From: Saprospiraceae bacterium | GTDB taxonomy: Bacteria > Bacteroidota > Bacteroidia > Chitinophagales > Saprospiraceae | Direction of reading: 5' to 3' | Length of the DNA stretch: 64,000 nucleotides | NCBI GenBank assembly: GCA_027488935.1 | Contig: JAIYAP010000044.1 | Coordinates: 1 to 64,000, forward strand | Shown: piece by piece, positions 1 to 64,000 of the stretch | Layout of the letters: each line of letters opens with the position of its first letter | How positions within the stretch are numbered: the stretch's first letter is position 1 | Position numbers and translations under genes: made by a program | The notes under the pieces: generated by a model | Told to the model about the DNA's origin: nothing | What the model saw: the letters and a program-made list of their open reading frames with translations, nothing else | Databases searched by the model: none

Positions 1-86
1 ACTGAAGTGCGGGGTTAGAAGATGTTAGATGTGGTCTCGTGGTGCTCCACACTCAGTTCGCGGTACCCAGGCACTCAGGTCGTGGC

Positions 87-106
87 CCCCGCACTGAAGT
101 GCGGGG
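87..106. repeat. Perfect 8-bp hairpin, REP-like
   Basis: The arms ccccgcac (87-94) and gtgcgggg (99-106) pair perfectly around the tetraloop tgaa. The right half of the same hairpin appears at positions 1-14, so the structure occurs at least twice. GC-rich hairpins of this size next to a Y1 transposase are typical of REP sequences. Confidence 0.6.
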
Positions 107-189
107 TTACAAGATGTTAGATGTTCTGGTTTGTTTATTAAGATGTCTCACTTAAAGAAGAGACGAGATCACATCTGTCATCTTACATT

Positions 190-208
190 TCCCGAATTTT
201 ATTCGGGA
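190..208. repeat. Perfect 8-bp hairpin with 3-base loop
   Basis: The arms tcccgaat (190-197) and attcggga (201-208) pair perfectly around ttt. The core tcccgaatttt recurs in the hairpins near 58000 and 58117, so this may be one family of dispersed palindromes. It lies 217 bases upstream of the transposase start. Confidence 0.5.
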
Positions 209-424
209 GCCCAAGGGTACGCTCCCCATCACATCTATCTTCTTTGCAAAAGCGTGGATTGTTTTCAACGCATCTGATGGGAAGTTAGGTTGCTTGTTCT
301 GAACAAGCATTAAAACATATTGGTTATTTTGCATTTTGTTCCAGAATATTTCTCCCATAACTTTGTATTCAAATCAACATTCTTTTAATCTAACCCCTTT
401 TAATGAAGGGATTTTAATCAAATT

Positions 425-862
425 ATGGCCCAAGTACGAATTTGGATTCACATTGTGTGGTGTACAAAACATCGCCAACCTACGATGCAAAATAGAAACA
501 AACGCATCGATCTTTTCAAGCATATCAAAGGGTATGCGAAAAAGAAAAAAATTTACCTCGACTTTATTAATGGTGTTTCGGATCATGTACATTGCTTAAT
601 ATCAATGGCATGCGATCAAAATATTGCGCAAATTGTAAAGCTCTTAAAAGGCGAAAGCGCACACTTTGCCAATACCTGTAACCTGTTTGATATAGATTTT
701 GAATGGGCCGAAGGTTATTACGCCGTTTCAGTAAGTCAATCGCAAGTAGAAAAAGTGCGGAATTACATTAAAAATCAGGAAGCGCACCACGCTAAAAAGA
801 GTTTTGATGCGGAATGTCATAACTTTATGGTTAAGCATGGATTTATAAGACTACTTACTTAG
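425..862 (+). CDS. IS200/IS605-like Y1 transposase (TnpA/RAYT type)
   Basis: This is a HUH single-strand transposase of the Y1 family, about full length at 145 residues. The metal-binding HUH-type pair is His54 and His56 in SDHVHCLI. The catalytic tyrosine is Tyr114 in the helix containing NYIKNQEAHH, a signature of this family. Such enzymes cut and rejoin single-stranded DNA at hairpins. The palindromes and direct repeats just upstream are plausible substrates, which makes this either an IS200-like element or a domesticated REP-associated transposase. No partner tnpB is present, and no clear element end is seen downstream. The gene looks intact. Which of the two types it is cannot be settled from this window. 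Confidence 0.9.
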   Translation: MAQVRIWIHIVWCTKHRQPTMQNRNKRIDLFKHIKGYAKKKKIYLDFINGVSDHVHCLISMACDQNIAQIVKLLKGESAHFANTCNLFDIDFEWAEGYYAVSVSQSQVEKVRNYIKNQEAHHAKKSFDAECHNFMVKHGFIRLLT

Positions 863-886
863 CGCCAACTTGTACGCCCACTTCAT

Positions 887-895
887 TACCTTTGC
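887..895 (+). promoter_or_regulatory. Predicted Bacteroidota -7 box for the GT operon
   Basis: TACCTTTGC matches the Bacteroidota consensus TAnnTTTGC exactly and lies 28 bases before the start codon at 923. A TTG at 870-872 is only 14 bases upstream, closer than usual for the -33 element, so only the -7 box is well supported. Confidence 0.5.
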
Positions 896-922
896 GCCTT
901 TTATTGCCAACGCAGTACTGCA

Positions 923-2077
923 ATGCCTAAAATTAAGGTCGCTTTTTTTGCTGAAATCCTCATTGAAGATTTTGATGGCGCTTCCCGTACCATGTTTCAA
1001 CTGATCCGGCGTATTCCGACGGATCAATTTGAGTTTTTGTTTATTGCCGGCATGGGACCGAAGGATATTTTTGGGTTTGAATGCGTGTTATTGCCGAATG
1101 TTACGATACCGATTAACCGGACGTATAAAATGGCGGTGCCGCAATTGGCCAAACGTCGGTTGCGTACCAAATTAGCGGCGTTTAAGCCCGATATTGTGCA
1201 TATTGCCACGCCTTCCATGCTGGGTGAATATGCGTTGAAGTATGGGAAAGCACAAAATTTGCCCATTATTTCCATTTACCACACCCATTTTATCTCCTAT
1301 ATCGATTATTACCTGCGCAAATTGCCTTTTTTAATCCGGCCCGTTAAAGGCTTTATTGAAAAAGGCCAGAAGCGCTTTTACAACCAGGTCGATCTGATTT
1401 ATGTACCCGCAGAGAGTATCGCGGCGGATATGCAAACCATTGGAATTGAGGGTGCGCGTATGCAAATCTGGAAGCGCGGCATGGATACGCAGTTGTTCAA
1501 CCCGGCGAAAAGAGACACGGCGTTGATGGAGCGAATTACGGGCAATCAATTACCGACGATCATTTTTGCCAGTCGATTTGTATGGGAAAAAAATCTGGAA
1601 ACCCTGATTCGAATTTACCAATTGGCTCAGAATCAAGGGCTTTCCTGCAATTTTTTGATGGTGGGTGATGGGGTGGCCCGTGCCGCATGCGAACAAGCCA
1701 TGCCGGGCGCTATTTTTTATGGAAATGTGGATCATGCAGAACTTTCCGTGTTGTATGCTTCCTCCGATTTGTTTTTATTTCCTTCAATATCAGAGTCTTA
1801 CGGCAATGTCGTGTTAGAAGCGATGGCTTCGGGCTTGCCTTGTGTATTGGCGGATGGCGGTGGTTCCCGCGATTTTGTGGAACAAGGTGTGACCGGGTTT
1901 AAATGTCCACCCGACGATGCCGCGGTATATGTTGAAAAAATTCAATTACTGCTGCACGATGCGTCCCTACGGCGGCAATTCTCGGAAGCTGGGCGACAGT
2001 ACAGCCTAGGTTTTGATTGGCAGCAACTGGCAGATACCTATTTTGCTGATTTAAAACGTTTAGTTGCGCGCACATGA
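923..2077 (+). CDS. GT4 glycosyltransferase, MgtA/SqdX-like
   Basis: This is a GT-B fold, family 4 glycosyltransferase of 384 residues. The N-terminal domain has an acceptor-side segment (HIATPSMLGEYAL, about 93-105, and YHTHFISYIDYY, about 119-130) typical of the MgtA/SqdX group, which transfers a sugar to a lipid. The C-terminal domain has VGDG (247-250) and the EX7E pair Glu291/Glu299 in ESYGNVVLE, which contacts the nucleotide sugar. Its stop overlaps the next start by four bases (ATGA), so the three genes from 923 to 4220 form a coupled operon. The donor sugar and lipid acceptor cannot be told from sequence. Glycolipid synthesis at the inner membrane is the likely role. Confidence 0.85.
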   Translation: MPKIKVAFFAEILIEDFDGASRTMFQLIRRIPTDQFEFLFIAGMGPKDIFGFECVLLPNVTIPINRTYKMAVPQLAKRRLRTKLAAFKPDIVHIATPSMLGEYALKYGKAQNLPIISIYHTHFISYIDYYLRKLPFLIRPVKGFIEKGQKRFYNQVDLIYVPAESIAADMQTIGIEGARMQIWKRGMDTQLFNPAKRDTALMERITGNQLPTIIFASRFVWEKNLETLIRIYQLAQNQGLSCNFLMVGDGVARAACEQAMPGAIFYGNVDHAELSVLYASSDLFLFPSISESYGNVVLEAMASGLPCVLADGGGSRDFVEQGVTGFKCPPDDAAVYVEKIQLLLHDASLRRQFSEAGRQYSLGFDWQQLADTYFADLKRLVART

Positions 2078-3060
2078 AATACCTCCGTATCCTGCTGGTT
2101 GTCATTATTTTAGCTTCGTTTGCCTTTTTTATCCGCGCCACCGACCTCGACAAAGTGCAGAGTTCGATGCTGGAGGTGGGGTTCAATTTTTTCTGGTTGA
2201 TTGCAACAACAACCCTGGCTTATCTGCTGGGAACCATCGGTTGGAAATATTGCATGGGGGAAAGTGGCAAGCATTTAAACCTGGTGGATTTGTTTTTGAT
2301 TCGGCATGTAGGTGAAACGGTGAGTGTAATTAATCCGACCAGTGTGGTAGGCGGCGAGGCGATGAAAGTTTATTTATTGCGGGATAAGGGCATTGATCGC
2401 AAAACGGTGATTCATTCGGTGCTGTTGTCCCGCGCAATTATGGTCCTCACCCAATTTGGTTTGTTTTTCGGGGTTGCCGTGTTTATGGTGGGCAATAATT
2501 TTAGTTTTAACTGGAATTTATCGCTGTGGCAGTGGCTAGGGCCTTTACTTACGATCCTTGCGCTGGTTTGGGTTTTGCGTCAAAACTGGATTCGCCAGGC
2601 ATTTTGGGCTACCCGGCCGGGAGCATGGCTGGATGTACGCACCCAGGCTGCGCGTACGTATGTAAAAGAGTTGTGGATAGAACTGGTCCAGTTTTCCAAG
2701 TTCAATCAACGTTCCTTGGCGCTCGCCTGTTTGTTTTTTACGTTGCACTGGTTTTTTGGTGCCATGGAATTTTACCTGATTTTGAAGTTTTTAGGGTTGC
2801 CCATTTCTGTTTTGCAGGCCATTTTTGTTGATATGGGGGTGGTGTTTTTCAAAGTAGCGGGTGCTTTTGTTCCTGGGCAAATTGGGGTGGAGGAGTACGG
2901 CAACAAAATTATGCTTTCGGCAATTGGGGTGCCGGGAACGGATGTTTGGATTACGGTATCTGTTTTGCGCCGGGCGCGCCAGTTGTTTTGGATTTTGTTT
3001 GGCTTAGGTACTTATTTTTTCATGTATAAAAAAGCGGGCGAGGCGCCTCCTGAATCCTGA
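2074..3060 (+). CDS. Flippase-like integral membrane protein (LPG synthase TM / YbhN family)
   Basis: This 328-residue protein has about eight hydrophobic helices and resembles the membrane domain of lysylphosphatidylglycerol synthase (UPF0104, YbhN). No C-terminal aminoacyltransferase domain is present, so it is the stand-alone form often found beside glycosyltransferases and suspected of lipid translocation. Segments such as VSVINPTSVVGGEAMKVYLL (about 84-103) and VPGQIGVEEYG (about 267-277) are typical of the family. It overlaps the preceding gene by four bases and the next by one (TGATG), so all three are probably translated together. A role in moving the glycolipid made by its neighbours is an inference from context. 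Confidence 0.8.
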   Translation: MKYLRILLVVIILASFAFFIRATDLDKVQSSMLEVGFNFFWLIATTTLAYLLGTIGWKYCMGESGKHLNLVDLFLIRHVGETVSVINPTSVVGGEAMKVYLLRDKGIDRKTVIHSVLLSRAIMVLTQFGLFFGVAVFMVGNNFSFNWNLSLWQWLGPLLTILALVWVLRQNWIRQAFWATRPGAWLDVRTQAARTYVKELWIELVQFSKFNQRSLALACLFFTLHWFFGAMEFYLILKFLGLPISVLQAIFVDMGVVFFKVAGAFVPGQIGVEEYGNKIMLSAIGVPGTDVWITVSVLRRARQLFWILFGLGTYFFMYKKAGEAPPES

Positions 3061-4220
3061 TGGAAATCTTGTTTGTTAGCCATAAATACCCTCCTTCCGT
3101 GGGGGGCATGGAAAAACAGAGTTACGAACTGATCAACGGCATGGCGGCCCATGCGCGCGTGCATACGATTGTGTACACGGGCACAGGAGGGAAATTCCAG
3201 TTTTTCTGGACCTTGCGCAAAAAAATCCTTCAGAAATGCCAGGAAAACCCCGGAATTTCGGTGATTCACTTCAATGACGGACTGATTGGGGCGATTTGTG
3301 CGCGCCATCAAGGATATGAGCACCTAAAACGGGTGGTTACCTTGCATGGCTTAGAGGTTGTTTTTCCCAACCCATGGTACCAAAAATACATTTTACCCCG
3401 CTTTAATAACTTTGACCGGATCATTGCGGTAAGTGCGGCTACCCGCGATGCTTGTATAGAGCGGGGATTATTGCCGGAAAAAGTGGTGGTGGTGCCCAAT
3501 GGCGTGGATCATGATTTGGCCCAAACGGTACCTGTGCCTGATTTTGCAGCCTTTTTTGAAGAAAAATACAGCATTCCAGTAAGGAATAAACGCATTTTTG
3601 TAGGAATGGGCCGGGCTGTGCAGCGCAAAGGATTTTCCTGGCTGATGGAACAGGTAGTTCCTTCCTTGCAGGGCGAATTTGTAGTCTTGTTGATTGGCCC
3701 TTTTAATCGGGAACGCAGTGGTTTTGCGCGGTTTTTATCGTTTTTGCCTCGGGGCTTGCGCAAACAAATCGCTTTGTTTCTAGGCTTTCCGAGCGATGAA
3801 GACCACTTACGGACATTACTAGCCGAACCGCGTTTTCAGGAGAAAGTGTACCATTTGGGCAAGTTGCCTTTTGAGGATATTCGCCAGATTCTAACGGCAT
3901 CCAATGCTTTTGTGATGCCGAATATATCGATCAAAGGAGATATGGAAGGCTTCGGGCTCGTTTGTTTAGAAGCAGCCCTGAGCGGCACTACGGTGGTAGC
4001 GGCCCAGTTAGAAGGCATCACTGAAGCGATTCAAGATGGGAAAAACGGGATTTTGCTGCCTTCTTGCAATGCGCAAGCCTGGATAGATCAATTGCAGGCG
4101 ATTATTGATGATCCGGCTACTTTTGCAGCGAATACCCCTGCTTATCGGACTTATACCCTTGAAACGTTTGGTTGGGATAGGATGGTTTTGGGGTACGTGT
4201 CCGCCATAGCCTTGGCGTAG
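3060..4220 (+). CDS. GT4 glycosyltransferase with a repeat-encoded C-terminus
   Basis: A second GT-B, family 4 glycosyltransferase (386 residues) in the operon. The N-terminal segment HKYPPSVGGMEK (about 8-19) is the usual GT4 acceptor loop. PNGVD (about 144-148) and the EX7E segment EGFGLVCLE (about 298-306) mark the donor-binding half. A stretch near residues 210-240 is longer than in minimal GT4 enzymes. The last seven residues (VSAIALA) and the stop codon lie inside the left arm of the palindrome at 4199-4254. The native C-terminus was therefore probably replaced or extended by insertion of that repeat. The substrate is unknown; a glycolipid or surface glycan is likely. Confidence 0.85.
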   Translation: MEILFVSHKYPPSVGGMEKQSYELINGMAAHARVHTIVYTGTGGKFQFFWTLRKKILQKCQENPGISVIHFNDGLIGAICARHQGYEHLKRVVTLHGLEVVFPNPWYQKYILPRFNNFDRIIAVSAATRDACIERGLLPEKVVVVPNGVDHDLAQTVPVPDFAAFFEEKYSIPVRNKRIFVGMGRAVQRKGFSWLMEQVVPSLQGEFVVLLIGPFNRERSGFARFLSFLPRGLRKQIALFLGFPSDEDHLRTLLAEPRFQEKVYHLGKLPFEDIRQILTASNAFVMPNISIKGDMEGFGLVCLEAALSGTTVVAAQLEGITEAIQDGKNGILLPSCNAQAWIDQLQAIIDDPATFAANTPAYRTYTLETFGWDRMVLGYVSAIALA

Positions 4221-4254
4221 GCGGACTTCCGCCTACGCCAAGGCTACGGCGGAC
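4199..4254. repeat. 56-bp near-perfect palindrome overlapping the end of the GT4 gene
   Basis: The arms 4199-4225 and 4228-4254 pair over 27 positions, with one G-T type mismatch, around a two-base centre. The key motif is gcctacgccaaggctac. It supplies the final codons and the stop of the plus-strand gene. It sits between two convergent operons, where the hairpin could also stop transcription from either side. The form is that of a dispersed palindromic repeat rather than a gene-specific terminator, because more copies follow directly. Confidence 0.85.
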
Positions 4255-4271
4255 GCGTCCTTTGTAAGGGC

Positions 4272-4325
4272 CCGCCTGCGCCGGAGGCTACGGCGGATAT
4301 CTGCCTACGCCAAGGCTACGGCAGA
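4272..4325. repeat. Further partial copies of the same palindromic repeat
   Basis: Positions 4272-4297 carry a diverged copy of the arm (ccgcctgcgccggaggctac followed by ggcgga). Positions 4298-4325 carry another copy flanked by the inverted pair tatctgcc and ggcagata. With the main palindrome this makes at least four arm-like copies in about 130 bases between convergent genes. Confidence 0.75.
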
Positions 4326-4329
4326 TAAA

Positions 4330-4860
4330 CTACGGATAAAACTTCTCGTACATGTTTTTGCCGTTCCAGGGATCGGTGCCAAAAAACTCTACGTATTGTA
4401 CTTTCGGTGCAAGCGTCCAGCGGGAGCTTTCTTCAATGGCAATAAAAATACGGCGAATGACCATTTGTTTTCCGTTCACCTCCAATTTGGCGCAGGGTTT
4501 CCCACCGGCGTCGATGTACATCAGGAATTTTTTCTTGGAGTAGGAAACAAAGTTGAATTCGTATTTATTCTCGCCTAAGTGTTTGAGGCTGAGGCCGTAA
4601 GCCAAATTGCGCTGAATAAAAGTAAGCCCTTCTTTAGCGCCTCCATTGGTGTAGCGAATCCAATAAATATCAACCGGTTTGGCCGTGCTGATTTTGTTGT
4701 TACCGACCACATTGGCATCATACACAATGGTATTGGTATTGCCACTGCGTTGAATGTAAAACAGGTTTTGCTTAGAAAGCGGAGGGGTCGGATATACCTC
4801 TTGTGCCGAAATCCTACAGGCCATCAATGTTAAAGCCAACAGGAGTACAAAGTTTTTCAT
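4330..4860 (-). CDS. DUF4833 domain secreted protein
   Basis: A small exported protein of 176 residues. I chose the ATG at 4860 because it gives a clean signal peptide (MKNFVLLLALTLMACRISAQ); an upstream TTG at 4878 would overlap the preceding gene. The mature protein matches the DUF4833 family, with NLFYIQRS, NTIVYDAN, PVDIYWIRYTNGG and AYGLSLK in the family order. The family has no established function. It is the last gene of the sphingolipid operon, seven bases after the DUF5686 gene. A Cys in MACRIS could make it a lipoprotein, but the site is poor and SAQ-E looks more like signal peptidase I cleavage. A role in handling the lipid made by the operon is an inference. Confidence 0.75.
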   Translation of the reverse strand: MKNFVLLLALTLMACRISAQEVYPTPPLSKQNLFYIQRSGNTNTIVYDANVVGNNKISTAKPVDIYWIRYTNGGAKEGLTFIQRNLAYGLSLKHLGENKYEFNFVSYSKKKFLMYIDAGGKPCAKLEVNGKQMVIRRIFIAIEESSRWTLAPKVQYVEFFGTDPWNGKNMYEKFYP

Positions 4861-4867
4861 GACAATA

Positions 4868-7444
4868 TTAGAATTCAATTTTAAATCGGGCGCGAATCCC
4901 CCATTTGCTGATATTGGGTGAATCAGTGTAGGTTAGGCGCCGTACATAATCGACGCGGAATAAGCGGAATATATTGGCGATCCCTACGCTTGCTTCCATA
5001 TATGGTTTGTTTTCCAGGGTGCGTGTAAGGGTACGCCCCTCTTCATCCACCGGAAAGCGCGGTTGTCCATTGGTGTCGCTGGGTCGATTTTTCCCGTCCA
5101 TGCCACCGTATAATCCTTTAAAACTGGCAACTTCACGCCATTTAAGGCGTCGCACCAAGGGAATTTTATTAAACAGCAAGCCATTAAAGTTGTGCTGAAC
5201 GCTCAGTGCAACAAATTTGTCACTGGCAAATTCCAGGAAGTTCATCAGGTTGTAGGCGTACAACTGATAAGAATAGGTTTGGTTGGCGGCGTGTACTTTC
5301 AACAATGGATAGGGTAGGGTACCAAAAATCCGGCCACCTTCCAGCGTCCAATCCGAGATGCCAAATGGGGCGATGTAGAAAATTTTAGTGACTTTAGCAG
5401 TAACAACCTGGTAGTTGTAGCCGCCGTTCAGCAAGTTTTTGAAACCCGCCCGCAAGCCAATTTGGAAAGTCGGGTATTTGCTATCAATTGGAATGCGGTA
5501 GGTTTTACCTTGATAAAATTTCTGGTTGGGAGAATATTTAATCGAACCGCCCAATTCGGAAGTAATAATTTGATCGAGGAATTGCACCGGACCATCGCTG
5601 CTCGTCCGATAATCGAACCGCAACACGCCCCCCGGGGTTTGCGCAATACGGTGTGCTGAAAGGGTGTAAGTCAGGCCTTTTTCCATCTCACGCACATAAT
5701 CTATGTGGTAGGCCTGGTTGTAAATCATTTTGTTGTTAACCCCGCGCTTGAACGACAACAAGAAATTGTCTTCCTGCACAAATTGCAATTCCTGTCCTGG
5801 AATTTGAATTTCATTTTGAACCGATACCGTTACTTGGTTCATGGGGAAATTACGCGGCACTTTATGGGTAAAGGCATAGGTCAGGCCAGCGTAATATTTG
5901 AATTTTTTATCTTTAGTACCATATGCGCCATAAAATTCGGCCATCATATTTTTGGTCAGGCGGGTATTGGTACGCCCACCCAGACGCATACGAAATCCTT
6001 CTACGTCATTGAAACTGTAAAAAGTGTTTACAGGGCCGAGGTCGAACCAGACAAAACTTTTGTACCCAGCCAACAGCAGCAGCGCAATATCGGAGGCGCG
6101 GCGGAAAGCGGGCACATTTTGCACACTATCCACCATTTTGTAGATACCATTTTCAGTTTTAGAAAGCGGATTATGGCGGCGCTCGTCCCAAAACTGTCCA
6201 TCCCGGTTGGTGGCATCTTTAACCATAACTGATGCCAATTGATTGCGGAAAAGGCTATCTGCAATAGGCTGATTCAGGCTATAATTGCGGTATGAAATGG
6301 TTTTATGTCCCAAAATACTACGTCCTTTTTCGGATTTGACGATTTGGAAATCCATCGAAATATCGTCTTTTACCAGCATTAGGCGGCGGTTTTTCCCAGT
6401 CCCAAAAAACTCGAATTCTTGTTCCAGGTGCAAATCACTGACCCAGTTGAGGTTGATTTCTTTGGAAATACCCATTTGTACTTTACGCACCGCATAGGTA
6501 GAATCTAAGGCCACCAGCATATTTCCCATGAAAGCAAGGTCGCTTTTGATGGCAGGCGCAAAGAAAATATCCACACATTTAGCCCCTTGGTACACCAGGG
6601 TATCCATGATATAAAAACGGTACAGGGTGGGTGCAAGTGGAGAAAGTGGACCAACAAACTGGGTGCCGAGGAGGCTGATGTTGGAATCGTAGATATCCAC
6701 TTTTTGATACATATTATTCAGGTAGGCCGAAACGCCATCGCCATCCACATATCCTTCCAAACCAGCCTGTTTTTCACCCAAAACATATTCTTTGGTCTCT
6801 TTAGGATCTTTTCGGTACACGACATTTAAAACGCGTTCCCGCAAGTACACCGGTAGCGCCACTTTCAGGTTTACCTTATTGGTGTCCACGTTTTCAAAAA
6901 TGAACTGGAATTTTCGGAGTGCCCGGCGGTTTCGGAACTTATCGGTCACATTATTTAGATCAAGTTGCAATTTTTCGTAAGCATCGAAGGAGTAGAAGTC
7001 CAGGCCTTCCTTGCGATTTTGGTCTTTGTGGGCAAAAACCTCGTTGATCAAATTGACGGCAGGGTTGTTTTTGCGGCGATATTTATCTGGGCGTACCTCC
7101 ACTTCTTTCAAATTGACACTGGCATCGGTAAGTGCAACTTCCAATTCATTGTTTTCGCCGGGCTTAATGTCAACCAGCAACGTGGTATAGCCAACATAAC
7201 TAACGCGCAATTTTTTAACAGAAAGGGGAACTTCTATCAAAAAATTACCATCAATATCTGACCGTGTACCTAAATTGGCATCAGGTACTTGAATAGAGGC
7301 ATAAGAAAGACCGTCCTTTGTTTGTGCATCTATAACTTTTCCATGAATGGATGTTGTTTTTTGGGCAAAAAGCGGGCCGCCTGAAAGCAAAAGCAACAAA
7401 AACAGGGAAAAATTTAGCTTAATTTTTAATTTTGAAGGATTCAT
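4868..7444 (-). CDS. DUF5686 / carboxypeptidase-regulatory-like outer-membrane protein
   Basis: A protein of about 858 residues with a signal peptide ending LFAQ near residue 28. A carboxypeptidase-like regulatory domain follows (about 31-110, IHGKVIDAQTKDGLSYASIQV). A long region rich in alternating beta strands matches the DUF5686 family and ends in aromatic-rich strands (WGIRARFKIEF), as in outer-membrane barrels. I chose the ATG at 7444 over one at 7474 because it places the signal peptide correctly. There is no TonB plug, so it is not an ordinary TonB receptor. It is co-directional with cerR (49-base gap) and DUF4833 (7-base gap). The function is unknown. Outer-membrane export or placement of sphingolipids would fit its position. 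Confidence 0.75.
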   Translation of the reverse strand: MNPSKLKIKLNFSLFLLLLLSGGPLFAQKTTSIHGKVIDAQTKDGLSYASIQVPDANLGTRSDIDGNFLIEVPLSVKKLRVSYVGYTTLLVDIKPGENNELEVALTDASVNLKEVEVRPDKYRRKNNPAVNLINEVFAHKDQNRKEGLDFYSFDAYEKLQLDLNNVTDKFRNRRALRKFQFIFENVDTNKVNLKVALPVYLRERVLNVVYRKDPKETKEYVLGEKQAGLEGYVDGDGVSAYLNNMYQKVDIYDSNISLLGTQFVGPLSPLAPTLYRFYIMDTLVYQGAKCVDIFFAPAIKSDLAFMGNMLVALDSTYAVRKVQMGISKEINLNWVSDLHLEQEFEFFGTGKNRRLMLVKDDISMDFQIVKSEKGRSILGHKTISYRNYSLNQPIADSLFRNQLASVMVKDATNRDGQFWDERRHNPLSKTENGIYKMVDSVQNVPAFRRASDIALLLLAGYKSFVWFDLGPVNTFYSFNDVEGFRMRLGGRTNTRLTKNMMAEFYGAYGTKDKKFKYYAGLTYAFTHKVPRNFPMNQVTVSVQNEIQIPGQELQFVQEDNFLLSFKRGVNNKMIYNQAYHIDYVREMEKGLTYTLSAHRIAQTPGGVLRFDYRTSSDGPVQFLDQIITSELGGSIKYSPNQKFYQGKTYRIPIDSKYPTFQIGLRAGFKNLLNGGYNYQVVTAKVTKIFYIAPFGISDWTLEGGRIFGTLPYPLLKVHAANQTYSYQLYAYNLMNFLEFASDKFVALSVQHNFNGLLFNKIPLVRRLKWREVASFKGLYGGMDGKNRPSDTNGQPRFPVDEEGRTLTRTLENKPYMEASVGIANIFRLFRVDYVRRLTYTDSPNISKWGIRARFKIEF

Positions 7445-7493
7445 GATTTTGCTTTTTGAAACCAATAAAAGCATGGGTAGTTTTTGTTTTGCA

Positions 7494-8492
7494 CTAAATC
7501 CAGCCTTGTTTTTTGTACCAATGAATGGTTTGATGCATGCCTTGGTACAAATCGAAAGCCGGTTGAAACTGTATTTCCGCTAGTAGGGGAGTCACATCAC
7601 AATGCCAGTTTTTTGCCGTCAATTCGGGTATTTTTTCCCGGTTTAACGGACTTGGTTTATTGCGCCACCGCCCAATCATTTCCGCAATTCGGGCTATTTG
7701 TCGGATAATACCGATGGGTATTTTAAATTTCAGGGTCGATGTTCGTCCGAGTGCCAGCCGAACAGCATTTCCTAAATCCGCCGTTTGGTAGTCTTTTCCA
7801 TCTGAAATAATGTATTTACGATGGATTGCCGTCGGATGTTCAAGTATTTTAAATATGGCCGCCGCCAAGTCTTGCGCATGCACGAAACTCAATTTTTGCA
7901 CCTGCGTTCCGATGGTTAGTTCCAGGCCCTTATTCACCAACTGAATAAAACTTAGGATGTCGCGTTCCCAGGGGCCATAAACCGCAGTTGGTTGAACGGC
8001 AACCCAGGGAAAATCAACGCTGCCGGATTCCAGGAATTGTTCGGCGCTGCGTTTGCTTTCACCATACGGCGTAAGCGGCTTTGGTGTTTGTCCTTCGTGC
8101 ACCCTCATTTGGTTGTCCGGTGCAGCACCCAACGCGGCTAAACTGCTGACAAACAAAAACTTATCGGGCACAACCTGCGCTTGTTTCAAGGCAAGTACCA
8201 ATCGGCGGGTATTACCGGCATTGCCTTCAAAATAGGCATCCCGGTAAATTGCTTTCGTGACACCCGCATTGTGGATTACCCAATCGAAGCGACCCAATGG
8301 GGCCAGCACCTCCGCCATTTTTTCGGCATGGTCCAATGGCAAACTGATCAGATGAATCCGCGCGTCAGAGAGCCGATTTAGATCACTGTTTTTGCGTACT
8401 GTCGCCCACACCTCATGCCCTTGTTGTAACGCTTGTTCTACCAAAAAACCGCCAATGAACCCACTTGCGCCAGTGATCAGTACGCGTGCCAT
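7494..8492 (-). CDS. cerR: NAD-dependent epimerase/dehydratase-like SDR, probable ceramide reductase
   Basis: An extended short-chain dehydrogenase of 332 residues. The Rossmann motif GASGFIG is at 8-14, the active-site serines are near 116-117, and the catalytic Tyr143 and Lys147 lie in YGESK. In Caulobacter, a protein of this family (CerR) reduces the keto group of 3-oxo-ceramide made by Spt and bCerS. Here the gene lies two bases downstream of the bCerS-like gene in the same operon, which strongly supports that role. An unrelated sugar epimerase is possible by family alone but unlikely in this setting. The gene is full length with no oddities. Confidence 0.75.
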   Translation of the reverse strand: MARVLITGASGFIGGFLVEQALQQGHEVWATVRKNSDLNRLSDARIHLISLPLDHAEKMAEVLAPLGRFDWVIHNAGVTKAIYRDAYFEGNAGNTRRLVLALKQAQVVPDKFLFVSSLAALGAAPDNQMRVHEGQTPKPLTPYGESKRSAEQFLESGSVDFPWVAVQPTAVYGPWERDILSFIQLVNKGLELTIGTQVQKLSFVHAQDLAAAIFKILEHPTAIHRKYIISDGKDYQTADLGNAVRLALGRTSTLKFKIPIGIIRQIARIAEMIGRWRNKPSPLNREKIPELTAKNWHCDVTPLLAEIQFQPAFDLYQGMHQTIHWYKKQGWI

Positions 8493-8494
8493 TT

Positions 8495-9664
8495 TTAAAA
8501 ATATTTTTGGTAAATGCGGTGTTTACGAAAGACTTGACCGCCTATTTGCACCAATGCCCTGTTCATCAAATCGTTTTTCTCCAAAATCCAGGATGCTTCT
8601 CCGCCTTTGATCCCTTTACGCTGGGCGGTTTGGTAAAACTTGGTGTACATGACCATATCCAGACCAAACCGGCGATATTCTGGCAAAATGCCCAACGCTA
8701 CTACCCGCACGGATTTGATCGATTTTCGTCCAAACAAAAACTTGAACAAACCCGTAGGCAGCAAGCGACCGCGTTTGATTTTGATAAAAATTTCATTCAG
8801 GTTTGGAACTGCCAGGGCGATACCGATTACTTCGCCGTTTTTTTCAGCGAAATACACAAATTCCGGGTCAACACCCATTTTCAAGTCCTCGCCCATTTGG
8901 CGTACTTCTGCATCGGTCATGGGCACAAAACCAAGGTTTTCACTCCATGACTTGTTATAAATGGGCAAAAAGCGTTCAACTTCTGCCTTAAAGTCCTTCA
9001 TGTTAATGGTACGCAGCGTAATACCATTCCGGGTCAATCGTTCTTCTAATTGTACGCTTAATGCTTCCAATTTTGGATCGAGTGTACCCGTTTTCAGCCA
9101 ATAACTCAACAGATCTGAATGTTTTTGAAAGCCATATCGATCAACGAATGCACTATAATAAGGTGCATTGTAGGTGGTCAGGATACAAGGGGGCTCGTCA
9201 AAATTTTCGATCAGCAGTCCACAAGTTTCGTTGGTAGAGAAATTGCATGGACCGATAACGCTGTCGAGCTTTTCCTTGCGCAGCCAGGTACAAGCGGCAT
9301 CCAGAAGTGCTTTTGCTACCGAATAATCATTGATTACATCAAAAAAGCCGAAAAACCCAGCATTTTCTTTTGAAAACTCGATGTAATTGTTGTTCCGAAT
9401 GGCTGCAATGCGGCCTACAATTTTGCCACTTGTATTTCGTGCGAGGAAATATTCGGCGGAAGAATGCAAAAAGAAAGGACTTTTCTTCTTGTTCAACAGC
9501 GCTTCCTGCGACATGTACAGTTCTGGCACATAATTGGGGTCGCTTGCATACAAATCATGCGGAAAATCAATGAATTGTTTGAGCAAACGGGGACTGTCTA
9601 CCTTTTCAATTTGTACAGCTTGTGTAGCAGCCTGATCCAGTTGAGTTGAGTTGGCGCTTTCCAT
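8495..9664 (-). CDS. bcerS: GNAT-like acyltransferase, probable bacterial ceramide synthase
   Basis: A 389-residue protein resembling the YghO/bacterial ceramide synthase group of the GNAT superfamily. Recognisable parts are the opening DPNYVPELYMSQEALLN (about 42-58), GPCNFSTNETCGLLIENF (about 138-155), and a C-terminal GNAT core with ALGILPEYRRFGLDMVMY (about 332-349). In bacteria this enzyme N-acylates 3-ketosphinganine to give 3-oxo-ceramide; the route is unrelated in sequence to eukaryotic ceramide synthase. It sits two bases after spt and two bases before cerR, which makes the assignment much stronger than sequence resemblance alone. It is probably cytoplasmic or peripheral on the inner membrane. 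Acyl donor choice (acyl-CoA or acyl-ACP) cannot be seen. Confidence 0.75.
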   Translation of the reverse strand: MESANSTQLDQAATQAVQIEKVDSPRLLKQFIDFPHDLYASDPNYVPELYMSQEALLNKKKSPFFLHSSAEYFLARNTSGKIVGRIAAIRNNNYIEFSKENAGFFGFFDVINDYSVAKALLDAACTWLRKEKLDSVIGPCNFSTNETCGLLIENFDEPPCILTTYNAPYYSAFVDRYGFQKHSDLLSYWLKTGTLDPKLEALSVQLEERLTRNGITLRTINMKDFKAEVERFLPIYNKSWSENLGFVPMTDAEVRQMGEDLKMGVDPEFVYFAEKNGEVIGIALAVPNLNEIFIKIKRGRLLPTGLFKFLFGRKSIKSVRVVALGILPEYRRFGLDMVMYTKFYQTAQRKGIKGGEASWILEKNDLMNRALVQIGGQVFRKHRIYQKYF

Positions 9665-9666
9665 AA

Positions 9667-10999
<1,333 letters not shown>

Positions 11000-11027
11000 A
11001 TTAATTTTCGGTTGAATGGCACAAACA

Positions 11028-11056
11028 CATCCTTGAAATGATTGTTTTCAAGGATG
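11028..11056 (-). terminator. Hairpin after tetR, possible terminator
   Basis: The arms catccttgaaa (11028-11038) and tttcaaggatg (11046-11056) pair perfectly over 11 positions around a seven-base loop, 21 bases beyond the tetR stop. On the minus strand no strong U run follows, so termination may be partial. It separates tetR from the spt promoter. Confidence 0.55.
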
Positions 11057-11076
11057 AGCAGATTATGGATGACATA

Positions 11077-11688
11077 TTATTGAACACTTAGTGCATTTTC
11101 AATGAGTGCAATGGCATGATCCTCCCTTTCTTCCATCAACTTGGCAAAGTCGGAATTGTTCAGGTTCATCGACACTTTAATCATAGGTTCAGCAAGATAA
11201 GGAAACATTGTAATTCCCATAATAGAGAGTAACAATTGTTCTGGACAAACTTTTCGGATGCGTCCTGCTTCATACTCTTGCTTTACGGTTTCACGGAATG
11301 TTTGAAAGATTAAATCATGGTGTGTTTCGGACGCAATATGCAACATTCGTTCGGGATTGCTGTGTATCTCGTTCAATACAAACATGGGTAGGAAAGGTGC
11401 TGACTTGAACTTTTCAATGTCTTTTCGCACCATTAAACGCAATTTATCAAAAAAAGGCAAATCTGATTTCAGAATAGACAACACATCAGAACGAAAATTG
11501 ATGCTTTCCTTTTCAAAAACAATGGAAAATAACTTATCCTTTGTTCGGAAATAATAATGCAACAATGCCTGATTAATGCCGGCAGTTTGGGCAATATCAC
11601 ACATTCTTGTTGCAGCAAATCCTTTCTGCATAAAGACAGCCCGCGCGGCTTCAACGATCACATCCTCGGTACTGCTAGTGGCAGTCAT
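11077..11688 (-). CDS. TetR/AcrR-family transcriptional regulator
   Basis: A 203-residue regulator. The N-terminal helix-turn-helix covers about residues 10-55, with the family pattern VFMQKGFAATRMCDIAQTAGI and LLHYYFRTKDKLF. The C-terminal half is a variable ligand-binding domain; its ligand cannot be read from sequence. The gene is just upstream of and co-directional with the spt operon, and a perfect 12+12 palindrome overlaps the spt promoter. I therefore infer that it represses sphingolipid synthesis, perhaps sensing a lipid or an acyl thioester. An exact -7 box (TACCTTTG at 11731-11738, minus strand) lies 43 bases upstream. That promoter has no copy of the palindrome, so autoregulation is not apparent. 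Confidence 0.9.
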   Translation of the reverse strand: MTATSSTEDVIVEAARAVFMQKGFAATRMCDIAQTAGINQALLHYYFRTKDKLFSIVFEKESINFRSDVLSILKSDLPFFDKLRLMVRKDIEKFKSAPFLPMFVLNEIHSNPERMLHIASETHHDLIFQTFRETVKQEYEAGRIRKVCPEQLLLSIMGITMFPYLAEPMIKVSMNLNNSDFAKLMEEREDHAIALIENALSVQ

Positions 11689-11730
11689 GTGTTTATTTGT
11701 TAGTTTAACTGATTAATTAAATTTCCTGGA

Positions 11731-11738
11731 CAAAGGTA
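11731..11738 (-). promoter_or_regulatory. Predicted -7 box of tetR
   Basis: Minus-strand TACCTTTG matches TAnnTTTG. It lies 43 bases upstream of the tetR start codon. A TTG about 21 bases further upstream is a weak -33 candidate. Confidence 0.45.
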
Positions 11739-12245
11739 ATTGTTCTTTGGGGAGAATAACAAGCGCTCCTAAAAATAAGAACGCTCCGTTCGACGGAACT
11801 GCTGTTTTTATCGGTCAATCTGGGTGTTTTTGAGTCTTAAACGTCCGTTTTTCTCGGAGATGGGGAAGTCCGAAGAAGAAAATTTTGTAAACAATTATAC
11901 CACTTTTTGCAGATAAACATCCTATTCGCTCCCATTAACAACGAAAATGAAATAAAGTTGTATTAAAATGCATAGAATTAGTGTGTAATTGTACTATTTT
12001 TGGATTTTCATATTTTTTTGACAAAAAAAAATTGCGTGGGCTGTTTTTCACCTCTAATTCATGACGTTTAAATCGGGTTTTACCCTGACGGATTAAACAA
12101 CTTATTTGCAAAAAAAAGTTGCGACGACGTTTCTGTGCTAATTTAAAACAAGTCTAACTATTATTTTACTCCGCGCCGAATGCTGCAAATCGGGCAAATG
12201 CAGGGCATGCCTACCCGCAAAATAGCAAGCAGGATGTTACAAACC
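11739..12245. other. Intergenic region without a recognised gene
   Basis: About 500 bases of AT-rich sequence between tetR and the terminator of the large minus-strand gene. No reading frame of note, no tRNA and no known riboswitch was recognised. An imperfect stem (gtttaaatc near 12066 against gattaaac near 12090, with an inner ggg/ccc) is the only structure I noticed. Confidence 0.5.
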
Positions 12246-12292
12246 ATAAAATTATTGCGGTGAGGCAATGTGCTCCACCGCAATAATTTTAT
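12246..12292. terminator. Strong bidirectional hairpin
   Basis: The arms 12246-12262 and 12276-12292 pair over 17 positions without mismatch around a 13-base loop. It begins ten bases beyond the stop of the minus-strand gene at 12302. The outer parts of the arms are A/T only, giving a U-rich end on either strand. Confidence 0.75.
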
Positions 12293-12301
12293 TATGCGTA
12301 A

Positions 12302-15300
12302 TTAATTGATAATTAATTTTGTTATAGGCCAAATTGCGCCGTTTTCACCCGAAAGTTTGATCCAATAAACGCCGGCTGGCAAATTTTCGACCGACAATTG
12401 TTGTTCAAAGTTGCCGCTGGGCACCTGAAGTTTGCGTTGATCTACCGTGCGTCCGGTAGCATCCAAAATACGCAGCACTGCCGGGGTCGCAAATGGGGCG
12501 GTTCCTTTTAAACGGGTTTGTCCACTTGCCGGGTTTGGCGTGACGCTCAGGCTGGCCATGAACAGATCGCCGGTTGTTTGTGTACCCACAAGATAATCTC
12601 CGTTGAACGAAATATTATCGATATACATATTGTTGCCATAGCCCGACTTGTTAACCACCCGCAAGGTAATGATGCGGCCAAGGAACTCGGAAAGGTCTAT
12701 TTCAATTGTGCGCCATTCTTCGCATGATTGGGGCGAAAATGCATCGTATTCGTACAAATTATTGGCGCCAATGCCACTGGTTGTGGTACTCAATGCTTCT
12801 CCACCACTGCGGAATAACGTGCGGGTGGTAGCGCCACAATCGTCTGATAGTTGTACCAACAATGAATCAATAAATGCATTTCCATCAAAATAAGGTGCGT
12901 AAGCGACATCAAAACGCAGGAAAGCGGTTGCCATCTGGGACAAATCAAGGTTAATGGGGAACAACAATTCGTCCTGTCCGTAGCTCGAATACACATAATT
13001 ATTCACAAAATAAGCGGTATCGCCATTCGGTTCGCAGCTGGTCAAGTTCACAGGCTCCCAGGTGATGCCGCCATCGGGATTCACCACAGTAAGGAGTGCA
13101 GGGCCTTCGGAAAAATCGACTTCCACTGGAGGATTGTTGATGACTGCAGCCCCCACTTGTACCATATGTTGTACGGTTTTTGTATCTGTTCCGAGTGCAT
13201 TGATGACGGTCAGGGTAACGTCGTAATTGCCGGGTTGCTTGTACAACACGGTTGGGTTGCGTAGGGTGGAGGTTGTTGGTAGCCCGCCTGGAAATTGCCA
13301 CAACCAGCTGGCCCCTTCATGGCTTAACATGGAGTAATCGTCGAATTGCAAAAAATCACCGGGGCAATCTGTGTAGCGTTTATTGACCATAGGTTGTGCT
13401 ACCGGGTGGCCCAATTCGTACCAAGGGGCTTCCCAAATCCCTTTTCCATACGCACCGATGCGCAGTTTGTTGTCACGGTAAAAAGGACGTAAAATACAGG
13501 TTGAAATACTGGCAGGCAGGCCATCGGCATAGTTGATCCAATCAGGCTGGTTATCGTTGCGGTAATACAAACTGCGGTAGGTTGCCACGTAAACACCGCC
13601 TTGGGTGCCGCCTTGGTGTAATATATAGGTAATGGTTTGATCGTTGAGTGCATTGGTGCTGCGGTTTTGCCAGGTATTACCGCCATCGGTGCTTTGGAAT
13701 ATTTTTTGGCCATTGCTGCCATCGGGGTATGCCGCCCAGATCCGGTTTTCATTTTCGGGGTCGAGGGTAAGCAGCATGCGGCGTGCATAACCGCTGGGCA
13801 AAGGCAGGGTAGACCAGGTTAATCCGCCATCGGTCGTTTTCCACAAGGTGCCAGGGTCCCAACTATACGATGCACGTTGAAACAAATATATCACATCGGG
13901 GTTTTTGCGACTAATTTCGAAGCCCATGGTGCGGCTGGTGGGATCGGTTCCAAAGGTGTACACCACTTCCCAGGTGTTTCCGCCGTCGTCGGTGCGCCAA
14001 AAGTTATTTTCCTGGGTCACGAAAATGGTGTTCCAACTGCGCGGATCCCATTCCATTTCGCCGCTTTCGGCTTCATAATAACTTTCAGTAGGGAATTTGC
14101 CGAAACCGCTGTAGGTAGTATAGCCGTTTTGAATTTTAGGCAAGGTAATTTTCCCTAAATCAGAAAAATAGGCGGTTCTTGGAATCCCAGGATTAACATA
14201 TCCGGTAGATGCTTCTCCACCGCCTAAAGCCAAATGTTCTCCTGCTTCCCAGCCTTCCGACCAGGCGGTGTTGCCGTTGTGGTAACGGCCGCCCACGAGT
14301 ACATCTTCGTTCCAACCGGTGCCAAAACCCCAGAAATCGGAACTGGTGATTCCTCTGTTTCGGGCATAATGGGTTTCAAAGAAGTCGGTAGAATATTCGA
14401 TGCCACCATCGCTGGTCATCCATACATCATCGCCATTGATTTCAATTTCCTGGCAGTCGGGATGCACATAATTGAACGGATTGCCGCAATAACCACCAAT
14501 GCATTCGAAGGTTTTACCGCCGTCCCTGCTGCGCCAAAGTTTAAGAAAACCGGCCAAAAGTTCGTCTGGATTACTGTCTGACACATCCAATCCTAGGTTA
14601 TAATAGCCTTGATGGTACCCTCCGGTAGTTCCGATCGTAGCCATATTTGGGTGATCCGTGTCGTTGTACGGTCCACCTGCAGGGGCATTGGGGAGCGTCC
14701 AGTTTTCACCCGCATCCTCGGAGCGGTAAATGCCGATAAAGCCATCATCGCCTGCTTTTGCCTCGCCGATTAATACCACATACACGCGGTTGGGATCGGC
14801 TTTGGAAACGGCGAGACGTGCGCCACCATCGCTGCGGGCCGAATCTTCCGAGAAATACCAGCCATTTTCTTTGTTTGTCCAATTGATACCGCTGTCGGTT
14901 GATTTATAAAAACGGCAAATACGGGCAACGGGGTCATTGCGCAACAAAAATGCGGAAGTTGGGTCGTCGGTTTTCCAATCGATGTCATAGCAGGGCTCCG
15001 GGAACAGTTGAAGCCAGTTTAAACCGCCATTTGTACTGCGGAAGAGTCCTTTCCAGGTTGCCGCCAACACAATATTAGGATCGGCTGGGTTAAATAAAAT
15101 TTCATTTGGCGAACAATCGGCTACTGTGAGCACTGTTTGCCAGTTGATGCCGCCATCGGTACTTAGGCGGATATTGCTGCCTTCGCCAACCAACACAATG
15201 TCAGGGTTGCTGGGGTGTACTTCTAGGGCAGTAGCGGAGGAGATGATTAAATTGCGGGAAATACAGGTCCAGGTTTGGCCGCGGTTGACACTTTTAAATA

Positions 15301-15766
15301 GTTCAGCACCTTCGGAGGCACAATACAAAATTTCCGGGTTTGACGGAGATTGGTCGATGCAATAAATGTTGGCCTGGGATGAATTTGCCAGCGGATTTGG
15401 ACCCTTGTTGGTGTTAAATGTTTCGAAGGGGCCCATACAAGACCAAACGGCATTGCGATCCTGGGTGGAGGGCTGTTGGGCATTTACGGCCTGGTTTTTT
15501 TGGATAAACCCTTGTTGATTAATGGAATTGCTGGCAGCGCGCCGCCATTTTTTGTAATATTGGGTATAGGTCGTTTTTTCGGTTGGGTGGGTGCGGCGCC
15601 ATTGTGCATAGGCATCGTCTACCCGCCAAACATTCGGTTGTGCGCTGTACATTTCTTTCGCCCAATCGGGCAAAATTTCGTTTTGTACCGGAGTCGGTGG
15701 GTATAATTTCTGCGCCGACAAACTGCAGGCAAGTACAAGTGCAAACAGGGTAAAAAATTGCTTCAT
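12302..15766 (-). CDS. Large T9SS-secreted BNR-propeller / PKD protein
   Basis: A 1154-residue exported protein. The ATG at 15766 gives a signal peptide ending LSAQ. About nine Asp-box (BNR) motifs such as STDGGINW, STNGGLNW, SEDAGENW and STDGGNTW are spread over roughly residues 150-720. They indicate one or two sortilin/sialidase-type beta-propellers. A PKD domain follows near 770-870 (GNYDVTLTVINALG), then a region like a jelly-roll or MAM domain near 880-1070. The C-terminus is a type A T9SS sorting tail (SVTPNPASGQT to the final KLIIN). No sialidase active-site Arg triad was identified, so a binding or structural role on the cell surface is more likely than hydrolysis. It is monocistronic and has its own terminator. 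Confidence 0.85.
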   Translation of the reverse strand: MKQFFTLFALVLACSLSAQKLYPPTPVQNEILPDWAKEMYSAQPNVWRVDDAYAQWRRTHPTEKTTYTQYYKKWRRAASNSINQQGFIQKNQAVNAQQPSTQDRNAVWSCMGPFETFNTNKGPNPLANSSQANIYCIDQSPSNPEILYCASEGAELFKSVNRGQTWTCISRNLIISSATALEVHPSNPDIVLVGEGSNIRLSTDGGINWQTVLTVADCSPNEILFNPADPNIVLAATWKGLFRSTNGGLNWLQLFPEPCYDIDWKTDDPTSAFLLRNDPVARICRFYKSTDSGINWTNKENGWYFSEDSARSDGGARLAVSKADPNRVYVVLIGEAKAGDDGFIGIYRSEDAGENWTLPNAPAGGPYNDTDHPNMATIGTTGGYHQGYYNLGLDVSDSNPDELLAGFLKLWRSRDGGKTFECIGGYCGNPFNYVHPDCQEIEINGDDVWMTSDGGIEYSTDFFETHYARNRGITSSDFWGFGTGWNEDVLVGGRYHNGNTAWSEGWEAGEHLALGGGEASTGYVNPGIPRTAYFSDLGKITLPKIQNGYTTYSGFGKFPTESYYEAESGEMEWDPRSWNTIFVTQENNFWRTDDGGNTWEVVYTFGTDPTSRTMGFEISRKNPDVIYLFQRASYSWDPGTLWKTTDGGLTWSTLPLPSGYARRMLLTLDPENENRIWAAYPDGSNGQKIFQSTDGGNTWQNRSTNALNDQTITYILHQGGTQGGVYVATYRSLYYRNDNQPDWINYADGLPASISTCILRPFYRDNKLRIGAYGKGIWEAPWYELGHPVAQPMVNKRYTDCPGDFLQFDDYSMLSHEGASWLWQFPGGLPTTSTLRNPTVLYKQPGNYDVTLTVINALGTDTKTVQHMVQVGAAVINNPPVEVDFSEGPALLTVVNPDGGITWEPVNLTSCEPNGDTAYFVNNYVYSSYGQDELLFPINLDLSQMATAFLRFDVAYAPYFDGNAFIDSLLVQLSDDCGATTRTLFRSGGEALSTTTSGIGANNLYEYDAFSPQSCEEWRTIEIDLSEFLGRIITLRVVNKSGYGNNMYIDNISFNGDYLVGTQTTGDLFMASLSVTPNPASGQTRLKGTAPFATPAVLRILDATGRTVDQRKLQVPSGNFEQQLSVENLPAGVYWIKLSGENGAIWPITKLIIN

Positions 15767-15801
15767 AATGGTATGCAAAAGATTGAACATGGAATAAATG
15801 G

Positions 15802-15820
15802 TGCAGGCTTAAAACCTGCA
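15802..15820. repeat. Small palindrome in the 5' leader of the BNR gene
   Basis: The arms tgcagg and cctgca (15802-15807, 15815-15820) flank an AT-rich loop. It lies between the predicted promoter and the start codon at 15766, so it would form in the mRNA leader. It may be a dispersed genomic repeat. Confidence 0.35.
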
Positions 15821-15834
15821 AAATAATTGTGGTC

Positions 15835-15843
15835 GCAAATATA
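15835..15843 (-). promoter_or_regulatory. Predicted -7 box for the BNR/PKD gene
   Basis: Minus-strand TATATTTGC matches TAnnTTTGC exactly, 69 bases upstream of the start codon at 15766. Confidence 0.45.
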
Positions 15844-15973
15844 GTTTTAAAAAAATTAAAACAATTCTATGCTTTATACAAAACCTTTCTTACTATTGTA
15901 CGTAAAACGCCAATGGTAATTTTGGTTGCCTTAAAAATGGCCAAATGATCACGATGTATTCAAAGTAGCACCT

Positions 15974-16240
15974 ATGAATAACCCAAGTTTAGAATCTGAT
16001 CAAGCTGTTAACACACCACAAGACAGCGCATCGGGTGAACTGCCGAAAGTTGGGCAGCCCGACCATTTCAAACGCGGCCTTATCTGGTTTGGACTGGGTG
16101 TTTTGTGTATGGCGGTGAGCTTTTGTGTTACCTTTTTCTTCTTTCAAAGTGATGGTTCTTCGATCACGTTCATGTACATTTTGACTTCTGTTGGGGTGTT
16201 GTGCATTACCAAGGGTTTGGCCGATTTATTTGGATTTTAG
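15974..16240 (+). CDS. Small two-helix membrane protein
   Basis: An 88-residue protein with a polar N-terminal tail of about 33 residues and two hydrophobic helices (about 35-55 and 63-82, GLIWFGLGVLCMAVSFCVTF and FMYILTSVGVLCITKGLADL). No family was recognised. It stands alone and converges with the lipoprotein gene at 16257. Support comes from a proper ATG, credible membrane-protein composition and lack of any competing gene. The function is unknown. Confidence 0.6.
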   Translation: MNNPSLESDQAVNTPQDSASGELPKVGQPDHFKRGLIWFGLGVLCMAVSFCVTFFFFQSDGSSITFMYILTSVGVLCITKGLADLFGF

Positions 16241-16256
16241 CGCCAATTATAAAGAT

Positions 16257-17105
16257 CTACTGGTTTTTTTGTTTAGATACGTCAACCGGAGTTGTTTTCT
16301 GACGTATTGGTGTGGTTTGCGTCATGGGCTTCGTGGTTCCATCCGATGCCGTTTTCAAGATAAAACGATTGTATCCGGTAATGTCTGATTTGCGCGCGGG
16401 TGGTCTGCGCAGCATCGGATTAATTCCAATAATTGGGTCGAAGCCAGGCCCAAACAGCGCTTTTCCACTTCCCTGAATAATCGTACTAACCCAGAATTGT
16501 TGGTCGATAACAAATTTTTGGGTAGCCACATCATCGGTGGAGAAGGTTAGGTAGTTTCTGAAAAGCGTTGGCGTATTTTCTTGGGTAAACTGGTAACGTT
16601 TTGCTTTATTTTGGGATTGGTCTTTTTCTAAATGCGTGTTATTTACATAAGTTGGACCATAGGCGGTGCCTGGTTTTACGACAAACTCAAATTGCATCAG
16701 ACCTGCACTGGGTGGAATGAAGGAGGTTTGGTCATCGCGTTTGGCCACAGAAAACAGATAAGGGCCTCTTAGGTTGATGTATCCATCCCAATCAAAGAAC
16801 TTTTGGTAAACATACCCATTAGATACATATTGATCGAGCCAATAGGTAGAAAAATGCGGGCCTATAATAAAGGCCGATTCTCTCCAATTGATGTATAATG
16901 GTTTAGTGAGTTTATTAAAAATACTAAATTTCATTTCGCCGTTCAGGCTGTGAAAATCGTACTGAATCCGTACGGTATCATTTTCGAAGACAAAATTGCC
17001 ATCTTCTCGCAGTTTGACCTGGTTACTCGAAATGGTAACCGATTGGTATTGTCTGGCGCAGGCGGTACATAGCAGTAAAAGCGTAACGTAAAGTAATTTT
17101 TTCAT
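16257..17105 (-). CDS. Uncharacterised lipoprotein
   Basis: A 282-residue protein with a lipoprotein signal, MKKLLYVTLLLLCTAC, the lipid-attachment cysteine being Cys16. The mature part has beta-rich segments (VRIQYDFHSLNGEMKFSIFN, about 46-65; LTKPLYINWRESAFIIG, about 66-82) and ends in a polar Thr/Lys-rich tail. The middle resembles Bacteroidota lipoproteins that carry an immunoglobulin-like fold, but I do not recognise a named domain. It converges with the small membrane protein and has no operon partner. The role is unknown; the site is probably the outer or inner membrane, facing the periplasm. Confidence 0.7.
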   Translation of the reverse strand: MKKLLYVTLLLLCTACARQYQSVTISSNQVKLREDGNFVFENDTVRIQYDFHSLNGEMKFSIFNKLTKPLYINWRESAFIIGPHFSTYWLDQYVSNGYVYQKFFDWDGYINLRGPYLFSVAKRDDQTSFIPPSAGLMQFEFVVKPGTAYGPTYVNNTHLEKDQSQNKAKRYQFTQENTPTLFRNYLTFSTDDVATQKFVIDQQFWVSTIIQGSGKALFGPGFDPIIGINPMLRRPPARKSDITGYNRFILKTASDGTTKPMTQTTPIRQKTTPVDVSKQKNQ

Positions 17106-17412
17106 AGCGATTTTTTTTCAAAATTACGGGCTTACTGACTTTATGCCAAGTTTTTAAAAGTTAAAAATACGCTAAAATATACCCAGATTTAAATGGGTTT
17201 GAAGGATGGATGGATAAAAAAATGATTTTCATTGGATTAGAGGCAAGCTGTTTTCAAAACCACTTTGTGTTGACTGTATACACGTTCTATTCGCTGCAAA
17301 ACGAGGTAAAAGACTGCTATTTAAAATTAAACTTTGCTTAACATTAAGTTAGAAATGCCTTAATAGTAATGCTCTTATTTTGTATCTCCAACATATTAAA
17401 TCTGTTATCAAC
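17106..17412. other. Promoter region of the PhoX-like gene
   Basis: About 300 AT-rich bases between divergent genes. A near-consensus -7 box, AAACTTTGC, is at 17329-17337, about 75 bases before the start at 17413. No gene or RNA was recognised. Confidence 0.4.
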
Positions 17413-19224
17413 ATGAAAAAATTTACAATTACCCTGATTGCGCTTGTTCTACTGAGCAACGCACTTTTTGCCCAATTTTCTTTTGACCCTAGCGTTCCGG
17501 CGAACTACGAGCCGGTAACAGTGGTATTGCCTCCTTCTCCTTTGAAGTACCAAGTACTTTTTGTAGGGGGGGTGGACCAGGTTAAAACCACGGCTACTTA
17601 TGGTAATGCTGCTGGTACTTATCCTGCCAAACAATGGCATGACTTTATTGGTATTACACCAGACCCAAGCAATCCAAGTGAATTTTGGGTTTCTGTAAAC
17701 CACGAAATGCAACAAAAAGACGACCATATCGGCGACGGTGGTGGTATGACTGCTTTTAAAGTGCGTCGTGATGCAAACACCGACACCCTGGTGGTAATCA
17801 ACCAAACATTGAATGATGGCCGTACCGGCAAATTCTTCAATGTTGATTTTGCGAACACGGTAGGCGAAACTGGTATGAACTGTGCAGGTATCACAGGCCC
17901 GGATGGTCGTATCTGGACCGCAGAAGAATGGGGTGTTGCCAACAATACAGCGGCAATCTCTTTCTTGCGCGATACTGCCAACTTTACCATCAATGCACCT
18001 GAGTTCCCAACCATGAATGGCCAAACGATCAAAAAATTCCAAAACCTGAACTGGATGGTAGAAATTGATCCGAAGCAAGCCAAAGCGATCCGTAAACAAT
18101 ACAACTGGGGTCGCCAACAGTTTGAAGGTGGAGCTATTGCGAACGATAACAAAACAGTTTATCTCGGAGAAGATGCTACACCTGGCATTTTCACCAAGTT
18201 TGTTGCTGATGTAGCAGGCGACTTCACAAAAGGTAAAACCTATGTGTATGCACACACAAAAAGCCCGAAATGGATTGAAATCGACAATACCAACTTGTCT
18301 AAAATGTTGAGCTTCAATGCCAATGCGATTGCAGTGGGCGCTACAGTATTCAACCGTTTGGAATGGGTTGCTGTAGATCGTTTGTCTGGTAAGGTTTATA
18401 TTGCTGAAACAGGCCGCGATAACCTCGGCAACAGCAGCAGCTGGAAAAACGCAATTGCTGCGGGCGCTCCTGCTGCACAACACCACACAGAACGCGCAAC
18501 TGCTTTCGGTACTACACCTGTATCTGCGAACTACGTTGACTACTACGGCCGTGTATTAGAGTATGATCCAGCTACTGAAAACGTAACGGTTCACATTGAA
18601 GGTGGTCCAGACTTTACCACTGCCAACGTTCCTGCTGCACAATACCCAAGCAAGCATTTGTCTAACCCAGACGGTTTGAACTTTATCACCATCGGTGGTA
18701 AATCTTTCATGATCATCAACGAAGACATGAATGGTAACACGTATGGCCGTATGCCCGACAGCAAGCCAATCATTTGCGAACTTTGGTTGCTTGACATGGC
18801 GATCCAAAACCCAACTGTAAACGACCTTATCCGTATTTCTGCATCACCTGCTGGCGCGGAGGTTACTGGCGCAATTGCTTCTCCTGATAACAAATCAATG
18901 TTGATCAACGTACAACACCCTGCAACAACTAACCCAGGCGTGTATGCAAACTCTTTGACTTACGTTATCACAGGCTGGAACAACTTGTTGACGTCTACCA
19001 ACGAGCCAACATTTGGCGATAATGACCCATTCAAAGTATGGCCAAATCCAGTAGCACGCGAATTGAATTTCAATGAGGTAACAGATGCTGCAATTTTTGA
19101 TATGAATGGCAAAATGGTACGCGTTTTCCGCAATACCCAAACGGCCGATGTATCTGGTTTGACACCAGGCACCTACATCGTGAAAAACCAAAAAGGTGAC
19201 GTGGTTAAATTGATCGTACAATAA
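17413..19224 (+). CDS. PhoX-family (DUF839) secreted phosphatase-like protein with T9SS tail
   Basis: A 603-residue exported protein; the ATG at 17413 gives the signal peptide MKKFTITLIALVLLSNALFA. The body resembles the PhoX/DUF839 beta-propeller family. It has WVSVNHEMQ (Asn96-His97-Glu98), a WTAEEWG segment, and YLGEDATPGIFTKFVAD, which mirrors the YxGEDexxGyiYKFV motif of the family. PhoX enzymes are Ca/Fe-dependent alkaline phosphatases. Whether all metal ligands are kept here was not checked residue by residue. The C-terminus (DPFKVWPNPVARELNF to VVKLIVQ) is a T9SS sorting tail. Codon choice (frequent aac, acc, ggt, cgt) looks more selected than in neighbours and suggests high expression. 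Confidence 0.75.
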   Translation: MKKFTITLIALVLLSNALFAQFSFDPSVPANYEPVTVVLPPSPLKYQVLFVGGVDQVKTTATYGNAAGTYPAKQWHDFIGITPDPSNPSEFWVSVNHEMQQKDDHIGDGGGMTAFKVRRDANTDTLVVINQTLNDGRTGKFFNVDFANTVGETGMNCAGITGPDGRIWTAEEWGVANNTAAISFLRDTANFTINAPEFPTMNGQTIKKFQNLNWMVEIDPKQAKAIRKQYNWGRQQFEGGAIANDNKTVYLGEDATPGIFTKFVADVAGDFTKGKTYVYAHTKSPKWIEIDNTNLSKMLSFNANAIAVGATVFNRLEWVAVDRLSGKVYIAETGRDNLGNSSSWKNAIAAGAPAAQHHTERATAFGTTPVSANYVDYYGRVLEYDPATENVTVHIEGGPDFTTANVPAAQYPSKHLSNPDGLNFITIGGKSFMIINEDMNGNTYGRMPDSKPIICELWLLDMAIQNPTVNDLIRISASPAGAEVTGAIASPDNKSMLINVQHPATTNPGVYANSLTYVITGWNNLLTSTNEPTFGDNDPFKVWPNPVARELNFNEVTDAAIFDMNGKMVRVFRNTQTADVSGLTPGTYIVKNQKGDVVKLIVQ

Positions 19225-19373
19225 TATTGCTTGCCTGCAAAGGCACCGAAAATAACCATACCTAAAACGAGCTACAGCGGCATACCGGCTTATTTTTTCT
19301 TTTTTTGCGATCTTTCGGCAAAAAAGAAAGTGATAAATCGGATGTCTGCTGTAGTTCTTTTTTATTTCAAGCC

Positions 19374-21290
19374 ATGTATAAACTGATACTTTCTGCCGTG
19401 CTTTTTTGCACCTTGATGTTGCTGGCCAGTTTACGGGAAGCGCCGGCACCTACGCCCACCGTCGCCGCAGTGCGCACCGCTTACCTCCATGGGCTGGATT
19501 CCTTTAGTGTACAAATTGACCATTTTTATATTCAAATAAAATCAGATGCCAATCCGGTAGCATGGAAGGCTTCCTTTAAGCGATTGCGCCAGGCTTACAA
19601 ACAAATCGAATTCTTGTTCGCGCACCTCGACCCCGACAATGCGCGTGATTTTCTCAATGGTGCGCCCTTGCCTTCTATTGATCGGGTGGTTGCCGAATTG
19701 GTGGTATATGCGCCGCGCGGCATGCAAGCCATCGCTTCCTTAATATATGGTGAAGAACCGGACCAACAAGCCTTGCTTCAATTGACCGAAGATTTGCGCC
19801 GACTTTTTCCGGACATCAAAGCCACGCAACAAAATATGCTCTTTACAGATCGGCAGGTGTTAGAAGCCATTCGTTTTGGCATTTTTCGTATTACTTCCAT
19901 GGGCATCGTGGGGTTTGATACACCAGGTTACAACGGCGCAATTGCCGAATCTGCCATATCGGTGCGTGCGATGCAATCGGTAGCAATGCTGTATCTGCCT
20001 TATTTGCCTGCGAAACACCGCTTATTGGCCGATTCGATCCAACAAAACTTCAAAGGGCTAATCGGGTATTTAGAACAAAATTCGGATTTTGATTCCTTTG
20101 ATCGTTTGCGGTGTATCCGCAGTTACCTGGAACCTTTGTACGGGCAAATCATGCGCTTGCACTTGGCTTTGGGTATTGAAACCATGGAACTAACGACCAA
20201 TAAAGCACAAGCCCTGGTATATGAAACGCCGAGCATGTTTAGCGCACAAACCTTGAATGGGCACTATTATGCTGGGATTGGGAGTAGGGTAGAGCAACCT
20301 ATTGTGGTTGAATTGGGCAAATTATTGTTTTTTGACCCCTTATTGTCTCAAAATAACGAAAGAGCTTGTGCTTCCTGCCATCAACCGCAGCGCGCCTTTA
20401 CAGATGGATTGCCCAAAAGTTTGAGCATGCACAAAAAAGGAGATGTTGGCCGCAATGCGCCGACCCTGATCAACAGTGTTTTTGCCGATAAATATTTTTA
20501 CGACTTACGTTCCGACCGTTTGGAGAGCCAGGAAGAACATGTAATTTTTAATAAAGACGAGTTCAATACCACGTATTACGAAATCATCGATAAACTCAAT
20601 CAAAGCAGCACGTATCGGCAAATGTTTCAGGAGGCCTTTGGTAAAGCACCCAATGCGCAGGATATCAGCCGTGCGCTTACCGCTTATGTGCGGAGTTTAG
20701 TGGCGTTTAATAGCCCGGTAGATCAATATTTGCGCGGTGCACCGATTGAACTTGAGCCCGATGTGCAAGCGGGTTTTAACCTGTTTATGGGTAAAGCGCT
20801 TTGTGCAACCTGTCATTTCGTTCCGACCTATGCGGGACTGGTTCCACCGTATTTTACGGAAAATGAATCGGAGGTGATTGGTGTGCCAATTAATCCGAAG
20901 GCCCGTCAACTTGAAATTGATCCCGATCTTGGCAGGTTTATGAATGGTCGGCCGCGCGATCATGCACCCCATTTGCGCTATAGTTTCAAAACCACTACCT
21001 TGCGGAATGTTGCATTAACAGGACCTTACATGCACAATGGGGTGTACCAAACGCTGGCAGAAGTGGTAGATTTTTACAATAAAGGCGGCGGCGCCGGGCT
21101 GGGTCTCGACTTGCCGGATCAAACCTTGCCTTTTGATCATTTAAACCTCACAGCAGGCGAGCAAAAAGCCCTGGTCGCCTTCATGGAAGCGCTTACGGAT
21201 ACGACGGGTATTGTTACAATTCCTGCTAAATTACCAAATTGTGAACTAAAACCGGAGTGGAACGCTCGGAAAATAGGAGGACAATATTGA
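19374..21290 (+). CDS. Imelysin-like / di-heme cytochrome c peroxidase fusion
   Basis: A 638-residue exported protein. I chose the ATG at 19374 because it gives the signal peptide MYKLILSAVLFCTLMLLAS. Residues about 30-280 are helical and resemble the imelysin-like domain. Residues about 290-620 are a MauG/CcpA-type di-heme peroxidase, with heme motifs CASCH (332-336) and CATCH (477-481). The family reduces H2O2 with electrons from small cytochromes, or oxidises other substrates. It is followed after one base by a CX4CH protein and then a cytochrome c/FG-GAP protein, so these form a periplasmic or surface redox operon. The fusion is known in Bacteroidota; its true substrate is not established. 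Confidence 0.88.
   Translation: MYKLILSAVLFCTLMLLASLREAPAPTPTVAAVRTAYLHGLDSFSVQIDHFYIQIKSDANPVAWKASFKRLRQAYKQIEFLFAHLDPDNARDFLNGAPLPSIDRVVAELVVYAPRGMQAIASLIYGEEPDQQALLQLTEDLRRLFPDIKATQQNMLFTDRQVLEAIRFGIFRITSMGIVGFDTPGYNGAIAESAISVRAMQSVAMLYLPYLPAKHRLLADSIQQNFKGLIGYLEQNSDFDSFDRLRCIRSYLEPLYGQIMRLHLALGIETMELTTNKAQALVYETPSMFSAQTLNGHYYAGIGSRVEQPIVVELGKLLFFDPLLSQNNERACASCHQPQRAFTDGLPKSLSMHKKGDVGRNAPTLINSVFADKYFYDLRSDRLESQEEHVIFNKDEFNTTYYEIIDKLNQSSTYRQMFQEAFGKAPNAQDISRALTAYVRSLVAFNSPVDQYLRGAPIELEPDVQAGFNLFMGKALCATCHFVPTYAGLVPPYFTENESEVIGVPINPKARQLEIDPDLGRFMNGRPRDHAPHLRYSFKTTTLRNVALTGPYMHNGVYQTLAEVVDFYNKGGGAGLGLDLPDQTLPFDHLNLTAGEQKALVAFMEALTDTTGIVTIPAKLPNCELKPEWNARKIGGQY
21275..21280 (+). promoter_or_regulatory. 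Strong Shine-Dalgarno sequence
   Basis: AGGAGG occurs 11 bases before the ATG at 21292, inside the end of the peroxidase gene. Bacteroidota genes rarely carry such sites, and the other genes here use A-rich leaders. It may boost translation of the small CX4CH protein. Confidence 0.45.
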
Positions 21291-21291
21291 T

Positions 21292-21792
21292 ATGCGTAAT
21301 TGTTTGTTTTTCTTGCTTTTGTGTGTGCAATGTACCCACGTGCCCTTGTATGAGCTAAAGGTTGAACAAGGATCCGGTTCGGCTATGTATGAGGCGGGTT
21401 CGGTGGTTTCCATTGCGCCACAACTGGATGGTGCCTTGCGTTTTGTTGCCTGGGAAGGTGCCACGGAGGTATTGCAACAACCGCTCCTTGCTGCGCAGGT
21501 ATTCAATATGCCTGCAAAAGACGTATTCCTTTCGGCTTACCGGCTCCCTAATGGGCAGTTTAGTTTTAAATATGAAATTTTGCCCATTTTTAAGCAAAAT
21601 TGTGCCTTAAATGGGTGTCATCTGGACTCCAACCGGCTTACCAATTTTACCGATTATGCCTCGGCAATAGTTTCATTTACCAAAATTCAGCAATATTTGA
21701 TTTCCGGTTTTATGCCACTGAATCGCGTAATTGCTGCTGCTGATAAAAAAGCCATCCTATCGTGGATTGAATCTGGAATGCCCAATAATTAA
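21292..21792 (+). CDS. Small exported protein with CX4CH heme-like motif
   Basis: A 166-residue protein with a short signal sequence. Residues about 20-85 resemble the divergent InlB B-repeat type fold (YELKVEQGSGSAMYEAGSVV and ending MPAKDVFLSAYR). The C-terminal part looks like a compact cytochrome c domain: ILPIFKQNCALNGCH holds Cys104, Cys109 and His110, giving a CX4CH spacing in place of CX2CH. Met141 in SGFMP is a plausible distal ligand, and the end KKAILSWIESGMPNN is typical of Bacteroidota cytochrome c-like domains. It lies between two heme proteins, one and three bases away. Whether heme attaches is uncertain; a disulfide-bonded heme-free domain is the alternative. Confidence 0.65.
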   Translation: MRNCLFFLLLCVQCTHVPLYELKVEQGSGSAMYEAGSVVSIAPQLDGALRFVAWEGATEVLQQPLLAAQVFNMPAKDVFLSAYRLPNGQFSFKYEILPIFKQNCALNGCHLDSNRLTNFTDYASAIVSFTKIQQYLISGFMPLNRVIAAADKKAILSWIESGMPNN

Positions 21793-21795
21793 TTC

Positions 21796-23325
21796 ATGCG
21801 CTGGTCCTTGTTAATCGTTTCCTTCCTGCTGTTTTTGCTGGGTGCTGCTTTTCCCACCTCAAACCAGGAGGCTTTTCCCCATTCGCCATCGGATGGGGCA
21901 CGTTTGGCCAAAATTTATTGCAGTAGTTGCCATGCTTTCCCAGAGCCGGGTTTGTTGCCACACGCTATTTGGGAAAAAACCGTGTTGCCGCGTATGGGAT
22001 ATCAATTGGGCATTTTCCCAAACGACACGGTTCGGCAGAATTGGATCGAAACAGGCGCCGGCGGAAAAGCGATTTTAGCGGCCGGACTTTTCCCGGACAA
22101 TCCCTTATTGTCTACGAGCGACTGGCAAAAAATAGTGCAGTTTTACCTTAAAAATGCGCCGCATGCATTAGAGCAGCCAGCATTGCCCGTGGTAAACATG
22201 GATTTGCGCTTGTTTGAAGTTCAAAAACCGACTTTTCAATTGCGACCGCCCAGTAGTACCCTTATCCGGTTTAAGTCTGATGGCGGCTTGTACCTGGGAG
22301 ATGCCAACAGTCGGCAAATCTTTTGGTTAGACGCTAATTTGAACCTGCAAAAACGCACCAAACTGGCAGAAGGCATTGTGCAGGTACAAGTGGATACCGC
22401 TTCCGAAATTTTTACCTTGATGGGTTCATTTAGTCCAACCGACGCGCCTGTTGGGACCATTGTTCGGATACCCAAAAAAGGCAATCGGGCCGAAATATTG
22501 CTCGATGGATTACAGCGACCGGTACACAGCGATTGGGTGGATTTGAATGGTGATGGCCGCCAGGATGCGGTGGTTTGTGAGTTTGCTAAATGGACCGGTA
22601 AGTTGGCTTGGTGGGAGCAGGATACCTTGGGGAATTTTCAACCCCATATTTTGCGCAATCGACCGGGCGCGATCAAGACATATGTACGCGATTTTAATGG
22701 CGATCATTTTCCCGACATTATTGCCTTGTTTGGGCAGGGCGATGAGGGTATTTATCAGTACATAAACGATGGAAAGGGCAATTTTACAGAAAAATGTGTA
22801 CTCCGTTTTCCGCCTTCCTGGGGCTCCAGTGCTTTTCGGATGGTAGATACCAACCAGGACGGCCTCGAAGATATCGTATATACTTGTGGCGATAATGCGG
22901 ATTATCAGCCTATTTTAAAACCCTATCATGGTATTCGTGTTTACACCAACGCTGGTTTGGGCATTTATCGGGAAACCTTTTTTTACCCTTTGCACGGTGC
23001 GTATGATGCGATTCCTGCCGATTTTGATCAGGATGGCGACCTGGATATTGCGGCGATTTCCTTTTTTCCAGATTTTGAAAATCGACCCCAGGAGGCGTTT
23101 TTATATTTAGAAAATACAGGTGCGTGGAGGATGGAGGCTTTTAGTTTTCCTGCAGTGACCGCTGGTCGCTGGATGTTATTGGATGCGGGCGACCTTGATC
23201 GAGATGGTGATCTGGATCTTGCCCTTGCGCCCTTAAGTTTTGAAGTAGTGCCCGATCGGGGTGAAATGAAACGCTGGGTATCAGAAGGGATCCCTTTTTT
23301 GGTTTTAAAAAATACGCTTCGTTAG
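21796..23325 (+). CDS. Cytochrome c domain fused to FG-GAP/VCBS repeats
   Basis: A 509-residue exported protein. After a signal peptide, CSSCH (Cys42, Cys45, His46) marks a mono-heme cytochrome c domain spanning about 32-120. The remainder is an FG-GAP/VCBS beta-propeller with calcium-type loops such as DLNGDGRQDAVV, DFNGDHFPDIIA, DTNQDGLEDIVY, DFDQDGDLDIAA and DLDRDGDLDLAL. It follows the CX4CH gene by three bases, so it is co-expressed with the peroxidase. It is probably surface or periplasmic. The propeller may bind a substrate or partner while the heme carries electrons. No catalytic residues beyond the heme site could be assigned. Confidence 0.85.
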   Translation: MRWSLLIVSFLLFLLGAAFPTSNQEAFPHSPSDGARLAKIYCSSCHAFPEPGLLPHAIWEKTVLPRMGYQLGIFPNDTVRQNWIETGAGGKAILAAGLFPDNPLLSTSDWQKIVQFYLKNAPHALEQPALPVVNMDLRLFEVQKPTFQLRPPSSTLIRFKSDGGLYLGDANSRQIFWLDANLNLQKRTKLAEGIVQVQVDTASEIFTLMGSFSPTDAPVGTIVRIPKKGNRAEILLDGLQRPVHSDWVDLNGDGRQDAVVCEFAKWTGKLAWWEQDTLGNFQPHILRNRPGAIKTYVRDFNGDHFPDIIALFGQGDEGIYQYINDGKGNFTEKCVLRFPPSWGSSAFRMVDTNQDGLEDIVYTCGDNADYQPILKPYHGIRVYTNAGLGIYRETFFYPLHGAYDAIPADFDQDGDLDIAAISFFPDFENRPQEAFLYLENTGAWRMEAFSFPAVTAGRWMLLDAGDLDRDGDLDLALAPLSFEVVPDRGEMKRWVSEGIPFLVLKNTLR

Positions 23326-23446
23326 TTACATATTTGAATTTGCTATTGTAGCCATATTTTGTGTAAGTTGATGTATTTTGCAGGATAAATGCTATCCTTG
23401 CCGCAGTTTTTGGTCTTCCAATGTTTTTTTGACGTAAAAAATACTC

Positions 23447-25696
23447 ATGATGCGTTTTTTTTATTTTTGTATCCTTTCGAGCCTTTTCGTAAGCCTCTTC
23501 GCTTGCCAATCAAGCACAGCCTCTAAATCTGCTAAATCAGGACCTAAAAATGGCCATCAGCGGATGGTAGCCATTTTGGATAGCATTTTTCGAAATGAAA
23601 ATCCGGCAAAATGCTACAACCTCAACAGCCGGAGCGCTGCCCAATATAAGGACATACTGTCGAAAGCCAGAACGCAGCAAGAACAGATTATTGGCAATTT
23701 TAAGGTAGCCGAACAATTGTTGTACGCGGGCCAAACCGAAGAAGCCATCGATGTCTTGAAGCGGATCATTGGCGATAATTTTGCGGCGATGAGCGAAGAG
23801 AATAAGTTATTGTTCGACCTGTATGCGTTGGCTTACCTGCGTTTGGGGGAACAACAAAACTGTATTCAAAACCACACTTCTGAATCTTGTATCATTCCAA
23901 TTGCTGAAGCGGGTCAGCATAAACTGGTGGATGGTTCTACCCGTGCGATCGAGATTTATACCAAGATATTAGAAAAATTTCCCAAGGACAGTCAATCCAA
24001 GTGGCTTTTGAATATTGCCAACATGACCCTGGGCAAATACCCGAGTGGCGTACCTACTGCCTTTCGCATCCCGGAATCGGTGTTTAAGCCCGTAAATGGC
24101 CCTAAGTTTAAGGATATTGCGATTGATTTGGGGGTTTCCCACCGCAATGTTTCAGGCGGCGTATGTATGGAAGACTTTGACAATGACGGTGATTTGGATA
24201 TTTTTATGACTTCCTACTTGTTGAATAGCCAATGCCAATTTTACAAAAACAATGGGGACGGCACCTTTACGAACCGCACCAAGGAAGCGAATTTGACCGG
24301 AATTGTGAGTGGATTGAACACGGTACACGCCGATTATGACAATGATGGCGACCGGGATATTCTGATTTTGCGGGGTGGCTGGCTGGATGCGGGTTTGCAC
24401 CCCAATTCGCTGTTGCGCAACAACGGGGATGGCACCTTTTTGGATGTTACCATCGAATCGGGCATGTTGTCGTTTCATCCCACCCAAACGGGCACCTGGG
24501 CCGATTTCAATGGCGACGGGTTTTTGGATTTATTCATTGCCAATGAAAGTTCCAAAGTGAAAGGCCTGCATCCTTGCGAACTGTACCAGAATAATAAAAA
24601 CGGCACGTTTACCAATGTTGCCGCGCAAGTTGGCCTGGACCGCACCGGATTTTTTAAAGCCGTGGCTGCCGGCGATATCAACAATGACCAGTTGCCCGAT
24701 TTGTATTTGAGCGATTTTAGCGCCGAAAACCAACTTTGGGTGAATCAAACGACAGATCCGGATCATATGGTTTTTCAAAATATGACCGAAAAGGCAGGCG
24801 TTGGGAAGCCGGTCAATAGTTTTCCTGCGTTTATGTTTGATTTCAACAATGATGGATGGCTCGATTTGTTTGTTGGTGGGTATGACCCAAAATTGTTGGA
24901 CAACGCGGCCGGGGTAGTATTGGATGAATATTTGGGTAAAAAAACACCGGGCGATTTTGTTCGTTTGTACCAGAATAAAGGGGACGGAACCTTTGCGGAT
25001 GTGACGCAAAAAATGGGCGTGAACAAAATCATGTTTGGCATGGGCAACAATTTTGGCGACATCGACAACGACGGATGGCTTGATTTTTACATTGGCACCG
25101 GAACACCAGATTTGCGGTCGTTGGTGCCCAACCGGATGTTTCACAACAAAAACGGAACTGTCTTTGAAGAAATAACGATGAATGGCTTTGGCAACATTCA
25201 AAAAGGCCATGGTATTGCATTCGGCGATGTAGACCAGGATGGCGACCAGGATATTTATATGGTGATGGGCGGCGCGTATGAAGGCGACCTTGCCAATAAT
25301 TTGTTGTTTCAAAATCCGGGTAATGAAAACAAGTGGGTGACGCTTGTTTTAGAAGGAAAAACAGCCAACCGCGATGCCATTGGCGCCAGAATCATCCTGA
25401 CGGTAAAAACTTTGGATGGCAAAACCCGTAAAATTTACAATTCGGTGGGTAACGGCGGCAGTTTCGGCTCGTCTTCCTTGCGGGCAGAAATTGGTTTGGG
25501 CAATGCCAGCAGCATTGAATCGCTGGAAATCAAATGGCCGAAGCCAGCCGCTGCATCGCAGGTTTTCAACAATATTCCCCTCAATGCCGTTTTGAAAATT
25601 ACGGAAGGCAACGCGGAAGCCACACCACTCGACTGGAAACCCATTCCAATGGGCGGAGGCGGACATGGGGGAATGCACCATGATCATCACCAATAA
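23447..25696 (+). CDS. FG-GAP / ASPIC-UnbV lipoprotein (CRTAC-like)
   Basis: A 749-residue lipoprotein (signal ending LFAC, Cys20). A helical, TPR-like segment covers about residues 40-190. FG-GAP repeats cover about 200-620, with calcium loops such as DFDNDGDLDIFM, DYDNDGDRDILI, DFNGDGFLDLFI and DVDQDGDQDIYM. An ASPIC/UnbV domain follows near 625-725 (RDAIGARIILTV, NSVGNGGSFGSSS, LEIKWP). The last residues, HGGMHHDHHQ, are unusually rich in histidine and could bind metal. It follows the cytochrome c/FG-GAP gene by 121 bases and is probably functionally linked. The function of this large Bacteroidota family is not established. Confidence 0.85.
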   Translation: MMRFFYFCILSSLFVSLFACQSSTASKSAKSGPKNGHQRMVAILDSIFRNENPAKCYNLNSRSAAQYKDILSKARTQQEQIIGNFKVAEQLLYAGQTEEAIDVLKRIIGDNFAAMSEENKLLFDLYALAYLRLGEQQNCIQNHTSESCIIPIAEAGQHKLVDGSTRAIEIYTKILEKFPKDSQSKWLLNIANMTLGKYPSGVPTAFRIPESVFKPVNGPKFKDIAIDLGVSHRNVSGGVCMEDFDNDGDLDIFMTSYLLNSQCQFYKNNGDGTFTNRTKEANLTGIVSGLNTVHADYDNDGDRDILILRGGWLDAGLHPNSLLRNNGDGTFLDVTIESGMLSFHPTQTGTWADFNGDGFLDLFIANESSKVKGLHPCELYQNNKNGTFTNVAAQVGLDRTGFFKAVAAGDINNDQLPDLYLSDFSAENQLWVNQTTDPDHMVFQNMTEKAGVGKPVNSFPAFMFDFNNDGWLDLFVGGYDPKLLDNAAGVVLDEYLGKKTPGDFVRLYQNKGDGTFADVTQKMGVNKIMFGMGNNFGDIDNDGWLDFYIGTGTPDLRSLVPNRMFHNKNGTVFEEITMNGFGNIQKGHGIAFGDVDQDGDQDIYMVMGGAYEGDLANNLLFQNPGNENKWVTLVLEGKTANRDAIGARIILTVKTLDGKTRKIYNSVGNGGSFGSSSLRAEIGLGNASSIESLEIKWPKPAAASQVFNNIPLNAVLKITEGNAEATPLDWKPIPMGGGGHGGMHHDHHQ

Positions 25697-25702
25697 ACTT
25701 GA

Positions 25703-27895
25703 TTAATACCGCATAATTTTCCCTTGATACAACACGCCAGCTACCCACAAGCGCCAAGTATACACGCCCGGCTGTCCAAAGGCTGTATCGGGAATTTCCA
25801 GGTTTTGTTCGCCAGCATCCAGTTGCATTTTTTGTGACCAGCGGGTTTGGCCGTGCATATCTTGTAGATCTATTTGAATGGTTCCGGCCTCTTCCAGTTG
25901 AATGGGCAACCAGGCCGCATTGGAAGTAGGGTTAGGTAGTGCAGAAAAAGTGGCTTTTTCGCTGGTCGTTTGTTGCTGGTTTTGGATGAATTCCAGTTTA
26001 AAACGCTGGGCTTTTTCGTTGGAGGTGTACCCAATATGATCAAAACCAGAGGGCTCTAAACGGATAGCATCATGTAGCCAGCCCGATTTTAGTGCTTTTA
26101 CGGTCATAGAGGTTAAAGGCCTGCCAGCGGAAATGTTAATTGACCAGGCATTTGCCCACACATATCGCACTTTATCTTGAAAAACACCAAATGTATGGGC
26201 ATTTAAATTTGGAATTAATTTTTGTTCGACATCCAACAAGGTTAAAAATTCTGGATCGACAGACAATGAATATTGCATACCAAGCCAATAACCTTTTTTC
26301 CCTAAGGAAATTGGTATTTTAAACTGGTCTCCGGCTTGCACATACTCATCGCGTATATTCAAAACAGAAACATGCGTACTATCCAGGTTGTAAATGCCGC
26401 TGGTGCAATCTACATCACCTATTTTGACCCCGTAAAGGTTAACTTCGAGCGTTGAATCGCTTGCGATATTTTGTAAAGTGTAAGACTCAGGCAAATTGCC
26501 CTCTTTGGGATCCTGGGCATTAGGAAATTTATAAGTGTCATCCGTATAAAACCGCCAAGACGTATTATTGGGTAGGTCGGTGTAAATACCAACCAGTAAT
26601 TTTCGAAATTCTGCCAGATCAAAGTAGGTGATGATGGTGCTTTTATCCGCATCCGCAGCAATTCGTGCATAATCGGGTAAGATAACGAAGCCTAAAATAT
26701 GTTGGGCAATCAAAATCAAATCATGGAGCATTACATTCGGCCCGTTCATTGGAGGATCGTCGTAAGAAGCAGTAACGGTAGTATTGGCGGAGGCAAAGAC
26801 GTTGTTCAGTGTCGCGTAGCCTTGGGCATCCGACATACCGAAAATTGAATTACTTGGGGCATCGGTTACTTCTACCGTAACTTCCGGCATAGGCGCTTGC
26901 GTGCACGCATTCTTGCAATTGGCCTTGATATTAATGGTTTTATTGATTGGGCAATAGCCGAAGTTGTCTTTAACCTTTACATTTGAAAAACAAAAATCAG
27001 TGTTACCGGCTTTGTCTTTCACCCACAATTCTACCTTAACATCGCCAATATCATCGCAAAAAAATGAAGTAGCCTGCTGCGCCTGCCCATTCGAATCCAT
27101 CGGAAATCCAGCTGCGCCGTTGGATTTTCGCAGGCCTATGGTGAGCAGATTATTTGGCGTGATATTATCTTCCGCATATTGCAAAAAGTCAGAAGCCCAA
27201 AGGTCGATTTTTTTGTTGGGCATCAAATTGACGCTCAACCCATTCAAACAAACAACACTCGGCTTTTTGCAATCTTTTACTTCAAAAGGATAGGTACAAA
27301 TGGCTTCGTTTTGCAAGCTATCCGTAACAACCCAGCGAATGCTATGCAATCCTTGTGGCAATTGCGGCAACACATAACCATTGGGTAAAATAGCTGTATT
27401 CCAGCGCAGGTTAGCGCGGTAAACATTGCCAGAAACGTTGTTTTGTTGCGCAAAACCATACTTTTGGTAGTTTGGTACGGCGCGTTCATCAAAACCTGCC
27501 GATTGGGCATTTCCGCCCAAATTGTTGTATAAAATGGTGTTAAATCCAGGCAAAGCGTCGCTGTTTACCAGTGTTTCCTGAAAACCATCGTTGTTCAGAT
27601 CAAGGAATAACTCGTACCGAATGTGCACCGGTGCACCGCATGTATTTTCAACTTCAATACCCAAATCTACAATGCCTTCGGGCAGGTCATTGTTATTAAA
27701 CAAGGTGTTCGTCCAGGCATTTTCATTCCAAAACTGTCCGTTGTTGGGGGTTAAATCGCAAAACTCAACGGTGCTGGAGGTGCAATTTTGGATGTTCAGG
27801 CAGGCGCTGTTTATAGCGGACACCGAAACATTGGATTGTGCCTGTAAAGAAGTAAAACCTAAAAATAAAAGGCTGAAAAATAGAATTTTACGCAT
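25703..27895 (-). CDS. T9SS surface protein with HYR-like, dockerin-like and cohesin-like segments
   Basis: A 730-residue exported protein (signal MRKILFFSLLFLGFTSLQAQ). In order: a Cys-containing N-terminal domain, about 30-210; a HYR-like domain, about 211-315; a CnaB-like segment, about 318-385; a dockerin-like pair of EF-type helices, about 388-445 (DLILIAQHILGFVILPDYA, then AADADKSTIITYFDLAEF); and a cohesin-like beta domain, about 510-640, starting DEYVQAGDQFKIPI. A T9SS tail closes it. Its ends are almost identical in DNA to the neighbour at 28145, while its centre has diverged. It is convergent with the ASPIC lipoprotein. Binding to partner proteins or self-assembly at the surface is an inference. 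Confidence 0.75.
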   Translation of the reverse strand: MRKILFFSLLFLGFTSLQAQSNVSVSAINSACLNIQNCTSSTVEFCDLTPNNGQFWNENAWTNTLFNNNDLPEGIVDLGIEVENTCGAPVHIRYELFLDLNNDGFQETLVNSDALPGFNTILYNNLGGNAQSAGFDERAVPNYQKYGFAQQNNVSGNVYRANLRWNTAILPNGYVLPQLPQGLHSIRWVVTDSLQNEAICTYPFEVKDCKKPSVVCLNGLSVNLMPNKKIDLWASDFLQYAEDNITPNNLLTIGLRKSNGAAGFPMDSNGQAQQATSFFCDDIGDVKVELWVKDKAGNTDFCFSNVKVKDNFGYCPINKTINIKANCKNACTQAPMPEVTVEVTDAPSNSIFGMSDAQGYATLNNVFASANTTVTASYDDPPMNGPNVMLHDLILIAQHILGFVILPDYARIAADADKSTIITYFDLAEFRKLLVGIYTDLPNNTSWRFYTDDTYKFPNAQDPKEGNLPESYTLQNIASDSTLEVNLYGVKIGDVDCTSGIYNLDSTHVSVLNIRDEYVQAGDQFKIPISLGKKGYWLGMQYSLSVDPEFLTLLDVEQKLIPNLNAHTFGVFQDKVRYVWANAWSINISAGRPLTSMTVKALKSGWLHDAIRLEPSGFDHIGYTSNEKAQRFKLEFIQNQQQTTSEKATFSALPNPTSNAAWLPIQLEEAGTIQIDLQDMHGQTRWSQKMQLDAGEQNLEIPDTAFGQPGVYTWRLWVAGVLYQGKIMRY

Positions 27896-27951
27896 GCGAT
27901 AAATATTTGTGCCTATGAATGACGATTAGCAATGTTGATTTGTTGTTGCAT

Positions 27952-27959
27952 CAAAATTA
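27952..27959 (-). promoter_or_regulatory. Predicted -7 box, duplicated promoter copy 1
   Basis: Minus-strand TAATTTTG lies 57 bases upstream of the start at 27895. The same box lies 58 bases upstream of the paralogue at 31336 within a similar leader, so the promoter was duplicated together with the gene. Confidence 0.5.
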
Positions 27960-28071
27960 AGTCCAAATAATTGGCTTTTGTTTTGAAAGATTGCCTTTTG
28001 TAAAGTTTGTACAAAAAAGAAGGTGTCACCTCCGCTTCGTTGGCTATGTTACGCTTTTACATTTAAACGCG

Positions 28072-28105
28072 ATTGACGGGGTGTTGAAAAAGTCGCCCCG
28101 TCAAT
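28072..28105 (-). terminator. Hairpin after the 1063-residue surface protein
   Basis: The arms attgacgggg (28072-28081) and ccccgtcaat (28096-28105) pair perfectly, 40 bases beyond the stop at 28145. No U run follows on the minus strand, so its strength is uncertain. Confidence 0.5.
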
Positions 28106-28144
28106 AGCATGCTTCTTTGTGCGGTTTTATTTAAATATTGATTT

Positions 28145-31100
28145 TTAGTGCGCGGCTGACCGCATAATTTTCCCTTGATACAACACACCACCTACCCACA
28201 ATCGCCAAGTATACACCCCAGGCTGTCCAAAGGCTGTATCGGGAATTTCCAGGTTTTGTTCGCCAGCATCCAGTTGCATTTTTTGCGACCAGCGGGTTTG
28301 GCCGTGCATATCTTGTAGATCTATTTGAATGGTTGTGGCCTCCTCCAGTTGAATGGGCAACCAGGCCGCATTGGAAGTAGGGTTAGGTATTGCAGAAAAA
28401 GTGGCTTTTTCGCTGGTCGTTTGTTGCTGGTTTTGGATGAATTCCAGTTTAAAACGCTGGGCTTTTTCGTTGCTTTTATACCCAATTTGGTAAAAACTGC
28501 TTGTAGATAAACTAATCGCGTCATGCAACCAACCCGATTGCAATGCTTTCACTGTAATTGAAGTGAAAACGGCCCCGGCAGGAATCGTAAACGGTGTGGC
28601 ATTTACCCAGGCACAACGAAGATCGCCTGAAAAAAGGCCAAATGCACTGGTATTAAAGTTGGGCAGTAGTTTGGGTTCGACATTCTGAATGCTTAATAAA
28701 TCGGGATTTATATTTAAAGCATATTGGAAGCCAAGCCATTGCGCTGTTTTTCCAAAAAAGAGCGGAATTTTAAACTGGTCTCCTGCTTGCACATACTCAT
28801 CCCGTATATTGAGTACTTCCAAATGTGTACTATCCAGGTTATAAATGCCGTTGGTACAATCTACATCTCCAATTCTAATACCTACAAAGTTAAGATTCTG
28901 AATAGAATCATTGAATATGCCCGCAGGAATTATTGATTCAGGGAAACTTGTTTGAAATGGGTTGCTCGCATTTGGAAATTGAAAAGCGGCATCAAAAAAA
29001 CGCCAATGGTTGTTGTTGGGCAGTAGGGTATAAACACGAAGTAATACTTTTCGGAATTCATCTACATCAAAGGAAGTGATGGAGTTGCTTTTATTCGCAT
29101 CTGCTGCAATTTGGGCATAAGCAGGCAGTGTATCAATGCCTTGTATATGCTTAGCAATTTTTATCAAATCATAAAGATTTACGTTAGGACCGTTGAGTGG
29201 ATTGTCGTCTTTAGCAACAGTGATTTGGTCGAAATTGTAAAGCGGGACAGCATTAAACTTTGCGCAACCGTTCCCATCTGTCAAACTGGTAAATGAAAAT
29301 GATGGAATTCCATTTCCAGAACCCACTAATTCTACGGTAACTTCGGAGATGCCTGCTTGGTCACACCAATTTTTAACGCATACTTTTCTATTACCCGTAT
29401 TTTCAGGTGGACAATTACCGTTATTATCTTGAACAATGACGTATGTTTCACAATAATCGGCATTTCCTGCTTTGTCCTTCACCCATAATTCCACGATTTG
29501 GGTACCCATTTCGGAGCAATTATATCGTACGGATTGTTGTGCCACGCCATTTGAGTCTAAAGGAAAGCCCGCTGCGCCATTGGCTTTTCTTATTCCATAG
29601 GTGAGGAGGTCATTCGGTGTGGTATTGTCTTCCCCATATTGCAAAAAGTCAGAAGCCCAAAGGTCGATTTGTTTGGTGGGCATCAAATTGACGCTCAACC
29701 CATTCAAACAAACAACGGTCGGTTTTTTGCAATCTTTCACTTCAAAAGGGTAGGTACAAATGGCTTCGTTTTGCAAGCTATCCGTAACAACCCAGCGAAT
29801 GGAATGCAATCCTTGGGGTAATTGCGGCAACACATAACTATTGGGTAAAACGGCTGTATTCCAGCGCAGGTTAGCGCGGTAAATATTGCCAGAAACGCTG
29901 TTTTGTTGCGCAAAACCATACTTTTGGTAGCTCGGCACGGCGCGTTCATCAAAACCTGCCGATTGGGCATTGCCACCCAAGTTGTTGTATAAAATGGTAT
30001 TAAATCCAGGCAAAGCATCGCTGTTTACCAGGGTTTCCTGAAAACCATCGTTGTTCAGATCGAGGAATAACTCGTACCGAATGTGCACCGGCGCACCGCA
30101 TGTATTTTCAACTTCAATTCCCAAATCTACAATGCCTTCGGGCAGGTCATTGTTATTAAACAAGGTGTTCGTCCAGGCATTTTCATTCCAAAACTGTCCG
30201 TTGTTGGGGGTTAAATCGCAAAATTCAACGGTACTGGAGGCGCAGTTTTGGATGTTCAGGCAGGCGCTGCTTTTAGCAGATGAACCAGGCGCATTTACAC
30301 CTGATTTTGGCTGATTCGCTTGGCTTTTTTTAAGGAATTCCAGTTTGAAAAGCGCTTTGTTTTCCTGTTGATCATAGCCATATGCAGGCATCGCATTCGG
30401 GCCAGCGTTTAATTGAATCATATCGTGTAACCAGCCCGATTTTAGTGCTTTTACCGTAATGGTTGTAAAAGATTGTCCCTCCGGTACTTTAGTAGCTGTT
30501 GGATTATACCAAATGCTGTTCATCAAGCCTTGAAAAAGTCCAAAATTACCAGTGCTCATATTCGGTAAAAACTGTCCTTGCAAATCGAGGATACTCAGGT
30601 AAGCGGGATCCAGTTTTAAACCGTATTGAAAGGCTGTAAAACTAGGCGATTTTCCGAAATATAAGGGTATTTTAAATTTATCGCCTGCCTGAACATATTC
30701 ATCCAAAATAGTAATAGTTTGCGCCGGTAAAGTAGGGGCGTTGTTCATGGAAGCCGAGCAGTTTACATCCCCGGTTTTGATGCCCAACATCTCCACTTGA
30801 AAAGGTGGGCCGCTCGCTGCGATTGTGGTATCTGCATTAATAAATTTCCAGGAAGTGTTGTTGGGCAATTCAGTATATATTCCCAAAACTAATTTTCGTA
30901 ATGCCACTACATCATACGTACTGAGGCTCCCGCTATTATTGGCACCTGCTGCGATCAAGCCATAGAACGGCAGAGGCGCGATGCCTAAAATATGTTTTGC
31001 GATCAGCAATAAGTCCAACACATCCACGCCGTTGGTTGGGGCATCGTCTTTGATGGGAATAAAAAGAACCTTATCATCACTAGAAATTCCGGAACCTGAT

Positions 31101-31336
31101 GGTAAGCTATCAAACACAAAACAGCCCGTTATTGGATCCGCTTGAGGGTAGTTGAAGTTGAAATTAGGGATGGTGTTCGTGCTAGCCACCACGTTCAATT
31201 GCAGATTTTGAATGGTGCTGCCGTTGCACCAGTTCCGAATACAAACCGTGCCGTGAAATCCGGTAGAGTCATTGGATTGTGCCTGTAAGGAAGTAAAACC
31301 TAAAAATAAAAGGCTGAAAAATAAAATTTTACGCAT
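28145..31336 (-). CDS. T9SS surface protein with two dockerin-like/cohesin-like units
   Basis: A 1063-residue paralogue of the previous gene, carrying an extra N-terminal unit. After the same signal peptide come a CnaB-like segment (about 27-88), a dockerin-like pair (about 97-152, DVLDLLLIAKHILGIAPLPF and STYDVVALRKLVLG) and a cohesin-like domain (about 210-335, DEYVQAGDKFKIPLYFGKS). From about residue 355 it repeats the whole plan of the 730-residue protein: Cys-rich domain, HYR-like, CnaB-like, dockerin-like, cohesin-like, T9SS tail. The gene thus looks like a fusion of two units. It follows a terminator from the upstream paralogue and has its own promoter. The function is unknown; adhesion or surface assembly is plausible. 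Confidence 0.75.
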   Translation of the reverse strand: MRKILFFSLLFLGFTSLQAQSNDSTGFHGTVCIRNWCNGSTIQNLQLNVVASTNTIPNFNFNYPQADPITGCFVFDSLPSGSGISSDDKVLFIPIKDDAPTNGVDVLDLLLIAKHILGIAPLPFYGLIAAGANNSGSLSTYDVVALRKLVLGIYTELPNNTSWKFINADTTIAASGPPFQVEMLGIKTGDVNCSASMNNAPTLPAQTITILDEYVQAGDKFKIPLYFGKSPSFTAFQYGLKLDPAYLSILDLQGQFLPNMSTGNFGLFQGLMNSIWYNPTATKVPEGQSFTTITVKALKSGWLHDMIQLNAGPNAMPAYGYDQQENKALFKLEFLKKSQANQPKSGVNAPGSSAKSSACLNIQNCASSTVEFCDLTPNNGQFWNENAWTNTLFNNNDLPEGIVDLGIEVENTCGAPVHIRYELFLDLNNDGFQETLVNSDALPGFNTILYNNLGGNAQSAGFDERAVPSYQKYGFAQQNSVSGNIYRANLRWNTAVLPNSYVLPQLPQGLHSIRWVVTDSLQNEAICTYPFEVKDCKKPTVVCLNGLSVNLMPTKQIDLWASDFLQYGEDNTTPNDLLTYGIRKANGAAGFPLDSNGVAQQSVRYNCSEMGTQIVELWVKDKAGNADYCETYVIVQDNNGNCPPENTGNRKVCVKNWCDQAGISEVTVELVGSGNGIPSFSFTSLTDGNGCAKFNAVPLYNFDQITVAKDDNPLNGPNVNLYDLIKIAKHIQGIDTLPAYAQIAADANKSNSITSFDVDEFRKVLLRVYTLLPNNNHWRFFDAAFQFPNASNPFQTSFPESIIPAGIFNDSIQNLNFVGIRIGDVDCTNGIYNLDSTHLEVLNIRDEYVQAGDQFKIPLFFGKTAQWLGFQYALNINPDLLSIQNVEPKLLPNFNTSAFGLFSGDLRCAWVNATPFTIPAGAVFTSITVKALQSGWLHDAISLSTSSFYQIGYKSNEKAQRFKLEFIQNQQQTTSEKATFSAIPNPTSNAAWLPIQLEEATTIQIDLQDMHGQTRWSQKMQLDAGEQNLEIPDTAFGQPGVYTWRLWVGGVLYQGKIMRSAAH

Positions 31337-31393
31337 GAGATTAATATTTGTGCCTAATGTAGGCTATTAAAAAATGGTGATTTGTTGTTGCAA

Positions 31394-31401
31394 CAAAATT
31401 A
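31394..31401 (-). promoter_or_regulatory. Predicted -7 box, duplicated promoter copy 2
   Basis: Minus-strand TAATTTTG, 58 bases upstream of the start at 31336. The surrounding leader closely resembles that of the gene at 27895, including tttgtaaagtttgtacaaaa further upstream. Confidence 0.5.
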
Positions 31402-31454
31402 AGCCCAAAAATTTGACTTTTGTTTTTTAAAAATACGTTTTGTAAAGTTTGTAC

Positions 31455-31498
31455 AAAAAAGGAGGTGTCACCTCCGCACAGCGAATAATGACACCTCC
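31455..31498 (-). terminator. Rho-independent terminator after the 726-residue paralogue
   Basis: The arms ggaggtgtca (31461-31470) and tgacacctcc (31489-31498) pair perfectly. On the minus strand the stem is followed by six U (from aaaaaa at 31455-31460). It ends the transcript of the gene at 31518. A decayed copy of the left arm, near 28020, precedes the other paralogue. Confidence 0.8.
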
Positions 31499-31517
31499 CA
31501 TTCAAATTTAATGTGTT

Positions 31518-33698
31518 CTATGCACGCACTAGTTTTCCCTGATACAATTGGCCATTGACCAACAAACGCCAGGTATAAATGCCGGTTTGTGGTATTGCAA
31601 TTGCCGGAATTTCAAGTTGGTGTATTCCTTTTTCCCGTTCTTGCTGTTGCGACCACTCCAGTTTTCCATCCAAGCCAAATACCTCTAGTTGAATATTGGA
31701 CTTTTGCACTAATTCAACCGGGATCAACGCATTGCCGGTGGTTGGATTAGGACGCAATTGCCCAATAGATGTGTACCCTACTACTTGATTCGATGGGGCA
31801 AATACAAGTTCCAGGCGGTTTTTGCTTTCATCCTGCAAGTACCCGATCGATTTGAATTGATCGCTTGGGCGCAAAGCAAGGGCATCGTGCAACCAACCGT
31901 CTTCCAGCGCCTGAACGCGCAAGGTGACCAAGGGGGCACCACCGGGTATTTCAACAGGCTGCGCATTGGACCAAACACATTGGAAAGCATCTGGCAATAA
32001 GCCGAAATTATCCTGGTTTAATCCAGCCGCTTGTCCTCCTTTTGCCTCCAATACCTGCAATCGTTCGTTTTGTACCGCTAATCCAAATTGGAAACCCAGC
32101 CATTGGGCGCTTTTTTCAAAATAAAGTGGTATTTCAAGGATTTCTCCGGCTTTCAAGTAATGATCGTGCAAGCTAAGGGCTTGCAGGGGCGCGCGGTCTT
32201 CCACATCGGGTGCTTTAAAACCCGGGTAAGCAGAACAGTTTACGTCGCCCGTTTTGATGCCTACAAATACTTTTTGAATCACCGTGTCATTGGGGAAATT
32301 TAACTGGATATTGGTTTGCGGAATGACCGTTTCAAAAGGATTGGTCGGATTTGGAAACACAAAATCGGCATCTACGAATTGCCAAGCGTTTTTGTCGGGA
32401 AGCGTTGTGTAGTAACCCAGCAGCAATTTGCCTATTAAGACGATATCGAACGTTGAAATCCCGTTGTTTCCATTGGCATCGGCGGCAATTTGTGCATATG
32501 GGGTGAGCGGTTGGATGCCCAGGATATGTTTTCGAATTGAAACCAAGTCTAATACATCCACCCCATTTAAAGGGTCTGATTCCAGGGTAGGGGTGATGGT
32601 AAAATTGGCTAGACTCGGAATACCCGAAACACTACCGCAACCATTGGCACCCGTAATGCCCTGACCTTGAAGAAAGGCCACGCCCGAACCCGTTTCTGCA
32701 AATCCAATTTCAACCCCTGGAATCGGACTTTGGTCGCACCACAGCCGGGTACAAAATTCAAAGGTCGCATTGCTGGTATCACATGCGAAATTATTGCCTT
32801 GCACGATCAAATAAGCTTCGCAATAATCGACATTTCCGGCCAGGTCTTTTGCCCATAATTCCACTTGATTGAAGCCTAATTCGGAACAATTAAATACAAC
32901 AACGGTAGATGAGGCGTTGGCGGTATCCGTGGGGAACCCGGTGCCAGTACCCGATTTCCGGATTGCCAATTGTAATAGGTTGGTGGGTGTTGCGTTATCT
33001 TCTACATATTGCAGAAAATCACTTGCCCAAATTTGAATGGTTCCGGTAGGCATAATATCGGCACTCAAACCATTAATACAAACCACCGTTGGGTTTTTAC
33101 AGTCCTTGACAATAAAGGTGTAGGTGCAAATTTCCTGGTTGGAGAGGTTGTCCTCCACGATCCAACGGATTTTGTGGGTTCCGTAAGGCAATTCAGGGGG
33201 CATAAAGGTATCCGGTGCCGCCTGGGTGTTCCAGCGCACAAATGCTTTAACCGAGTTGGCTCCAATACTGTCTTCCTGTGCAAATCCGTATTTACCATTT
33301 GTTGGTACGGGCCGTTCGTCAAATGCTTGCGCGGTGCCTGTATTGGCAATGTTATCGTACAAAACCGTATTATATCCTGGCAGTGCGTTGCTGTTGACCA
33401 CCGTTTCCTGTACGCCATCGTTGTTTAAATCCAAAAACAATTCGTAACGGATACTGATCGTCGCGCCACAGGTGCTGCTCGCTTCAATGCCGAGTTCGAC
33501 GCTCGTTTCGCGCAGGTCATGGTCGTTATATTGCGCATCATTCCAATAGGATTCGTTCCAAAGATTGGCATCGTTGTTTGTTAAATCGCATACACCAAGG
33601 CCGTTATTAGGGCAAAATGCGATCTGGATACATCCGCTTTGGGCTGCTAATTGCATGCTGTGGATGCATAAAAGGAGTGCTGTGAGAAATCTTAACAT
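31518..33698 (-). CDS. Third paralogue of the dockerin/cohesin-like T9SS surface proteins
   Basis: A 726-residue exported protein with the same order of parts as the gene at 25703, but clearly older in divergence. It has the N-terminal Cys-containing domain; a HYR-like domain (about 205-305, VVCINGLSADIMP); a CnaB-like segment (about 312-375); a well-kept dockerin-like pair (DPLNGVDVLDLVSIRKHILG and DANGNNGISTFDIVLIGKLLLG, about 380-432); a cohesin-like domain (about 520-630, DHYLKAGEILEIPLYF); and a T9SS tail. The two loops rich in Asp and Asn look able to bind calcium. It starts 33 bases after the DUF7619 surface protein gene and probably shares its transcript. The partner is unknown. Confidence 0.75.
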   Translation of the reverse strand: MLRFLTALLLCIHSMQLAAQSGCIQIAFCPNNGLGVCDLTNNDANLWNESYWNDAQYNDHDLRETSVELGIEASSTCGATISIRYELFLDLNNDGVQETVVNSNALPGYNTVLYDNIANTGTAQAFDERPVPTNGKYGFAQEDSIGANSVKAFVRWNTQAAPDTFMPPELPYGTHKIRWIVEDNLSNQEICTYTFIVKDCKNPTVVCINGLSADIMPTGTIQIWASDFLQYVEDNATPTNLLQLAIRKSGTGTGFPTDTANASSTVVVFNCSELGFNQVELWAKDLAGNVDYCEAYLIVQGNNFACDTSNATFEFCTRLWCDQSPIPGVEIGFAETGSGVAFLQGQGITGANGCGSVSGIPSLANFTITPTLESDPLNGVDVLDLVSIRKHILGIQPLTPYAQIAADANGNNGISTFDIVLIGKLLLGYYTTLPDKNAWQFVDADFVFPNPTNPFETVIPQTNIQLNFPNDTVIQKVFVGIKTGDVNCSAYPGFKAPDVEDRAPLQALSLHDHYLKAGEILEIPLYFEKSAQWLGFQFGLAVQNERLQVLEAKGGQAAGLNQDNFGLLPDAFQCVWSNAQPVEIPGGAPLVTLRVQALEDGWLHDALALRPSDQFKSIGYLQDESKNRLELVFAPSNQVVGYTSIGQLRPNPTTGNALIPVELVQKSNIQLEVFGLDGKLEWSQQQEREKGIHQLEIPAIAIPQTGIYTWRLLVNGQLYQGKLVRA

Positions 33699-33731
33699 CG
33701 TTTTTATTTTTAGGCCGTTGCCGGCGGGTTT

Positions 33732-36557
33732 TTAGTGAATGATGATTTTTCCTACGGCTGCTTTACCCTGCGCGGTTTGCAAACGGAACCAATAAATCCC
33801 GGTACATAATTTTCCGCGCTCCAGCAACAATTCCGGACCCGTAAATGTCTGTTCTACAGCCAGTTGTCCAAAAGTATTAAATACCTGAAGGCGATTTAAG
33901 CCGGTTTCCGCCGCATCCAATCGGAACAAGATGTTTGCACTGAATGGGTTTGGAAATGCTTCATAATCAAGCGATTGTACAATTGGGCTTTTAACAACAC
34001 TGATCAGTTCCATGCTAATTTGGTGGGTTGCCACATTGGTAATGATCGGATCATTGAAGTCAAAATAAATACCAGCCTTGTTTTCCAATACGGTGCCTGG
34101 GGCCAAATCTGGTATCGGCTGGATGCTAAAACTCACAAAGCCGTGAGAGGCCACTTCATTTACATTGGAATCGGGCAACATGATGTTGGGGAAATAAAAC
34201 ACCAGGGTACGCCCATCCACAACTTCCCAGGTATAAGGATGGCTGGCAGGACCCGGACGGAAAGTACCCAAATCCAACAATCCAGACACTTCATCCCTGA
34301 TTTTAACGGTAAATGCTGTGTCGTTCCCCGTATTTTGGAATCGAATTTTGTACTGCAACTGCTGGTTGGGTTCAATCAAGTGCGTTTCTTTCCATCCCAA
34401 TGGATAGCCTTGTTTGTCATTTGGGTCGTAGGAGCCGCGTACTTCTGCACAATGGCGAACGGTAAATGGATCGGAATCTTGTATGGGCAATTGCAGCGCC
34501 AGATTCGGGCCGCCAGGGGTCACGCAATTGAGCATAAAGGCGGCAGCATCGCCATCACCCGGGTGGCCGGGGCGTTGTTTTACCTGCATATAATAAGCAT
34601 GCCCTGCCGGATTGTTTATCGTAAGAACGGTATCTTCTCCCGCATTCAAACGCAACATATCAGACACCATAATCTGGTCTTCAATAATTACGTAATCACT
34701 ACTTCCGCTCATATTGCCTTGTCCGGTGTTGGTTACCACAAATTTTACGGTACCGTCGCAGATTGCCTTGATTTCCAGGTTCGAACCGTCCCAATTGGCA
34801 TTGGCGGGTAAACAGGAAGAATCGGGTAAAATGCGGCCTTCCACACAAAGTGTTTGTCCTAAAACGGCATCACAACTTACCTGACACTGTATTTGAAAAT
34901 CGCCGCAATCATTGGGCAAATCGAAGCGCAAGGTGTCGCCCGATTGGCTGCTCAGCGGAATCGAGCTACTTACATAGCTCAGGTTGGGGTCGAGTGCAAT
35001 GAAAACCTGCACATTCGTCGCTGGCAAATTGCCTTCATTGCAATATTGCACCGTTAAATAAGTTCCCATACAACGTCGAACCAGGCCAGATCCAATTTCC
35101 ATGCGCATGAGCGGGCAACTTACGAGCGCCCGAATACCGATGGGCGGAAGGGTGCTTTGTTGGCCGATGTTTGCAATAATGACCGTCGGCGTGTCGCAAG
35201 GACTGTAAAACAACGGCTGGTTGTTGCGCGGATGTACAATGACCTCATACAATCCGGGAGGAATGGCAATGCTGTAGGCACCCAAGGCATTGGTTTTGGC
35301 AAAAAAACGGTTGTTGTTGATGCCGCGCGCCTCCACCATAAAGTTGGAATAAGCAGGCTCACCCGCATCCGGGCTGCAACTTTGGTTGAGGTCTTCGTAG
35401 ATACTTCCGAGGATGCGGCTACTGTACACTTGCCCCTCTAAATCCGTTTTGATTAAAAAAGCGCCCTGCCCATCACCTCCTGCCATCGCCAGGAAATTTT
35501 GATCTACCGTAACAATGTCTTGCACATAATCGGCGCTGTTTAAGGTAAAGTAGTCAAGTATATTACCTTGGGAATTTGTTTTAATCAGACGCAAAGTACT
35601 TTGCGTGTTGTCTTCAAAATTGGCATGTACGGGGAAATACAGGTTGTCATTGGCGTCACGGGTAAAGGTCCTGGCCAAGGGCAACTGCAAGGCGACACCG
35701 TAAAAGACGGAAAGGTCGATTCGATTAAACCAGTTTTCGGTGCCATCGGGGTGTACGCTGAGCAAGGCGATGCTTACCGGGTTCGATTGCAAGTTGTCAC
35801 CCATGATGACAATATCGCCGGTGCTGGTTTCCAGCAAATCCTGGGCGACCTGATAATTGGGTTTGTTGAACACCTTTTCCCAAAGCAGGGTGCCATCGGC
35901 ATCCACTTTTGCCACAAAAAAGTCGCGGTTGTTGCCGGTATTCAATACCGAACCGCCAATAGCAAAATTACCGTCGCTGAGTGGAATCATGCGCACCACC
36001 TGTTCTTTGAACGTGGGGAGGCCAACCGCTTTTTTCCAAATGATACTGCCTGTGCTGCTCAGCTTTACGAGCCAAATTTGAAGATCGGAAGTCGAATCGC
36101 GCACCGCGCCGCAGGCTAAAAAGCCCCCATCCGGCAGGTTTGCGACACTTTTTAGGCCATTGGGCAAATAATCCTGCGTAATTTCGGTTTGCCAAACCGT
36201 ATTTCCATTGGCATCGATTTTAACAATCCGGTTTTTGGAGAGGGTACTATCGGGCTTGTATTCGCCCAGGGCCACGCAAGCGCCCGCATCTGCAAGGCAA
36301 AGACCGATGCCTTGTCCATTTTGAAATGTATTGTTGTGCACCCATTGGACCACGCCGAGCGCATCTGTTTTTTGAACATGACCATTTTGAAAAACGCCTG
36401 CCATATAATAACCAGCGTTTCCATTTTGGAGGAGGGTGGTGCAATTGCCATTGATGGCCGGATAAGACTTCATAAAGCCTTGTCCAAAGCCGGTGTATAC
36501 CCAAAAGGTACAAATCGGTAGTAAAATCCAAAGTTGGAGTAAACGGGAAAATTTCAT
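33732..36557 (-). CDS. T9SS surface protein with propeller-like N-terminus and DUF7619 domain
   Basis: A 941-residue exported protein. I chose the ATG at 36557, which gives a signal peptide ending FGQG. Residues about 30-390 contain repeats of the form 'sGNxVWxK... DGGFxxxG', as in PQQ- or delta-60-type propellers. A CnaB/SdrD-like segment follows (about 395-460). Residues about 690-850 match the DUF7619/DUF11-like domain (GSYDPNDKQ, YKIRFQNTGNDTAF, ENKAGIYFDFNDPI), and a T9SS tail ends it. It is divergent from the helical protein at 36847. The same pair recurs at 53808-57968. Its promoter (TTTG, 19 bases, CACTTTTG) lies at 36618-36648. The function is unknown. Confidence 0.8.
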   Translation of the reverse strand: MKFSRLLQLWILLPICTFWVYTGFGQGFMKSYPAINGNCTTLLQNGNAGYYMAGVFQNGHVQKTDALGVVQWVHNNTFQNGQGIGLCLADAGACVALGEYKPDSTLSKNRIVKIDANGNTVWQTEITQDYLPNGLKSVANLPDGGFLACGAVRDSTSDLQIWLVKLSSTGSIIWKKAVGLPTFKEQVVRMIPLSDGNFAIGGSVLNTGNNRDFFVAKVDADGTLLWEKVFNKPNYQVAQDLLETSTGDIVIMGDNLQSNPVSIALLSVHPDGTENWFNRIDLSVFYGVALQLPLARTFTRDANDNLYFPVHANFEDNTQSTLRLIKTNSQGNILDYFTLNSADYVQDIVTVDQNFLAMAGGDGQGAFLIKTDLEGQVYSSRILGSIYEDLNQSCSPDAGEPAYSNFMVEARGINNNRFFAKTNALGAYSIAIPPGLYEVIVHPRNNQPLFYSPCDTPTVIIANIGQQSTLPPIGIRALVSCPLMRMEIGSGLVRRCMGTYLTVQYCNEGNLPATNVQVFIALDPNLSYVSSSIPLSSQSGDTLRFDLPNDCGDFQIQCQVSCDAVLGQTLCVEGRILPDSSCLPANANWDGSNLEIKAICDGTVKFVVTNTGQGNMSGSSDYVIIEDQIMVSDMLRLNAGEDTVLTINNPAGHAYYMQVKQRPGHPGDGDAAAFMLNCVTPGGPNLALQLPIQDSDPFTVRHCAEVRGSYDPNDKQGYPLGWKETHLIEPNQQLQYKIRFQNTGNDTAFTVKIRDEVSGLLDLGTFRPGPASHPYTWEVVDGRTLVFYFPNIMLPDSNVNEVASHGFVSFSIQPIPDLAPGTVLENKAGIYFDFNDPIITNVATHQISMELISVVKSPIVQSLDYEAFPNPFSANILFRLDAAETGLNRLQVFNTFGQLAVEQTFTGPELLLERGKLCTGIYWFRLQTAQGKAAVGKIIIH

Positions 36558-36617
36558 GTTGTTCTGGTTTAAAAGTAAGCTGATTAGTTGGCGCGCGCAT
36601 TCCACAGTTCCACGGTA

Positions 36618-36648
36618 CAAAAGTGCGATCTGTTTTATCACCGACAAA
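36618..36648 (-). promoter_or_regulatory. Predicted promoter of the DUF7619 gene, module 1
   Basis: Minus strand: TTTG (36648-36645), 19-base spacer, CACTTTTG (36625-36618). The box lies in GCACTTTTGTACCGT, of which 14 of 15 bases recur in the promoter of the paralogous gene at 55470. Confidence 0.6.
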
Positions 36649-36717
36649 GGACAAAAAAAGTCAAAAATCATATTTTATTATTTATAAAATGTTTTTAATA
36701 GTTTGATATTTAGCAGG

Positions 36718-36745
36718 TTGTAATTTTATTTATTGCTATTTTTGT
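36718..36745 (+). promoter_or_regulatory. Predicted promoter of the helical-repeat gene, module 1
   Basis: TTG (36718-36720), a 16-base spacer and TATTTTTG (36737-36744) match the Bacteroidota consensus, 102 bases before the start at 36847. A second box-like TTTTGTAAA lies at 36833-36841, just before the ATG. Confidence 0.5.
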
Positions 36746-36846
36746 ATTTTCATAAAAAATGAAAGTTTTTTCAGGACCTTTCGGCGCTGCTCTTTTTTTT
36801 AAAAAATGATCCAAGCGCCCTTTTTTAAACATTTTTGTAAAGTTAC

Positions 36847-38250
36847 ATGAAATCCCTGCTTTACCTACTTCGCGCCTTGTCGCCCGAGTCGTTGCGTGCT
36901 TTAGACAAGTATATGCAAGCCACGTATTATGTTACCCATTCGGGGATATTGGCGTTGTACACTTATTTAAAAGTACATTTAAAGGATCCGGATTTGGAGG
37001 GTGATCAGGTGCGCCAGGCTTTGTTTGGGGCAGCATTGGACGGTCAAAAGCGCCTCAACCACCTGAGTAGCAATCTTTTGAGTGCGGTGGAGCATTTTTT
37101 GGCCTTGGAGGTGCAAGCAATACAAAAGCACGAACAGCACTTAGCCACCGTAAAAGCCTTGAGGCAATTGAAACTCAACGAGGCCAGCGCCGGCATGTTG
37201 CGGTATGCCCGTCGACGTTTGGAAGCAGATACGGTGCGTGGTGCCGAGTATTTTCGAGCCGATTATTTATTGCAACAAGAGGCTTATTATTTGTCCTTGC
37301 AACAAGGCCGGGATAAAACTTCCAATGTACAGGACCTGGCTTCTGCCCAAGATATTGCTTTGATTATTGAAAAGTTGCGCACCGGGTGCATCCTGATGAG
37401 CCACGAAACGATTTCCAAACAAACCTATGATAAAGGCTTGTTAAACAGCGTGTTAACCTTTTTAGAAGGGCATGCGTACCTTCAAATTCCAGCGGTGGCG
37501 GTGTATTACCACGGATATTATGCGTTGTTGGGCGAGCAAGCAGACCATCATTTCCAGCAACTAAAAACCTTGTTGCAACAGCATGGCAGCCATTTTTCGG
37601 CCGCCGAAACCCATGATTTGTATTTGATGGCCATCAATTATTGCATTCGTCGGATCAATTTGGCCGACGAGCGTTTTTACCGGGACATTTTCGAGTTGTA
37701 TCAAAGTGGATTGGAACAAGGAGCTTTGTTGGAAGATGGCACGTTGTCGCGTTGGACTTACAACAACGTGACCATGACCGGTTTGCGGCTCCGAGAATAT
37801 GCCTGGGTGAAGCGTTTTTTGTACCGTTATGCCGATTATTTGAGCGTCGATCATCGAGATGCGGCGTTCCATTTCAACTTGTCGCGGTATTTTTACGACA
37901 CGGGTGATTACACACAAGCCATGCAACACCTGTTGCGGATGGAGTACGATGATGTGTTACAAAATTTGGCTGCCAAGTTGTTGTTGGCCAAAATATATTT
38001 CGAACAAGAGGCAATTGGAGCCCTTGAAAATCAATTGGACAGTATTCAAATTTATTTGCGTCGAAAAAAAGTGCTTGGATACCATAAAAATAATTACAAT
38101 GCGATACTTCGTTATATGCGTAAGTTATTGTCTGTCAATTTTAATGATGCCGAATCACTGCGGTCCTTGCGAAAAATGATCCAGGAGGAGCCGGTGTTGA
38201 CAGAGCGGGAATGGATGCTAAAACAATTACCGGAAGTGCGTACCAACTAA
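36847..38250 (+). CDS. Uncharacterised helical-repeat protein, paralogue A
   Basis: A 467-residue, cytoplasm-type protein with no signal peptide and no recognised family. It is almost entirely helical, with TPR-like spacing in the C-terminal half. The conserved core includes LYLMAINYCIRRIN (about 258-271), LEDGTLSRWTYNNV (about 296-309), FHFNLSRYFYDTGDYTQAM (about 340-358), LAAKLLLAKIYFE (about 373-385) and KKVLGYHKNNYNAI (about 409-422). The gene at 53808 is a clear paralogue over this whole core. Both are divergent from a DUF7619-type T9SS surface protein. A regulatory or scaffold role tied to the surface protein is an inference from this repeated arrangement; no DNA-binding motif was seen. 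Confidence 0.75.
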   Translation: MKSLLYLLRALSPESLRALDKYMQATYYVTHSGILALYTYLKVHLKDPDLEGDQVRQALFGAALDGQKRLNHLSSNLLSAVEHFLALEVQAIQKHEQHLATVKALRQLKLNEASAGMLRYARRRLEADTVRGAEYFRADYLLQQEAYYLSLQQGRDKTSNVQDLASAQDIALIIEKLRTGCILMSHETISKQTYDKGLLNSVLTFLEGHAYLQIPAVAVYYHGYYALLGEQADHHFQQLKTLLQQHGSHFSAAETHDLYLMAINYCIRRINLADERFYRDIFELYQSGLEQGALLEDGTLSRWTYNNVTMTGLRLREYAWVKRFLYRYADYLSVDHRDAAFHFNLSRYFYDTGDYTQAMQHLLRMEYDDVLQNLAAKLLLAKIYFEQEAIGALENQLDSIQIYLRRKKVLGYHKNNYNAILRYMRKLLSVNFNDAESLRSLRKMIQEEPVLTEREWMLKQLPEVRTN

Positions 38251-38258
38251 TTCTTGTC

Positions 38259-38267
38259 TACTTTTGC
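38259..38267 (+). promoter_or_regulatory. Predicted -7 box of the peroxiredoxin gene
   Basis: TACTTTTGC matches TAnnTTTGC exactly, 66 bases upstream of the start at 38334. No well-spaced -33 element is seen. Confidence 0.45.
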
Positions 38268-38333
38268 ACCCCAATTTGATTTCGGGCACTTCTTGTTCGA
38301 TCAAATTCGTCTTTTACCAAACTGTGTATTTTT

Positions 38334-38801
38334 ATGATCAATATCGGTGATAAAGCCCCCGATTTCACGTTGCGGGGGAGTGATAAAAGCCAAGTATCCC
38401 TCAAAGACTTTAATGGGAAAAATGTGGTCTTGTTGTTTTATCCAGCGGCCTTTACCGGCGTTTGCACCAAAGAATTGTGCATGATGCGCGATGGCTTGGC
38501 GGATTACGAGCGCCTGGACGCCCAAATTTTAGCCATTTCGGTGGATAGTTTGTTTACGTTGGCACAATGGAAGATGGACCAAGGCTTCAATTTTCCGATG
38601 TTGTCTGATTTTAATAAAACCGTCAGTAAAAAATACGACGTACTGTACAAGGAATTTGTGTTTGAAATGAAAGGGGTATCGAAGCGTTCGGCATTTGTGA
38701 TCGATAAGACCGGAATTGTGCGCTACGCGGAAGTTTTGGAGAATGCCGGAGAAATGCCGAATTTTGAGGCGGTAAAAAACACCCTTGAATCGTTGAACTA
38801 A
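38334..38801 (+). CDS. PrxQ/BCP-type peroxiredoxin
   Basis: A 155-residue AhpC/TSA-family peroxiredoxin that reduces H2O2 and organic hydroperoxides using thiols. The active-site segment [15 protein letters not shown] places the peroxidatic Cys44 after Thr41. Cys49 lies five positions on, the CX4C arrangement of the PrxQ/BCP class in which the resolving cysteine is in the same helix. No signal peptide is present, so it acts in the cytoplasm. It has its own predicted promoter and is followed after 28 bases by clpS and then aat, so the three could be one transcript joining peroxide defence with N-end-rule turnover. Full length, no anomalies. Confidence 0.9.
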
Positions 38802-38829
38802 TTATTGCAACCGATTGTTTTTTGTCCAT

Positions 38830-39168
38830 ATGAACGTGATAGACTTGAAATTTCATAAAACATCCTTTGCCACCAAACCACTTTGGGAGGAAGAGGAAGA
38901 TGTATTAGTAGACGAAGATATTAGTTTTGGTTTGCCTGTTCATATTATTGTATGGAATGATGATGTCAATTCATTTGAATGGGTAACCCAGTGTTTTATG
39001 GAAATTTTGGGCCATTCTTTCGAACAATCGGACCAATTGGCCTTAATTATCCATTATAAAGGCAAAGCGATTGTAAAAACCGGGCCCAAGTCGGAGTTAG
39101 TTCCCTTGTGTGAGGCCCTGCTTGAGCGTGGTTTATCTGCCGAAATTGACGGTGAAGAAGCCACCTAA
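38830..39168 (+). CDS. clpS: ATP-dependent Clp protease adaptor ClpS
   Basis: A 112-residue adaptor that brings N-degron substrates to ClpA/ClpC-ClpP. The core has the family pattern HIIVWNDDVNSFEWVTQCFMEILGHS with the conserved Asn-Asp (about residues 40-42) and the YKGKAIVKTG segment. I use the ATG at 38830 rather than a TTG at 38815, as the extra residues add nothing. The aat gene follows after 41 bases. Aat makes exactly the N-terminal Leu/Phe signals that ClpS reads, so the pairing supports both calls. Confidence 0.9.
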   Translation: MNVIDLKFHKTSFATKPLWEEEEDVLVDEDISFGLPVHIIVWNDDVNSFEWVTQCFMEILGHSFEQSDQLALIIHYKGKAIVKTGPKSELVPLCEALLERGLSAEIDGEEAT

Positions 39169-39209
39169 GCGTTTCAGAATATTCCACCGTAGCACCTTTA
39201 AACTCAAAA

Positions 39210-39929
39210 ATGCCTGTTTTTTGGCTCAACGAAGATGAACTTGCCTTTCCCCATCCATCACTTGCTGATCCGGGTGGATTGCTTGCTGTAGGGGGTGATT
39301 TGAGCGAAGAGCGCCTGATTTTAGCCTACCAAAATGGTATTTTCCCCTGGTTTGAAGAGGATGGGGCATATTATTGGTATGCTCCGGATCCGCGTTGGGT
39401 GCTTTTTCCGCAAGAATTGAAAGTGCACAAAAGCATGCGGTCTATCTTCAACCAGCATAAATTTCGGTATTCACTCGATACCTGTTTTGAACGCGTTATG
39501 CAGGCCTGCTCCAGTACGCCCCGGGGCGACCATGAGGGCAGTTGGATTTCGGACAGTTTTATCGAAGGCTACGCCCGTTTGCACCATCAAGGGCTCGCAC
39601 ACTCAGTGGAAGTGTGGGATGGCGAAAATCTGGTAGGCGGCCTGTATGGCATTAGTTTGGGTAAAATATTCTTTGGGGAGAGTATGTTTGCCCATGCGCG
39701 CGATGCCTCCAAAGCAGGATTTATTGTGTTGGTTCGGGCATTGCAACAACTTAATTTCGTGTTGGTCGATTGTCAGCAACAAACACCGCATTTAGAAAGT
39801 TTGGGCGCACGCGGCATTTCCAAAGAACACTTTTCAGAATACCTTTTCCAAAATCAGTACGCGCACACACATATTGGAAAGTGGAAATTTAACAGTGCCC
39901 ATCATATCGAAATATCACCAGAAAAGTAA
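39210..39929 (+). CDS. aat: Leucyl/phenylalanyl-tRNA-protein transferase
   Basis: A 239-residue enzyme that adds Leu or Phe from aminoacyl-tRNA to proteins with N-terminal Arg or Lys. The full family pattern is visible: FPHPSLADPGGLLAVGGDL near the start, FPWF (about 45-48), WYAPDPRWVLFP (about 56-67), HEGSWISDSFIEGY (about 109-122), HSVEVWDGENLVGGLYGISLG (about 131-151), FFGESMF (about 153-159) and VDCQQQTPHLESLGA (about 188-202). The length is typical. It lies directly after clpS, so the window holds both the writer and the reader of this degradation signal. No anomalies. Confidence 0.95.
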   Translation: MPVFWLNEDELAFPHPSLADPGGLLAVGGDLSEERLILAYQNGIFPWFEEDGAYYWYAPDPRWVLFPQELKVHKSMRSIFNQHKFRYSLDTCFERVMQACSSTPRGDHEGSWISDSFIEGYARLHHQGLAHSVEVWDGENLVGGLYGISLGKIFFGESMFAHARDASKAGFIVLVRALQQLNFVLVDCQQQTPHLESLGARGISKEHFSEYLFQNQYAHTHIGKWKFNSAHHIEISPEK

Positions 39930-40011
39930 TAAATTGCCAGCAAATTGGAAGCGAATCCATGTAAGTACAGGGCGCGCAGGTATCCTATTTAATTAGAATT
40001 GACACAACGCT

Positions 40012-41769
40012 ATGCAGAAAACGGGAATGAAGGGGCTGCTATTTGTCACTTTGCTGCTCACCTTTTTATCATTTGAGTCATCCACACCAGAAAGGGGTAA
40101 TACCACGGCAGCTGTAGCAACAGCATACCCGAAGGATTATTTTCAATCGCCGGTCGGGCATATGATTCGACTCACAGGCAGTTTTGGGGAGTTGCGCGCG
40201 GGCCATTTTCACGCAGGTCTTGATATTGACGGAACCACCGGGGTGCCGGTTTACGCTGCGGCCGACGGTTATATTGCGATCATAAAAGTGCAGGCAAGTG
40301 CTTACGGCAATGTGCTTTATATCAAACATCCAAATGGATACACCACGTTGTATGCCCACCTCGATCGTTTTGCCCCCGAAATACAACAATATGTGAAAGA
40401 ACAGCAATACAAACGGACACGGTTTGAGGTGAATTTGCACCCGCCCGCAGAGATGTTTCGGGTGTTTAAAGGGCAAGAAATCGGTAAAATGGGCAATACA
40501 GGCGGTTCCCGTGGCCCACACCTGCATTTTGAAGTTCGAAATACAGCAACCCAAAAGGTCGTAAACCCGCAGTTGTTCGGCATGCCGGTGCAGGATGATG
40601 TCGCCCCGGACATCCGCGATATGAAGGTTTATTTTTTGAATGAAAAACGGGAAGTTTTGGATAGCAAGCCATTCCCGGTTGGCAAACAAAAGACGGGGGA
40701 CTATGATTTGGAAGGCGATACGGTACGCATTGGCGCCTGGCGGGTTGGTTTTGGGGTAAAAGCATATGACACAACAACGGGCAACAAAAATGACAATGGA
40801 ATTTATCTACTGTCCATGTTTGTGGAAGATCAGTTGGCTTTTGAATGGCGCATGGATGAAATGGATTTCGATGAGTCCCGGTACATCAATGCGCACATCG
40901 ACTATTCGGCTCAAAAACGGTATGGCGCTTGGTTTCATCGTTGTTTTGTACTTCCGGGCGACAAGTTATCCAATTATGTAAAAACAGAAACCATGGGGGC
41001 GGTGTCCTTATTTGCCGAAAAACCACAGAAAATTACCATAAAAGTACAAGATGCGCTGGGAAATGCCCGGTCGATTCATTTTTGGGCGTTACGAGATACC
41101 CAAAATATGGTCACCTACCCATCCACAGCGGATCGCTATAAATTGCCGTACGATACCGAACGTAAACTTATGTTGGGTGATTTAAACCTGACCATACCCA
41201 AAGGCGCTTTGTATGAAACCCTGACGTTCGAATATTTTGTCTCTGCCGGCAATGCTAAAAACCAGTTTTCACCGATGCACCATTTGCAAGATTCCAAAAC
41301 GCCGGTGCATAAGTATTACGAAATCAGCATCAAGCCGTATGGATTACCCGAATGGCTTCATAACAAAGCTGTTATTGCAAAATGCGGGGACGGCAAACCC
41401 GACAATTGCGGTGCATCCTGGCGTGGTGATTATATTATGACCAAGGTGCGGGAATTTGGCCAATATTGTGTGATGATTGACACCACACCACCGCAGGTTA
41501 CCCCTGTGGTGTTCAATAAAGATATGCGCCGCAACAGTACCATGGCTTTCAAAATTACGGATAATATGGCCGTGAATGGCCTGGCTTATGGGTTGTATTT
41601 TCGCGGTACCATCGATGGGAAATGGGTTTTGTTCCAATATGATAAAAAAAGGTCCCGCATTACCCATGTATTCGAATCCTGGCTGGAAAAAGGCACGCAC
41701 ACCCTTCAACTGGAGGTAAAAGACGATCGGGATAACGTAGTCTTGTATACCAAAAAGTTCTTGCGGTAA
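40012..41769 (+). CDS. Exported M23-family metallopeptidase
   Basis: A 585-residue protein with a hydrophobic signal segment (about 7-23). The LytM/M23 peptidase domain is at about 45-180: zinc-binding His67 and Asp71 in HAGLD, and HLH at 170-172 in GPHLHFEVRN. Such domains cut peptide cross-links in peptidoglycan. A long C-terminal part (about 190-585) is beta-rich, with segments like YYEISIKPYGLP, and probably has Ig-like domains that position the enzyme at the wall. It stands alone between aat and a convergent GT2 gene. The ligands appear intact, so it should be active rather than an activator of the EnvC type. Confidence 0.88.
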   Translation: MQKTGMKGLLFVTLLLTFLSFESSTPERGNTTAAVATAYPKDYFQSPVGHMIRLTGSFGELRAGHFHAGLDIDGTTGVPVYAAADGYIAIIKVQASAYGNVLYIKHPNGYTTLYAHLDRFAPEIQQYVKEQQYKRTRFEVNLHPPAEMFRVFKGQEIGKMGNTGGSRGPHLHFEVRNTATQKVVNPQLFGMPVQDDVAPDIRDMKVYFLNEKREVLDSKPFPVGKQKTGDYDLEGDTVRIGAWRVGFGVKAYDTTTGNKNDNGIYLLSMFVEDQLAFEWRMDEMDFDESRYINAHIDYSAQKRYGAWFHRCFVLPGDKLSNYVKTETMGAVSLFAEKPQKITIKVQDALGNARSIHFWALRDTQNMVTYPSTADRYKLPYDTERKLMLGDLNLTIPKGALYETLTFEYFVSAGNAKNQFSPMHHLQDSKTPVHKYYEISIKPYGLPEWLHNKAVIAKCGDGKPDNCGASWRGDYIMTKVREFGQYCVMIDTTPPQVTPVVFNKDMRRNSTMAFKITDNMAVNGLAYGLYFRGTIDGKWVLFQYDKKRSRITHVFESWLEKGTHTLQLEVKDDRDNVVLYTKKFLR

Positions 41770-41784
41770 TAGATTTCAAGCCTA

Positions 41785-42948
41785 TTATGGCTTCCAAACG
41801 ATTTTTTTACGTTGGAAAATCAAATTATAGGGTACGAGCAATCCAAAATATAAAGCCAACATCATGTCAAACAGGGGCGTTTTTAGCAGCAAATCACCGC
41901 TTTTTAAGCGCTTAAACACGGGTTTATAACAAATCTGAAGCGCCCCTTGTCGAAGTACATAGATCCCCAGCGCAGGGAATGCGTATTGTACGCCCAATAG
42001 GGTTAGCAAAAGCAAAAAATAGTGAAAAACGAGGGTTCCGGCAAATAAGGTGAGTAGCAATTGATGTACAGGCTTATACACATGCGATACGCTTAAATGC
42101 CGCCTTTTTTGCCGAAACCAATGCGGCCAGTTTGCTGCAGCTGCGGAGTACATGGTTGCTTGTGTATCCGTACAAATTGCGGTGTTTTTTGAATTTGCGG
42201 CCGCATTAATCAATAAATCATCATCTCCAGAAGCAAAATCGGCATGTTTTTGATACCCATTCTGTTCCTCAAACAGTTTTTTTTTGAACGCCAGGTTGCG
42301 TCCAACCCCCATGTAAGGCATGCCCATACCCGCCATGCCTCCGTATAAAAAGGCCGTGTGGTTGGTTTCAAAACGTGCCCATTGGTTCAAAAATCCGGGT
42401 TCAGGCAACAAGGGTCCAAAACCAAGTACAATATCGATTCCAGGTTGTTGCATGTGCCGCGCCATACTGGCCAGCCAATGCGGACTGGCTGGAGCACAAT
42501 CGGCATCGGTAAGCACCAGCCATTCATGTTGCGCCGCTTGAATGCCTGCACTGAGGGCCGCTTTTTTTCCAGCCTGGGTTTTGGTCGCCAGATGGATCGC
42601 CCTGAATGAAGTAAATTGATTTTCAAAGGATTGCAATATCGCACGACTATCATCAGTGGATGCGTCATTCACGACCAACAGATCAAACCTGCCTGGATAC
42701 GCCTGGCCCAGCAAGGTGGGCAGGTGTTTTTTTAAATTGGCAGCCTCGTTGCGGGCGCACATCAACAAGCTGAGTGCTGGATAAACAAACGGCGTAGGCA
42801 TTATTTCGGACTCCTTGCGCAGGATTTTTTGCCAACCAGCCCTGATAAAAAACACATAAAGTACTAATTGCAAGGCACTTACACTGCAATACAGGACAAA
42901 AATCAGGAAAATCAGGAGCCGCCCAGCATCAGCACTAAAACTTTCCAT
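41785..42948 (-). CDS. Membrane-anchored GT2 glycosyltransferase
   Basis: A 387-residue family 2 glycosyltransferase. An N-terminal membrane helix covers about 10-35. The GT-A domain has VVNDASTDDS (about 93-102), the DXD-type TDADCAP (about 147-153) and the QXXRW-like segment FRQKRRHL near 284. Two or three hydrophobic helices follow at the C-terminus (about 300-385). Enzymes of this shape add sugars on the cytoplasmic face for surface polysaccharide or glycolipid. It is convergent with the M23 gene (16-base gap) and divergent from cmk (about 85 bases). Donor and acceptor are unknown. Confidence 0.85.
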   Translation of the reverse strand: MESFSADAGRLLIFLIFVLYCSVSALQLVLYVFFIRAGWQKILRKESEIMPTPFVYPALSLLMCARNEAANLKKHLPTLLGQAYPGRFDLLVVNDASTDDSRAILQSFENQFTSFRAIHLATKTQAGKKAALSAGIQAAQHEWLVLTDADCAPASPHWLASMARHMQQPGIDIVLGFGPLLPEPGFLNQWARFETNHTAFLYGGMAGMGMPYMGVGRNLAFKKKLFEEQNGYQKHADFASGDDDLLINAAANSKNTAICTDTQATMYSAAAANWPHWFRQKRRHLSVSHVYKPVHQLLLTLFAGTLVFHYFLLLLTLLGVQYAFPALGIYVLRQGALQICYKPVFKRLKSGDLLLKTPLFDMMLALYFGLLVPYNLIFQRKKIVWKP

Positions 42949-42985
42949 AGGACAAATTAAATCAAGTCAACAAAGGTAGTAGTTC

Positions 42986-43014
42986 TTGCGCTCCAATTTT
43001 ATCAATACTTTTGC
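42986..43014 (+). promoter_or_regulatory. Predicted promoter of cmk
   Basis: TTG (42986-42988), a 17-base spacer and TACTTTTGC (43006-43014) give an excellent Bacteroidota promoter. Transcription would start near 43020, which rules out the more upstream in-frame start and supports the TTG start codon at 43034. Confidence 0.65.
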
Positions 43015-43033
43015 GCACGAAAAATCAGCACGT

Positions 43034-43711
43034 TTGAAAAAGATCATCATAGCCATAGACGGCTACTCCTCCTGCGGAAAAAGTACCCTTGCGAAAGGGC
43101 TGGCAAAAGCCTTACACCTGGCCTACCTCGACACGGGCGCCATGTATCGCGCGGTAACCCTGTATTTATTAAACAACAACATTGATTACAATGATTTGGA
43201 CGCAGTAGAATCAGCTTTGCAGCATGTTTCTATTCATTTTGAACGTATTCATGGCCAAAATCATACATTTCTCAATGATGTAGACGTGGAAACCGAAATT
43301 CGGTCTATGCATGTAAGTGAACACGTAAGCCCGGTATCTGCAATTTCTATCGTGCGCAAAGCCATGGTCAAGCAACAAAAGGAATTTGGCAAACGCCGCA
43401 ACATCGTTGCCGACGGCCGCGACATTGGAACCGTTGTATTCCCAGATGCCGATTTAAAAATATTTCTGATAGCCGATGCCGACGTGCGCACCAGCCGCCG
43501 ACATTTAGAACTTGCCTCAAAAGGCATCGATGCTGAATGGGATGATATTTATAAAAACCTGATGGAACGGGATCAAATCGACTCATCCCGTGCCGACAGT
43601 CCACTCCGCCAAGCCGACGATGCCACCATCTTGGATAATACCCTTTTATCCGAAGCAGAGCAGTTGACGATTACGTTGGAGTGGGTTCGGTTAGTGATGA
43701 GTGAGGAGTGA
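43034..43711 (+). CDS. cmk: Cytidylate kinase, TTG start
   Basis: A 226-residue (d)CMP kinase. The P-loop is GYSSCGKST (10-18), and the family segments LDTGAMYRAVTLY, GRDIGTVVFPDADLKIFL and ASKGIDAEWDDI are present. I choose the TTG at 43034 because it gives the usual start MKKIIIAIDG and because the promoter lies where a longer version would be coded. The leader is thus only about 15 bases. The last codons and the stop (VMSEE, stop) lie in a heptanucleotide tandem repeat that begins at 43693, so the C-terminal tail is repeat-encoded. Reaction: ATP plus CMP to ADP plus CDP, in the cytoplasm. Confidence 0.93.
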   Translation: MKKIIIAIDGYSSCGKSTLAKGLAKALHLAYLDTGAMYRAVTLYLLNNNIDYNDLDAVESALQHVSIHFERIHGQNHTFLNDVDVETEIRSMHVSEHVSPVSAISIVRKAMVKQQKEFGKRRNIVADGRDIGTVVFPDADLKIFLIADADVRTSRRHLELASKGIDAEWDDIYKNLMERDQIDSSRADSPLRQADDATILDNTLLSEAEQLTITLEWVRLVMSEE

Positions 43712-43863
43712 TGAGTGGTGAGTGATGAGTGATGAGTGGTGAGTGATGAGTGGTGAGTGAGGAGTGATGAGTGATGAGTGATGAGTGATGAGTGATGAGT
43801 GATGAGTGATTAGTGATGAGTGATGAGTGATGAGTGATGAGTGATGAGTGATGAGTGATGAGT
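43693..43863. repeat. Heptanucleotide tandem array, about 24 copies
   Basis: The unit gatgagt is repeated without break over 171 bases, with point variants ggtgagt, gaggagt and gattagt. The variants cluster at the cmk-proximal end, while the distal end is more uniform, as expected of an array growing by slippage. The first units encode the cmk C-terminus and stop. Stop codons occur in every unit in one frame, so growth should not extend the protein. Confidence 0.95.
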
Positions 43864-43963
43864 TTCTGATTAATTAGTTAATAATCAAAAGAATACAAAG
43901 AAAAAAGTTAAAATTATTTTAACTTCGGAGAAGTCACGCACCCGTACAAACGTCAAACGCTAC

Positions 43964-44055
43964 ATAACCAAGCCCGAAGGGCTGACATGATTATAGCCAT
44001 AAGGATAAACGACCAACGTTAAATAACCAAGCCCGAAGGGCTGACATGATTATAG
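43964..44055. repeat. Direct repeat of 33 bases with internal hairpin, two copies
   Basis: Copies at 43964-43996 and 44023-44055 are identical over the segment from ataaccaagc to gattatag. Each contains the small hairpin agccc-gaa-gggct. The spacing is 59 bases. GC-rich hairpin plus AT-rich tail is the look of a REP-like element. Confidence 0.85.
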
Positions 44056-44345
44056 ATGTTGACATGATTGTCGCCATGTTATGTTTTTCGCCATGTTATG
44101 ATTATCGCCATATTATGATTATCGCCATATTATGATTATGCTATTGACATGATCATCGCTATTGACATGATTATCGCCATTGATATGATTATAATTATGA
44201 TATGTTTATAATTATAACATGATGATCACCATTGACGTGATTATCGCAATTGACGTGATTATCGCCATGATATGATTATAATTATGATATGGTTATAATT
44301 ATAACATGATGATCACCATGTAATGATGATCACCACGTCATGTTT
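44056..44345. repeat. Degenerate 18-base tandem repeats and a 52-base direct repeat
   Basis: The region is built from variants of attgacatgattatcgcc, alternating with tatgattataattatgat. A 52-base block at 44181-44232 recurs at 44268-44319 with one mismatch. No reading frame crosses it cleanly, and spacers are too short and irregular for CRISPR. It lies between the 3' ends of two convergent genes. Confidence 0.85.
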
Positions 44346-44351
44346 ATCCTT

Positions 44352-45176
44352 TTACATGCGATCGTATTTTTCCAGGCCCATGCTTTGAATAATCGCAATC
44401 AGTTTATTGGCGTATTGCGGGTCGCTGGCATAACCTGCTTCAGCAAGGCCTTTTGCCCATTTTCGGTACGCTTGTGGCCCAAAATCGAACAACTGTGCGT
44501 ATCGATTACTGTTTTTTAGAAAATCGGTATGTGCACGATAGCTGCCCCAGGCATTCGGGTATTGCAGGAAAAAATCCTTGTGCGAATCATCGGTAAAGTT
44601 TTGGCAATGGCCTTTTCTGCATTTTTTGGAAAAACATTTGATTCCAAAATGGTTGTTGGTCGCTTTGGCTAACTTGCTTTCGCCTGCGTCGCTTTCCAAC
44701 AAGCCTTGGGCAAGGGTGATGCTGGCGGGCAAACCGGTTCGGCGCATTTCGGCTACGGCCACGGGTGCAAAACGGGCAACATACGTTTGGCAGCGTGTCA
44801 GGCGTGTTTGCACAAGGTCCGGTTCCACCGCATTGCGCTGGGCAAAAGCCGGATCCATCAAGTGGGTCAGGTTGCTTTTGGCTTCAGGTGGCAAAACCAC
44901 TTGTACATCCTGTTTTTGGGCACGGATGTTGGTCGCCCCATGCGAAAGATCAAACAAGGACGCTTTTACGCGTTGCCCTTCTTGTTGCACTTGCGCTGCA
45001 TCTGCAGGCACCGCACCGAAAACAATCGATACTTTATCGGCCCAAATGATGTAAATCAGGGCAATGAGCACGATTATTTTCCAAAGTACCGATTCCTGGA
45101 GCCATTCGGTGTTATTTGACTTCGTTACCCTGCTGCTGTTGTATTGGGTGTTGTGTACATGATGATATGGTGTCAT
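44352..45176 (-). CDS. Membrane-anchored glucosaminidase (GH73-type)
   Basis: A 274-residue protein with a short cytoplasmic tail, one membrane helix (about 33-46) and a linker of about 80 residues. The C-terminal glucosaminidase domain is at about 125-274. ITLAQGLLESDAGES carries the catalytic Glu161, and NNHFGIK (174-180) is the family signature. It should hydrolyse peptidoglycan glycan strands next to GlcNAc. The tail WAKGLAEAGYASDPQYANKL is typical of the FlgJ/LytD-like group. It points toward the repeat island and is divergent from the GlcNAc-kinase-like gene, which hints at cell-wall recycling, though that is only context. Confidence 0.88.
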   Translation of the reverse strand: MTPYHHVHNTQYNSSRVTKSNNTEWLQESVLWKIIVLIALIYIIWADKVSIVFGAVPADAAQVQQEGQRVKASLFDLSHGATNIRAQKQDVQVVLPPEAKSNLTHLMDPAFAQRNAVEPDLVQTRLTRCQTYVARFAPVAVAEMRRTGLPASITLAQGLLESDAGESKLAKATNNHFGIKCFSKKCRKGHCQNFTDDSHKDFFLQYPNAWGSYRAHTDFLKNSNRYAQLFDFGPQAYRKWAKGLAEAGYASDPQYANKLIAIIQSMGLEKYDRM

Positions 45177-45337
45177 GTGCTTAAAAAATTAAGGTGAACG
45201 ATTGAATCATGCCACAAAGTAAAACATTTTATTTTAAACAAGCAACAAAATGTGTTTAAATAATTTTTCTGTTTGCAATTTCTTTGTGAAGTTTAAGGAG
45301 TTTCTCGGCACAATGGCGTTTTTTTTTAATAATAGTC

Positions 45338-45346
45338 TATTTTTGC
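45338..45346 (+). promoter_or_regulatory. Predicted -7 box for the kinase/pfkA pair
   Basis: TATTTTTGC matches TAnnTTTGC exactly, 83 bases before the start at 45430. A T-rich stretch but no clear TTTG is found at -33. Confidence 0.45.
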
Positions 45347-45429
45347 GCCATCGTGTAAAAAGTACACAACCAGATTGCATGGGCTTTTTGGGACACTCAA
45401 TTTGATCTATCTTTAAGATATCGCACACC

Positions 45430-46278
45430 ATGGTAATAATTGCCGATTGTGGCTCAACGAAATGTGATTGGTTGCTCATCAACAGCGGCCGCGACCAAAC
45501 CCTGGAAAACACGGTTGGTTTTAGTCCGTTTTTTCATACAACTGTTGAAATCAAAACCATCATAGAAACCCAATTGCTTCCGAAAATAGAGCCGGATGCG
45601 GTGACAGCGGTGTATTTTTATGGCACCGGGATACACGATGCGCACCGCACCGAAATTGTTTCTTTGGCTTTGCGTGCACTTTTTCCCAAAGCAGTTGTTG
45701 AAGTAGAGCATGATTTGTTGGCAGCCGCCCGCGCGACTTGTGGCCGAAGTGCAGGAATTGCCTGTATTTTGGGTACTGGTTCGAACAGTTGTTATTTTGA
45801 TGGACAAAAAATTCTGGATAACGTGCCTTCTTTGGGTTGGTTGTTAGGCGATGAAGGCAGCGGAACCTACCTGGGTAAAGCATTGCTGCGGGCCATGTTT
45901 TACCGGGAATTACCGGCCGATTTGCACCAGGCGTTTCTGGCCGCCCACCCGGAAGGCATGGATGCCATAAAAGATAAGGTGTATGAAAAAGGGGCAAACG
46001 CTTATTTAGCGACATTCACCCGTTTTCTGGGCGAATACGCGCAACATCCATTTGTGAAAAACCTTGTGGCACAGTGTTTGTCCGATTTTTTGGATCGGCA
46101 AGTACTTAAATACCAAGGTGCGCAGCAAGTGCCGGTTCATTTTGTTGGCTCGATTGCCTATCATTTTCAGGATATTCTGGTAAAATGTATGGAAGACCGA
46201 AAACTACGTCCGGGCATTATCGTGCGCAAACCCATTTATTCATTGGCCGATTACCACCAAAATACGGGTGTGGAATAG
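45430..46278 (+). CDS. BadF/BadG-type ATPase, N-acetylglucosamine kinase-like
   Basis: A 282-residue protein of the ASKHA fold. The first phosphate-binding motif is DCGSTKCDW (6-14). The second is ILGTGSNSCYFDG (about 113-125), and WLLGDEGSGTYLG (about 137-149) is characteristic of GlcNAc kinases and their Bacteroidota relatives. A third motif is VGSIAYHF near 240. It likely phosphorylates an amino sugar from cell-wall turnover. pfkA follows after 45 bases and a glucosaminidase is divergent, which together fit entry of recycled sugar into glycolysis. Substrate specificity is not proven by sequence. Confidence 0.82.
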   Translation: MVIIADCGSTKCDWLLINSGRDQTLENTVGFSPFFHTTVEIKTIIETQLLPKIEPDAVTAVYFYGTGIHDAHRTEIVSLALRALFPKAVVEVEHDLLAAARATCGRSAGIACILGTGSNSCYFDGQKILDNVPSLGWLLGDEGSGTYLGKALLRAMFYRELPADLHQAFLAAHPEGMDAIKDKVYEKGANAYLATFTRFLGEYAQHPFVKNLVAQCLSDFLDRQVLKYQGAQQVPVHFVGSIAYHFQDILVKCMEDRKLRPGIIVRKPIYSLADYHQNTGVE

Positions 46279-46323
46279 TCGCCAGAATACAACTAAACAC
46301 ATTGTTTCTCAAGTTTTTATAGT

Positions 46324-47313
46324 ATGTCGAAAGAAATCAAACGCATTGCTGTATTTACCTCAGGTGGAGATGCGCCGGGTATGAACGCAGCCATCCGCGC
46401 CATTGTGCGCAATGCCTTTAATAATGATTTGCACATTTACGGAATCATGCGGGGGTATGAGGGGATGATTGATGGCAATATTCGGCGACTCGAAACTACC
46501 GATGCCAGCAACATCATTCACCGGGGCGGTACCATCCTGAAAACTGCCCGTAGTATGCGTTTTCTAACACCAGAAGGACGTAAATTAGCCTATGAAACGC
46601 TAATAGACAATGATATCGACGGCCTGATTGCCATTGGAGGAAACGGTACTTTTACCGGTGCAAGCAAATTCATGGAAGAATATCCGGATATTCCCATTTT
46701 GGGCATTCCCGGCACCATCGACAATGATTTGTATGGTACCGATTTTACCATCGGTTTTGATACCGCAGTGAATACGGCCGTGCAAGCGGTGGATAAAATT
46801 CGCGACACCGCCGATTCGCACAACCGCCTCTTTTTTGTAGAGGTAATGGGGCGCCATTCCGGATACATTGCACTGCACACTGCGATTGCCGGTGGCGCTG
46901 GTGGCGTGTTGATTCCAGAAGAAGATTCATCGCTCGAAGACCTCGTAAAATTGCTGAAACGGGGCACAAAACGTTCCAAACTGTTTAGCATTGTCATCGT
47001 AGCTGAAGGGAATCAAATGGGCACGGTGTACGACATCGCCCAACAGATTTCTGAAAAAATTGAAGTGTACGATGATATTAAAGTTACGGTGATCGGACAC
47101 TTGCAACGGGGAGGCTCACCTTCCGCATTCGATCGCGTTTTGGCCAGTATCCTCGGATTTTCGGCAGTAGAAGCCCTGATGGCCGGTAAAACCGGCATGA
47201 TGGTGGGTATTAAAAACAATTCTATCCATTATACCCCATTTGACGATGCTATCAACAAGCGAAAACACATGAATAAAGACTTGTTACGTATGTCCCATAT
47301 CATGGCACAATAG
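46324..47313 (+). CDS. pfkA: ATP-dependent 6-phosphofructokinase
   Basis: A 329-residue glycolytic enzyme. It has GGDAPGMNA (14-22), GGNGT (105-109), PGTIDND (129-135) and MGRHSGY (about 174-180). Gly at the positions equal to E. coli Gly104 and in PGTIDND, rather than the Asp/Lys of the pyrophosphate type, indicates ATP as donor. The usual GGDGS is GGNGT here, with Asn in place of the Mg-linked Asp. I recall this variant from relatives but could not verify its effect. It follows the sugar-kinase-like gene and ends at a classic terminator (47335-47373). Confidence 0.93.
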   Translation: MSKEIKRIAVFTSGGDAPGMNAAIRAIVRNAFNNDLHIYGIMRGYEGMIDGNIRRLETTDASNIIHRGGTILKTARSMRFLTPEGRKLAYETLIDNDIDGLIAIGGNGTFTGASKFMEEYPDIPILGIPGTIDNDLYGTDFTIGFDTAVNTAVQAVDKIRDTADSHNRLFFVEVMGRHSGYIALHTAIAGGAGGVLIPEEDSSLEDLVKLLKRGTKRSKLFSIVIVAEGNQMGTVYDIAQQISEKIEVYDDIKVTVIGHLQRGGSPSAFDRVLASILGFSAVEALMAGKTGMMVGIKNNSIHYTPFDDAINKRKHMNKDLLRMSHIMAQ

Positions 47314-47334
47314 TTTGATCGTCAATGATTTATT

Positions 47335-47373
47335 AATGGCCTTTGTTCTGACAACAAAGGCCATTATTTTTTA
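47335..47373 (+). terminator. Rho-independent terminator after pfkA
   Basis: A perfect 13-bp stem (47335-47347 with 47353-47365) around ctgac is followed by ATTTTTTA. It lies 21 bases after the pfkA stop. Confidence 0.9.
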
Positions 47374-47472
47374 TCTTTATAACAGTTGTCTGATTTGTGT
47401 AAAAAAAATCGCCAAAACGAGTCATTTGCTTAAACTTAACCTCTACTTAAAATCGGACCCAAAAGGGTGCAG

Positions 47473-47481
47473 TAACTTTGC
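47473..47481 (+). promoter_or_regulatory. Predicted -7 box of the phosphate-locus first gene
   Basis: TAACTTTGC matches TAnnTTTGC exactly, 20 bases before the ATG at 47502. The leader would be very short and rules out an in-frame TTG at 47478 as the start. Confidence 0.5.
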
Positions 47482-47501
47482 CTTCATTTAAATTTTACCG
47501 T

Positions 47502-48458
47502 ATGAAGTCAATTAAACATGTTCTTTTCCTGGGTATTTTTCTTTACCCAATGCTGGTTTCTGCCCAATTGCTGGATACCACCCGCATCAAACAAACCGCT
47601 TTAGATGGCACCGTGCCTGTTTCTACCGATGATGCTGAACAACTGAACAACGCCATCGATAAGTTGTATGACGATGACCTCGACGCTGGTTGGGAAGGGG
47701 ACGAATTCAATGTAGCCATTACCGGCTTGCGTTTCAGAAACGTCAATGTGCCAAAAGGTGCAATCATTGATTCGGCTTATATTCAACTTTTTGCCCATGA
47801 AGACGAAGGCGATCCTGCGTTGATTACCATTCGAGCTGAAGCAGCCGACAGTGCAGTTACCTATAACGATGTTGACCTTATTACAGCGCGTCCAACTACC
47901 ACAGCTTCTGTTTTTTGGAATGTGACAGAAAATTGGGAAATTTGGACGCAATATCGCACCCCAGACCTTAAAAACCTGGTGCAAGAAGTGGTAAATCGCG
48001 CTGGTTGGAAAGCCGGTAATGCCTTGGCTTTTAGCCTTACCGGTCAAGACCAAGGCGCAAGCACCCTCGATAACGCCCGCGATATGGAATCTTTTGAAAA
48101 TGTAGAAGATCCAGATGATGGCGGCGACGGCTTGAACCACCCAGAGCGTATTCCTAAATTGTTCATTTACTACCGCTTAAGCACTTCAACCAAGCAATTA
48201 ACGGTGGTGAAAACACTAACGGTTGCGCCCAATCCTGTACATTCTGGCAATATTGCCCTGAATACAGCACCTTTTCAGGGACAAGATGCCGCAATCCGCT
48301 TGTTGGATGCCAATGGCCGTGCGTTACGCCAATGGAATTTTTCTAACCTGCAAGATGCTCGTACCAATTTGTCCGTTGAAGGTTTGCCTGCTGGCTTACA
48401 TTACCTCGAACTGCGTACCGCCCTTGAACTGGGTGTTGCTAAAGTGGTCCTGAAATAA
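47502..48458 (+). CDS. Secreted DNRLRE-like protein with T9SS tail
   Basis: A 318-residue exported protein (signal ending LVSAQ). The body resembles the DNRLRE beta-sandwich domain: GLRFRNVNVPKGAIIDSAYIQLFA (about 67-90), a middle WNVTENWEIW, and SLTGQDQGASTLDNARDME (about 185-203). Such domains occur in surface proteins that bind carbohydrate or act as modules of phosphatases and polysaccharide enzymes. The last 80 residues are a T9SS tail (VAPNPVHSGN to KVVLK). It is upstream of a TonB receptor, a phytase and an endonuclease, but a good terminator separates it, so it is its own transcript. No catalytic site was recognised. Confidence 0.7.
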   Translation: MKSIKHVLFLGIFLYPMLVSAQLLDTTRIKQTALDGTVPVSTDDAEQLNNAIDKLYDDDLDAGWEGDEFNVAITGLRFRNVNVPKGAIIDSAYIQLFAHEDEGDPALITIRAEAADSAVTYNDVDLITARPTTTASVFWNVTENWEIWTQYRTPDLKNLVQEVVNRAGWKAGNALAFSLTGQDQGASTLDNARDMESFENVEDPDDGGDGLNHPERIPKLFIYYRLSTSTKQLTVVKTLTVAPNPVHSGNIALNTAPFQGQDAAIRLLDANGRALRQWNFSNLQDARTNLSVEGLPAGLHYLELRTALELGVAKVVLK

Positions 48459-48484
48459 ATTTCCCACCACAATAAGTCTGTCTT

Positions 48485-48555
48485 CCGCCCTGTCTGTTTG
48501 TCCGCTTTTCCTTTGAAAAGTTTTGACAAATAAACAGGGCGGTATTTTTATTTTA
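48485..48555 (+). terminator. Long rho-independent terminator
   Basis: The arms 48485-48502 and 48525-48542 form an 18-position stem with two G-U pairs; the loop contains a smaller cttttc/gaaaag stem. TATTTTTATTTT follows. It ends the gene at 47502. Confidence 0.85.
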
Positions 48556-48605
48556 ATAAAGGGCTTTTGTGCAAGTTCAATCAAAAAAGTATAACTTATA
48601 AAAAT

Positions 48606-51473
48606 ATGACTGTAAATACATTGAGTCGGTATTGCCTGTTGGTAGTTGCGATTTTTTTGGCCACACAGGTGCAAGGCCAAAACAATCGCTCTATTTTTGG
48701 TAAAATCCAGGATGCCGAAACCCGCCAAGCACTGATTGGAGCAACCATTCAGGTATTGGGAACCAGCAACGGGATGGTCTCCGACGACCATGGGGCATTT
48801 CAACTCAATCAAATAGCCGTTTCAAAAGGCTTTCTTGTGGCCAGTTATATTGGTTATCAAGCAGATACAATTCCGTTCGCATTCGGTAAAGAAGATGCTT
48901 TGCTTAAAGTAATCTACCTGCGCTCCAGCAGTTTGATGCTGAAAAATGCGCTGGTGGAAGGACAACTTCAAGGTCAATTTCGCGCCCAAAAAGACCAACG
49001 CACTGCCTCGGGCATCAAAAACATTGTGGCCATCGAGCAAATGATAAAATTTCCCGACCTCAACGCTGCTGAATCCATCGGACGTTTGCCTGGGATTACC
49101 TTGCAACGCGACCAGGGCGAGGCGCGGTATGTGCAACTGCGTGGAACACCCCCCGAATTGTCCAATTTTAACATCAATGGCGAACAAATACCCGCTCCGG
49201 AAGGGGATGTACGCTATGTGGCGCTGGATGTAGTGCCCATCGATCAACTTGCATCCATTGAAATATCCAAAGCCCTCACGCCCGATCAGGACGGCGATGC
49301 CATCGGTGGTGCAGTCAACCTGGTTACGCGTACGGCTAAAGATACCATTCCTGAAATTCGGGCTGCTTTGGCCAGTGGTTATAACCGACTCAGCGAAAAA
49401 CCCCAATACAATGCCCAATTTGCATTCGGCCAACGCTCTGGGAAAGGCGGAAAGTTTGGTTTTTATGCCAATGCTTCGTTTTCGCGCGACCGTCGGTATG
49501 CTCATAATATGGAGTTTAACTTTAACGAATCCAAGTTTTCGGGCGATACTTCCTTGCGCCTCCACTATGACGATGTACAATTGCGGCATTACGATGTGAC
49601 CCGCCAACGCACTGGCCTGAGTGGTGCCTGGGATTATAAATTCAACCGCAACCACAAACTGGCACTCAACCTGCTCTACAACCGCCTCGACGATCAGGAA
49701 GTGCGGCGCAGGGTACGTTATAATATAGGCTCCGGTTTTTTAACCAGTGAAACCTCCTCCCGCGAAGCTTCCATCGACCGCGATGCACGAGATCGTCTTA
49801 AAATTCAAACGATCACCAGTGGTAATTTGCAAGGGACACATCAGTTTGACAATCAGCGTGTTACGCTGGATTATATGGTTAGTCTATCCAATGCGCGGGA
49901 AGATGTACCCGATCGCGTGGACGTTACTTTTCAAGCCAAGTTGATTAACCTTAATATTGACCTTTCTGAGCCCAATTGGCCCAGGGTAGGGTATCCGCGC
50001 AAGCAGGATTCCTTAAAAGTATTCAACTATACGAATTTTAAGTTTGACAAACTCTTGCAGCAAACGGTGCGTACCAACGACTGGAACCGCACTGCCCGCT
50101 TCAATTTGAGCCGCAATTACCTGCTTTCCGACCACCACCGGGGCGAAGTCAAAATTGGGGCAAAAGCCCGTTTAAAACACAAATACCGCGAAAGTGAAGG
50201 CAAAGTGTACCATAAGTATTTCCAGATATTTGCCGTAAACACCCCATTCGACAGCATCCGCCAGATTTACAATTCGGTGGGTCCTGCGTTGAGTCTTGCG
50301 TCGGTGTACGATGGTTTTAACGACCAAAACTTTTTGAACAGAGGGTATGAACTCGGGCCAACGCCCAATCCGGAACTGTCGAAGGATTTCTTTAATTTTT
50401 ACGCTCAAAATTTCAAATTACAAGAAAGCGATACCAAAACAGAGTCCTTTGCCGAAGATTTTTCTGCCGATGAGGCGATTTATGCCGGATATGGGATGAT
50501 CACCCACCGCTGGCGCGATTGGATGTTGTTGAGCGGTTTGCGGTATGAGCACACTCGAATTGATTACACGGGATATGACTTGCGTTTTTCACCGTTTTCG
50601 GACTTCTTTTTAGGGGCCGATACCTTGCGTACCAAGCAGCAATATGCCTTTTGGTTACCTCAATTTCACCTGAAATACAGTCCCGACGAACAAACCAACT
50701 ACAGGGCTGCACTCACCTGGACGTATTCGCGGCCCAATTTTGAGGACATTTTGCCCTACCGCCAAACAGAGCTTGATTCGCGTGAAATTACCCAGGGAAA
50801 TCCCGATTTGAAGTTTGCCCGTGCCGTAAATGTCGATTTACTTTGGGAAAAATACTTGCCAAAGGGTGGTGTGCTTTCAGCCGGGGTGTTTTATAAGCGT
50901 ATTGACGATTTTATTTACTATTTTGAACAACGGATACGCGTAAACGACATTAGTCGGCCAGGGTGGTATTTCGTAACCACCGCCCAAAATGGCTTAAAGG
51001 CCGATGTGGTGGGTGCAGAATTTAATTTTAACCATCAATTTTATCGTTTACCGGGCTTTTGGAAGTATTTTGGGGTGTATTGTAATTATACGTACACCTG
51101 GTCGCAAGCCATTATTGCCAACCGGGGTAACAAACAAGAAAAGATAAAACTGCCCGGACAGTCGCCCAATGCGCTCAATTTTTCACTTTATTATGAATCG
51201 CCCAAGTTTTATGTGCGCGTTTCAAGTGTGTTCAATGATGCATTTTTAGATGAATTGGGCATTCGCAAAAACTGGGACGTATATTATGACCGCAATTTGA
51301 ACATCGATTTGAATGTAAGTTACTATTTCACTAAACAATTTCAAATTTACCTTAATGGGGTGAATTTGCTCAACACGCCCTTGCGGTATTATCTTGGCGA
51401 ACCCAATCGCGTCAAACAGCAGGAGTTTTATTCACAATGGGCGCGTATTGGTTTACGCCTCACCATCCACTAA
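48606..51473 (+). CDS. TonB-dependent receptor, phytase-linked
   Basis: A 955-residue outer-membrane receptor. I chose the ATG at 48606, giving a signal peptide ending VQGQ. A carboxypeptidase-like regulatory domain (about 28-105) is followed by the plug domain (about 115-230; GRLPGITLQRD, VQLRGTPPELSNFNING, ISKALTPDQDGDAIGGAVNLVTR). A 22-strand type barrel ends in the aromatic strand QWARIGLRLTIH. The phytase gene starts within its stop codon (TAATG), so the two are coupled. TonB receptors paired with beta-propeller phytases are a recurring arrangement in Gram-negatives. The likely cargo is a phytate breakdown product or the metal-phytate complex. No SusD partner is present. Confidence 0.9.
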   Translation: MTVNTLSRYCLLVVAIFLATQVQGQNNRSIFGKIQDAETRQALIGATIQVLGTSNGMVSDDHGAFQLNQIAVSKGFLVASYIGYQADTIPFAFGKEDALLKVIYLRSSSLMLKNALVEGQLQGQFRAQKDQRTASGIKNIVAIEQMIKFPDLNAAESIGRLPGITLQRDQGEARYVQLRGTPPELSNFNINGEQIPAPEGDVRYVALDVVPIDQLASIEISKALTPDQDGDAIGGAVNLVTRTAKDTIPEIRAALASGYNRLSEKPQYNAQFAFGQRSGKGGKFGFYANASFSRDRRYAHNMEFNFNESKFSGDTSLRLHYDDVQLRHYDVTRQRTGLSGAWDYKFNRNHKLALNLLYNRLDDQEVRRRVRYNIGSGFLTSETSSREASIDRDARDRLKIQTITSGNLQGTHQFDNQRVTLDYMVSLSNAREDVPDRVDVTFQAKLINLNIDLSEPNWPRVGYPRKQDSLKVFNYTNFKFDKLLQQTVRTNDWNRTARFNLSRNYLLSDHHRGEVKIGAKARLKHKYRESEGKVYHKYFQIFAVNTPFDSIRQIYNSVGPALSLASVYDGFNDQNFLNRGYELGPTPNPELSKDFFNFYAQNFKLQESDTKTESFAEDFSADEAIYAGYGMITHRWRDWMLLSGLRYEHTRIDYTGYDLRFSPFSDFFLGADTLRTKQQYAFWLPQFHLKYSPDEQTNYRAALTWTYSRPNFEDILPYRQTELDSREITQGNPDLKFARAVNVDLLWEKYLPKGGVLSAGVFYKRIDDFIYYFEQRIRVNDISRPGWYFVTTAQNGLKADVVGAEFNFNHQFYRLPGFWKYFGVYCNYTYTWSQAIIANRGNKQEKIKLPGQSPNALNFSLYYESPKFYVRVSSVFNDAFLDELGIRKNWDVYYDRNLNIDLNVSYYFTKQFQIYLNGVNLLNTPLRYYLGEPNRVKQQEFYSQWARIGLRLTIH

Positions 51474-52582
51474 TGGTCATGAAAATCACCTATTTACCCA
51501 TAGTCTTTTTTTGCTTTTTGCTTTGTACTTCCTGCCATTCGGGTCAAAAAATACAAAAGCCCACGCCGCCAGAAGTAGCACGCGTAGAAGCACTTTTGGA
51601 AACCCCACCTGTTCCTGCGCTAACCGGCAAAGACGCTGCTGATGATCCTGCTATTTGGGTGCATCCCAGTCAACCACGCAATAGCCTGGTCATCGGTACG
51701 GTAAAACATTACGGACTGGAAGTGTACGACCTGCAAGGAAAATTGCGCAAATCGTACCAGATTGGAAATCCAAATAATGTCGATTTACGCTACGATTTTA
51801 CCTTAAAAAACGGCAAAAAAGTCGATTTCATCGCATTTTCAGACCGTGCAACCAACCAGGTGGCCATTTATTTCATTGATCCGGAAAAAGGCGAACTGAT
51901 CGAAAATCCAGCCCCCCGCATCCAGTCCAAACTAACCGAAGTGTACGGCATTTGCCTTTACCGCAGTGCCAAATCGGGCCTGTTTTATGTGTTTGTGAAT
52001 GGTAAAGACGGCGCCATGGAGCAATATCAATTGGCCCCGGAAGGCGAGGCGGGTATTGGCGGACGACTGGTGCGCACCTTTAAAGTAAAAACGCAGCCAG
52101 AAGGTTTGGTTGCCGATGACCAATTAGGCTTTGTGTACCTGGGAGAGGAGGATAAAGGGATTTGGAAATTGGCAGCAGAGCCAGACGCTCCCACCACCTT
52201 TACTTTTTTAGCGGAAAGTGTTCCCGCCGTTGGTCGGCCCATACAATATGACATTGAAGGTTTGGCGATTTTTCCAACCGGCCCACAAAGCGGGTATTTG
52301 ATCGCATCTTCCCAAGGCAACAATACTTATGCGGTATTTGACCGGACAGGCAACAACCGGTACCTGGGCAGTTTTGTGGTAGGGGACAACCGTGCAGCGG
52401 GGGTAGATGGTGTTGGCGATACCGATGGACTAGACGTAACCGCCCGCAACCTGGGCGGCGCTTTTGGTCAAGGCATGCTGGTGGTACAAGATGGATTCAA
52501 TGTGGATTCCACAGGACTTGCCTTACCGCAAAACTTCAAATTGGTGCCTTGGGCAAAAATTCAGACTTTACTGAAACGCTAA
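51473..52582 (+). CDS. Beta-propeller phytase, lipoprotein
   Basis: A 369-residue lipoprotein (signal ending LLCTSC). The opening DAADDPAIWVHP (about 48-59) and later VDLRYDF, LTEVYGICLY, GRLVRTFKVKTQPEGLVAD, YLGEEDKGIWKL and GVGDTDGLDV are the standard beta-propeller phytase motifs, covering the calcium and phosphate sites. It should release phosphate from inositol hexakisphosphate at the cell surface. The ATG at 51473 overlaps the TAA of the receptor gene; an ATG at 51479 is equally good for the signal. It ends at a bidirectional terminator shared with the convergent endonuclease gene. Confidence 0.9.
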   Translation: MVMKITYLPIVFFCFLLCTSCHSGQKIQKPTPPEVARVEALLETPPVPALTGKDAADDPAIWVHPSQPRNSLVIGTVKHYGLEVYDLQGKLRKSYQIGNPNNVDLRYDFTLKNGKKVDFIAFSDRATNQVAIYFIDPEKGELIENPAPRIQSKLTEVYGICLYRSAKSGLFYVFVNGKDGAMEQYQLAPEGEAGIGGRLVRTFKVKTQPEGLVADDQLGFVYLGEEDKGIWKLAAEPDAPTTFTFLAESVPAVGRPIQYDIEGLAIFPTGPQSGYLIASSQGNNTYAVFDRTGNNRYLGSFVVGDNRAAGVDGVGDTDGLDVTARNLGGAFGQGMLVVQDGFNVDSTGLALPQNFKLVPWAKIQTLLKR

Positions 52583-52586
52583 ATAC

Positions 52587-52618
52587 TAGACTTGTTGCTT
52601 TCCACCGCAACAAGTCTA
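52587..52618. terminator. Bidirectional terminator between phytase and endonuclease
   Basis: The arms tagacttgttgc (52587-52598) and gcaacaagtcta (52607-52618) pair perfectly over 12 positions. It abuts the stops of both convergent genes. Confidence 0.85.
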
Positions 52619-53740
52619 CTACCGAATCATCATAAAAGGCTGTGCCTCTGCAACTTGCTGCTGTTCGTTGGATAAAGTTACGATCCAAACGCCCTGGAAA
52701 TTTTGCGTGTTGGTCAATGTACTCAAATCCAAAGTGCATTGATAAGGCCCTGCAGGTACCGCCAGCATGGTCAGGCTGGTAACTTCCTGTCCCAACATAT
52801 TGACCAATCGGCATTGCAATTTGCCTGAAAATGGCAGGTTCAACTGGCAATTTAAGGTAGTAGTTGGGGTCGGGTTGGGATTCAGTTGCATTTGTAGCGG
52901 TTTGTTGTCAGGCGTTTCGTACACCCCGGTTGCACAAGCGGGTGGTACTTCCGGGCACCAGCTGCGGGCTGCCAACGTACAATCAAGCACAAAAGGATTG
53001 GGTTTTCCATCCTGATAAGCCGCAATTTGCCAGGTTTTGCGCAATTCAACCGAGTCGGCCGGATCCTGTTCATTCCATTTACACAGCGTAAGGCGCTGAA
53101 TTTCAAAGTAATTAGGGTCGGCGATGTTGGCCTGGGCGCGGTACATGGTATAAAAGTAAAATATAGACCGCGCCAAATCGCCCTTTACTTTTTCGCGGGG
53201 TTCGAACGCCGTGGCCCGGGATTCAGAATAGGCGTTAATATTCGTGGTTGGAACAGTGGTAAATATCTGATTATTGATAAACCATTTATCCACCTGCGTA
53301 TCCACAATATCCAGGTAAGGCTTATCTGCGCGCGCCTCATTTACAGGGATGCGGGCAGGGTAGAGGTGGTGCATATCACTTCGGGCATTGCCATCTGCTG
53401 CACCTTTGCCTTGTGGATAGGCGTGTTCGGTATTCATGCCATTGGTGCTGCCACCCAGGTAAATATACTGGGTAGGATCTTGATTAGGCGCAAGATATAA
53501 AGTATGACCGGAGTATATGCATCGAATGCTGTCATCGTCGGCAGCCAAAATTTTGGCATAGAGCGTATCGCGGGCATCGGCATAGGTAAGCACATTGACC
53601 GGGCGGTAGTGGCTGGCCAGGCTATCAATGAGTTCATCTCCAAACAGGTTAAAGAATACGTTTTCAAATCCCTGTTGGGCTTGAAGGGTGCTGTTACCGA
53701 GCAAAAAGAACAGAAAAATGAACTGGAAAGTGTTTTTCAT
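52619..53740 (-). CDS. Secreted endonuclease I with T9SS tail
   Basis: A 373-residue exported nuclease. I chose the ATG at 53740 for the signal peptide MKNTFQFIFLFFLLGNSTLQAQ. The endonuclease I domain (about 35-285) has the active-site segment GGSTNGMNTEHAYPQ (about 99-113) and SDMHHLYPAR (about 122-131), the His-Asn type metal site. KGDLARSIFYFYTMY and RLTLCKWNEQDP are also typical of the family. The last 80 residues form a T9SS tail. It would degrade extracellular DNA, giving nucleotides and phosphate. It is convergent with the phytase gene, which supports a shared theme of phosphate scavenging, though each has its own promoter. Confidence 0.9.
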   Translation of the reverse strand: MKNTFQFIFLFFLLGNSTLQAQQGFENVFFNLFGDELIDSLASHYRPVNVLTYADARDTLYAKILAADDDSIRCIYSGHTLYLAPNQDPTQYIYLGGSTNGMNTEHAYPQGKGAADGNARSDMHHLYPARIPVNEARADKPYLDIVDTQVDKWFINNQIFTTVPTTNINAYSESRATAFEPREKVKGDLARSIFYFYTMYRAQANIADPNYFEIQRLTLCKWNEQDPADSVELRKTWQIAAYQDGKPNPFVLDCTLAARSWCPEVPPACATGVYETPDNKPLQMQLNPNPTPTTTLNCQLNLPFSGKLQCRLVNMLGQEVTSLTMLAVPAGPYQCTLDLSTLTNTQNFQGVWIVTLSNEQQQVAEAQPFMMIR

Positions 53741-53807
53741 AGACAAGTAGACTGCGTGCTGTTTGGACGTTGGGCGCAAAGATAGGGCACAAAAACCAGG
53801 AAGTCTA

Positions 53808-55217
53808 TTAGATTGCAGTTAAGCCCGCATGTAGTATTTTTTCAAAATAGCCTTTTTCAGTTAAAATCTTTTCTGCTTCAATTTCCTGCCAGAGGCGTTC
53901 CACGGCTTTTCGGTTGCGAAGGTCAGTGTGCATGAGTTTTTCGGTGTATTTGATCACATTCAGGTAATTGCTGCGGTGATAACCCAACACGTGTTTGCGG
54001 TGGATGTAATTGCGCATGGCATCGAGGTGCGATTGGAGGGCGTCAAAGGCATTGGTTTCATAATACGTCTTCAGCAGCAGTGTTTTGGCGGCCAAATTGC
54101 GCAAAGGATCGCGGTAATTGGTTTTTTGAAGTAATTCGAGCACAAAATCGTAGTGTTTACTGGCATATTCGAGGCGAGCCAGGTTGAAACTAAAGGCGCT
54201 TTCCCGGTATTTTTTTTCCAGTTTGTGTTTGAATTCATTGATGAAATACCGCACCCAGTCTAGCTCCCCTGCCTGCAAGCCCGCCGCTACGATATTGTGG
54301 TAGGTAAACCTGGAAAGTATCCCGTTTTCAAACAAATATCCCTTTAAAAGGCCTTCTTTATACAAATCCAATACTTCTTGCAAATATTCGGCTTTGCCTG
54401 CGTTCAGGCAGCGCACGCAAAAATTGATCGCCCAGATGTATAAACCATGCATTTCTTCCAAATTAAAGCGCAAAGCATGGACGAAAAGGGCATTTTTGAA
54501 ATTTTTGAAATGAAGTTCCTGCTCTGGAAAGGTGAGCATATAATAACACAAGAGGTACACTTCCAGGGCCGGATGTGCTTTTAAATCCTGTTTTTCTGCT
54601 TGGGCAATAATGGGTTGTGCCCAATCCATATCATTTTGCTCGGAAGGGTACACCGATTGATGGGCCGTGCGCAAACAAAAAAGGCGCAATTTGCGAATCA
54701 AATACTCCACATCGGCCGTGTGGGAGATGGTATGCAGCAACGCAATTTCCGTCGGATTTTTGACATACACCGTTTGAAATCGCGCCCATTGCAGGCGGTG
54801 TTGCAGACCATAAAACGATTCGTCCCGCAGCGGTTGTTTTTGCAAATTGCGGTCCAGATCTTTCTGAACCCGCTCAAAAGCATCGGGAAGTGTCCGTTTG
54901 CGGTAAGCAATCGACAGCATTAAATTAGCCTCCAAAGGGTTGGATTCCAGTTCTTTAATGACAAAATAACGCTCCACCAATTGCAATAAGTAACTCATGA
55001 GCAGCCGCATTTTCTGATCGTCATATGAAACATCAGGCTGCACTTGCGCCCAAACCTCCTCTTTGCTGGGCGGAGTTGTATATTGTGCCAACAACTCAAA
55101 AAATACCGCCAGATCTTCCCGCTGGTTGAAGTAAGGGGAGCGTAAAAACTTGCGCAATTCCCGCTTTTCGATGGGGGTGAGCGTGATAATCAGTTGAAAA
55201 AGACTACTTTTTTCCAT
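53808..55217 (-). CDS. Uncharacterised helical-repeat protein, paralogue B
   Basis: A 469-residue, signal-less protein. It is paralogous to the gene at 36847, most clearly in LYIWAINFCVRCLN, LFENGILSRFTYHNIV, FSFNLARLEYASKHYDFVL, LAAKTLLLKTYYE and KHVLGYHRSNYLNVI. The N-terminus LTPIEKRELRKFLRSPYFN (about 13-31) is the better kept end of a family I know only as hypothetical in Bacteroidota. It is predicted to be helical throughout, with TPR-like spacing. It is divergent from the DUF7619 surface protein at 55470, as paralogue A is from its own partner. The function is unknown. Confidence 0.75.
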   Translation of the reverse strand: MEKSSLFQLIITLTPIEKRELRKFLRSPYFNQREDLAVFFELLAQYTTPPSKEEVWAQVQPDVSYDDQKMRLLMSYLLQLVERYFVIKELESNPLEANLMLSIAYRKRTLPDAFERVQKDLDRNLQKQPLRDESFYGLQHRLQWARFQTVYVKNPTEIALLHTISHTADVEYLIRKLRLFCLRTAHQSVYPSEQNDMDWAQPIIAQAEKQDLKAHPALEVYLLCYYMLTFPEQELHFKNFKNALFVHALRFNLEEMHGLYIWAINFCVRCLNAGKAEYLQEVLDLYKEGLLKGYLFENGILSRFTYHNIVAAGLQAGELDWVRYFINEFKHKLEKKYRESAFSFNLARLEYASKHYDFVLELLQKTNYRDPLRNLAAKTLLLKTYYETNAFDALQSHLDAMRNYIHRKHVLGYHRSNYLNVIKYTEKLMHTDLRNRKAVERLWQEIEAEKILTEKGYFEKILHAGLTAI

Positions 55218-55260
55218 AAAAGTGCAGGGTAGTCAAATCTTATTTTCATAATTTGATTTA

Positions 55261-55268
55261 CAAAACTA
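55261..55268 (-). promoter_or_regulatory. Predicted -7 box of helical-repeat gene, module 2
   Basis: Minus-strand TAGTTTTG, extended as TTTTGTAAA like the element just before the other paralogue at 36833-36841. It is 44 bases upstream of the start at 55217. No clear -33 element. Confidence 0.4.
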
Positions 55269-55342
55269 CTGTAAAATATTGAATATTAAGAACTCGTACT
55301 TAAAAAAGTCTGAAAAGTGCTCTACAAAATGCTTAAATTGAT

Positions 55343-55374
55343 TTTGGCAGCCTGATTACTTCGTTGCACTTTTG
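55343..55374 (+). promoter_or_regulatory. Predicted promoter of the DUF7619 gene, module 2
   Basis: TTTG (55343-55346), a 20-base spacer and CACTTTTG (55367-55374). The box lies in GCACTTTTGTATCGT, which differs at one base from the module 1 promoter. Confidence 0.6.
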
Positions 55375-55469
55375 TATCGTTCAAAAGAAGTGTACACTTG
55401 AAAACGACACCTAACCGGCTGATTCATCCCAACTAAAACAACAACTTGCAAAAAAAATCAGGTAATCCT

Positions 55470-57968
55470 ATGAAAAATGCTTTTATTCAACCAATGCAAT
55501 TCAAATCCATGAAGATCCTCCTTCGAGCGGGATGTTTCCTGCCACTGCTCTTGCTAGCCCTGCTTGGGCGGGCACAAGATTGTCAAAATGACACCATTCG
55601 GCCAATTTGTACGCCCCCCGCGAATGTGTCGGTGAGTTGCGAACAATTTGATCCAACTTTGGGGGCTTATAGTTATGCGCTTGCGACCGACGATTGTTGC
55701 CTGGATACGATCACGGTTGCTGTATCTTATGGTCTTTTTGATACGATTTGTAGCAAAGGAACCATTTTGCGTACATTTAAAGCCCTGGATTGCAGTGCCA
55801 ACTCCGCTACTTGTTCGCAGCGCATCGTGGTTTCTCATGTACAAAATTATGCGGTGCACTTTCCCGACGATTTAATCCTTCCATCTTTTAATGCCACGGG
55901 CAATTACGGCGAGCCCAGTTTCTTGGGCAAAGATTGTGAAGTGATCGGCGTCTCCTATTCGGATGAGGCGTTTAACATTGTCCAAGACTCTACGATTCGG
56001 TTGGAGCGCACCTGGACCATCATTAACTGGTGTACCTATGATCCGAATTTGGCAGTGACTGAGGTGCCTAATCCCCAGCCCAATGTGTTTCCAAAACATC
56101 CAGACAATTTTCCTGGCCCGATTGTGTCGGCTTCCGGTACGCCTTTTCCTTGGTCGCCAACCATTTCAAGGATTTTATCAGATGACCCTTTTCCAACCAA
56201 TTTTTCTACTTTTTTTAACTTAAATGCCAACGGCTACCGTTATTTGCAGATTATTTTGATCACGGATACGGTTTTGGCGGGCGTACAGGGCCGGGTATTT
56301 GGCGACAATAACCAAAATTGCAGCTTGGAAACGGGCGAGCCTTACCTGGCAGGATGGAATGTGAAAGCCAGAGGACTCATTTCGGGCGTCGAAAACTTTG
56401 CTCGAACAGACGCGAATGGCTATTATGGTATTTCCCTGCCGAATGTGGATACCTTGATGGAAGTAACCGTGCTTCCCAGTATTCCTACCGAAGAGATATG
56501 TCCATTAATCGATACAGTTCAGGCACAAGCGGGCATTATTGCTGATTTGGATATGCCCGTTACCCTGAACAATACTTGCCGTTTGCTTACCATCAGCTTG
56601 TCTACCATTCGGTTACGCCGGTGTTTTCAAAACTCCTACTATTTCGATGCTTGTAATTTAAGCACCCAGGATGTTCCCAATACCCGCGTAGAAGTGCAGT
56701 TGGATCCATTTTTTACCGATCCGGTTTTTAGCGCCCCTGCTACCGACTTGGGTAATAATAAATGGTCGGTGAGCCTCGATACCCTAAAAACAGGGGAATG
56801 TAAAAATTTCTATGTGAACTTTGTCCTCAGTTGCGAAGCGGAATTAGGTGCGACCCATTGTACTGAAGCCCATATTTTCCCGGATACCCTTTGCCGCACC
56901 AATTCCAACTGGTCGGGTGCGGATGTGCGCCTGGAGGTAACTTGTGATGCCGATAGTGTACGCATGCAAATCAAAAACCAGGGAGCAGGAAATATGGCCC
57001 AGGAACTTGATTTTGTGGTCGTAGAAGATATTATCATGTATCAGGAAGGCAAATTCCAGTTGTCTGCCGATGGTGCCAAGGAACTCGTATTGCCTGCCAA
57101 TGGCGCAACCTGGCGTTTGCAGGCCAACCAGGAGCCGTTTCATCCTTATGGTGGACCAGCAGTGGCTGTCGTAGAAGGTTGCGGTGGTATCAACCAAAAA
57201 GGCTTGGTACGGCAGTTTCCGGTAGACGATCCGAACCCGTTTGTTGCGGTGGATTGCGAACAAAACATTGGCTCTTACGATCCCAACGACAAGCAGGCAA
57301 TGCCAGAAGGATATGGTGCGCAGCATTTATTAAAAGCCAACACTGATTTGGAGTATAAAATCCGCTTCCAAAATACGGGCACCGATACAGCCTTTAACAT
57401 TGTGGTATTGGATACTTTATCAGAATTCCTGGATGCAAATTCGGTACGTCCCGGTGCGTCCAGCCATTTGTACGCCTACGATTTGCTGGAAAACAACGTA
57501 TTGCGGTTTTCATTTAAAAATATCATGTTGCCCGATAGCCATGTGAATCAAATTGCCTCCAACGGGTTTTTCAAATTCAAGGTGAAGCAAAAAGCCGACA
57601 ATCCGGACGGGACCTTGTTGGAGAATAAAGCAGCCATTTATTTTGATTTTAATGCGCCGATTATCACCAATTTGGTTTATCATACCATCGGTACGCATTT
57701 TGTTCAAAGTGTGGGTGTAGATGCAGCACAAAAACAATCCGATGTAAAGATTTATCCTAACCCTGCCGGTGATCAATTATTCGTTGAAATACCTTCGGGC
57801 ACGGGCCTCCTCACCTTGCGCAATAGCCAGGGACAATTGGTTCGTAGCCAAGTGATTACGCAAAAAATAACGCGTATTGAGCGGAAAGAACTATCTGCAG
57901 GATTGTATTTCTTTACCATTCAAGATGGTGGCAAATCTGCGATCGATGGTAAATTAATATTCCGGTAG
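55470..57968 (+). CDS. T9SS surface protein with HYR-like and DUF7619 domains
   Basis: An exported protein of about 832 residues from the ATG at 55470. A start at 55509 (MKILLRAGCFLPLLLLALLG) is also credible and gives a tighter signal peptide. An N-terminal HYR-like, Cys-rich domain (about 40-130) is followed by an SdrD/CnaB-like segment (about 275-350; VQGRVFGDNNQNCSLETGE). A DUF7619/DUF11-like domain follows (about 600-750; GSYDPNDKQAMPEGYG, YKIRFQNTGTDTAF, ENKAAIYFDFNAPII), then a T9SS tail. The DUF7619 half is a clear paralogue of that at 33732, while the N-terminal half is different. It is divergent from helical paralogue B. A strong terminator follows. Confidence 0.8.
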   Translation: MKNAFIQPMQFKSMKILLRAGCFLPLLLLALLGRAQDCQNDTIRPICTPPANVSVSCEQFDPTLGAYSYALATDDCCLDTITVAVSYGLFDTICSKGTILRTFKALDCSANSATCSQRIVVSHVQNYAVHFPDDLILPSFNATGNYGEPSFLGKDCEVIGVSYSDEAFNIVQDSTIRLERTWTIINWCTYDPNLAVTEVPNPQPNVFPKHPDNFPGPIVSASGTPFPWSPTISRILSDDPFPTNFSTFFNLNANGYRYLQIILITDTVLAGVQGRVFGDNNQNCSLETGEPYLAGWNVKARGLISGVENFARTDANGYYGISLPNVDTLMEVTVLPSIPTEEICPLIDTVQAQAGIIADLDMPVTLNNTCRLLTISLSTIRLRRCFQNSYYFDACNLSTQDVPNTRVEVQLDPFFTDPVFSAPATDLGNNKWSVSLDTLKTGECKNFYVNFVLSCEAELGATHCTEAHIFPDTLCRTNSNWSGADVRLEVTCDADSVRMQIKNQGAGNMAQELDFVVVEDIIMYQEGKFQLSADGAKELVLPANGATWRLQANQEPFHPYGGPAVAVVEGCGGINQKGLVRQFPVDDPNPFVAVDCEQNIGSYDPNDKQAMPEGYGAQHLLKANTDLEYKIRFQNTGTDTAFNIVVLDTLSEFLDANSVRPGASSHLYAYDLLENNVLRFSFKNIMLPDSHVNQIASNGFFKFKVKQKADNPDGTLLENKAAIYFDFNAPIITNLVYHTIGTHFVQSVGVDAAQKQSDVKIYPNPAGDQLFVEIPSGTGLLTLRNSQGQLVRSQVITQKITRIERKELSAGLYFFTIQDGGKSAIDGKLIFR

Positions 57969-57999
57969 CAGCCCTTAATACCAGGCGCAAACTTTAAAG

Positions 58000-58055
58000 G
58001 AGTCATCCCGAATTTTGGTGAAAACTAAAATTTGGGATGGCTCTTTTCTTTTTTG
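58000..58055 (+). terminator. Terminator hairpin built from a dispersed palindrome
   Basis: The arms 58000-58015 and 58026-58041 form a 16-position stem with two G-U pairs, followed by CTTTTCTTTTTT. The core tcccgaattttggtg is repeated in the next hairpin at 58117, so a repeat element may have been adopted as terminator. Confidence 0.8.
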
Positions 58056-58116
58056 AGACCTACAAATGTTCGACCTCTAGCGAGGTCGTGCGTGGATTCG
58101 GTAAATTGAATAAAAA

Positions 58117-58150
58117 ATCCCGAATTTTGGTGGAAGCCAAAATTCGGGAT
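58117..58150. repeat. Perfect 14-bp palindrome, second copy
   Basis: The arms 58117-58130 and 58137-58150 pair perfectly around tggaag. They share tcccgaattttgg with the terminator 100 bases upstream and tcccgaatttt with the hairpin at 190. A third small stem, cgacctc-tagc-gaggtcg, lies between the two near 58069-58086. Confidence 0.75.
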
Positions 58151-58559
58151 AACGCATGTTTATTTTTGATGGTGAATCAAATAAGCTCAATAGCCTTGTT
58201 GCGGTTGGAAGTAAATCAACAAGTCTAATGTTTCCAGATGATCAAAGATGCAATTATCATGAAAAACATCAACATGCAAACAAAACATGCGATGTATTCA
58301 TATTTGATTTCATCCAGGTCTGCTTTAAAGGGTAATTTTGAAAACATGACAGCTAGTGTTGTTTAAAGCTGCAACCAACACGTTGGCAACAGCTAATCGT
58401 TATAAATCAAGATCATAATAAGGGAGGGGCAGCTAATATCTGATTAAAGCAAGTCAGCAAAGTTAATCTTTACTTTACATAAAATACATACTTGTGTCTA
58501 TTTAATTTTAATTCTATTTTTAGGGTGCTTTTGAATGCATTTCAGAATAAAATTTGGTA
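58151..58559. other. Intergenic region without a recognised gene
   Basis: About 400 AT-rich bases downstream of the palindromes and beyond the 3' end of the histidine kinase gene. Short frames occur, but none has a plausible start, composition or family. No RNA gene was recognised. Confidence 0.5.
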
Positions 58560-59615
58560 CTAAAGAGGCGTTTTTGCATTGTCGGACAAAGGCATACGCA
58601 AATAAAACGTGGCGCCTTGGTCTTTACCCGGACTTTCCACCCAAATGGTACCCTTGTGGCGGTTTACGATTCGTTTCACAATGGCCAATCCGGCACCGGA
58701 TCCTTCGAAGGCCGAGCGTGTATGGGCGGTATGAAAAAGTTGGAAAATTTGATCTATGCCCTCTGGAGGAATACCTGCTCCATTATCGGCAATACTGATT
58801 TCGACAAAATCATTGCCACTGTGGCCTGCAATTTTTATATGTGGATGCGGATTGTATTTCGTAAACTTAAATGCGTTGCTGATTAAGTTGGTAAATGCTT
58901 GCCGGATCAACAATGGGTCGGCAAATAGAGTGGGCAGGGGTGTCGTAATATCTACGGTAGTTTGGGCATATGCTTCGAACGATTGTTGCAGCTGGCGGGT
59001 GATTTTGTTCAACAACACCACCAGGTCAATCTCCTGAATGCTTAAATCAACATTATCGGCATAGGAATAGGCTGCGATGCTATCGATCATATCGCGGCTA
59101 TCAAGCAGTAAGTGTTTTGTTTGCTCCACATAATAGATCAGTTCTTTATCTTGTTCGGGCGTATTGCGCGCCAAGGCCAGGTCCATGAAATACAACGCAT
59201 TATTTAAGGGCGTTTTAAGGTCGTGGCTGATGGTGTAATTAAAAGCCCGCAATTCCATTTCTTTGCGGGCTGCTATTTTTCGCAGGTGATCGTGTACTTG
59301 TTGTTGCCGTAACACGGTTATTTTTAGTAAGGTCAACTGATTGTTCCATTTTTTATTATCAATCGGTTGTAGCTCCGGTATCGTATCTAAGGTATTAATG
59401 TTTTCGTATTCTAAGGAATTTTCAATCAGTTTTAAATCGGAATATAAAGGTTCCATCGCCACATCGAGTTGGATGCGGACGGCTTCAATTTGTTTGCTCC
59501 ATTTTCGGGTAAGCAATTGGCCGATCGTGCGACGACGACGACGCTCAATTAAACTCCAGAAAAATAGCAAGCCACAAAGCGCAAGCAGCGCCAAATTCAA
59601 GGGTTGGAACAGCAT
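58560..59615 (-). CDS. Membrane-bound sensor histidine kinase
   Basis: A 351-residue kinase. One N-terminal membrane helix (about 6-24) leads to a coiled-coil-like linker (about 35-120). The HisKA segment holds His131 in YTISHDLKTPLNN. The ATPase domain has the N box NLISNAFKFT (near 245), DNGAGIP and GAGLAIVKRIV. There is no periplasmic sensor domain, so the signal is internal or comes from the linker. The LuxR-type regulator at 59626 is ten bases upstream in the same direction, so the two should form a two-component pair. HisKA kinases usually partner OmpR-type regulators, so a NarL-type partner is slightly unusual. Confidence 0.9.
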   Translation of the reverse strand: MLFQPLNLALLALCGLLFFWSLIERRRRRTIGQLLTRKWSKQIEAVRIQLDVAMEPLYSDLKLIENSLEYENINTLDTIPELQPIDNKKWNNQLTLLKITVLRQQQVHDHLRKIAARKEMELRAFNYTISHDLKTPLNNALYFMDLALARNTPEQDKELIYYVEQTKHLLLDSRDMIDSIAAYSYADNVDLSIQEIDLVVLLNKITRQLQQSFEAYAQTTVDITTPLPTLFADPLLIRQAFTNLISNAFKFTKYNPHPHIKIAGHSGNDFVEISIADNGAGIPPEGIDQIFQLFHTAHTRSAFEGSGAGLAIVKRIVNRHKGTIWVESPGKDQGATFYLRMPLSDNAKTPL

Positions 59616-59625
59616 TGTTGCCGTG

Positions 59626-60252
59626 TTAAATCAATTCGTCTTTCAAAGCGCGAATCGCATCGATCTTATTATTAACGTGCAGCTTTTTATAGATGTTTTT
59701 GACATGGTAGCGTATTCCATCTATGGTCATGCTGAGCATTTCTGCCGCTTCTTCATAACTTTCCCCGGCCGCAAATATTTTCAAAATTTGTAATTCTTTT
59801 GGACTGAGGAGGTCGGAACTAGGTGAGCTGGTAGGGTTATGGTAGGTGATCAGTTTTTTGGCCATTTTAGGCGATATCAAAGCCCCGCCCAAGGCAATGG
59901 ATTGTATCATTTCTGGCAATTGCAAGATTGGAAAACCCTTCAACAGGTAACCGCTGGCACCAGCATGCAAAGCCTTCAACAAATGTTCTTCTTCTTCAAA
60001 TTGCGTGAACATTACGATCTCGGCATCCGGGAAACGTTTTTTTAGATTAGGCAATACTTCAAGTCCGGATAAACCAGGCAATTGAATATCAACAAAAATC
60101 ACATCTAATACAACACGGTCTGGCAATAATTCCCAAAAACTTTCAACAGATTCCGCAGCAACAGAGCAAACAATCGCCGGTTGTAGTTTAAGCACTTCCT
60201 GGAGGCTTTTCAGGGTATTTAAATCGTCTTCAATGAAGGCTATTTTTAACAT
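59626..60252 (-). CDS. NarL/LuxR-family response regulator
   Basis: A 208-residue regulator. The receiver domain (about 3-118) has the acidic pair Glu8/Asp9/Asp10, the phospho-acceptor Asp55 in FVDIQLPG and a Lys near 105. The LuxR-type helix-turn-helix (about 143-205) has LSPKELQILKIFAAGESYEEAAEMLSMTIDGIRYHVKNIYKKL. It precedes the histidine kinase gene by ten bases and is expected to be its partner. Targets are unknown. Full length, no anomalies. Confidence 0.92.
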   Translation of the reverse strand: MLKIAFIEDDLNTLKSLQEVLKLQPAIVCSVAAESVESFWELLPDRVVLDVIFVDIQLPGLSGLEVLPNLKKRFPDAEIVMFTQFEEEEHLLKALHAGASGYLLKGFPILQLPEMIQSIALGGALISPKMAKKLITYHNPTSSPSSDLLSPKELQILKIFAAGESYEEAAEMLSMTIDGIRYHVKNIYKKLHVNNKIDAIRALKDELI

Positions 60253-60583
60253 TTTGTTTTCGGATGGGTAGTCTAGTTCTGAATTTGGTTGATAATGGAA
60301 GGATTATTTTGAGCAGCAAGGGGAGCACTATCGACTACGATAAAAAATAAAGTGTAAAAATCGGTGAAATTTCCTAAAATCCAATCGACTTCCAATTTTA
60401 TTTCAAACAAATAACGTACCAAGTCTAATAAAACAAAAAATATGAAAAGCGTATATATTTAAAGCGTTATAAAACAGTTTTTTGAGAATTTTATAAAATA
60501 TATTTTTTTACAATAGAAACACGAAGCGAAATTGAGCAACGCCCGTGTTTCTATTTGTATCCCGTAAACAAATTGTTATTTTA
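60253..60583. other. Intergenic region with one hairpin
   Basis: About 330 bases between idh and the response regulator, both on the minus strand. A perfect 11-bp stem (atagaaacacg at 60513-60523 with its complement at 60544-60554) lies 29 bases beyond the idh stop and may end that transcript, though no U run follows on the minus strand. The rest is AT-rich with no gene seen. Confidence 0.5.
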
Positions 60584-62029
60584 TCAGGCTCCTTGTCCGG
60601 CAGAAAAGACAGGTTCACCGTTCAGCGTGCAAAGGTTTTCTGTTTTAATAATGTTGTACCCCGCCGATGTAATCCGATGTTGCAAGGCAATGATATCCAG
60701 GTAAGGAATCGCCTGCAGGGTTTCTGATTTGAACCGGCAACGCCAATGGTCGGTGCAAAATGTTTCAGGTATGCCACCCGGATACACTTTCACCCCCCGG
60801 TTGGTGATCATAGAGAGGGTTAAGTCGCCTGCAGCAAAGGCTTGAATGGCATCACCCAGCACTTGCGGGTTGCGGTTTTCGTGGTACAGAAAAATATCGA
60901 CCCCAACCGTTTCAAGGTTTGCCGGTTTCGGCGTACTTAGTTTAATTTGAATGCGCTCTTTGGCCTTGCTGTAATCGACGGTTTTAAGTTTTTGAGGTTT
61001 TTGTCCGAGCCGAGCAATCACAGCATCGGCAAATTCGCGGGTGCCTACCTTTTGGGTGCTCACGCTTTCGTCATATATATCATAGGTGTGTACGCCATCT
61101 TCCAAAGTACGAAGCCAGGCATTGTGTACCTTTTCGGCAACCGCAGATTGTTCGATGTGTACCAGCATTTGTACAGCGCCCAGCAACAAGCCACTTGGGT
61201 TGGCCAGATTTTGTCCTGCACGCCGCGGTGCTGAACCATGAATGGCTTCAAACATGGCCACCGACGCACCAATATTGGCGGAACCTGCCAAACCAACCGA
61301 TCCTGCAATTTGCGCTGCTACATCCGAAAGAATATCCCCATACAAGTTGGGCATCACAATTACATCAAAGTTTTCGGGCGTATCGGCCAATTTCGCTGCG
61401 CCAATATCTACAATCCAGTGTTCGTTTTCCAAATCAGGGTATTCCAGCGCCACTTCATCAAAAACTTTGTGAAACAGTCCATCGGTCTGTTTCATGATAT
61501 TGTCTTTGGTGAAACAAGTCACTTTTTTCCGGCCATATTGCCTTGCGTATTCAAAGGCATACCGAACAATTTTTTCGGTTCCTGGTCGGCTAATTACTTT
61601 AATGCATTGTACCACCTCAGGGGTTTGTTGGTGTTCAATACCGGCGTACAAGTCTTCCTCATTTTCTCGAACAATTACCACGTCCATTACCGGGTGTTTG
61701 GTGGCCACATAAGGCGCATAAGAAACACAGGGCCGAATATTGGCAAAAAGGCCCAACATTTTACGGGTAGTCACATTCAAACTTTTAAAACCGCCTCCCT
61801 GTGGGGTGGTAATCGGTGCCTTTAGAAACACCTTGGTCCGGCGAAGCGATTCCCAAGCAGCCGCATCAATGCCTGCGCTGTTGCCGCTCAGATAAACTTT
61901 TTCGCCAATTTCAATAACTTCAGGTTCAATTTGAGCGCCTGCTGCCTGAATAATGCGCAAGGTCGCATCCATGATTTCCGGGCCGATTCCATCGCCATAG
62001 GCAACTGTAATTGGAGTAAGTGGTGTCAT
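60584..62029 (-). CDS. icd: NADP-type isocitrate dehydrogenase, long form
   Basis: A 481-residue TCA-cycle enzyme converting isocitrate to 2-oxoglutarate. I chose the ATG at 62029, which gives MTPLTPITVAYGDGIGPEIM; a longer version from 62065 adds a weak extension. The family features are GDGIGPEI, RENEEDLYAGIEH (near 118-130), FTKDNIMKQTDGLF and NLYGDILSDVAAQIAGSVGLAGSANIG. HGSAPRRAGQNLANPSG is the dinucleotide site. The C-terminal extension of about 140 residues is as in Thermus and Rickettsia type enzymes. NADP preference is likely but not certain. It is a single gene. Confidence 0.9.
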   Translation of the reverse strand: MTPLTPITVAYGDGIGPEIMDATLRIIQAAGAQIEPEVIEIGEKVYLSGNSAGIDAAAWESLRRTKVFLKAPITTPQGGGFKSLNVTTRKMLGLFANIRPCVSYAPYVATKHPVMDVVIVRENEEDLYAGIEHQQTPEVVQCIKVISRPGTEKIVRYAFEYARQYGRKKVTCFTKDNIMKQTDGLFHKVFDEVALEYPDLENEHWIVDIGAAKLADTPENFDVIVMPNLYGDILSDVAAQIAGSVGLAGSANIGASVAMFEAIHGSAPRRAGQNLANPSGLLLGAVQMLVHIEQSAVAEKVHNAWLRTLEDGVHTYDIYDESVSTQKVGTREFADAVIARLGQKPQKLKTVDYSKAKERIQIKLSTPKPANLETVGVDIFLYHENRNPQVLGDAIQAFAAGDLTLSMITNRGVKVYPGGIPETFCTDHWRCRFKSETLQAIPYLDIIALQHRITSAGYNIIKTENLCTLNGEPVFSAGQGA

Positions 62030-62201
62030 ATTAAATTGGTTTGGTGTTGTGCCTTTGTCCGGCATGTAGTTTAACTTTTTGCGACAAAAGTAATGCTATT
62101 ATTTAAAAACAAGCACAAGCTGCTTTATTTTATGTACGCCTGTTATTGTATCAGTTAGTATACAGATTGGAATCCTACTTGGATGGGATCATCCGGGCAA
62201 A

Positions 62202-62633
62202 TCATGCTGCGGGGATGAAAAAATGGAGCAAGGTGCTGTGCTTTTTCAGTTTTCCCAAAGCTTCTATGTTAAGTGGCTTCGGCAAAAAGTCAACGACCAA
62301 TGGATGATTCAGCGCGCGGTCTTTTTCAAAAGGATCTACGCTGGACGAAAGAATAAAGATTTTGGTTTGCGTTGCTTTTTCTGGAAACATGTCGGCAAAA
62401 GCAGACAAGAACTCCCAGCCATTCATCACGGGCATGTTCAAGTCTAACAAGATGACTTCCGGATAAACCCGCGCTTGAATTGGTAAATCTTGTTGTTCCG
62501 AAAAATGTTCGAGTGCATCCGCACCATTTTCTGCGGTCAACAATGTTTGGCAAAAGTTGGCTTTCTCTAAAATCAATCGAATCAACATAAGGGTCATTTT
62601 GTCGTCATCGACGCATAGCAAGGTGGGGATCAT
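62202..62633 (-). CDS. CheY-like single-domain response regulator
   Basis: A 143-residue receiver domain with no output domain. Asp9/Asp10/Asp11 form the acidic pocket, Asp64 in ILLDLNMPVMNGWEF is the phospho-acceptor, and Lys118 in DFLPKPL is the conserved lysine. Its ATG overlaps the stop of the upstream histidine kinase gene by four bases (ATGA), so the two are translationally coupled. The kinase should phosphorylate it. As it lacks a DNA-binding part, it probably acts by protein contact or as a phospho-relay. Confidence 0.92.
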   Translation of the reverse strand: MIPTLLCVDDDKMTLMLIRLILEKANFCQTLLTAENGADALEHFSEQQDLPIQARVYPEVILLDLNMPVMNGWEFLSAFADMFPEKATQTKIFILSSSVDPFEKDRALNHPLVVDFLPKPLNIEALGKLKKHSTLLHFFIPAA

Positions 62634-64000
62634 GATGCATCAGGTTTAAAACATATTGTAAATTTGGTTCCTTCTAATGGTTTACTTTCGACAGCAATAG
62701 AGCCTCCTAATGCGGTTACCTGCGAATGCACCAGGTACAGTCCGATCCCCTTGCTGTCTTTGTGTGCATGAAATTTTTGGTACAAGCCAAAAATTCGATC
62801 TTTCACTTTTTCCAAATCGAATCCCAGGCCTTGATCCTCAAAACTAAGGTGTATATTTTTGTTTTTCACATAACTGTATATTTTTATTTTAGGTTTTTCG
62901 TTTTCCTTAGAATATTTGATGGAATTGGTCAGCAAATTTAAAAAAATACTCTCTAGATATTCGGAATTGAATACCACATGGGGCGCTTCATGAAAATTGG
63001 TTTCAATGATGGCCCCCGATTCATCAATCAGGTGCTGTATCGAATTGGTAACAGACTGGTAAACTCGTTCAAATAGAATGGACCGCAACGTTAAATTGGT
63101 ATTGCCTTTTACAATCAAAATATCGATTAAGTCATTCAGCGTATTGTTTAAATGTAAGGTTGATTTTTTTAAAGCATCTATCAATACGATGGTCTCTTTG
63201 TGGGTAATATGTTCCAAATTCAATAATTCGAATACAGAAAGCATATTTGTCAACGGGGAACGTAAGTTGTGGGAGGTGATGTATGAAAACTGCTTTAACT
63301 CCCGGTTGTTATTTGTCAACGCCTCAATCAGTTGCTTTTTCTCTTCATCCATCGCTTTCTTTTGGGTGATGTCTTTGGCAACTGCATAGAGAAGTCCCTC
63401 TGATTTTAAGGGTACCATTTGCCATTCAAACCAAACAATTTTCCCGGATTTGGTAATGAAGCGGTTTTCAAATATTAAGGGTTGAAATTCATTGTGTGAT
63501 TCCTTAAATCCCCCCAAATACATACTTCGATCCTCCGGATGTACAAATTCTGGAATATAGGTTGAAAGCAATTCTGCTTCTGTATATTCCATGATTTTTA
63601 CCATGGCCGGATTTATTTTCCGAAAATAACAATCCTCACTGGCAATACAAAGTACATCCGGTGAAAGACTAAAAAAATGATTTAACTCTTCGTCAATTCT
63701 GTTTTTTTGGATGTCTGCCCCGATTTGTGTGCTGATGCTTTGTAACAAATTGCAGCCTTGAGGGGACTTCGGATACACCTTTTCTGAATACAGGCAAAAA
63801 ACAGCAATGATTTCCTCTTTAAAGAAGATAGGAATACCAATTGCACTCACCAAACCCGCTTCCTTTGCAATGTGTTTTCGAATAAAAGGACGATCGTGCA
63901 GGGTATCCCAGTATACAATGCTTTTTTGCTCCAGGGTGTTTCCGATCAGGCCTTGTCCGTACACTACAACGTTTTGTACCAGCCCATCTGTCATGCTGTT
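62630..64000 (-). CDS. GAF-PAS sensor histidine kinase, cut by window edge
   Basis: The reading frame remains open to the end of the window, so the N-terminus is missing. An ATG at 63992-63994 exists, but it falls inside a GAF domain and is unlikely to be the start. Counting from that ATG, the visible parts are the end of a GAF domain (about 1-90; AGLVSAIGIPIFFKEEIIAVFCLYS), a PAS domain (about 100-215; INPAMVKIMEYTEAELL) and a HisKA segment with His in SYITSHNLRSPLTNML (near 245). The ATPase domain follows, with NLLTNSIKYS, DQGLGFDLE and KGIGLYLVHSQV. No membrane helix is seen in the visible part. It is coupled by ATGA overlap to the CheY-like regulator. Confidence 0.9.
   Translation of the reverse strand, partial: NSMTDGLVQNVVVYGQGLIGNTLEQKSIVYWDTLHDRPFIRKHIAKEAGLVSAIGIPIFFKEEIIAVFCLYSEKVYPKSPQGCNLLQSISTQIGADIQKNRIDEELNHFFSLSPDVLCIASEDCYFRKINPAMVKIMEYTEAELLSTYIPEFVHPEDRSMYLGGFKESHNEFQPLIFENRFITKSGKIVWFEWQMVPLKSEGLLYAVAKDITQKKAMDEEKKQLIEALTNNNRELKQFSYITSHNLRSPLTNMLSVFELLNLEHITHKETIVLIDALKKSTLHLNNTLNDLIDILIVKGNTNLTLRSILFERVYQSVTNSIQHLIDESGAIIETNFHEAPHVVFNSEYLESIFLNLLTNSIKYSKENEKPKIKIYSYVKNKNIHLSFEDQGLGFDLEKVKDRIFGLYQKFHAHKDSKGIGLYLVHSQVTALGGSIAVESKPLEGTKFTICFKPDAS

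Follow-up and report, generated by a model that had tools for sequence, protein, structure and literature searches.

A stretch of 64,000 nucleotides from a Saprospiraceae bacterium (hereafter the window) encodes, at two places, a helical protein back to back with a surface protein of the type IX secretion system (T9SS). The locus raises the question of whether such genes belong together and what the helical protein, here called H, could do for its neighbour. Our analysis shows that the H-partner pair is a real, old and repeated unit. As to its function, H may be a dedicated regulator of the partner gene, a DNA-binding protein of the one-component type, a reading to which we give a probability of roughly one half.

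Two divergent pairs in the window

The features of the two pairs are the following.

33732-36557, minus strand: partner A, a 941-aa T9SS-type protein with DUF7619, a C-terminal sorting tail and a PQQ/beta-propeller-like N-terminal part
36616-36625, minus strand: putative promoter of partner A, a -7-like box with the partner-strand sequence CACTTTTGTA
36644-36671, no strand assigned: place of the 28-bp element in pair A, at the usual 18-nt spacing, with one dyad arm recognisable only
36847-38250, plus strand: H-A, a helical protein of 467 aa, transcribed away from partner A
53808-55217, minus strand: H-B, a 469-aa helical protein
53811-54944, minus strand: C-terminal TPR-like superhelix of H-B (residues 92-469), from the predicted model, TPR profile and fold matches
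54945-55217, minus strand: N-terminal domain of H-B (residues 1-91), with weak fold matches to HTH domains
55321-55348, minus strand: the 28-bp dyad in pair B, separated by 18 nt from the -7-like box
55367-55376, plus strand: -7-like box of partner B, CACTTTTGTA, putative promoter
55470-57968, plus strand: partner B, an 832-aa T9SS-type protein with DUF7619 and a sorting tail

The four open reading frames lie where the first-pass annotation had drawn them, divergent in both pairs, and its description of the helical proteins as paralogues with a conserved core agrees with the alignment of H-A and H-B (P0001 and P0002), which are 29% identical in 460 columns (E 1e-66). Each was also said to be divergent from a T9SS-type protein with DUF7619, and this domain (PF24595, cut-off 27 bits) indeed scores 153.9 bits in partner A (P0003) and 152.9 bits in partner B (P0004), while the sorting tail (PF18962) exceeds its 27-bit cut-off only in partner B (34.9 bits, versus 22.9 in partner A). 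The PQQ_2 match of partner A, at 25.2 bits, is likewise under its cut-off. The partners are 37% identical over 578 aligned columns (E 4e-104); the common region is the C-terminal half with DUF7619 and the tail, and the N-terminal halves are unlike.

Immediately 3' of H-B, on the same strand, lies a secreted-type endonuclease I gene (52619-53779). Elsewhere in the window (25703-31336), two adjoining T9SS-type genes with 72% identity over 732 columns and long identical blocks are the product of a recent duplication or gene conversion. A role in anti-phage defence was rejected, the comparison of the four proteins with PADLOC giving nothing beyond one chance-level match (E 0.0056).

A recurrent pair with several partner classes

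In the same genome, a search with H-B found 19 H genes and a profile built from those 19 found 21. All 19 genes of the first search stand head to head with an upstream gene whose product looks exported, with a signal-peptide-like or lipoprotein-like start as judged by eye and by hydrophobicity; 16 of the 19 neighbours carry the sorting tail according to a home-made profile and 10 carry DUF7619 (the PF18962 tally for this genome covers 150 of 378 candidates). The two additional, distant H genes are divergent from genes for a phosphorylase-superfamily protein and for an Fn3-domain protein whose N-terminus is hydrophobic. These two genes (L345 5347-6753 and L346 5124-6779) possibly represent outgroup roles of the H family.

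Subsequently, 120 regions from 60 genomes of relatives were analysed, a non-random sample made of the top-listed matches (at most five H genes per genome) and of few-copy genomes, with several weak matches left out. Most H homologues do have a divergent secreted neighbour, the point on which the proposed pairing had been made to depend: of the 125 H genes whose contig extends to a neighbouring gene, 117 show the divergent layout, the neighbour bearing the tail in 103 cases and DUF7619 in 63, compared with a tail-bearing member in 7 of 162 other divergent pairs (7/321 if counted per gene, every pair then being entered from both genes). The background of tail-bearing genes is 74 of 1136 other genes, both controls covering all loci including our own, and the counting profiles for tail and DUF7619 were home-made and iterated on the counted set. 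Five further divergent partners are interrupted by the contig end. At least one H gene with a tail-bearing divergent partner was found in 53 of the 60 genomes. In an overlapping set of named relatives, 71 of 74 H genes are divergent and 58 have a tailed neighbour, versus a tailed neighbour for 8 of 183 non-H genes that are likewise divergent from the gene upstream. H genes at contig ends are excluded (two from the relatives' counts, nine from the named set), and the H gene of L177 enters no count, an antisense open reading frame having been picked in its place.

H was detected in 60 of 61 sampled Saprospiraceae genomes, own included, with one match very weak (best 26 candidates per genome), and in 21 of 198 genomes of the phylum sample, many matches being weak (best 8 candidates per genome); 49 of 80 named relatives are Saprospiraceae or Saprospirales by name. 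Other genomes hold up to at least 26 H genes, and copy numbers are lower bounds since no more than 26 (family) or 8 (phylum) candidates were scored per genome. One contig filed under Thermoanaerobaculia (L264), whose H gene shares 55% identity with H-B, is probably misbinned.

The genes around the pair turn over. Comparing one gene per side, a flanking homologue is in common for 6 of 2415 locus pairs of the DUF7619 class, 41 of 595 of the Big_9 class and 0 of 78 in our genome, so the pair rather than the neighbourhood is the conserved unit, as the first-pass annotation had supposed. Its choice of DUF7619 to define that unit has to be given up, as the T9SS protein opposite H is in many cases Big_9/cadherin-like, short or of the Fn3 type and 7 of the 18 DUF7619 genes over cut-off in our genome are not near H, the other 11 lying in an H locus. 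DUF7619 is therefore one partner class among several. In a second, the proteins measure some 800 aa and have Big_9/cadherin-like domains (the member in our genome also has a dockerin domain), in a third they are short, some 370 aa, and look dockerin-like on inspection, and a further type is an Fn3-type protein; partners vary in length from roughly 170 aa to more than 1,200 aa. The Big_9 pair may be the older one, judging from sequence, because the Big_9 partner of our genome resembles the partner in a single-H genome (29% identity over 784 columns). At the eleventh DUF7619 locus of our genome (L040 3628-9563, contig G000:C65), a 412-aa T9SS gene of the endonuclease/exonuclease/phosphatase-like type separates H from the DUF7619 gene, before which the 28-bp element described below remains, at 6783. 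Among control genomes, DUF7619 was also matched in Deinobacterium chartae, outside Bacteroidota, and crude regular expressions found all three residues of the Lys-Asp-Asn isopeptide triad in 20 of 80 DUF7619 proteins.

H clade and partner class are inherited together. On a FastTree phylogeny of 145 H proteins (50 of 142 inner branches starred), the partner class of 118 rows changes 3 times, versus a mean of 38.0 and a minimum of 32 in 100 label shuffles, with L040 manually placed in the DUF7619 class and length used to assign the Big_9 and short classes. Mirror-tree analysis of 74 DUF7619-type pairs gave r 0.29 (reached in 0 of 5000 permutations), nearest neighbours agreeing for 18 of 74; inside our genome the correlation was not significant (Mantel r 0.16, p 0.16, n 11). 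The weak correlation of distances, together with tandem copies of whole pairs (e.g. L178, L180, L186, L192, L204, L212 and L230), would fit two mere neighbours without functional link, an old divergent promoter arrangement that has been duplicated. We consider this very improbable, since H paralogues only 15-30% identical to H-B retain the layout while the flanking genes change and since the layout recurs with different partner classes.

Predicted fold of H

No family name from Pfam or NCBIfam fits H. Neither H-A nor H-B matches a Pfam family above cut-off, 68 H sequences gave scattered weak Pfam matches, mostly to TPR families, and 19 H sequences gave two weak, unrelated NCBIfam matches. The predicted model of H-B is an all-helical alpha-solenoid. 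Because it begins with soluble helices, a location of H in the cytoplasm is plausible. The C-terminal part is TPR-like, with conserved asparagines on its helices; the H profile A4 matches consensus TPR chains at positions 327-368 (best E 2.9e-7), and in structure comparison the nearest folds of the model are the receptors Rap and NprR. The N-terminal part is basic and resembles, weakly, helix-turn-helix domains of the Fur, OmpR-type and sigma region 4 folds. Searched against PDB sequences, the N-domain profile returned one designed protein (E 0.039) and no HTH.

This architecture recalls the RRNPP receptors of Bacillota (Rap, NprR, PlcR and Rgg), with which H may share a cytosolic TPR superhelix and, by weak resemblance, an N-terminal HTH, which Rap lacks. 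As there, an exported product is encoded next door, and the divergent layout is that of Rgg/Shp. H nevertheless differs in occurring in Bacteroidota, in the folds that its N-domain weakly matches and in its neighbour, a large exported protein in place of a short propeptide. Next to H no gene for a short secreted propeptide was found among open reading frames above the shortest intergenic ones. In spite of the similar architecture, we did not assign H to RRNPP because neither a short propeptide neighbour nor a sequence match to a described receptor family was found.

The intergenic element and the proposed regulation

Intergenic regions of DUF7619-type pairs contain a 28-bp element, AACAAAgACAAAAaatnnaATTTGTaGA on the H strand. 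With one genome left out per round, 62 of 73 such regions score above the 95% level obtained with shuffled sequences (6 of 10 pairs in our genome), a test that is not fully blind since the profile was begun from a seed in these sequences, and the orientation is identical in 61 of the 62. The element was found in 7 of 124 other divergent regions, in 6 of 72 T9SS genes unpaired with H, at 0 of 7 unpaired DUF7619 genes and in 13 of 47 remaining T9SS pairs taken together; by class, the full profile finds it in 64 of 74 DUF7619-type, 6 of 8 short-type and 6 of 36 Big_9-type regions. An unseeded motif search recovered the element from DUF7619-type regions (18.4 versus 9.6 bits for shuffled sequences) and only a start-codon motif from Big_9-type regions (12.8 versus 10.3 bits). 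In the window, the element of pair B scores 17.7 bits with the profile trained without our genome (threshold 9.4) and 19.2 bits with the full profile; the best score in pair A, 9.3, is just under the threshold, so this copy was not counted as a match.

The position of the element is fixed. A recognisable TACAAAAGTG box accompanies 57 of 64 sites and is exactly 18 nt away in 54 of the 57. On the partner strand the order is the dyad, a TTG near -33, 20 nt and CACTTTTG, which is similar to TAnnTTTG, the -7 box given for Bacteroidota in PMC9723704. In 486,128 bases of our genome, partly overlapping and enriched for H loci, 8 sites exceed 16 bits and 7 of them are located between H and partner genes, including one before a DUF7619 gene now parted from its H by an inserted gene. 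Genome-wide, box and element combined in a pattern designed from our own sites gave 15 matches with up to two mismatches, 8 of which are in the H-partner regions used for the design, and 59 with up to three, versus 36 for the reversed control. The consensus element gave 0 matches in our genome with up to three mismatches, and a softer dyad pattern, also designed from our own sites, showed no excess (196 versus 186 reversed), both of its perfect matches being inside H intergenic regions.

These data suggest how the pair could work. H mostly lies back to back with the gene for an exported surface protein, often many times per genome, which suggests a dedicated controller for each surface protein. 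In the proposed mechanism, H would be a cytosolic protein in which a basic HTH-like N-domain (residues about 1-91) is joined to the TPR-like superhelix, and each H would control transcription of the divergent surface protein gene from the common intergenic region. For pairs with a DUF7619 partner, and for most with a short partner, the site of H would be the dyad ACAAA-N8-TTTGT, which directly precedes the -33 of the partner gene, the position of a class II activator. The TPR part, with conserved asparagines as in peptide-binding TPRs, would sense a peptide or protein ligand. The linkage, the joint inheritance of H clade and partner class and the element with its spacing are observed, and the folds are predicted; DNA binding by H, its binding at the dyad, activation rather than repression and ligand sensing are all steps that we infer. 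Against such a simple regulator count the Big_9 class, which mostly does not have the element, and the promoters of this type at small-RNA-like units without adjacent H.

H could instead be a dedicated cytoplasmic chaperone or export-targeting factor that holds the T9SS partner before Sec or T9SS export. A TPR-like solenoid with conserved asparagines would fit binding of an extended chain, and partner class tracks H clade. However, the genes are divergent and not co-transcribed, partners of one class are alike in the C-terminal half and unlike at the N-terminus, which emerges first, and the common promoter element would be left unexplained; we find this explanation quite unlikely. The first-pass annotation had left the choice between a cytoplasmic chaperone and a regulator. 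The cytoplasm stays plausible, and a regulator is favoured, by indirect evidence, namely the divergent layout, the weak HTH-like match of the N-terminus and the common promoter element.

A more serious competitor, although still on the unlikely side, is that H does not bind DNA and acts as a Rap-like TPR adaptor modulating a shared DNA-binding activator, to which the common element would belong. Rap proteins, the best fold matches of H, act on other regulators, and one element is common to many paralogous pairs and to promoters without adjacent H. Indeed, 4 of the 7 matches of box and element outside H-partner regions are promoters of small-RNA-like units without adjacent H, and a shared factor may therefore own the promoter type common to these units and the H pairs. 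On the other hand, the element is rare at T9SS genes without H and absent at all unpaired DUF7619 genes, and the basic, HTH-like N-domain of H is unlike the N-terminal region of Rap, which is a bundle.

As a regulator, H would join other systems known from Bacteroidota. SusCD loci have adjoining regulators of the SusR, hybrid two-component and ECF sigma/anti-sigma types, and as there, many paralogous regulator-target pairs per genome would each include a surface-protein gene; H belongs to another protein family and its target is T9SS cargo, not a SusCD pair. The pairs would bear on how Bacteroidota choose among many T9SS surface proteins for display. In our genome, 19 surface proteins each have an encoded partner from a family without Pfam or NCBIfam entry and the pairs also supply a concrete candidate operator at fixed spacing, so that the question becomes testable. 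Transcriptional control tied to T9SS has been described for ECF sigma factors, whose targets, in the accessible part of PMC9723704, are parts of the secretion machinery with ECF-type promoters, in contrast to the single cargo genes with a primary-sigma-like -7 box of the H pairs. DUF7619, present in one partner class, is placed by PMC12617251 among intramolecular isopeptide families near DUF11/CLIPPER stalk domains, and a paired regulator is not mentioned in the accessible text of that source. Among papers combining type IX secretion or RRNPP with related terms, no title concerned the H-partner pair.

More speculatively, and as a long shot, H might be an RRNPP-like peptide receptor in Gram-negative Bacteroidota that reads a peptide from its own exported partner, such as the cleaved T9SS tail or the signal peptide, so that each surface protein would report its export to its gene, with the small-RNA-like units taking part in the response. 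This would extend RRNPP-like logic beyond Bacillota. The units have the promoter type and dyad of the H-partner pairs. Compared with Rfam, they matched no family at gathering score, and DNA matches were found in 2 of 61 genomes, our own and one of the same genus. Three of them, of about 140 nt with a terminator-like hairpin at the end, are in tandem (L347 10246-10397 and two copies, G000:C30 118245-119173), and a short relative is located at G000:C77:175354. One copy has a fold z-score of -4.8, and the units contain CUUUUCAUGAG, antisense to an AUGAAAAG start.
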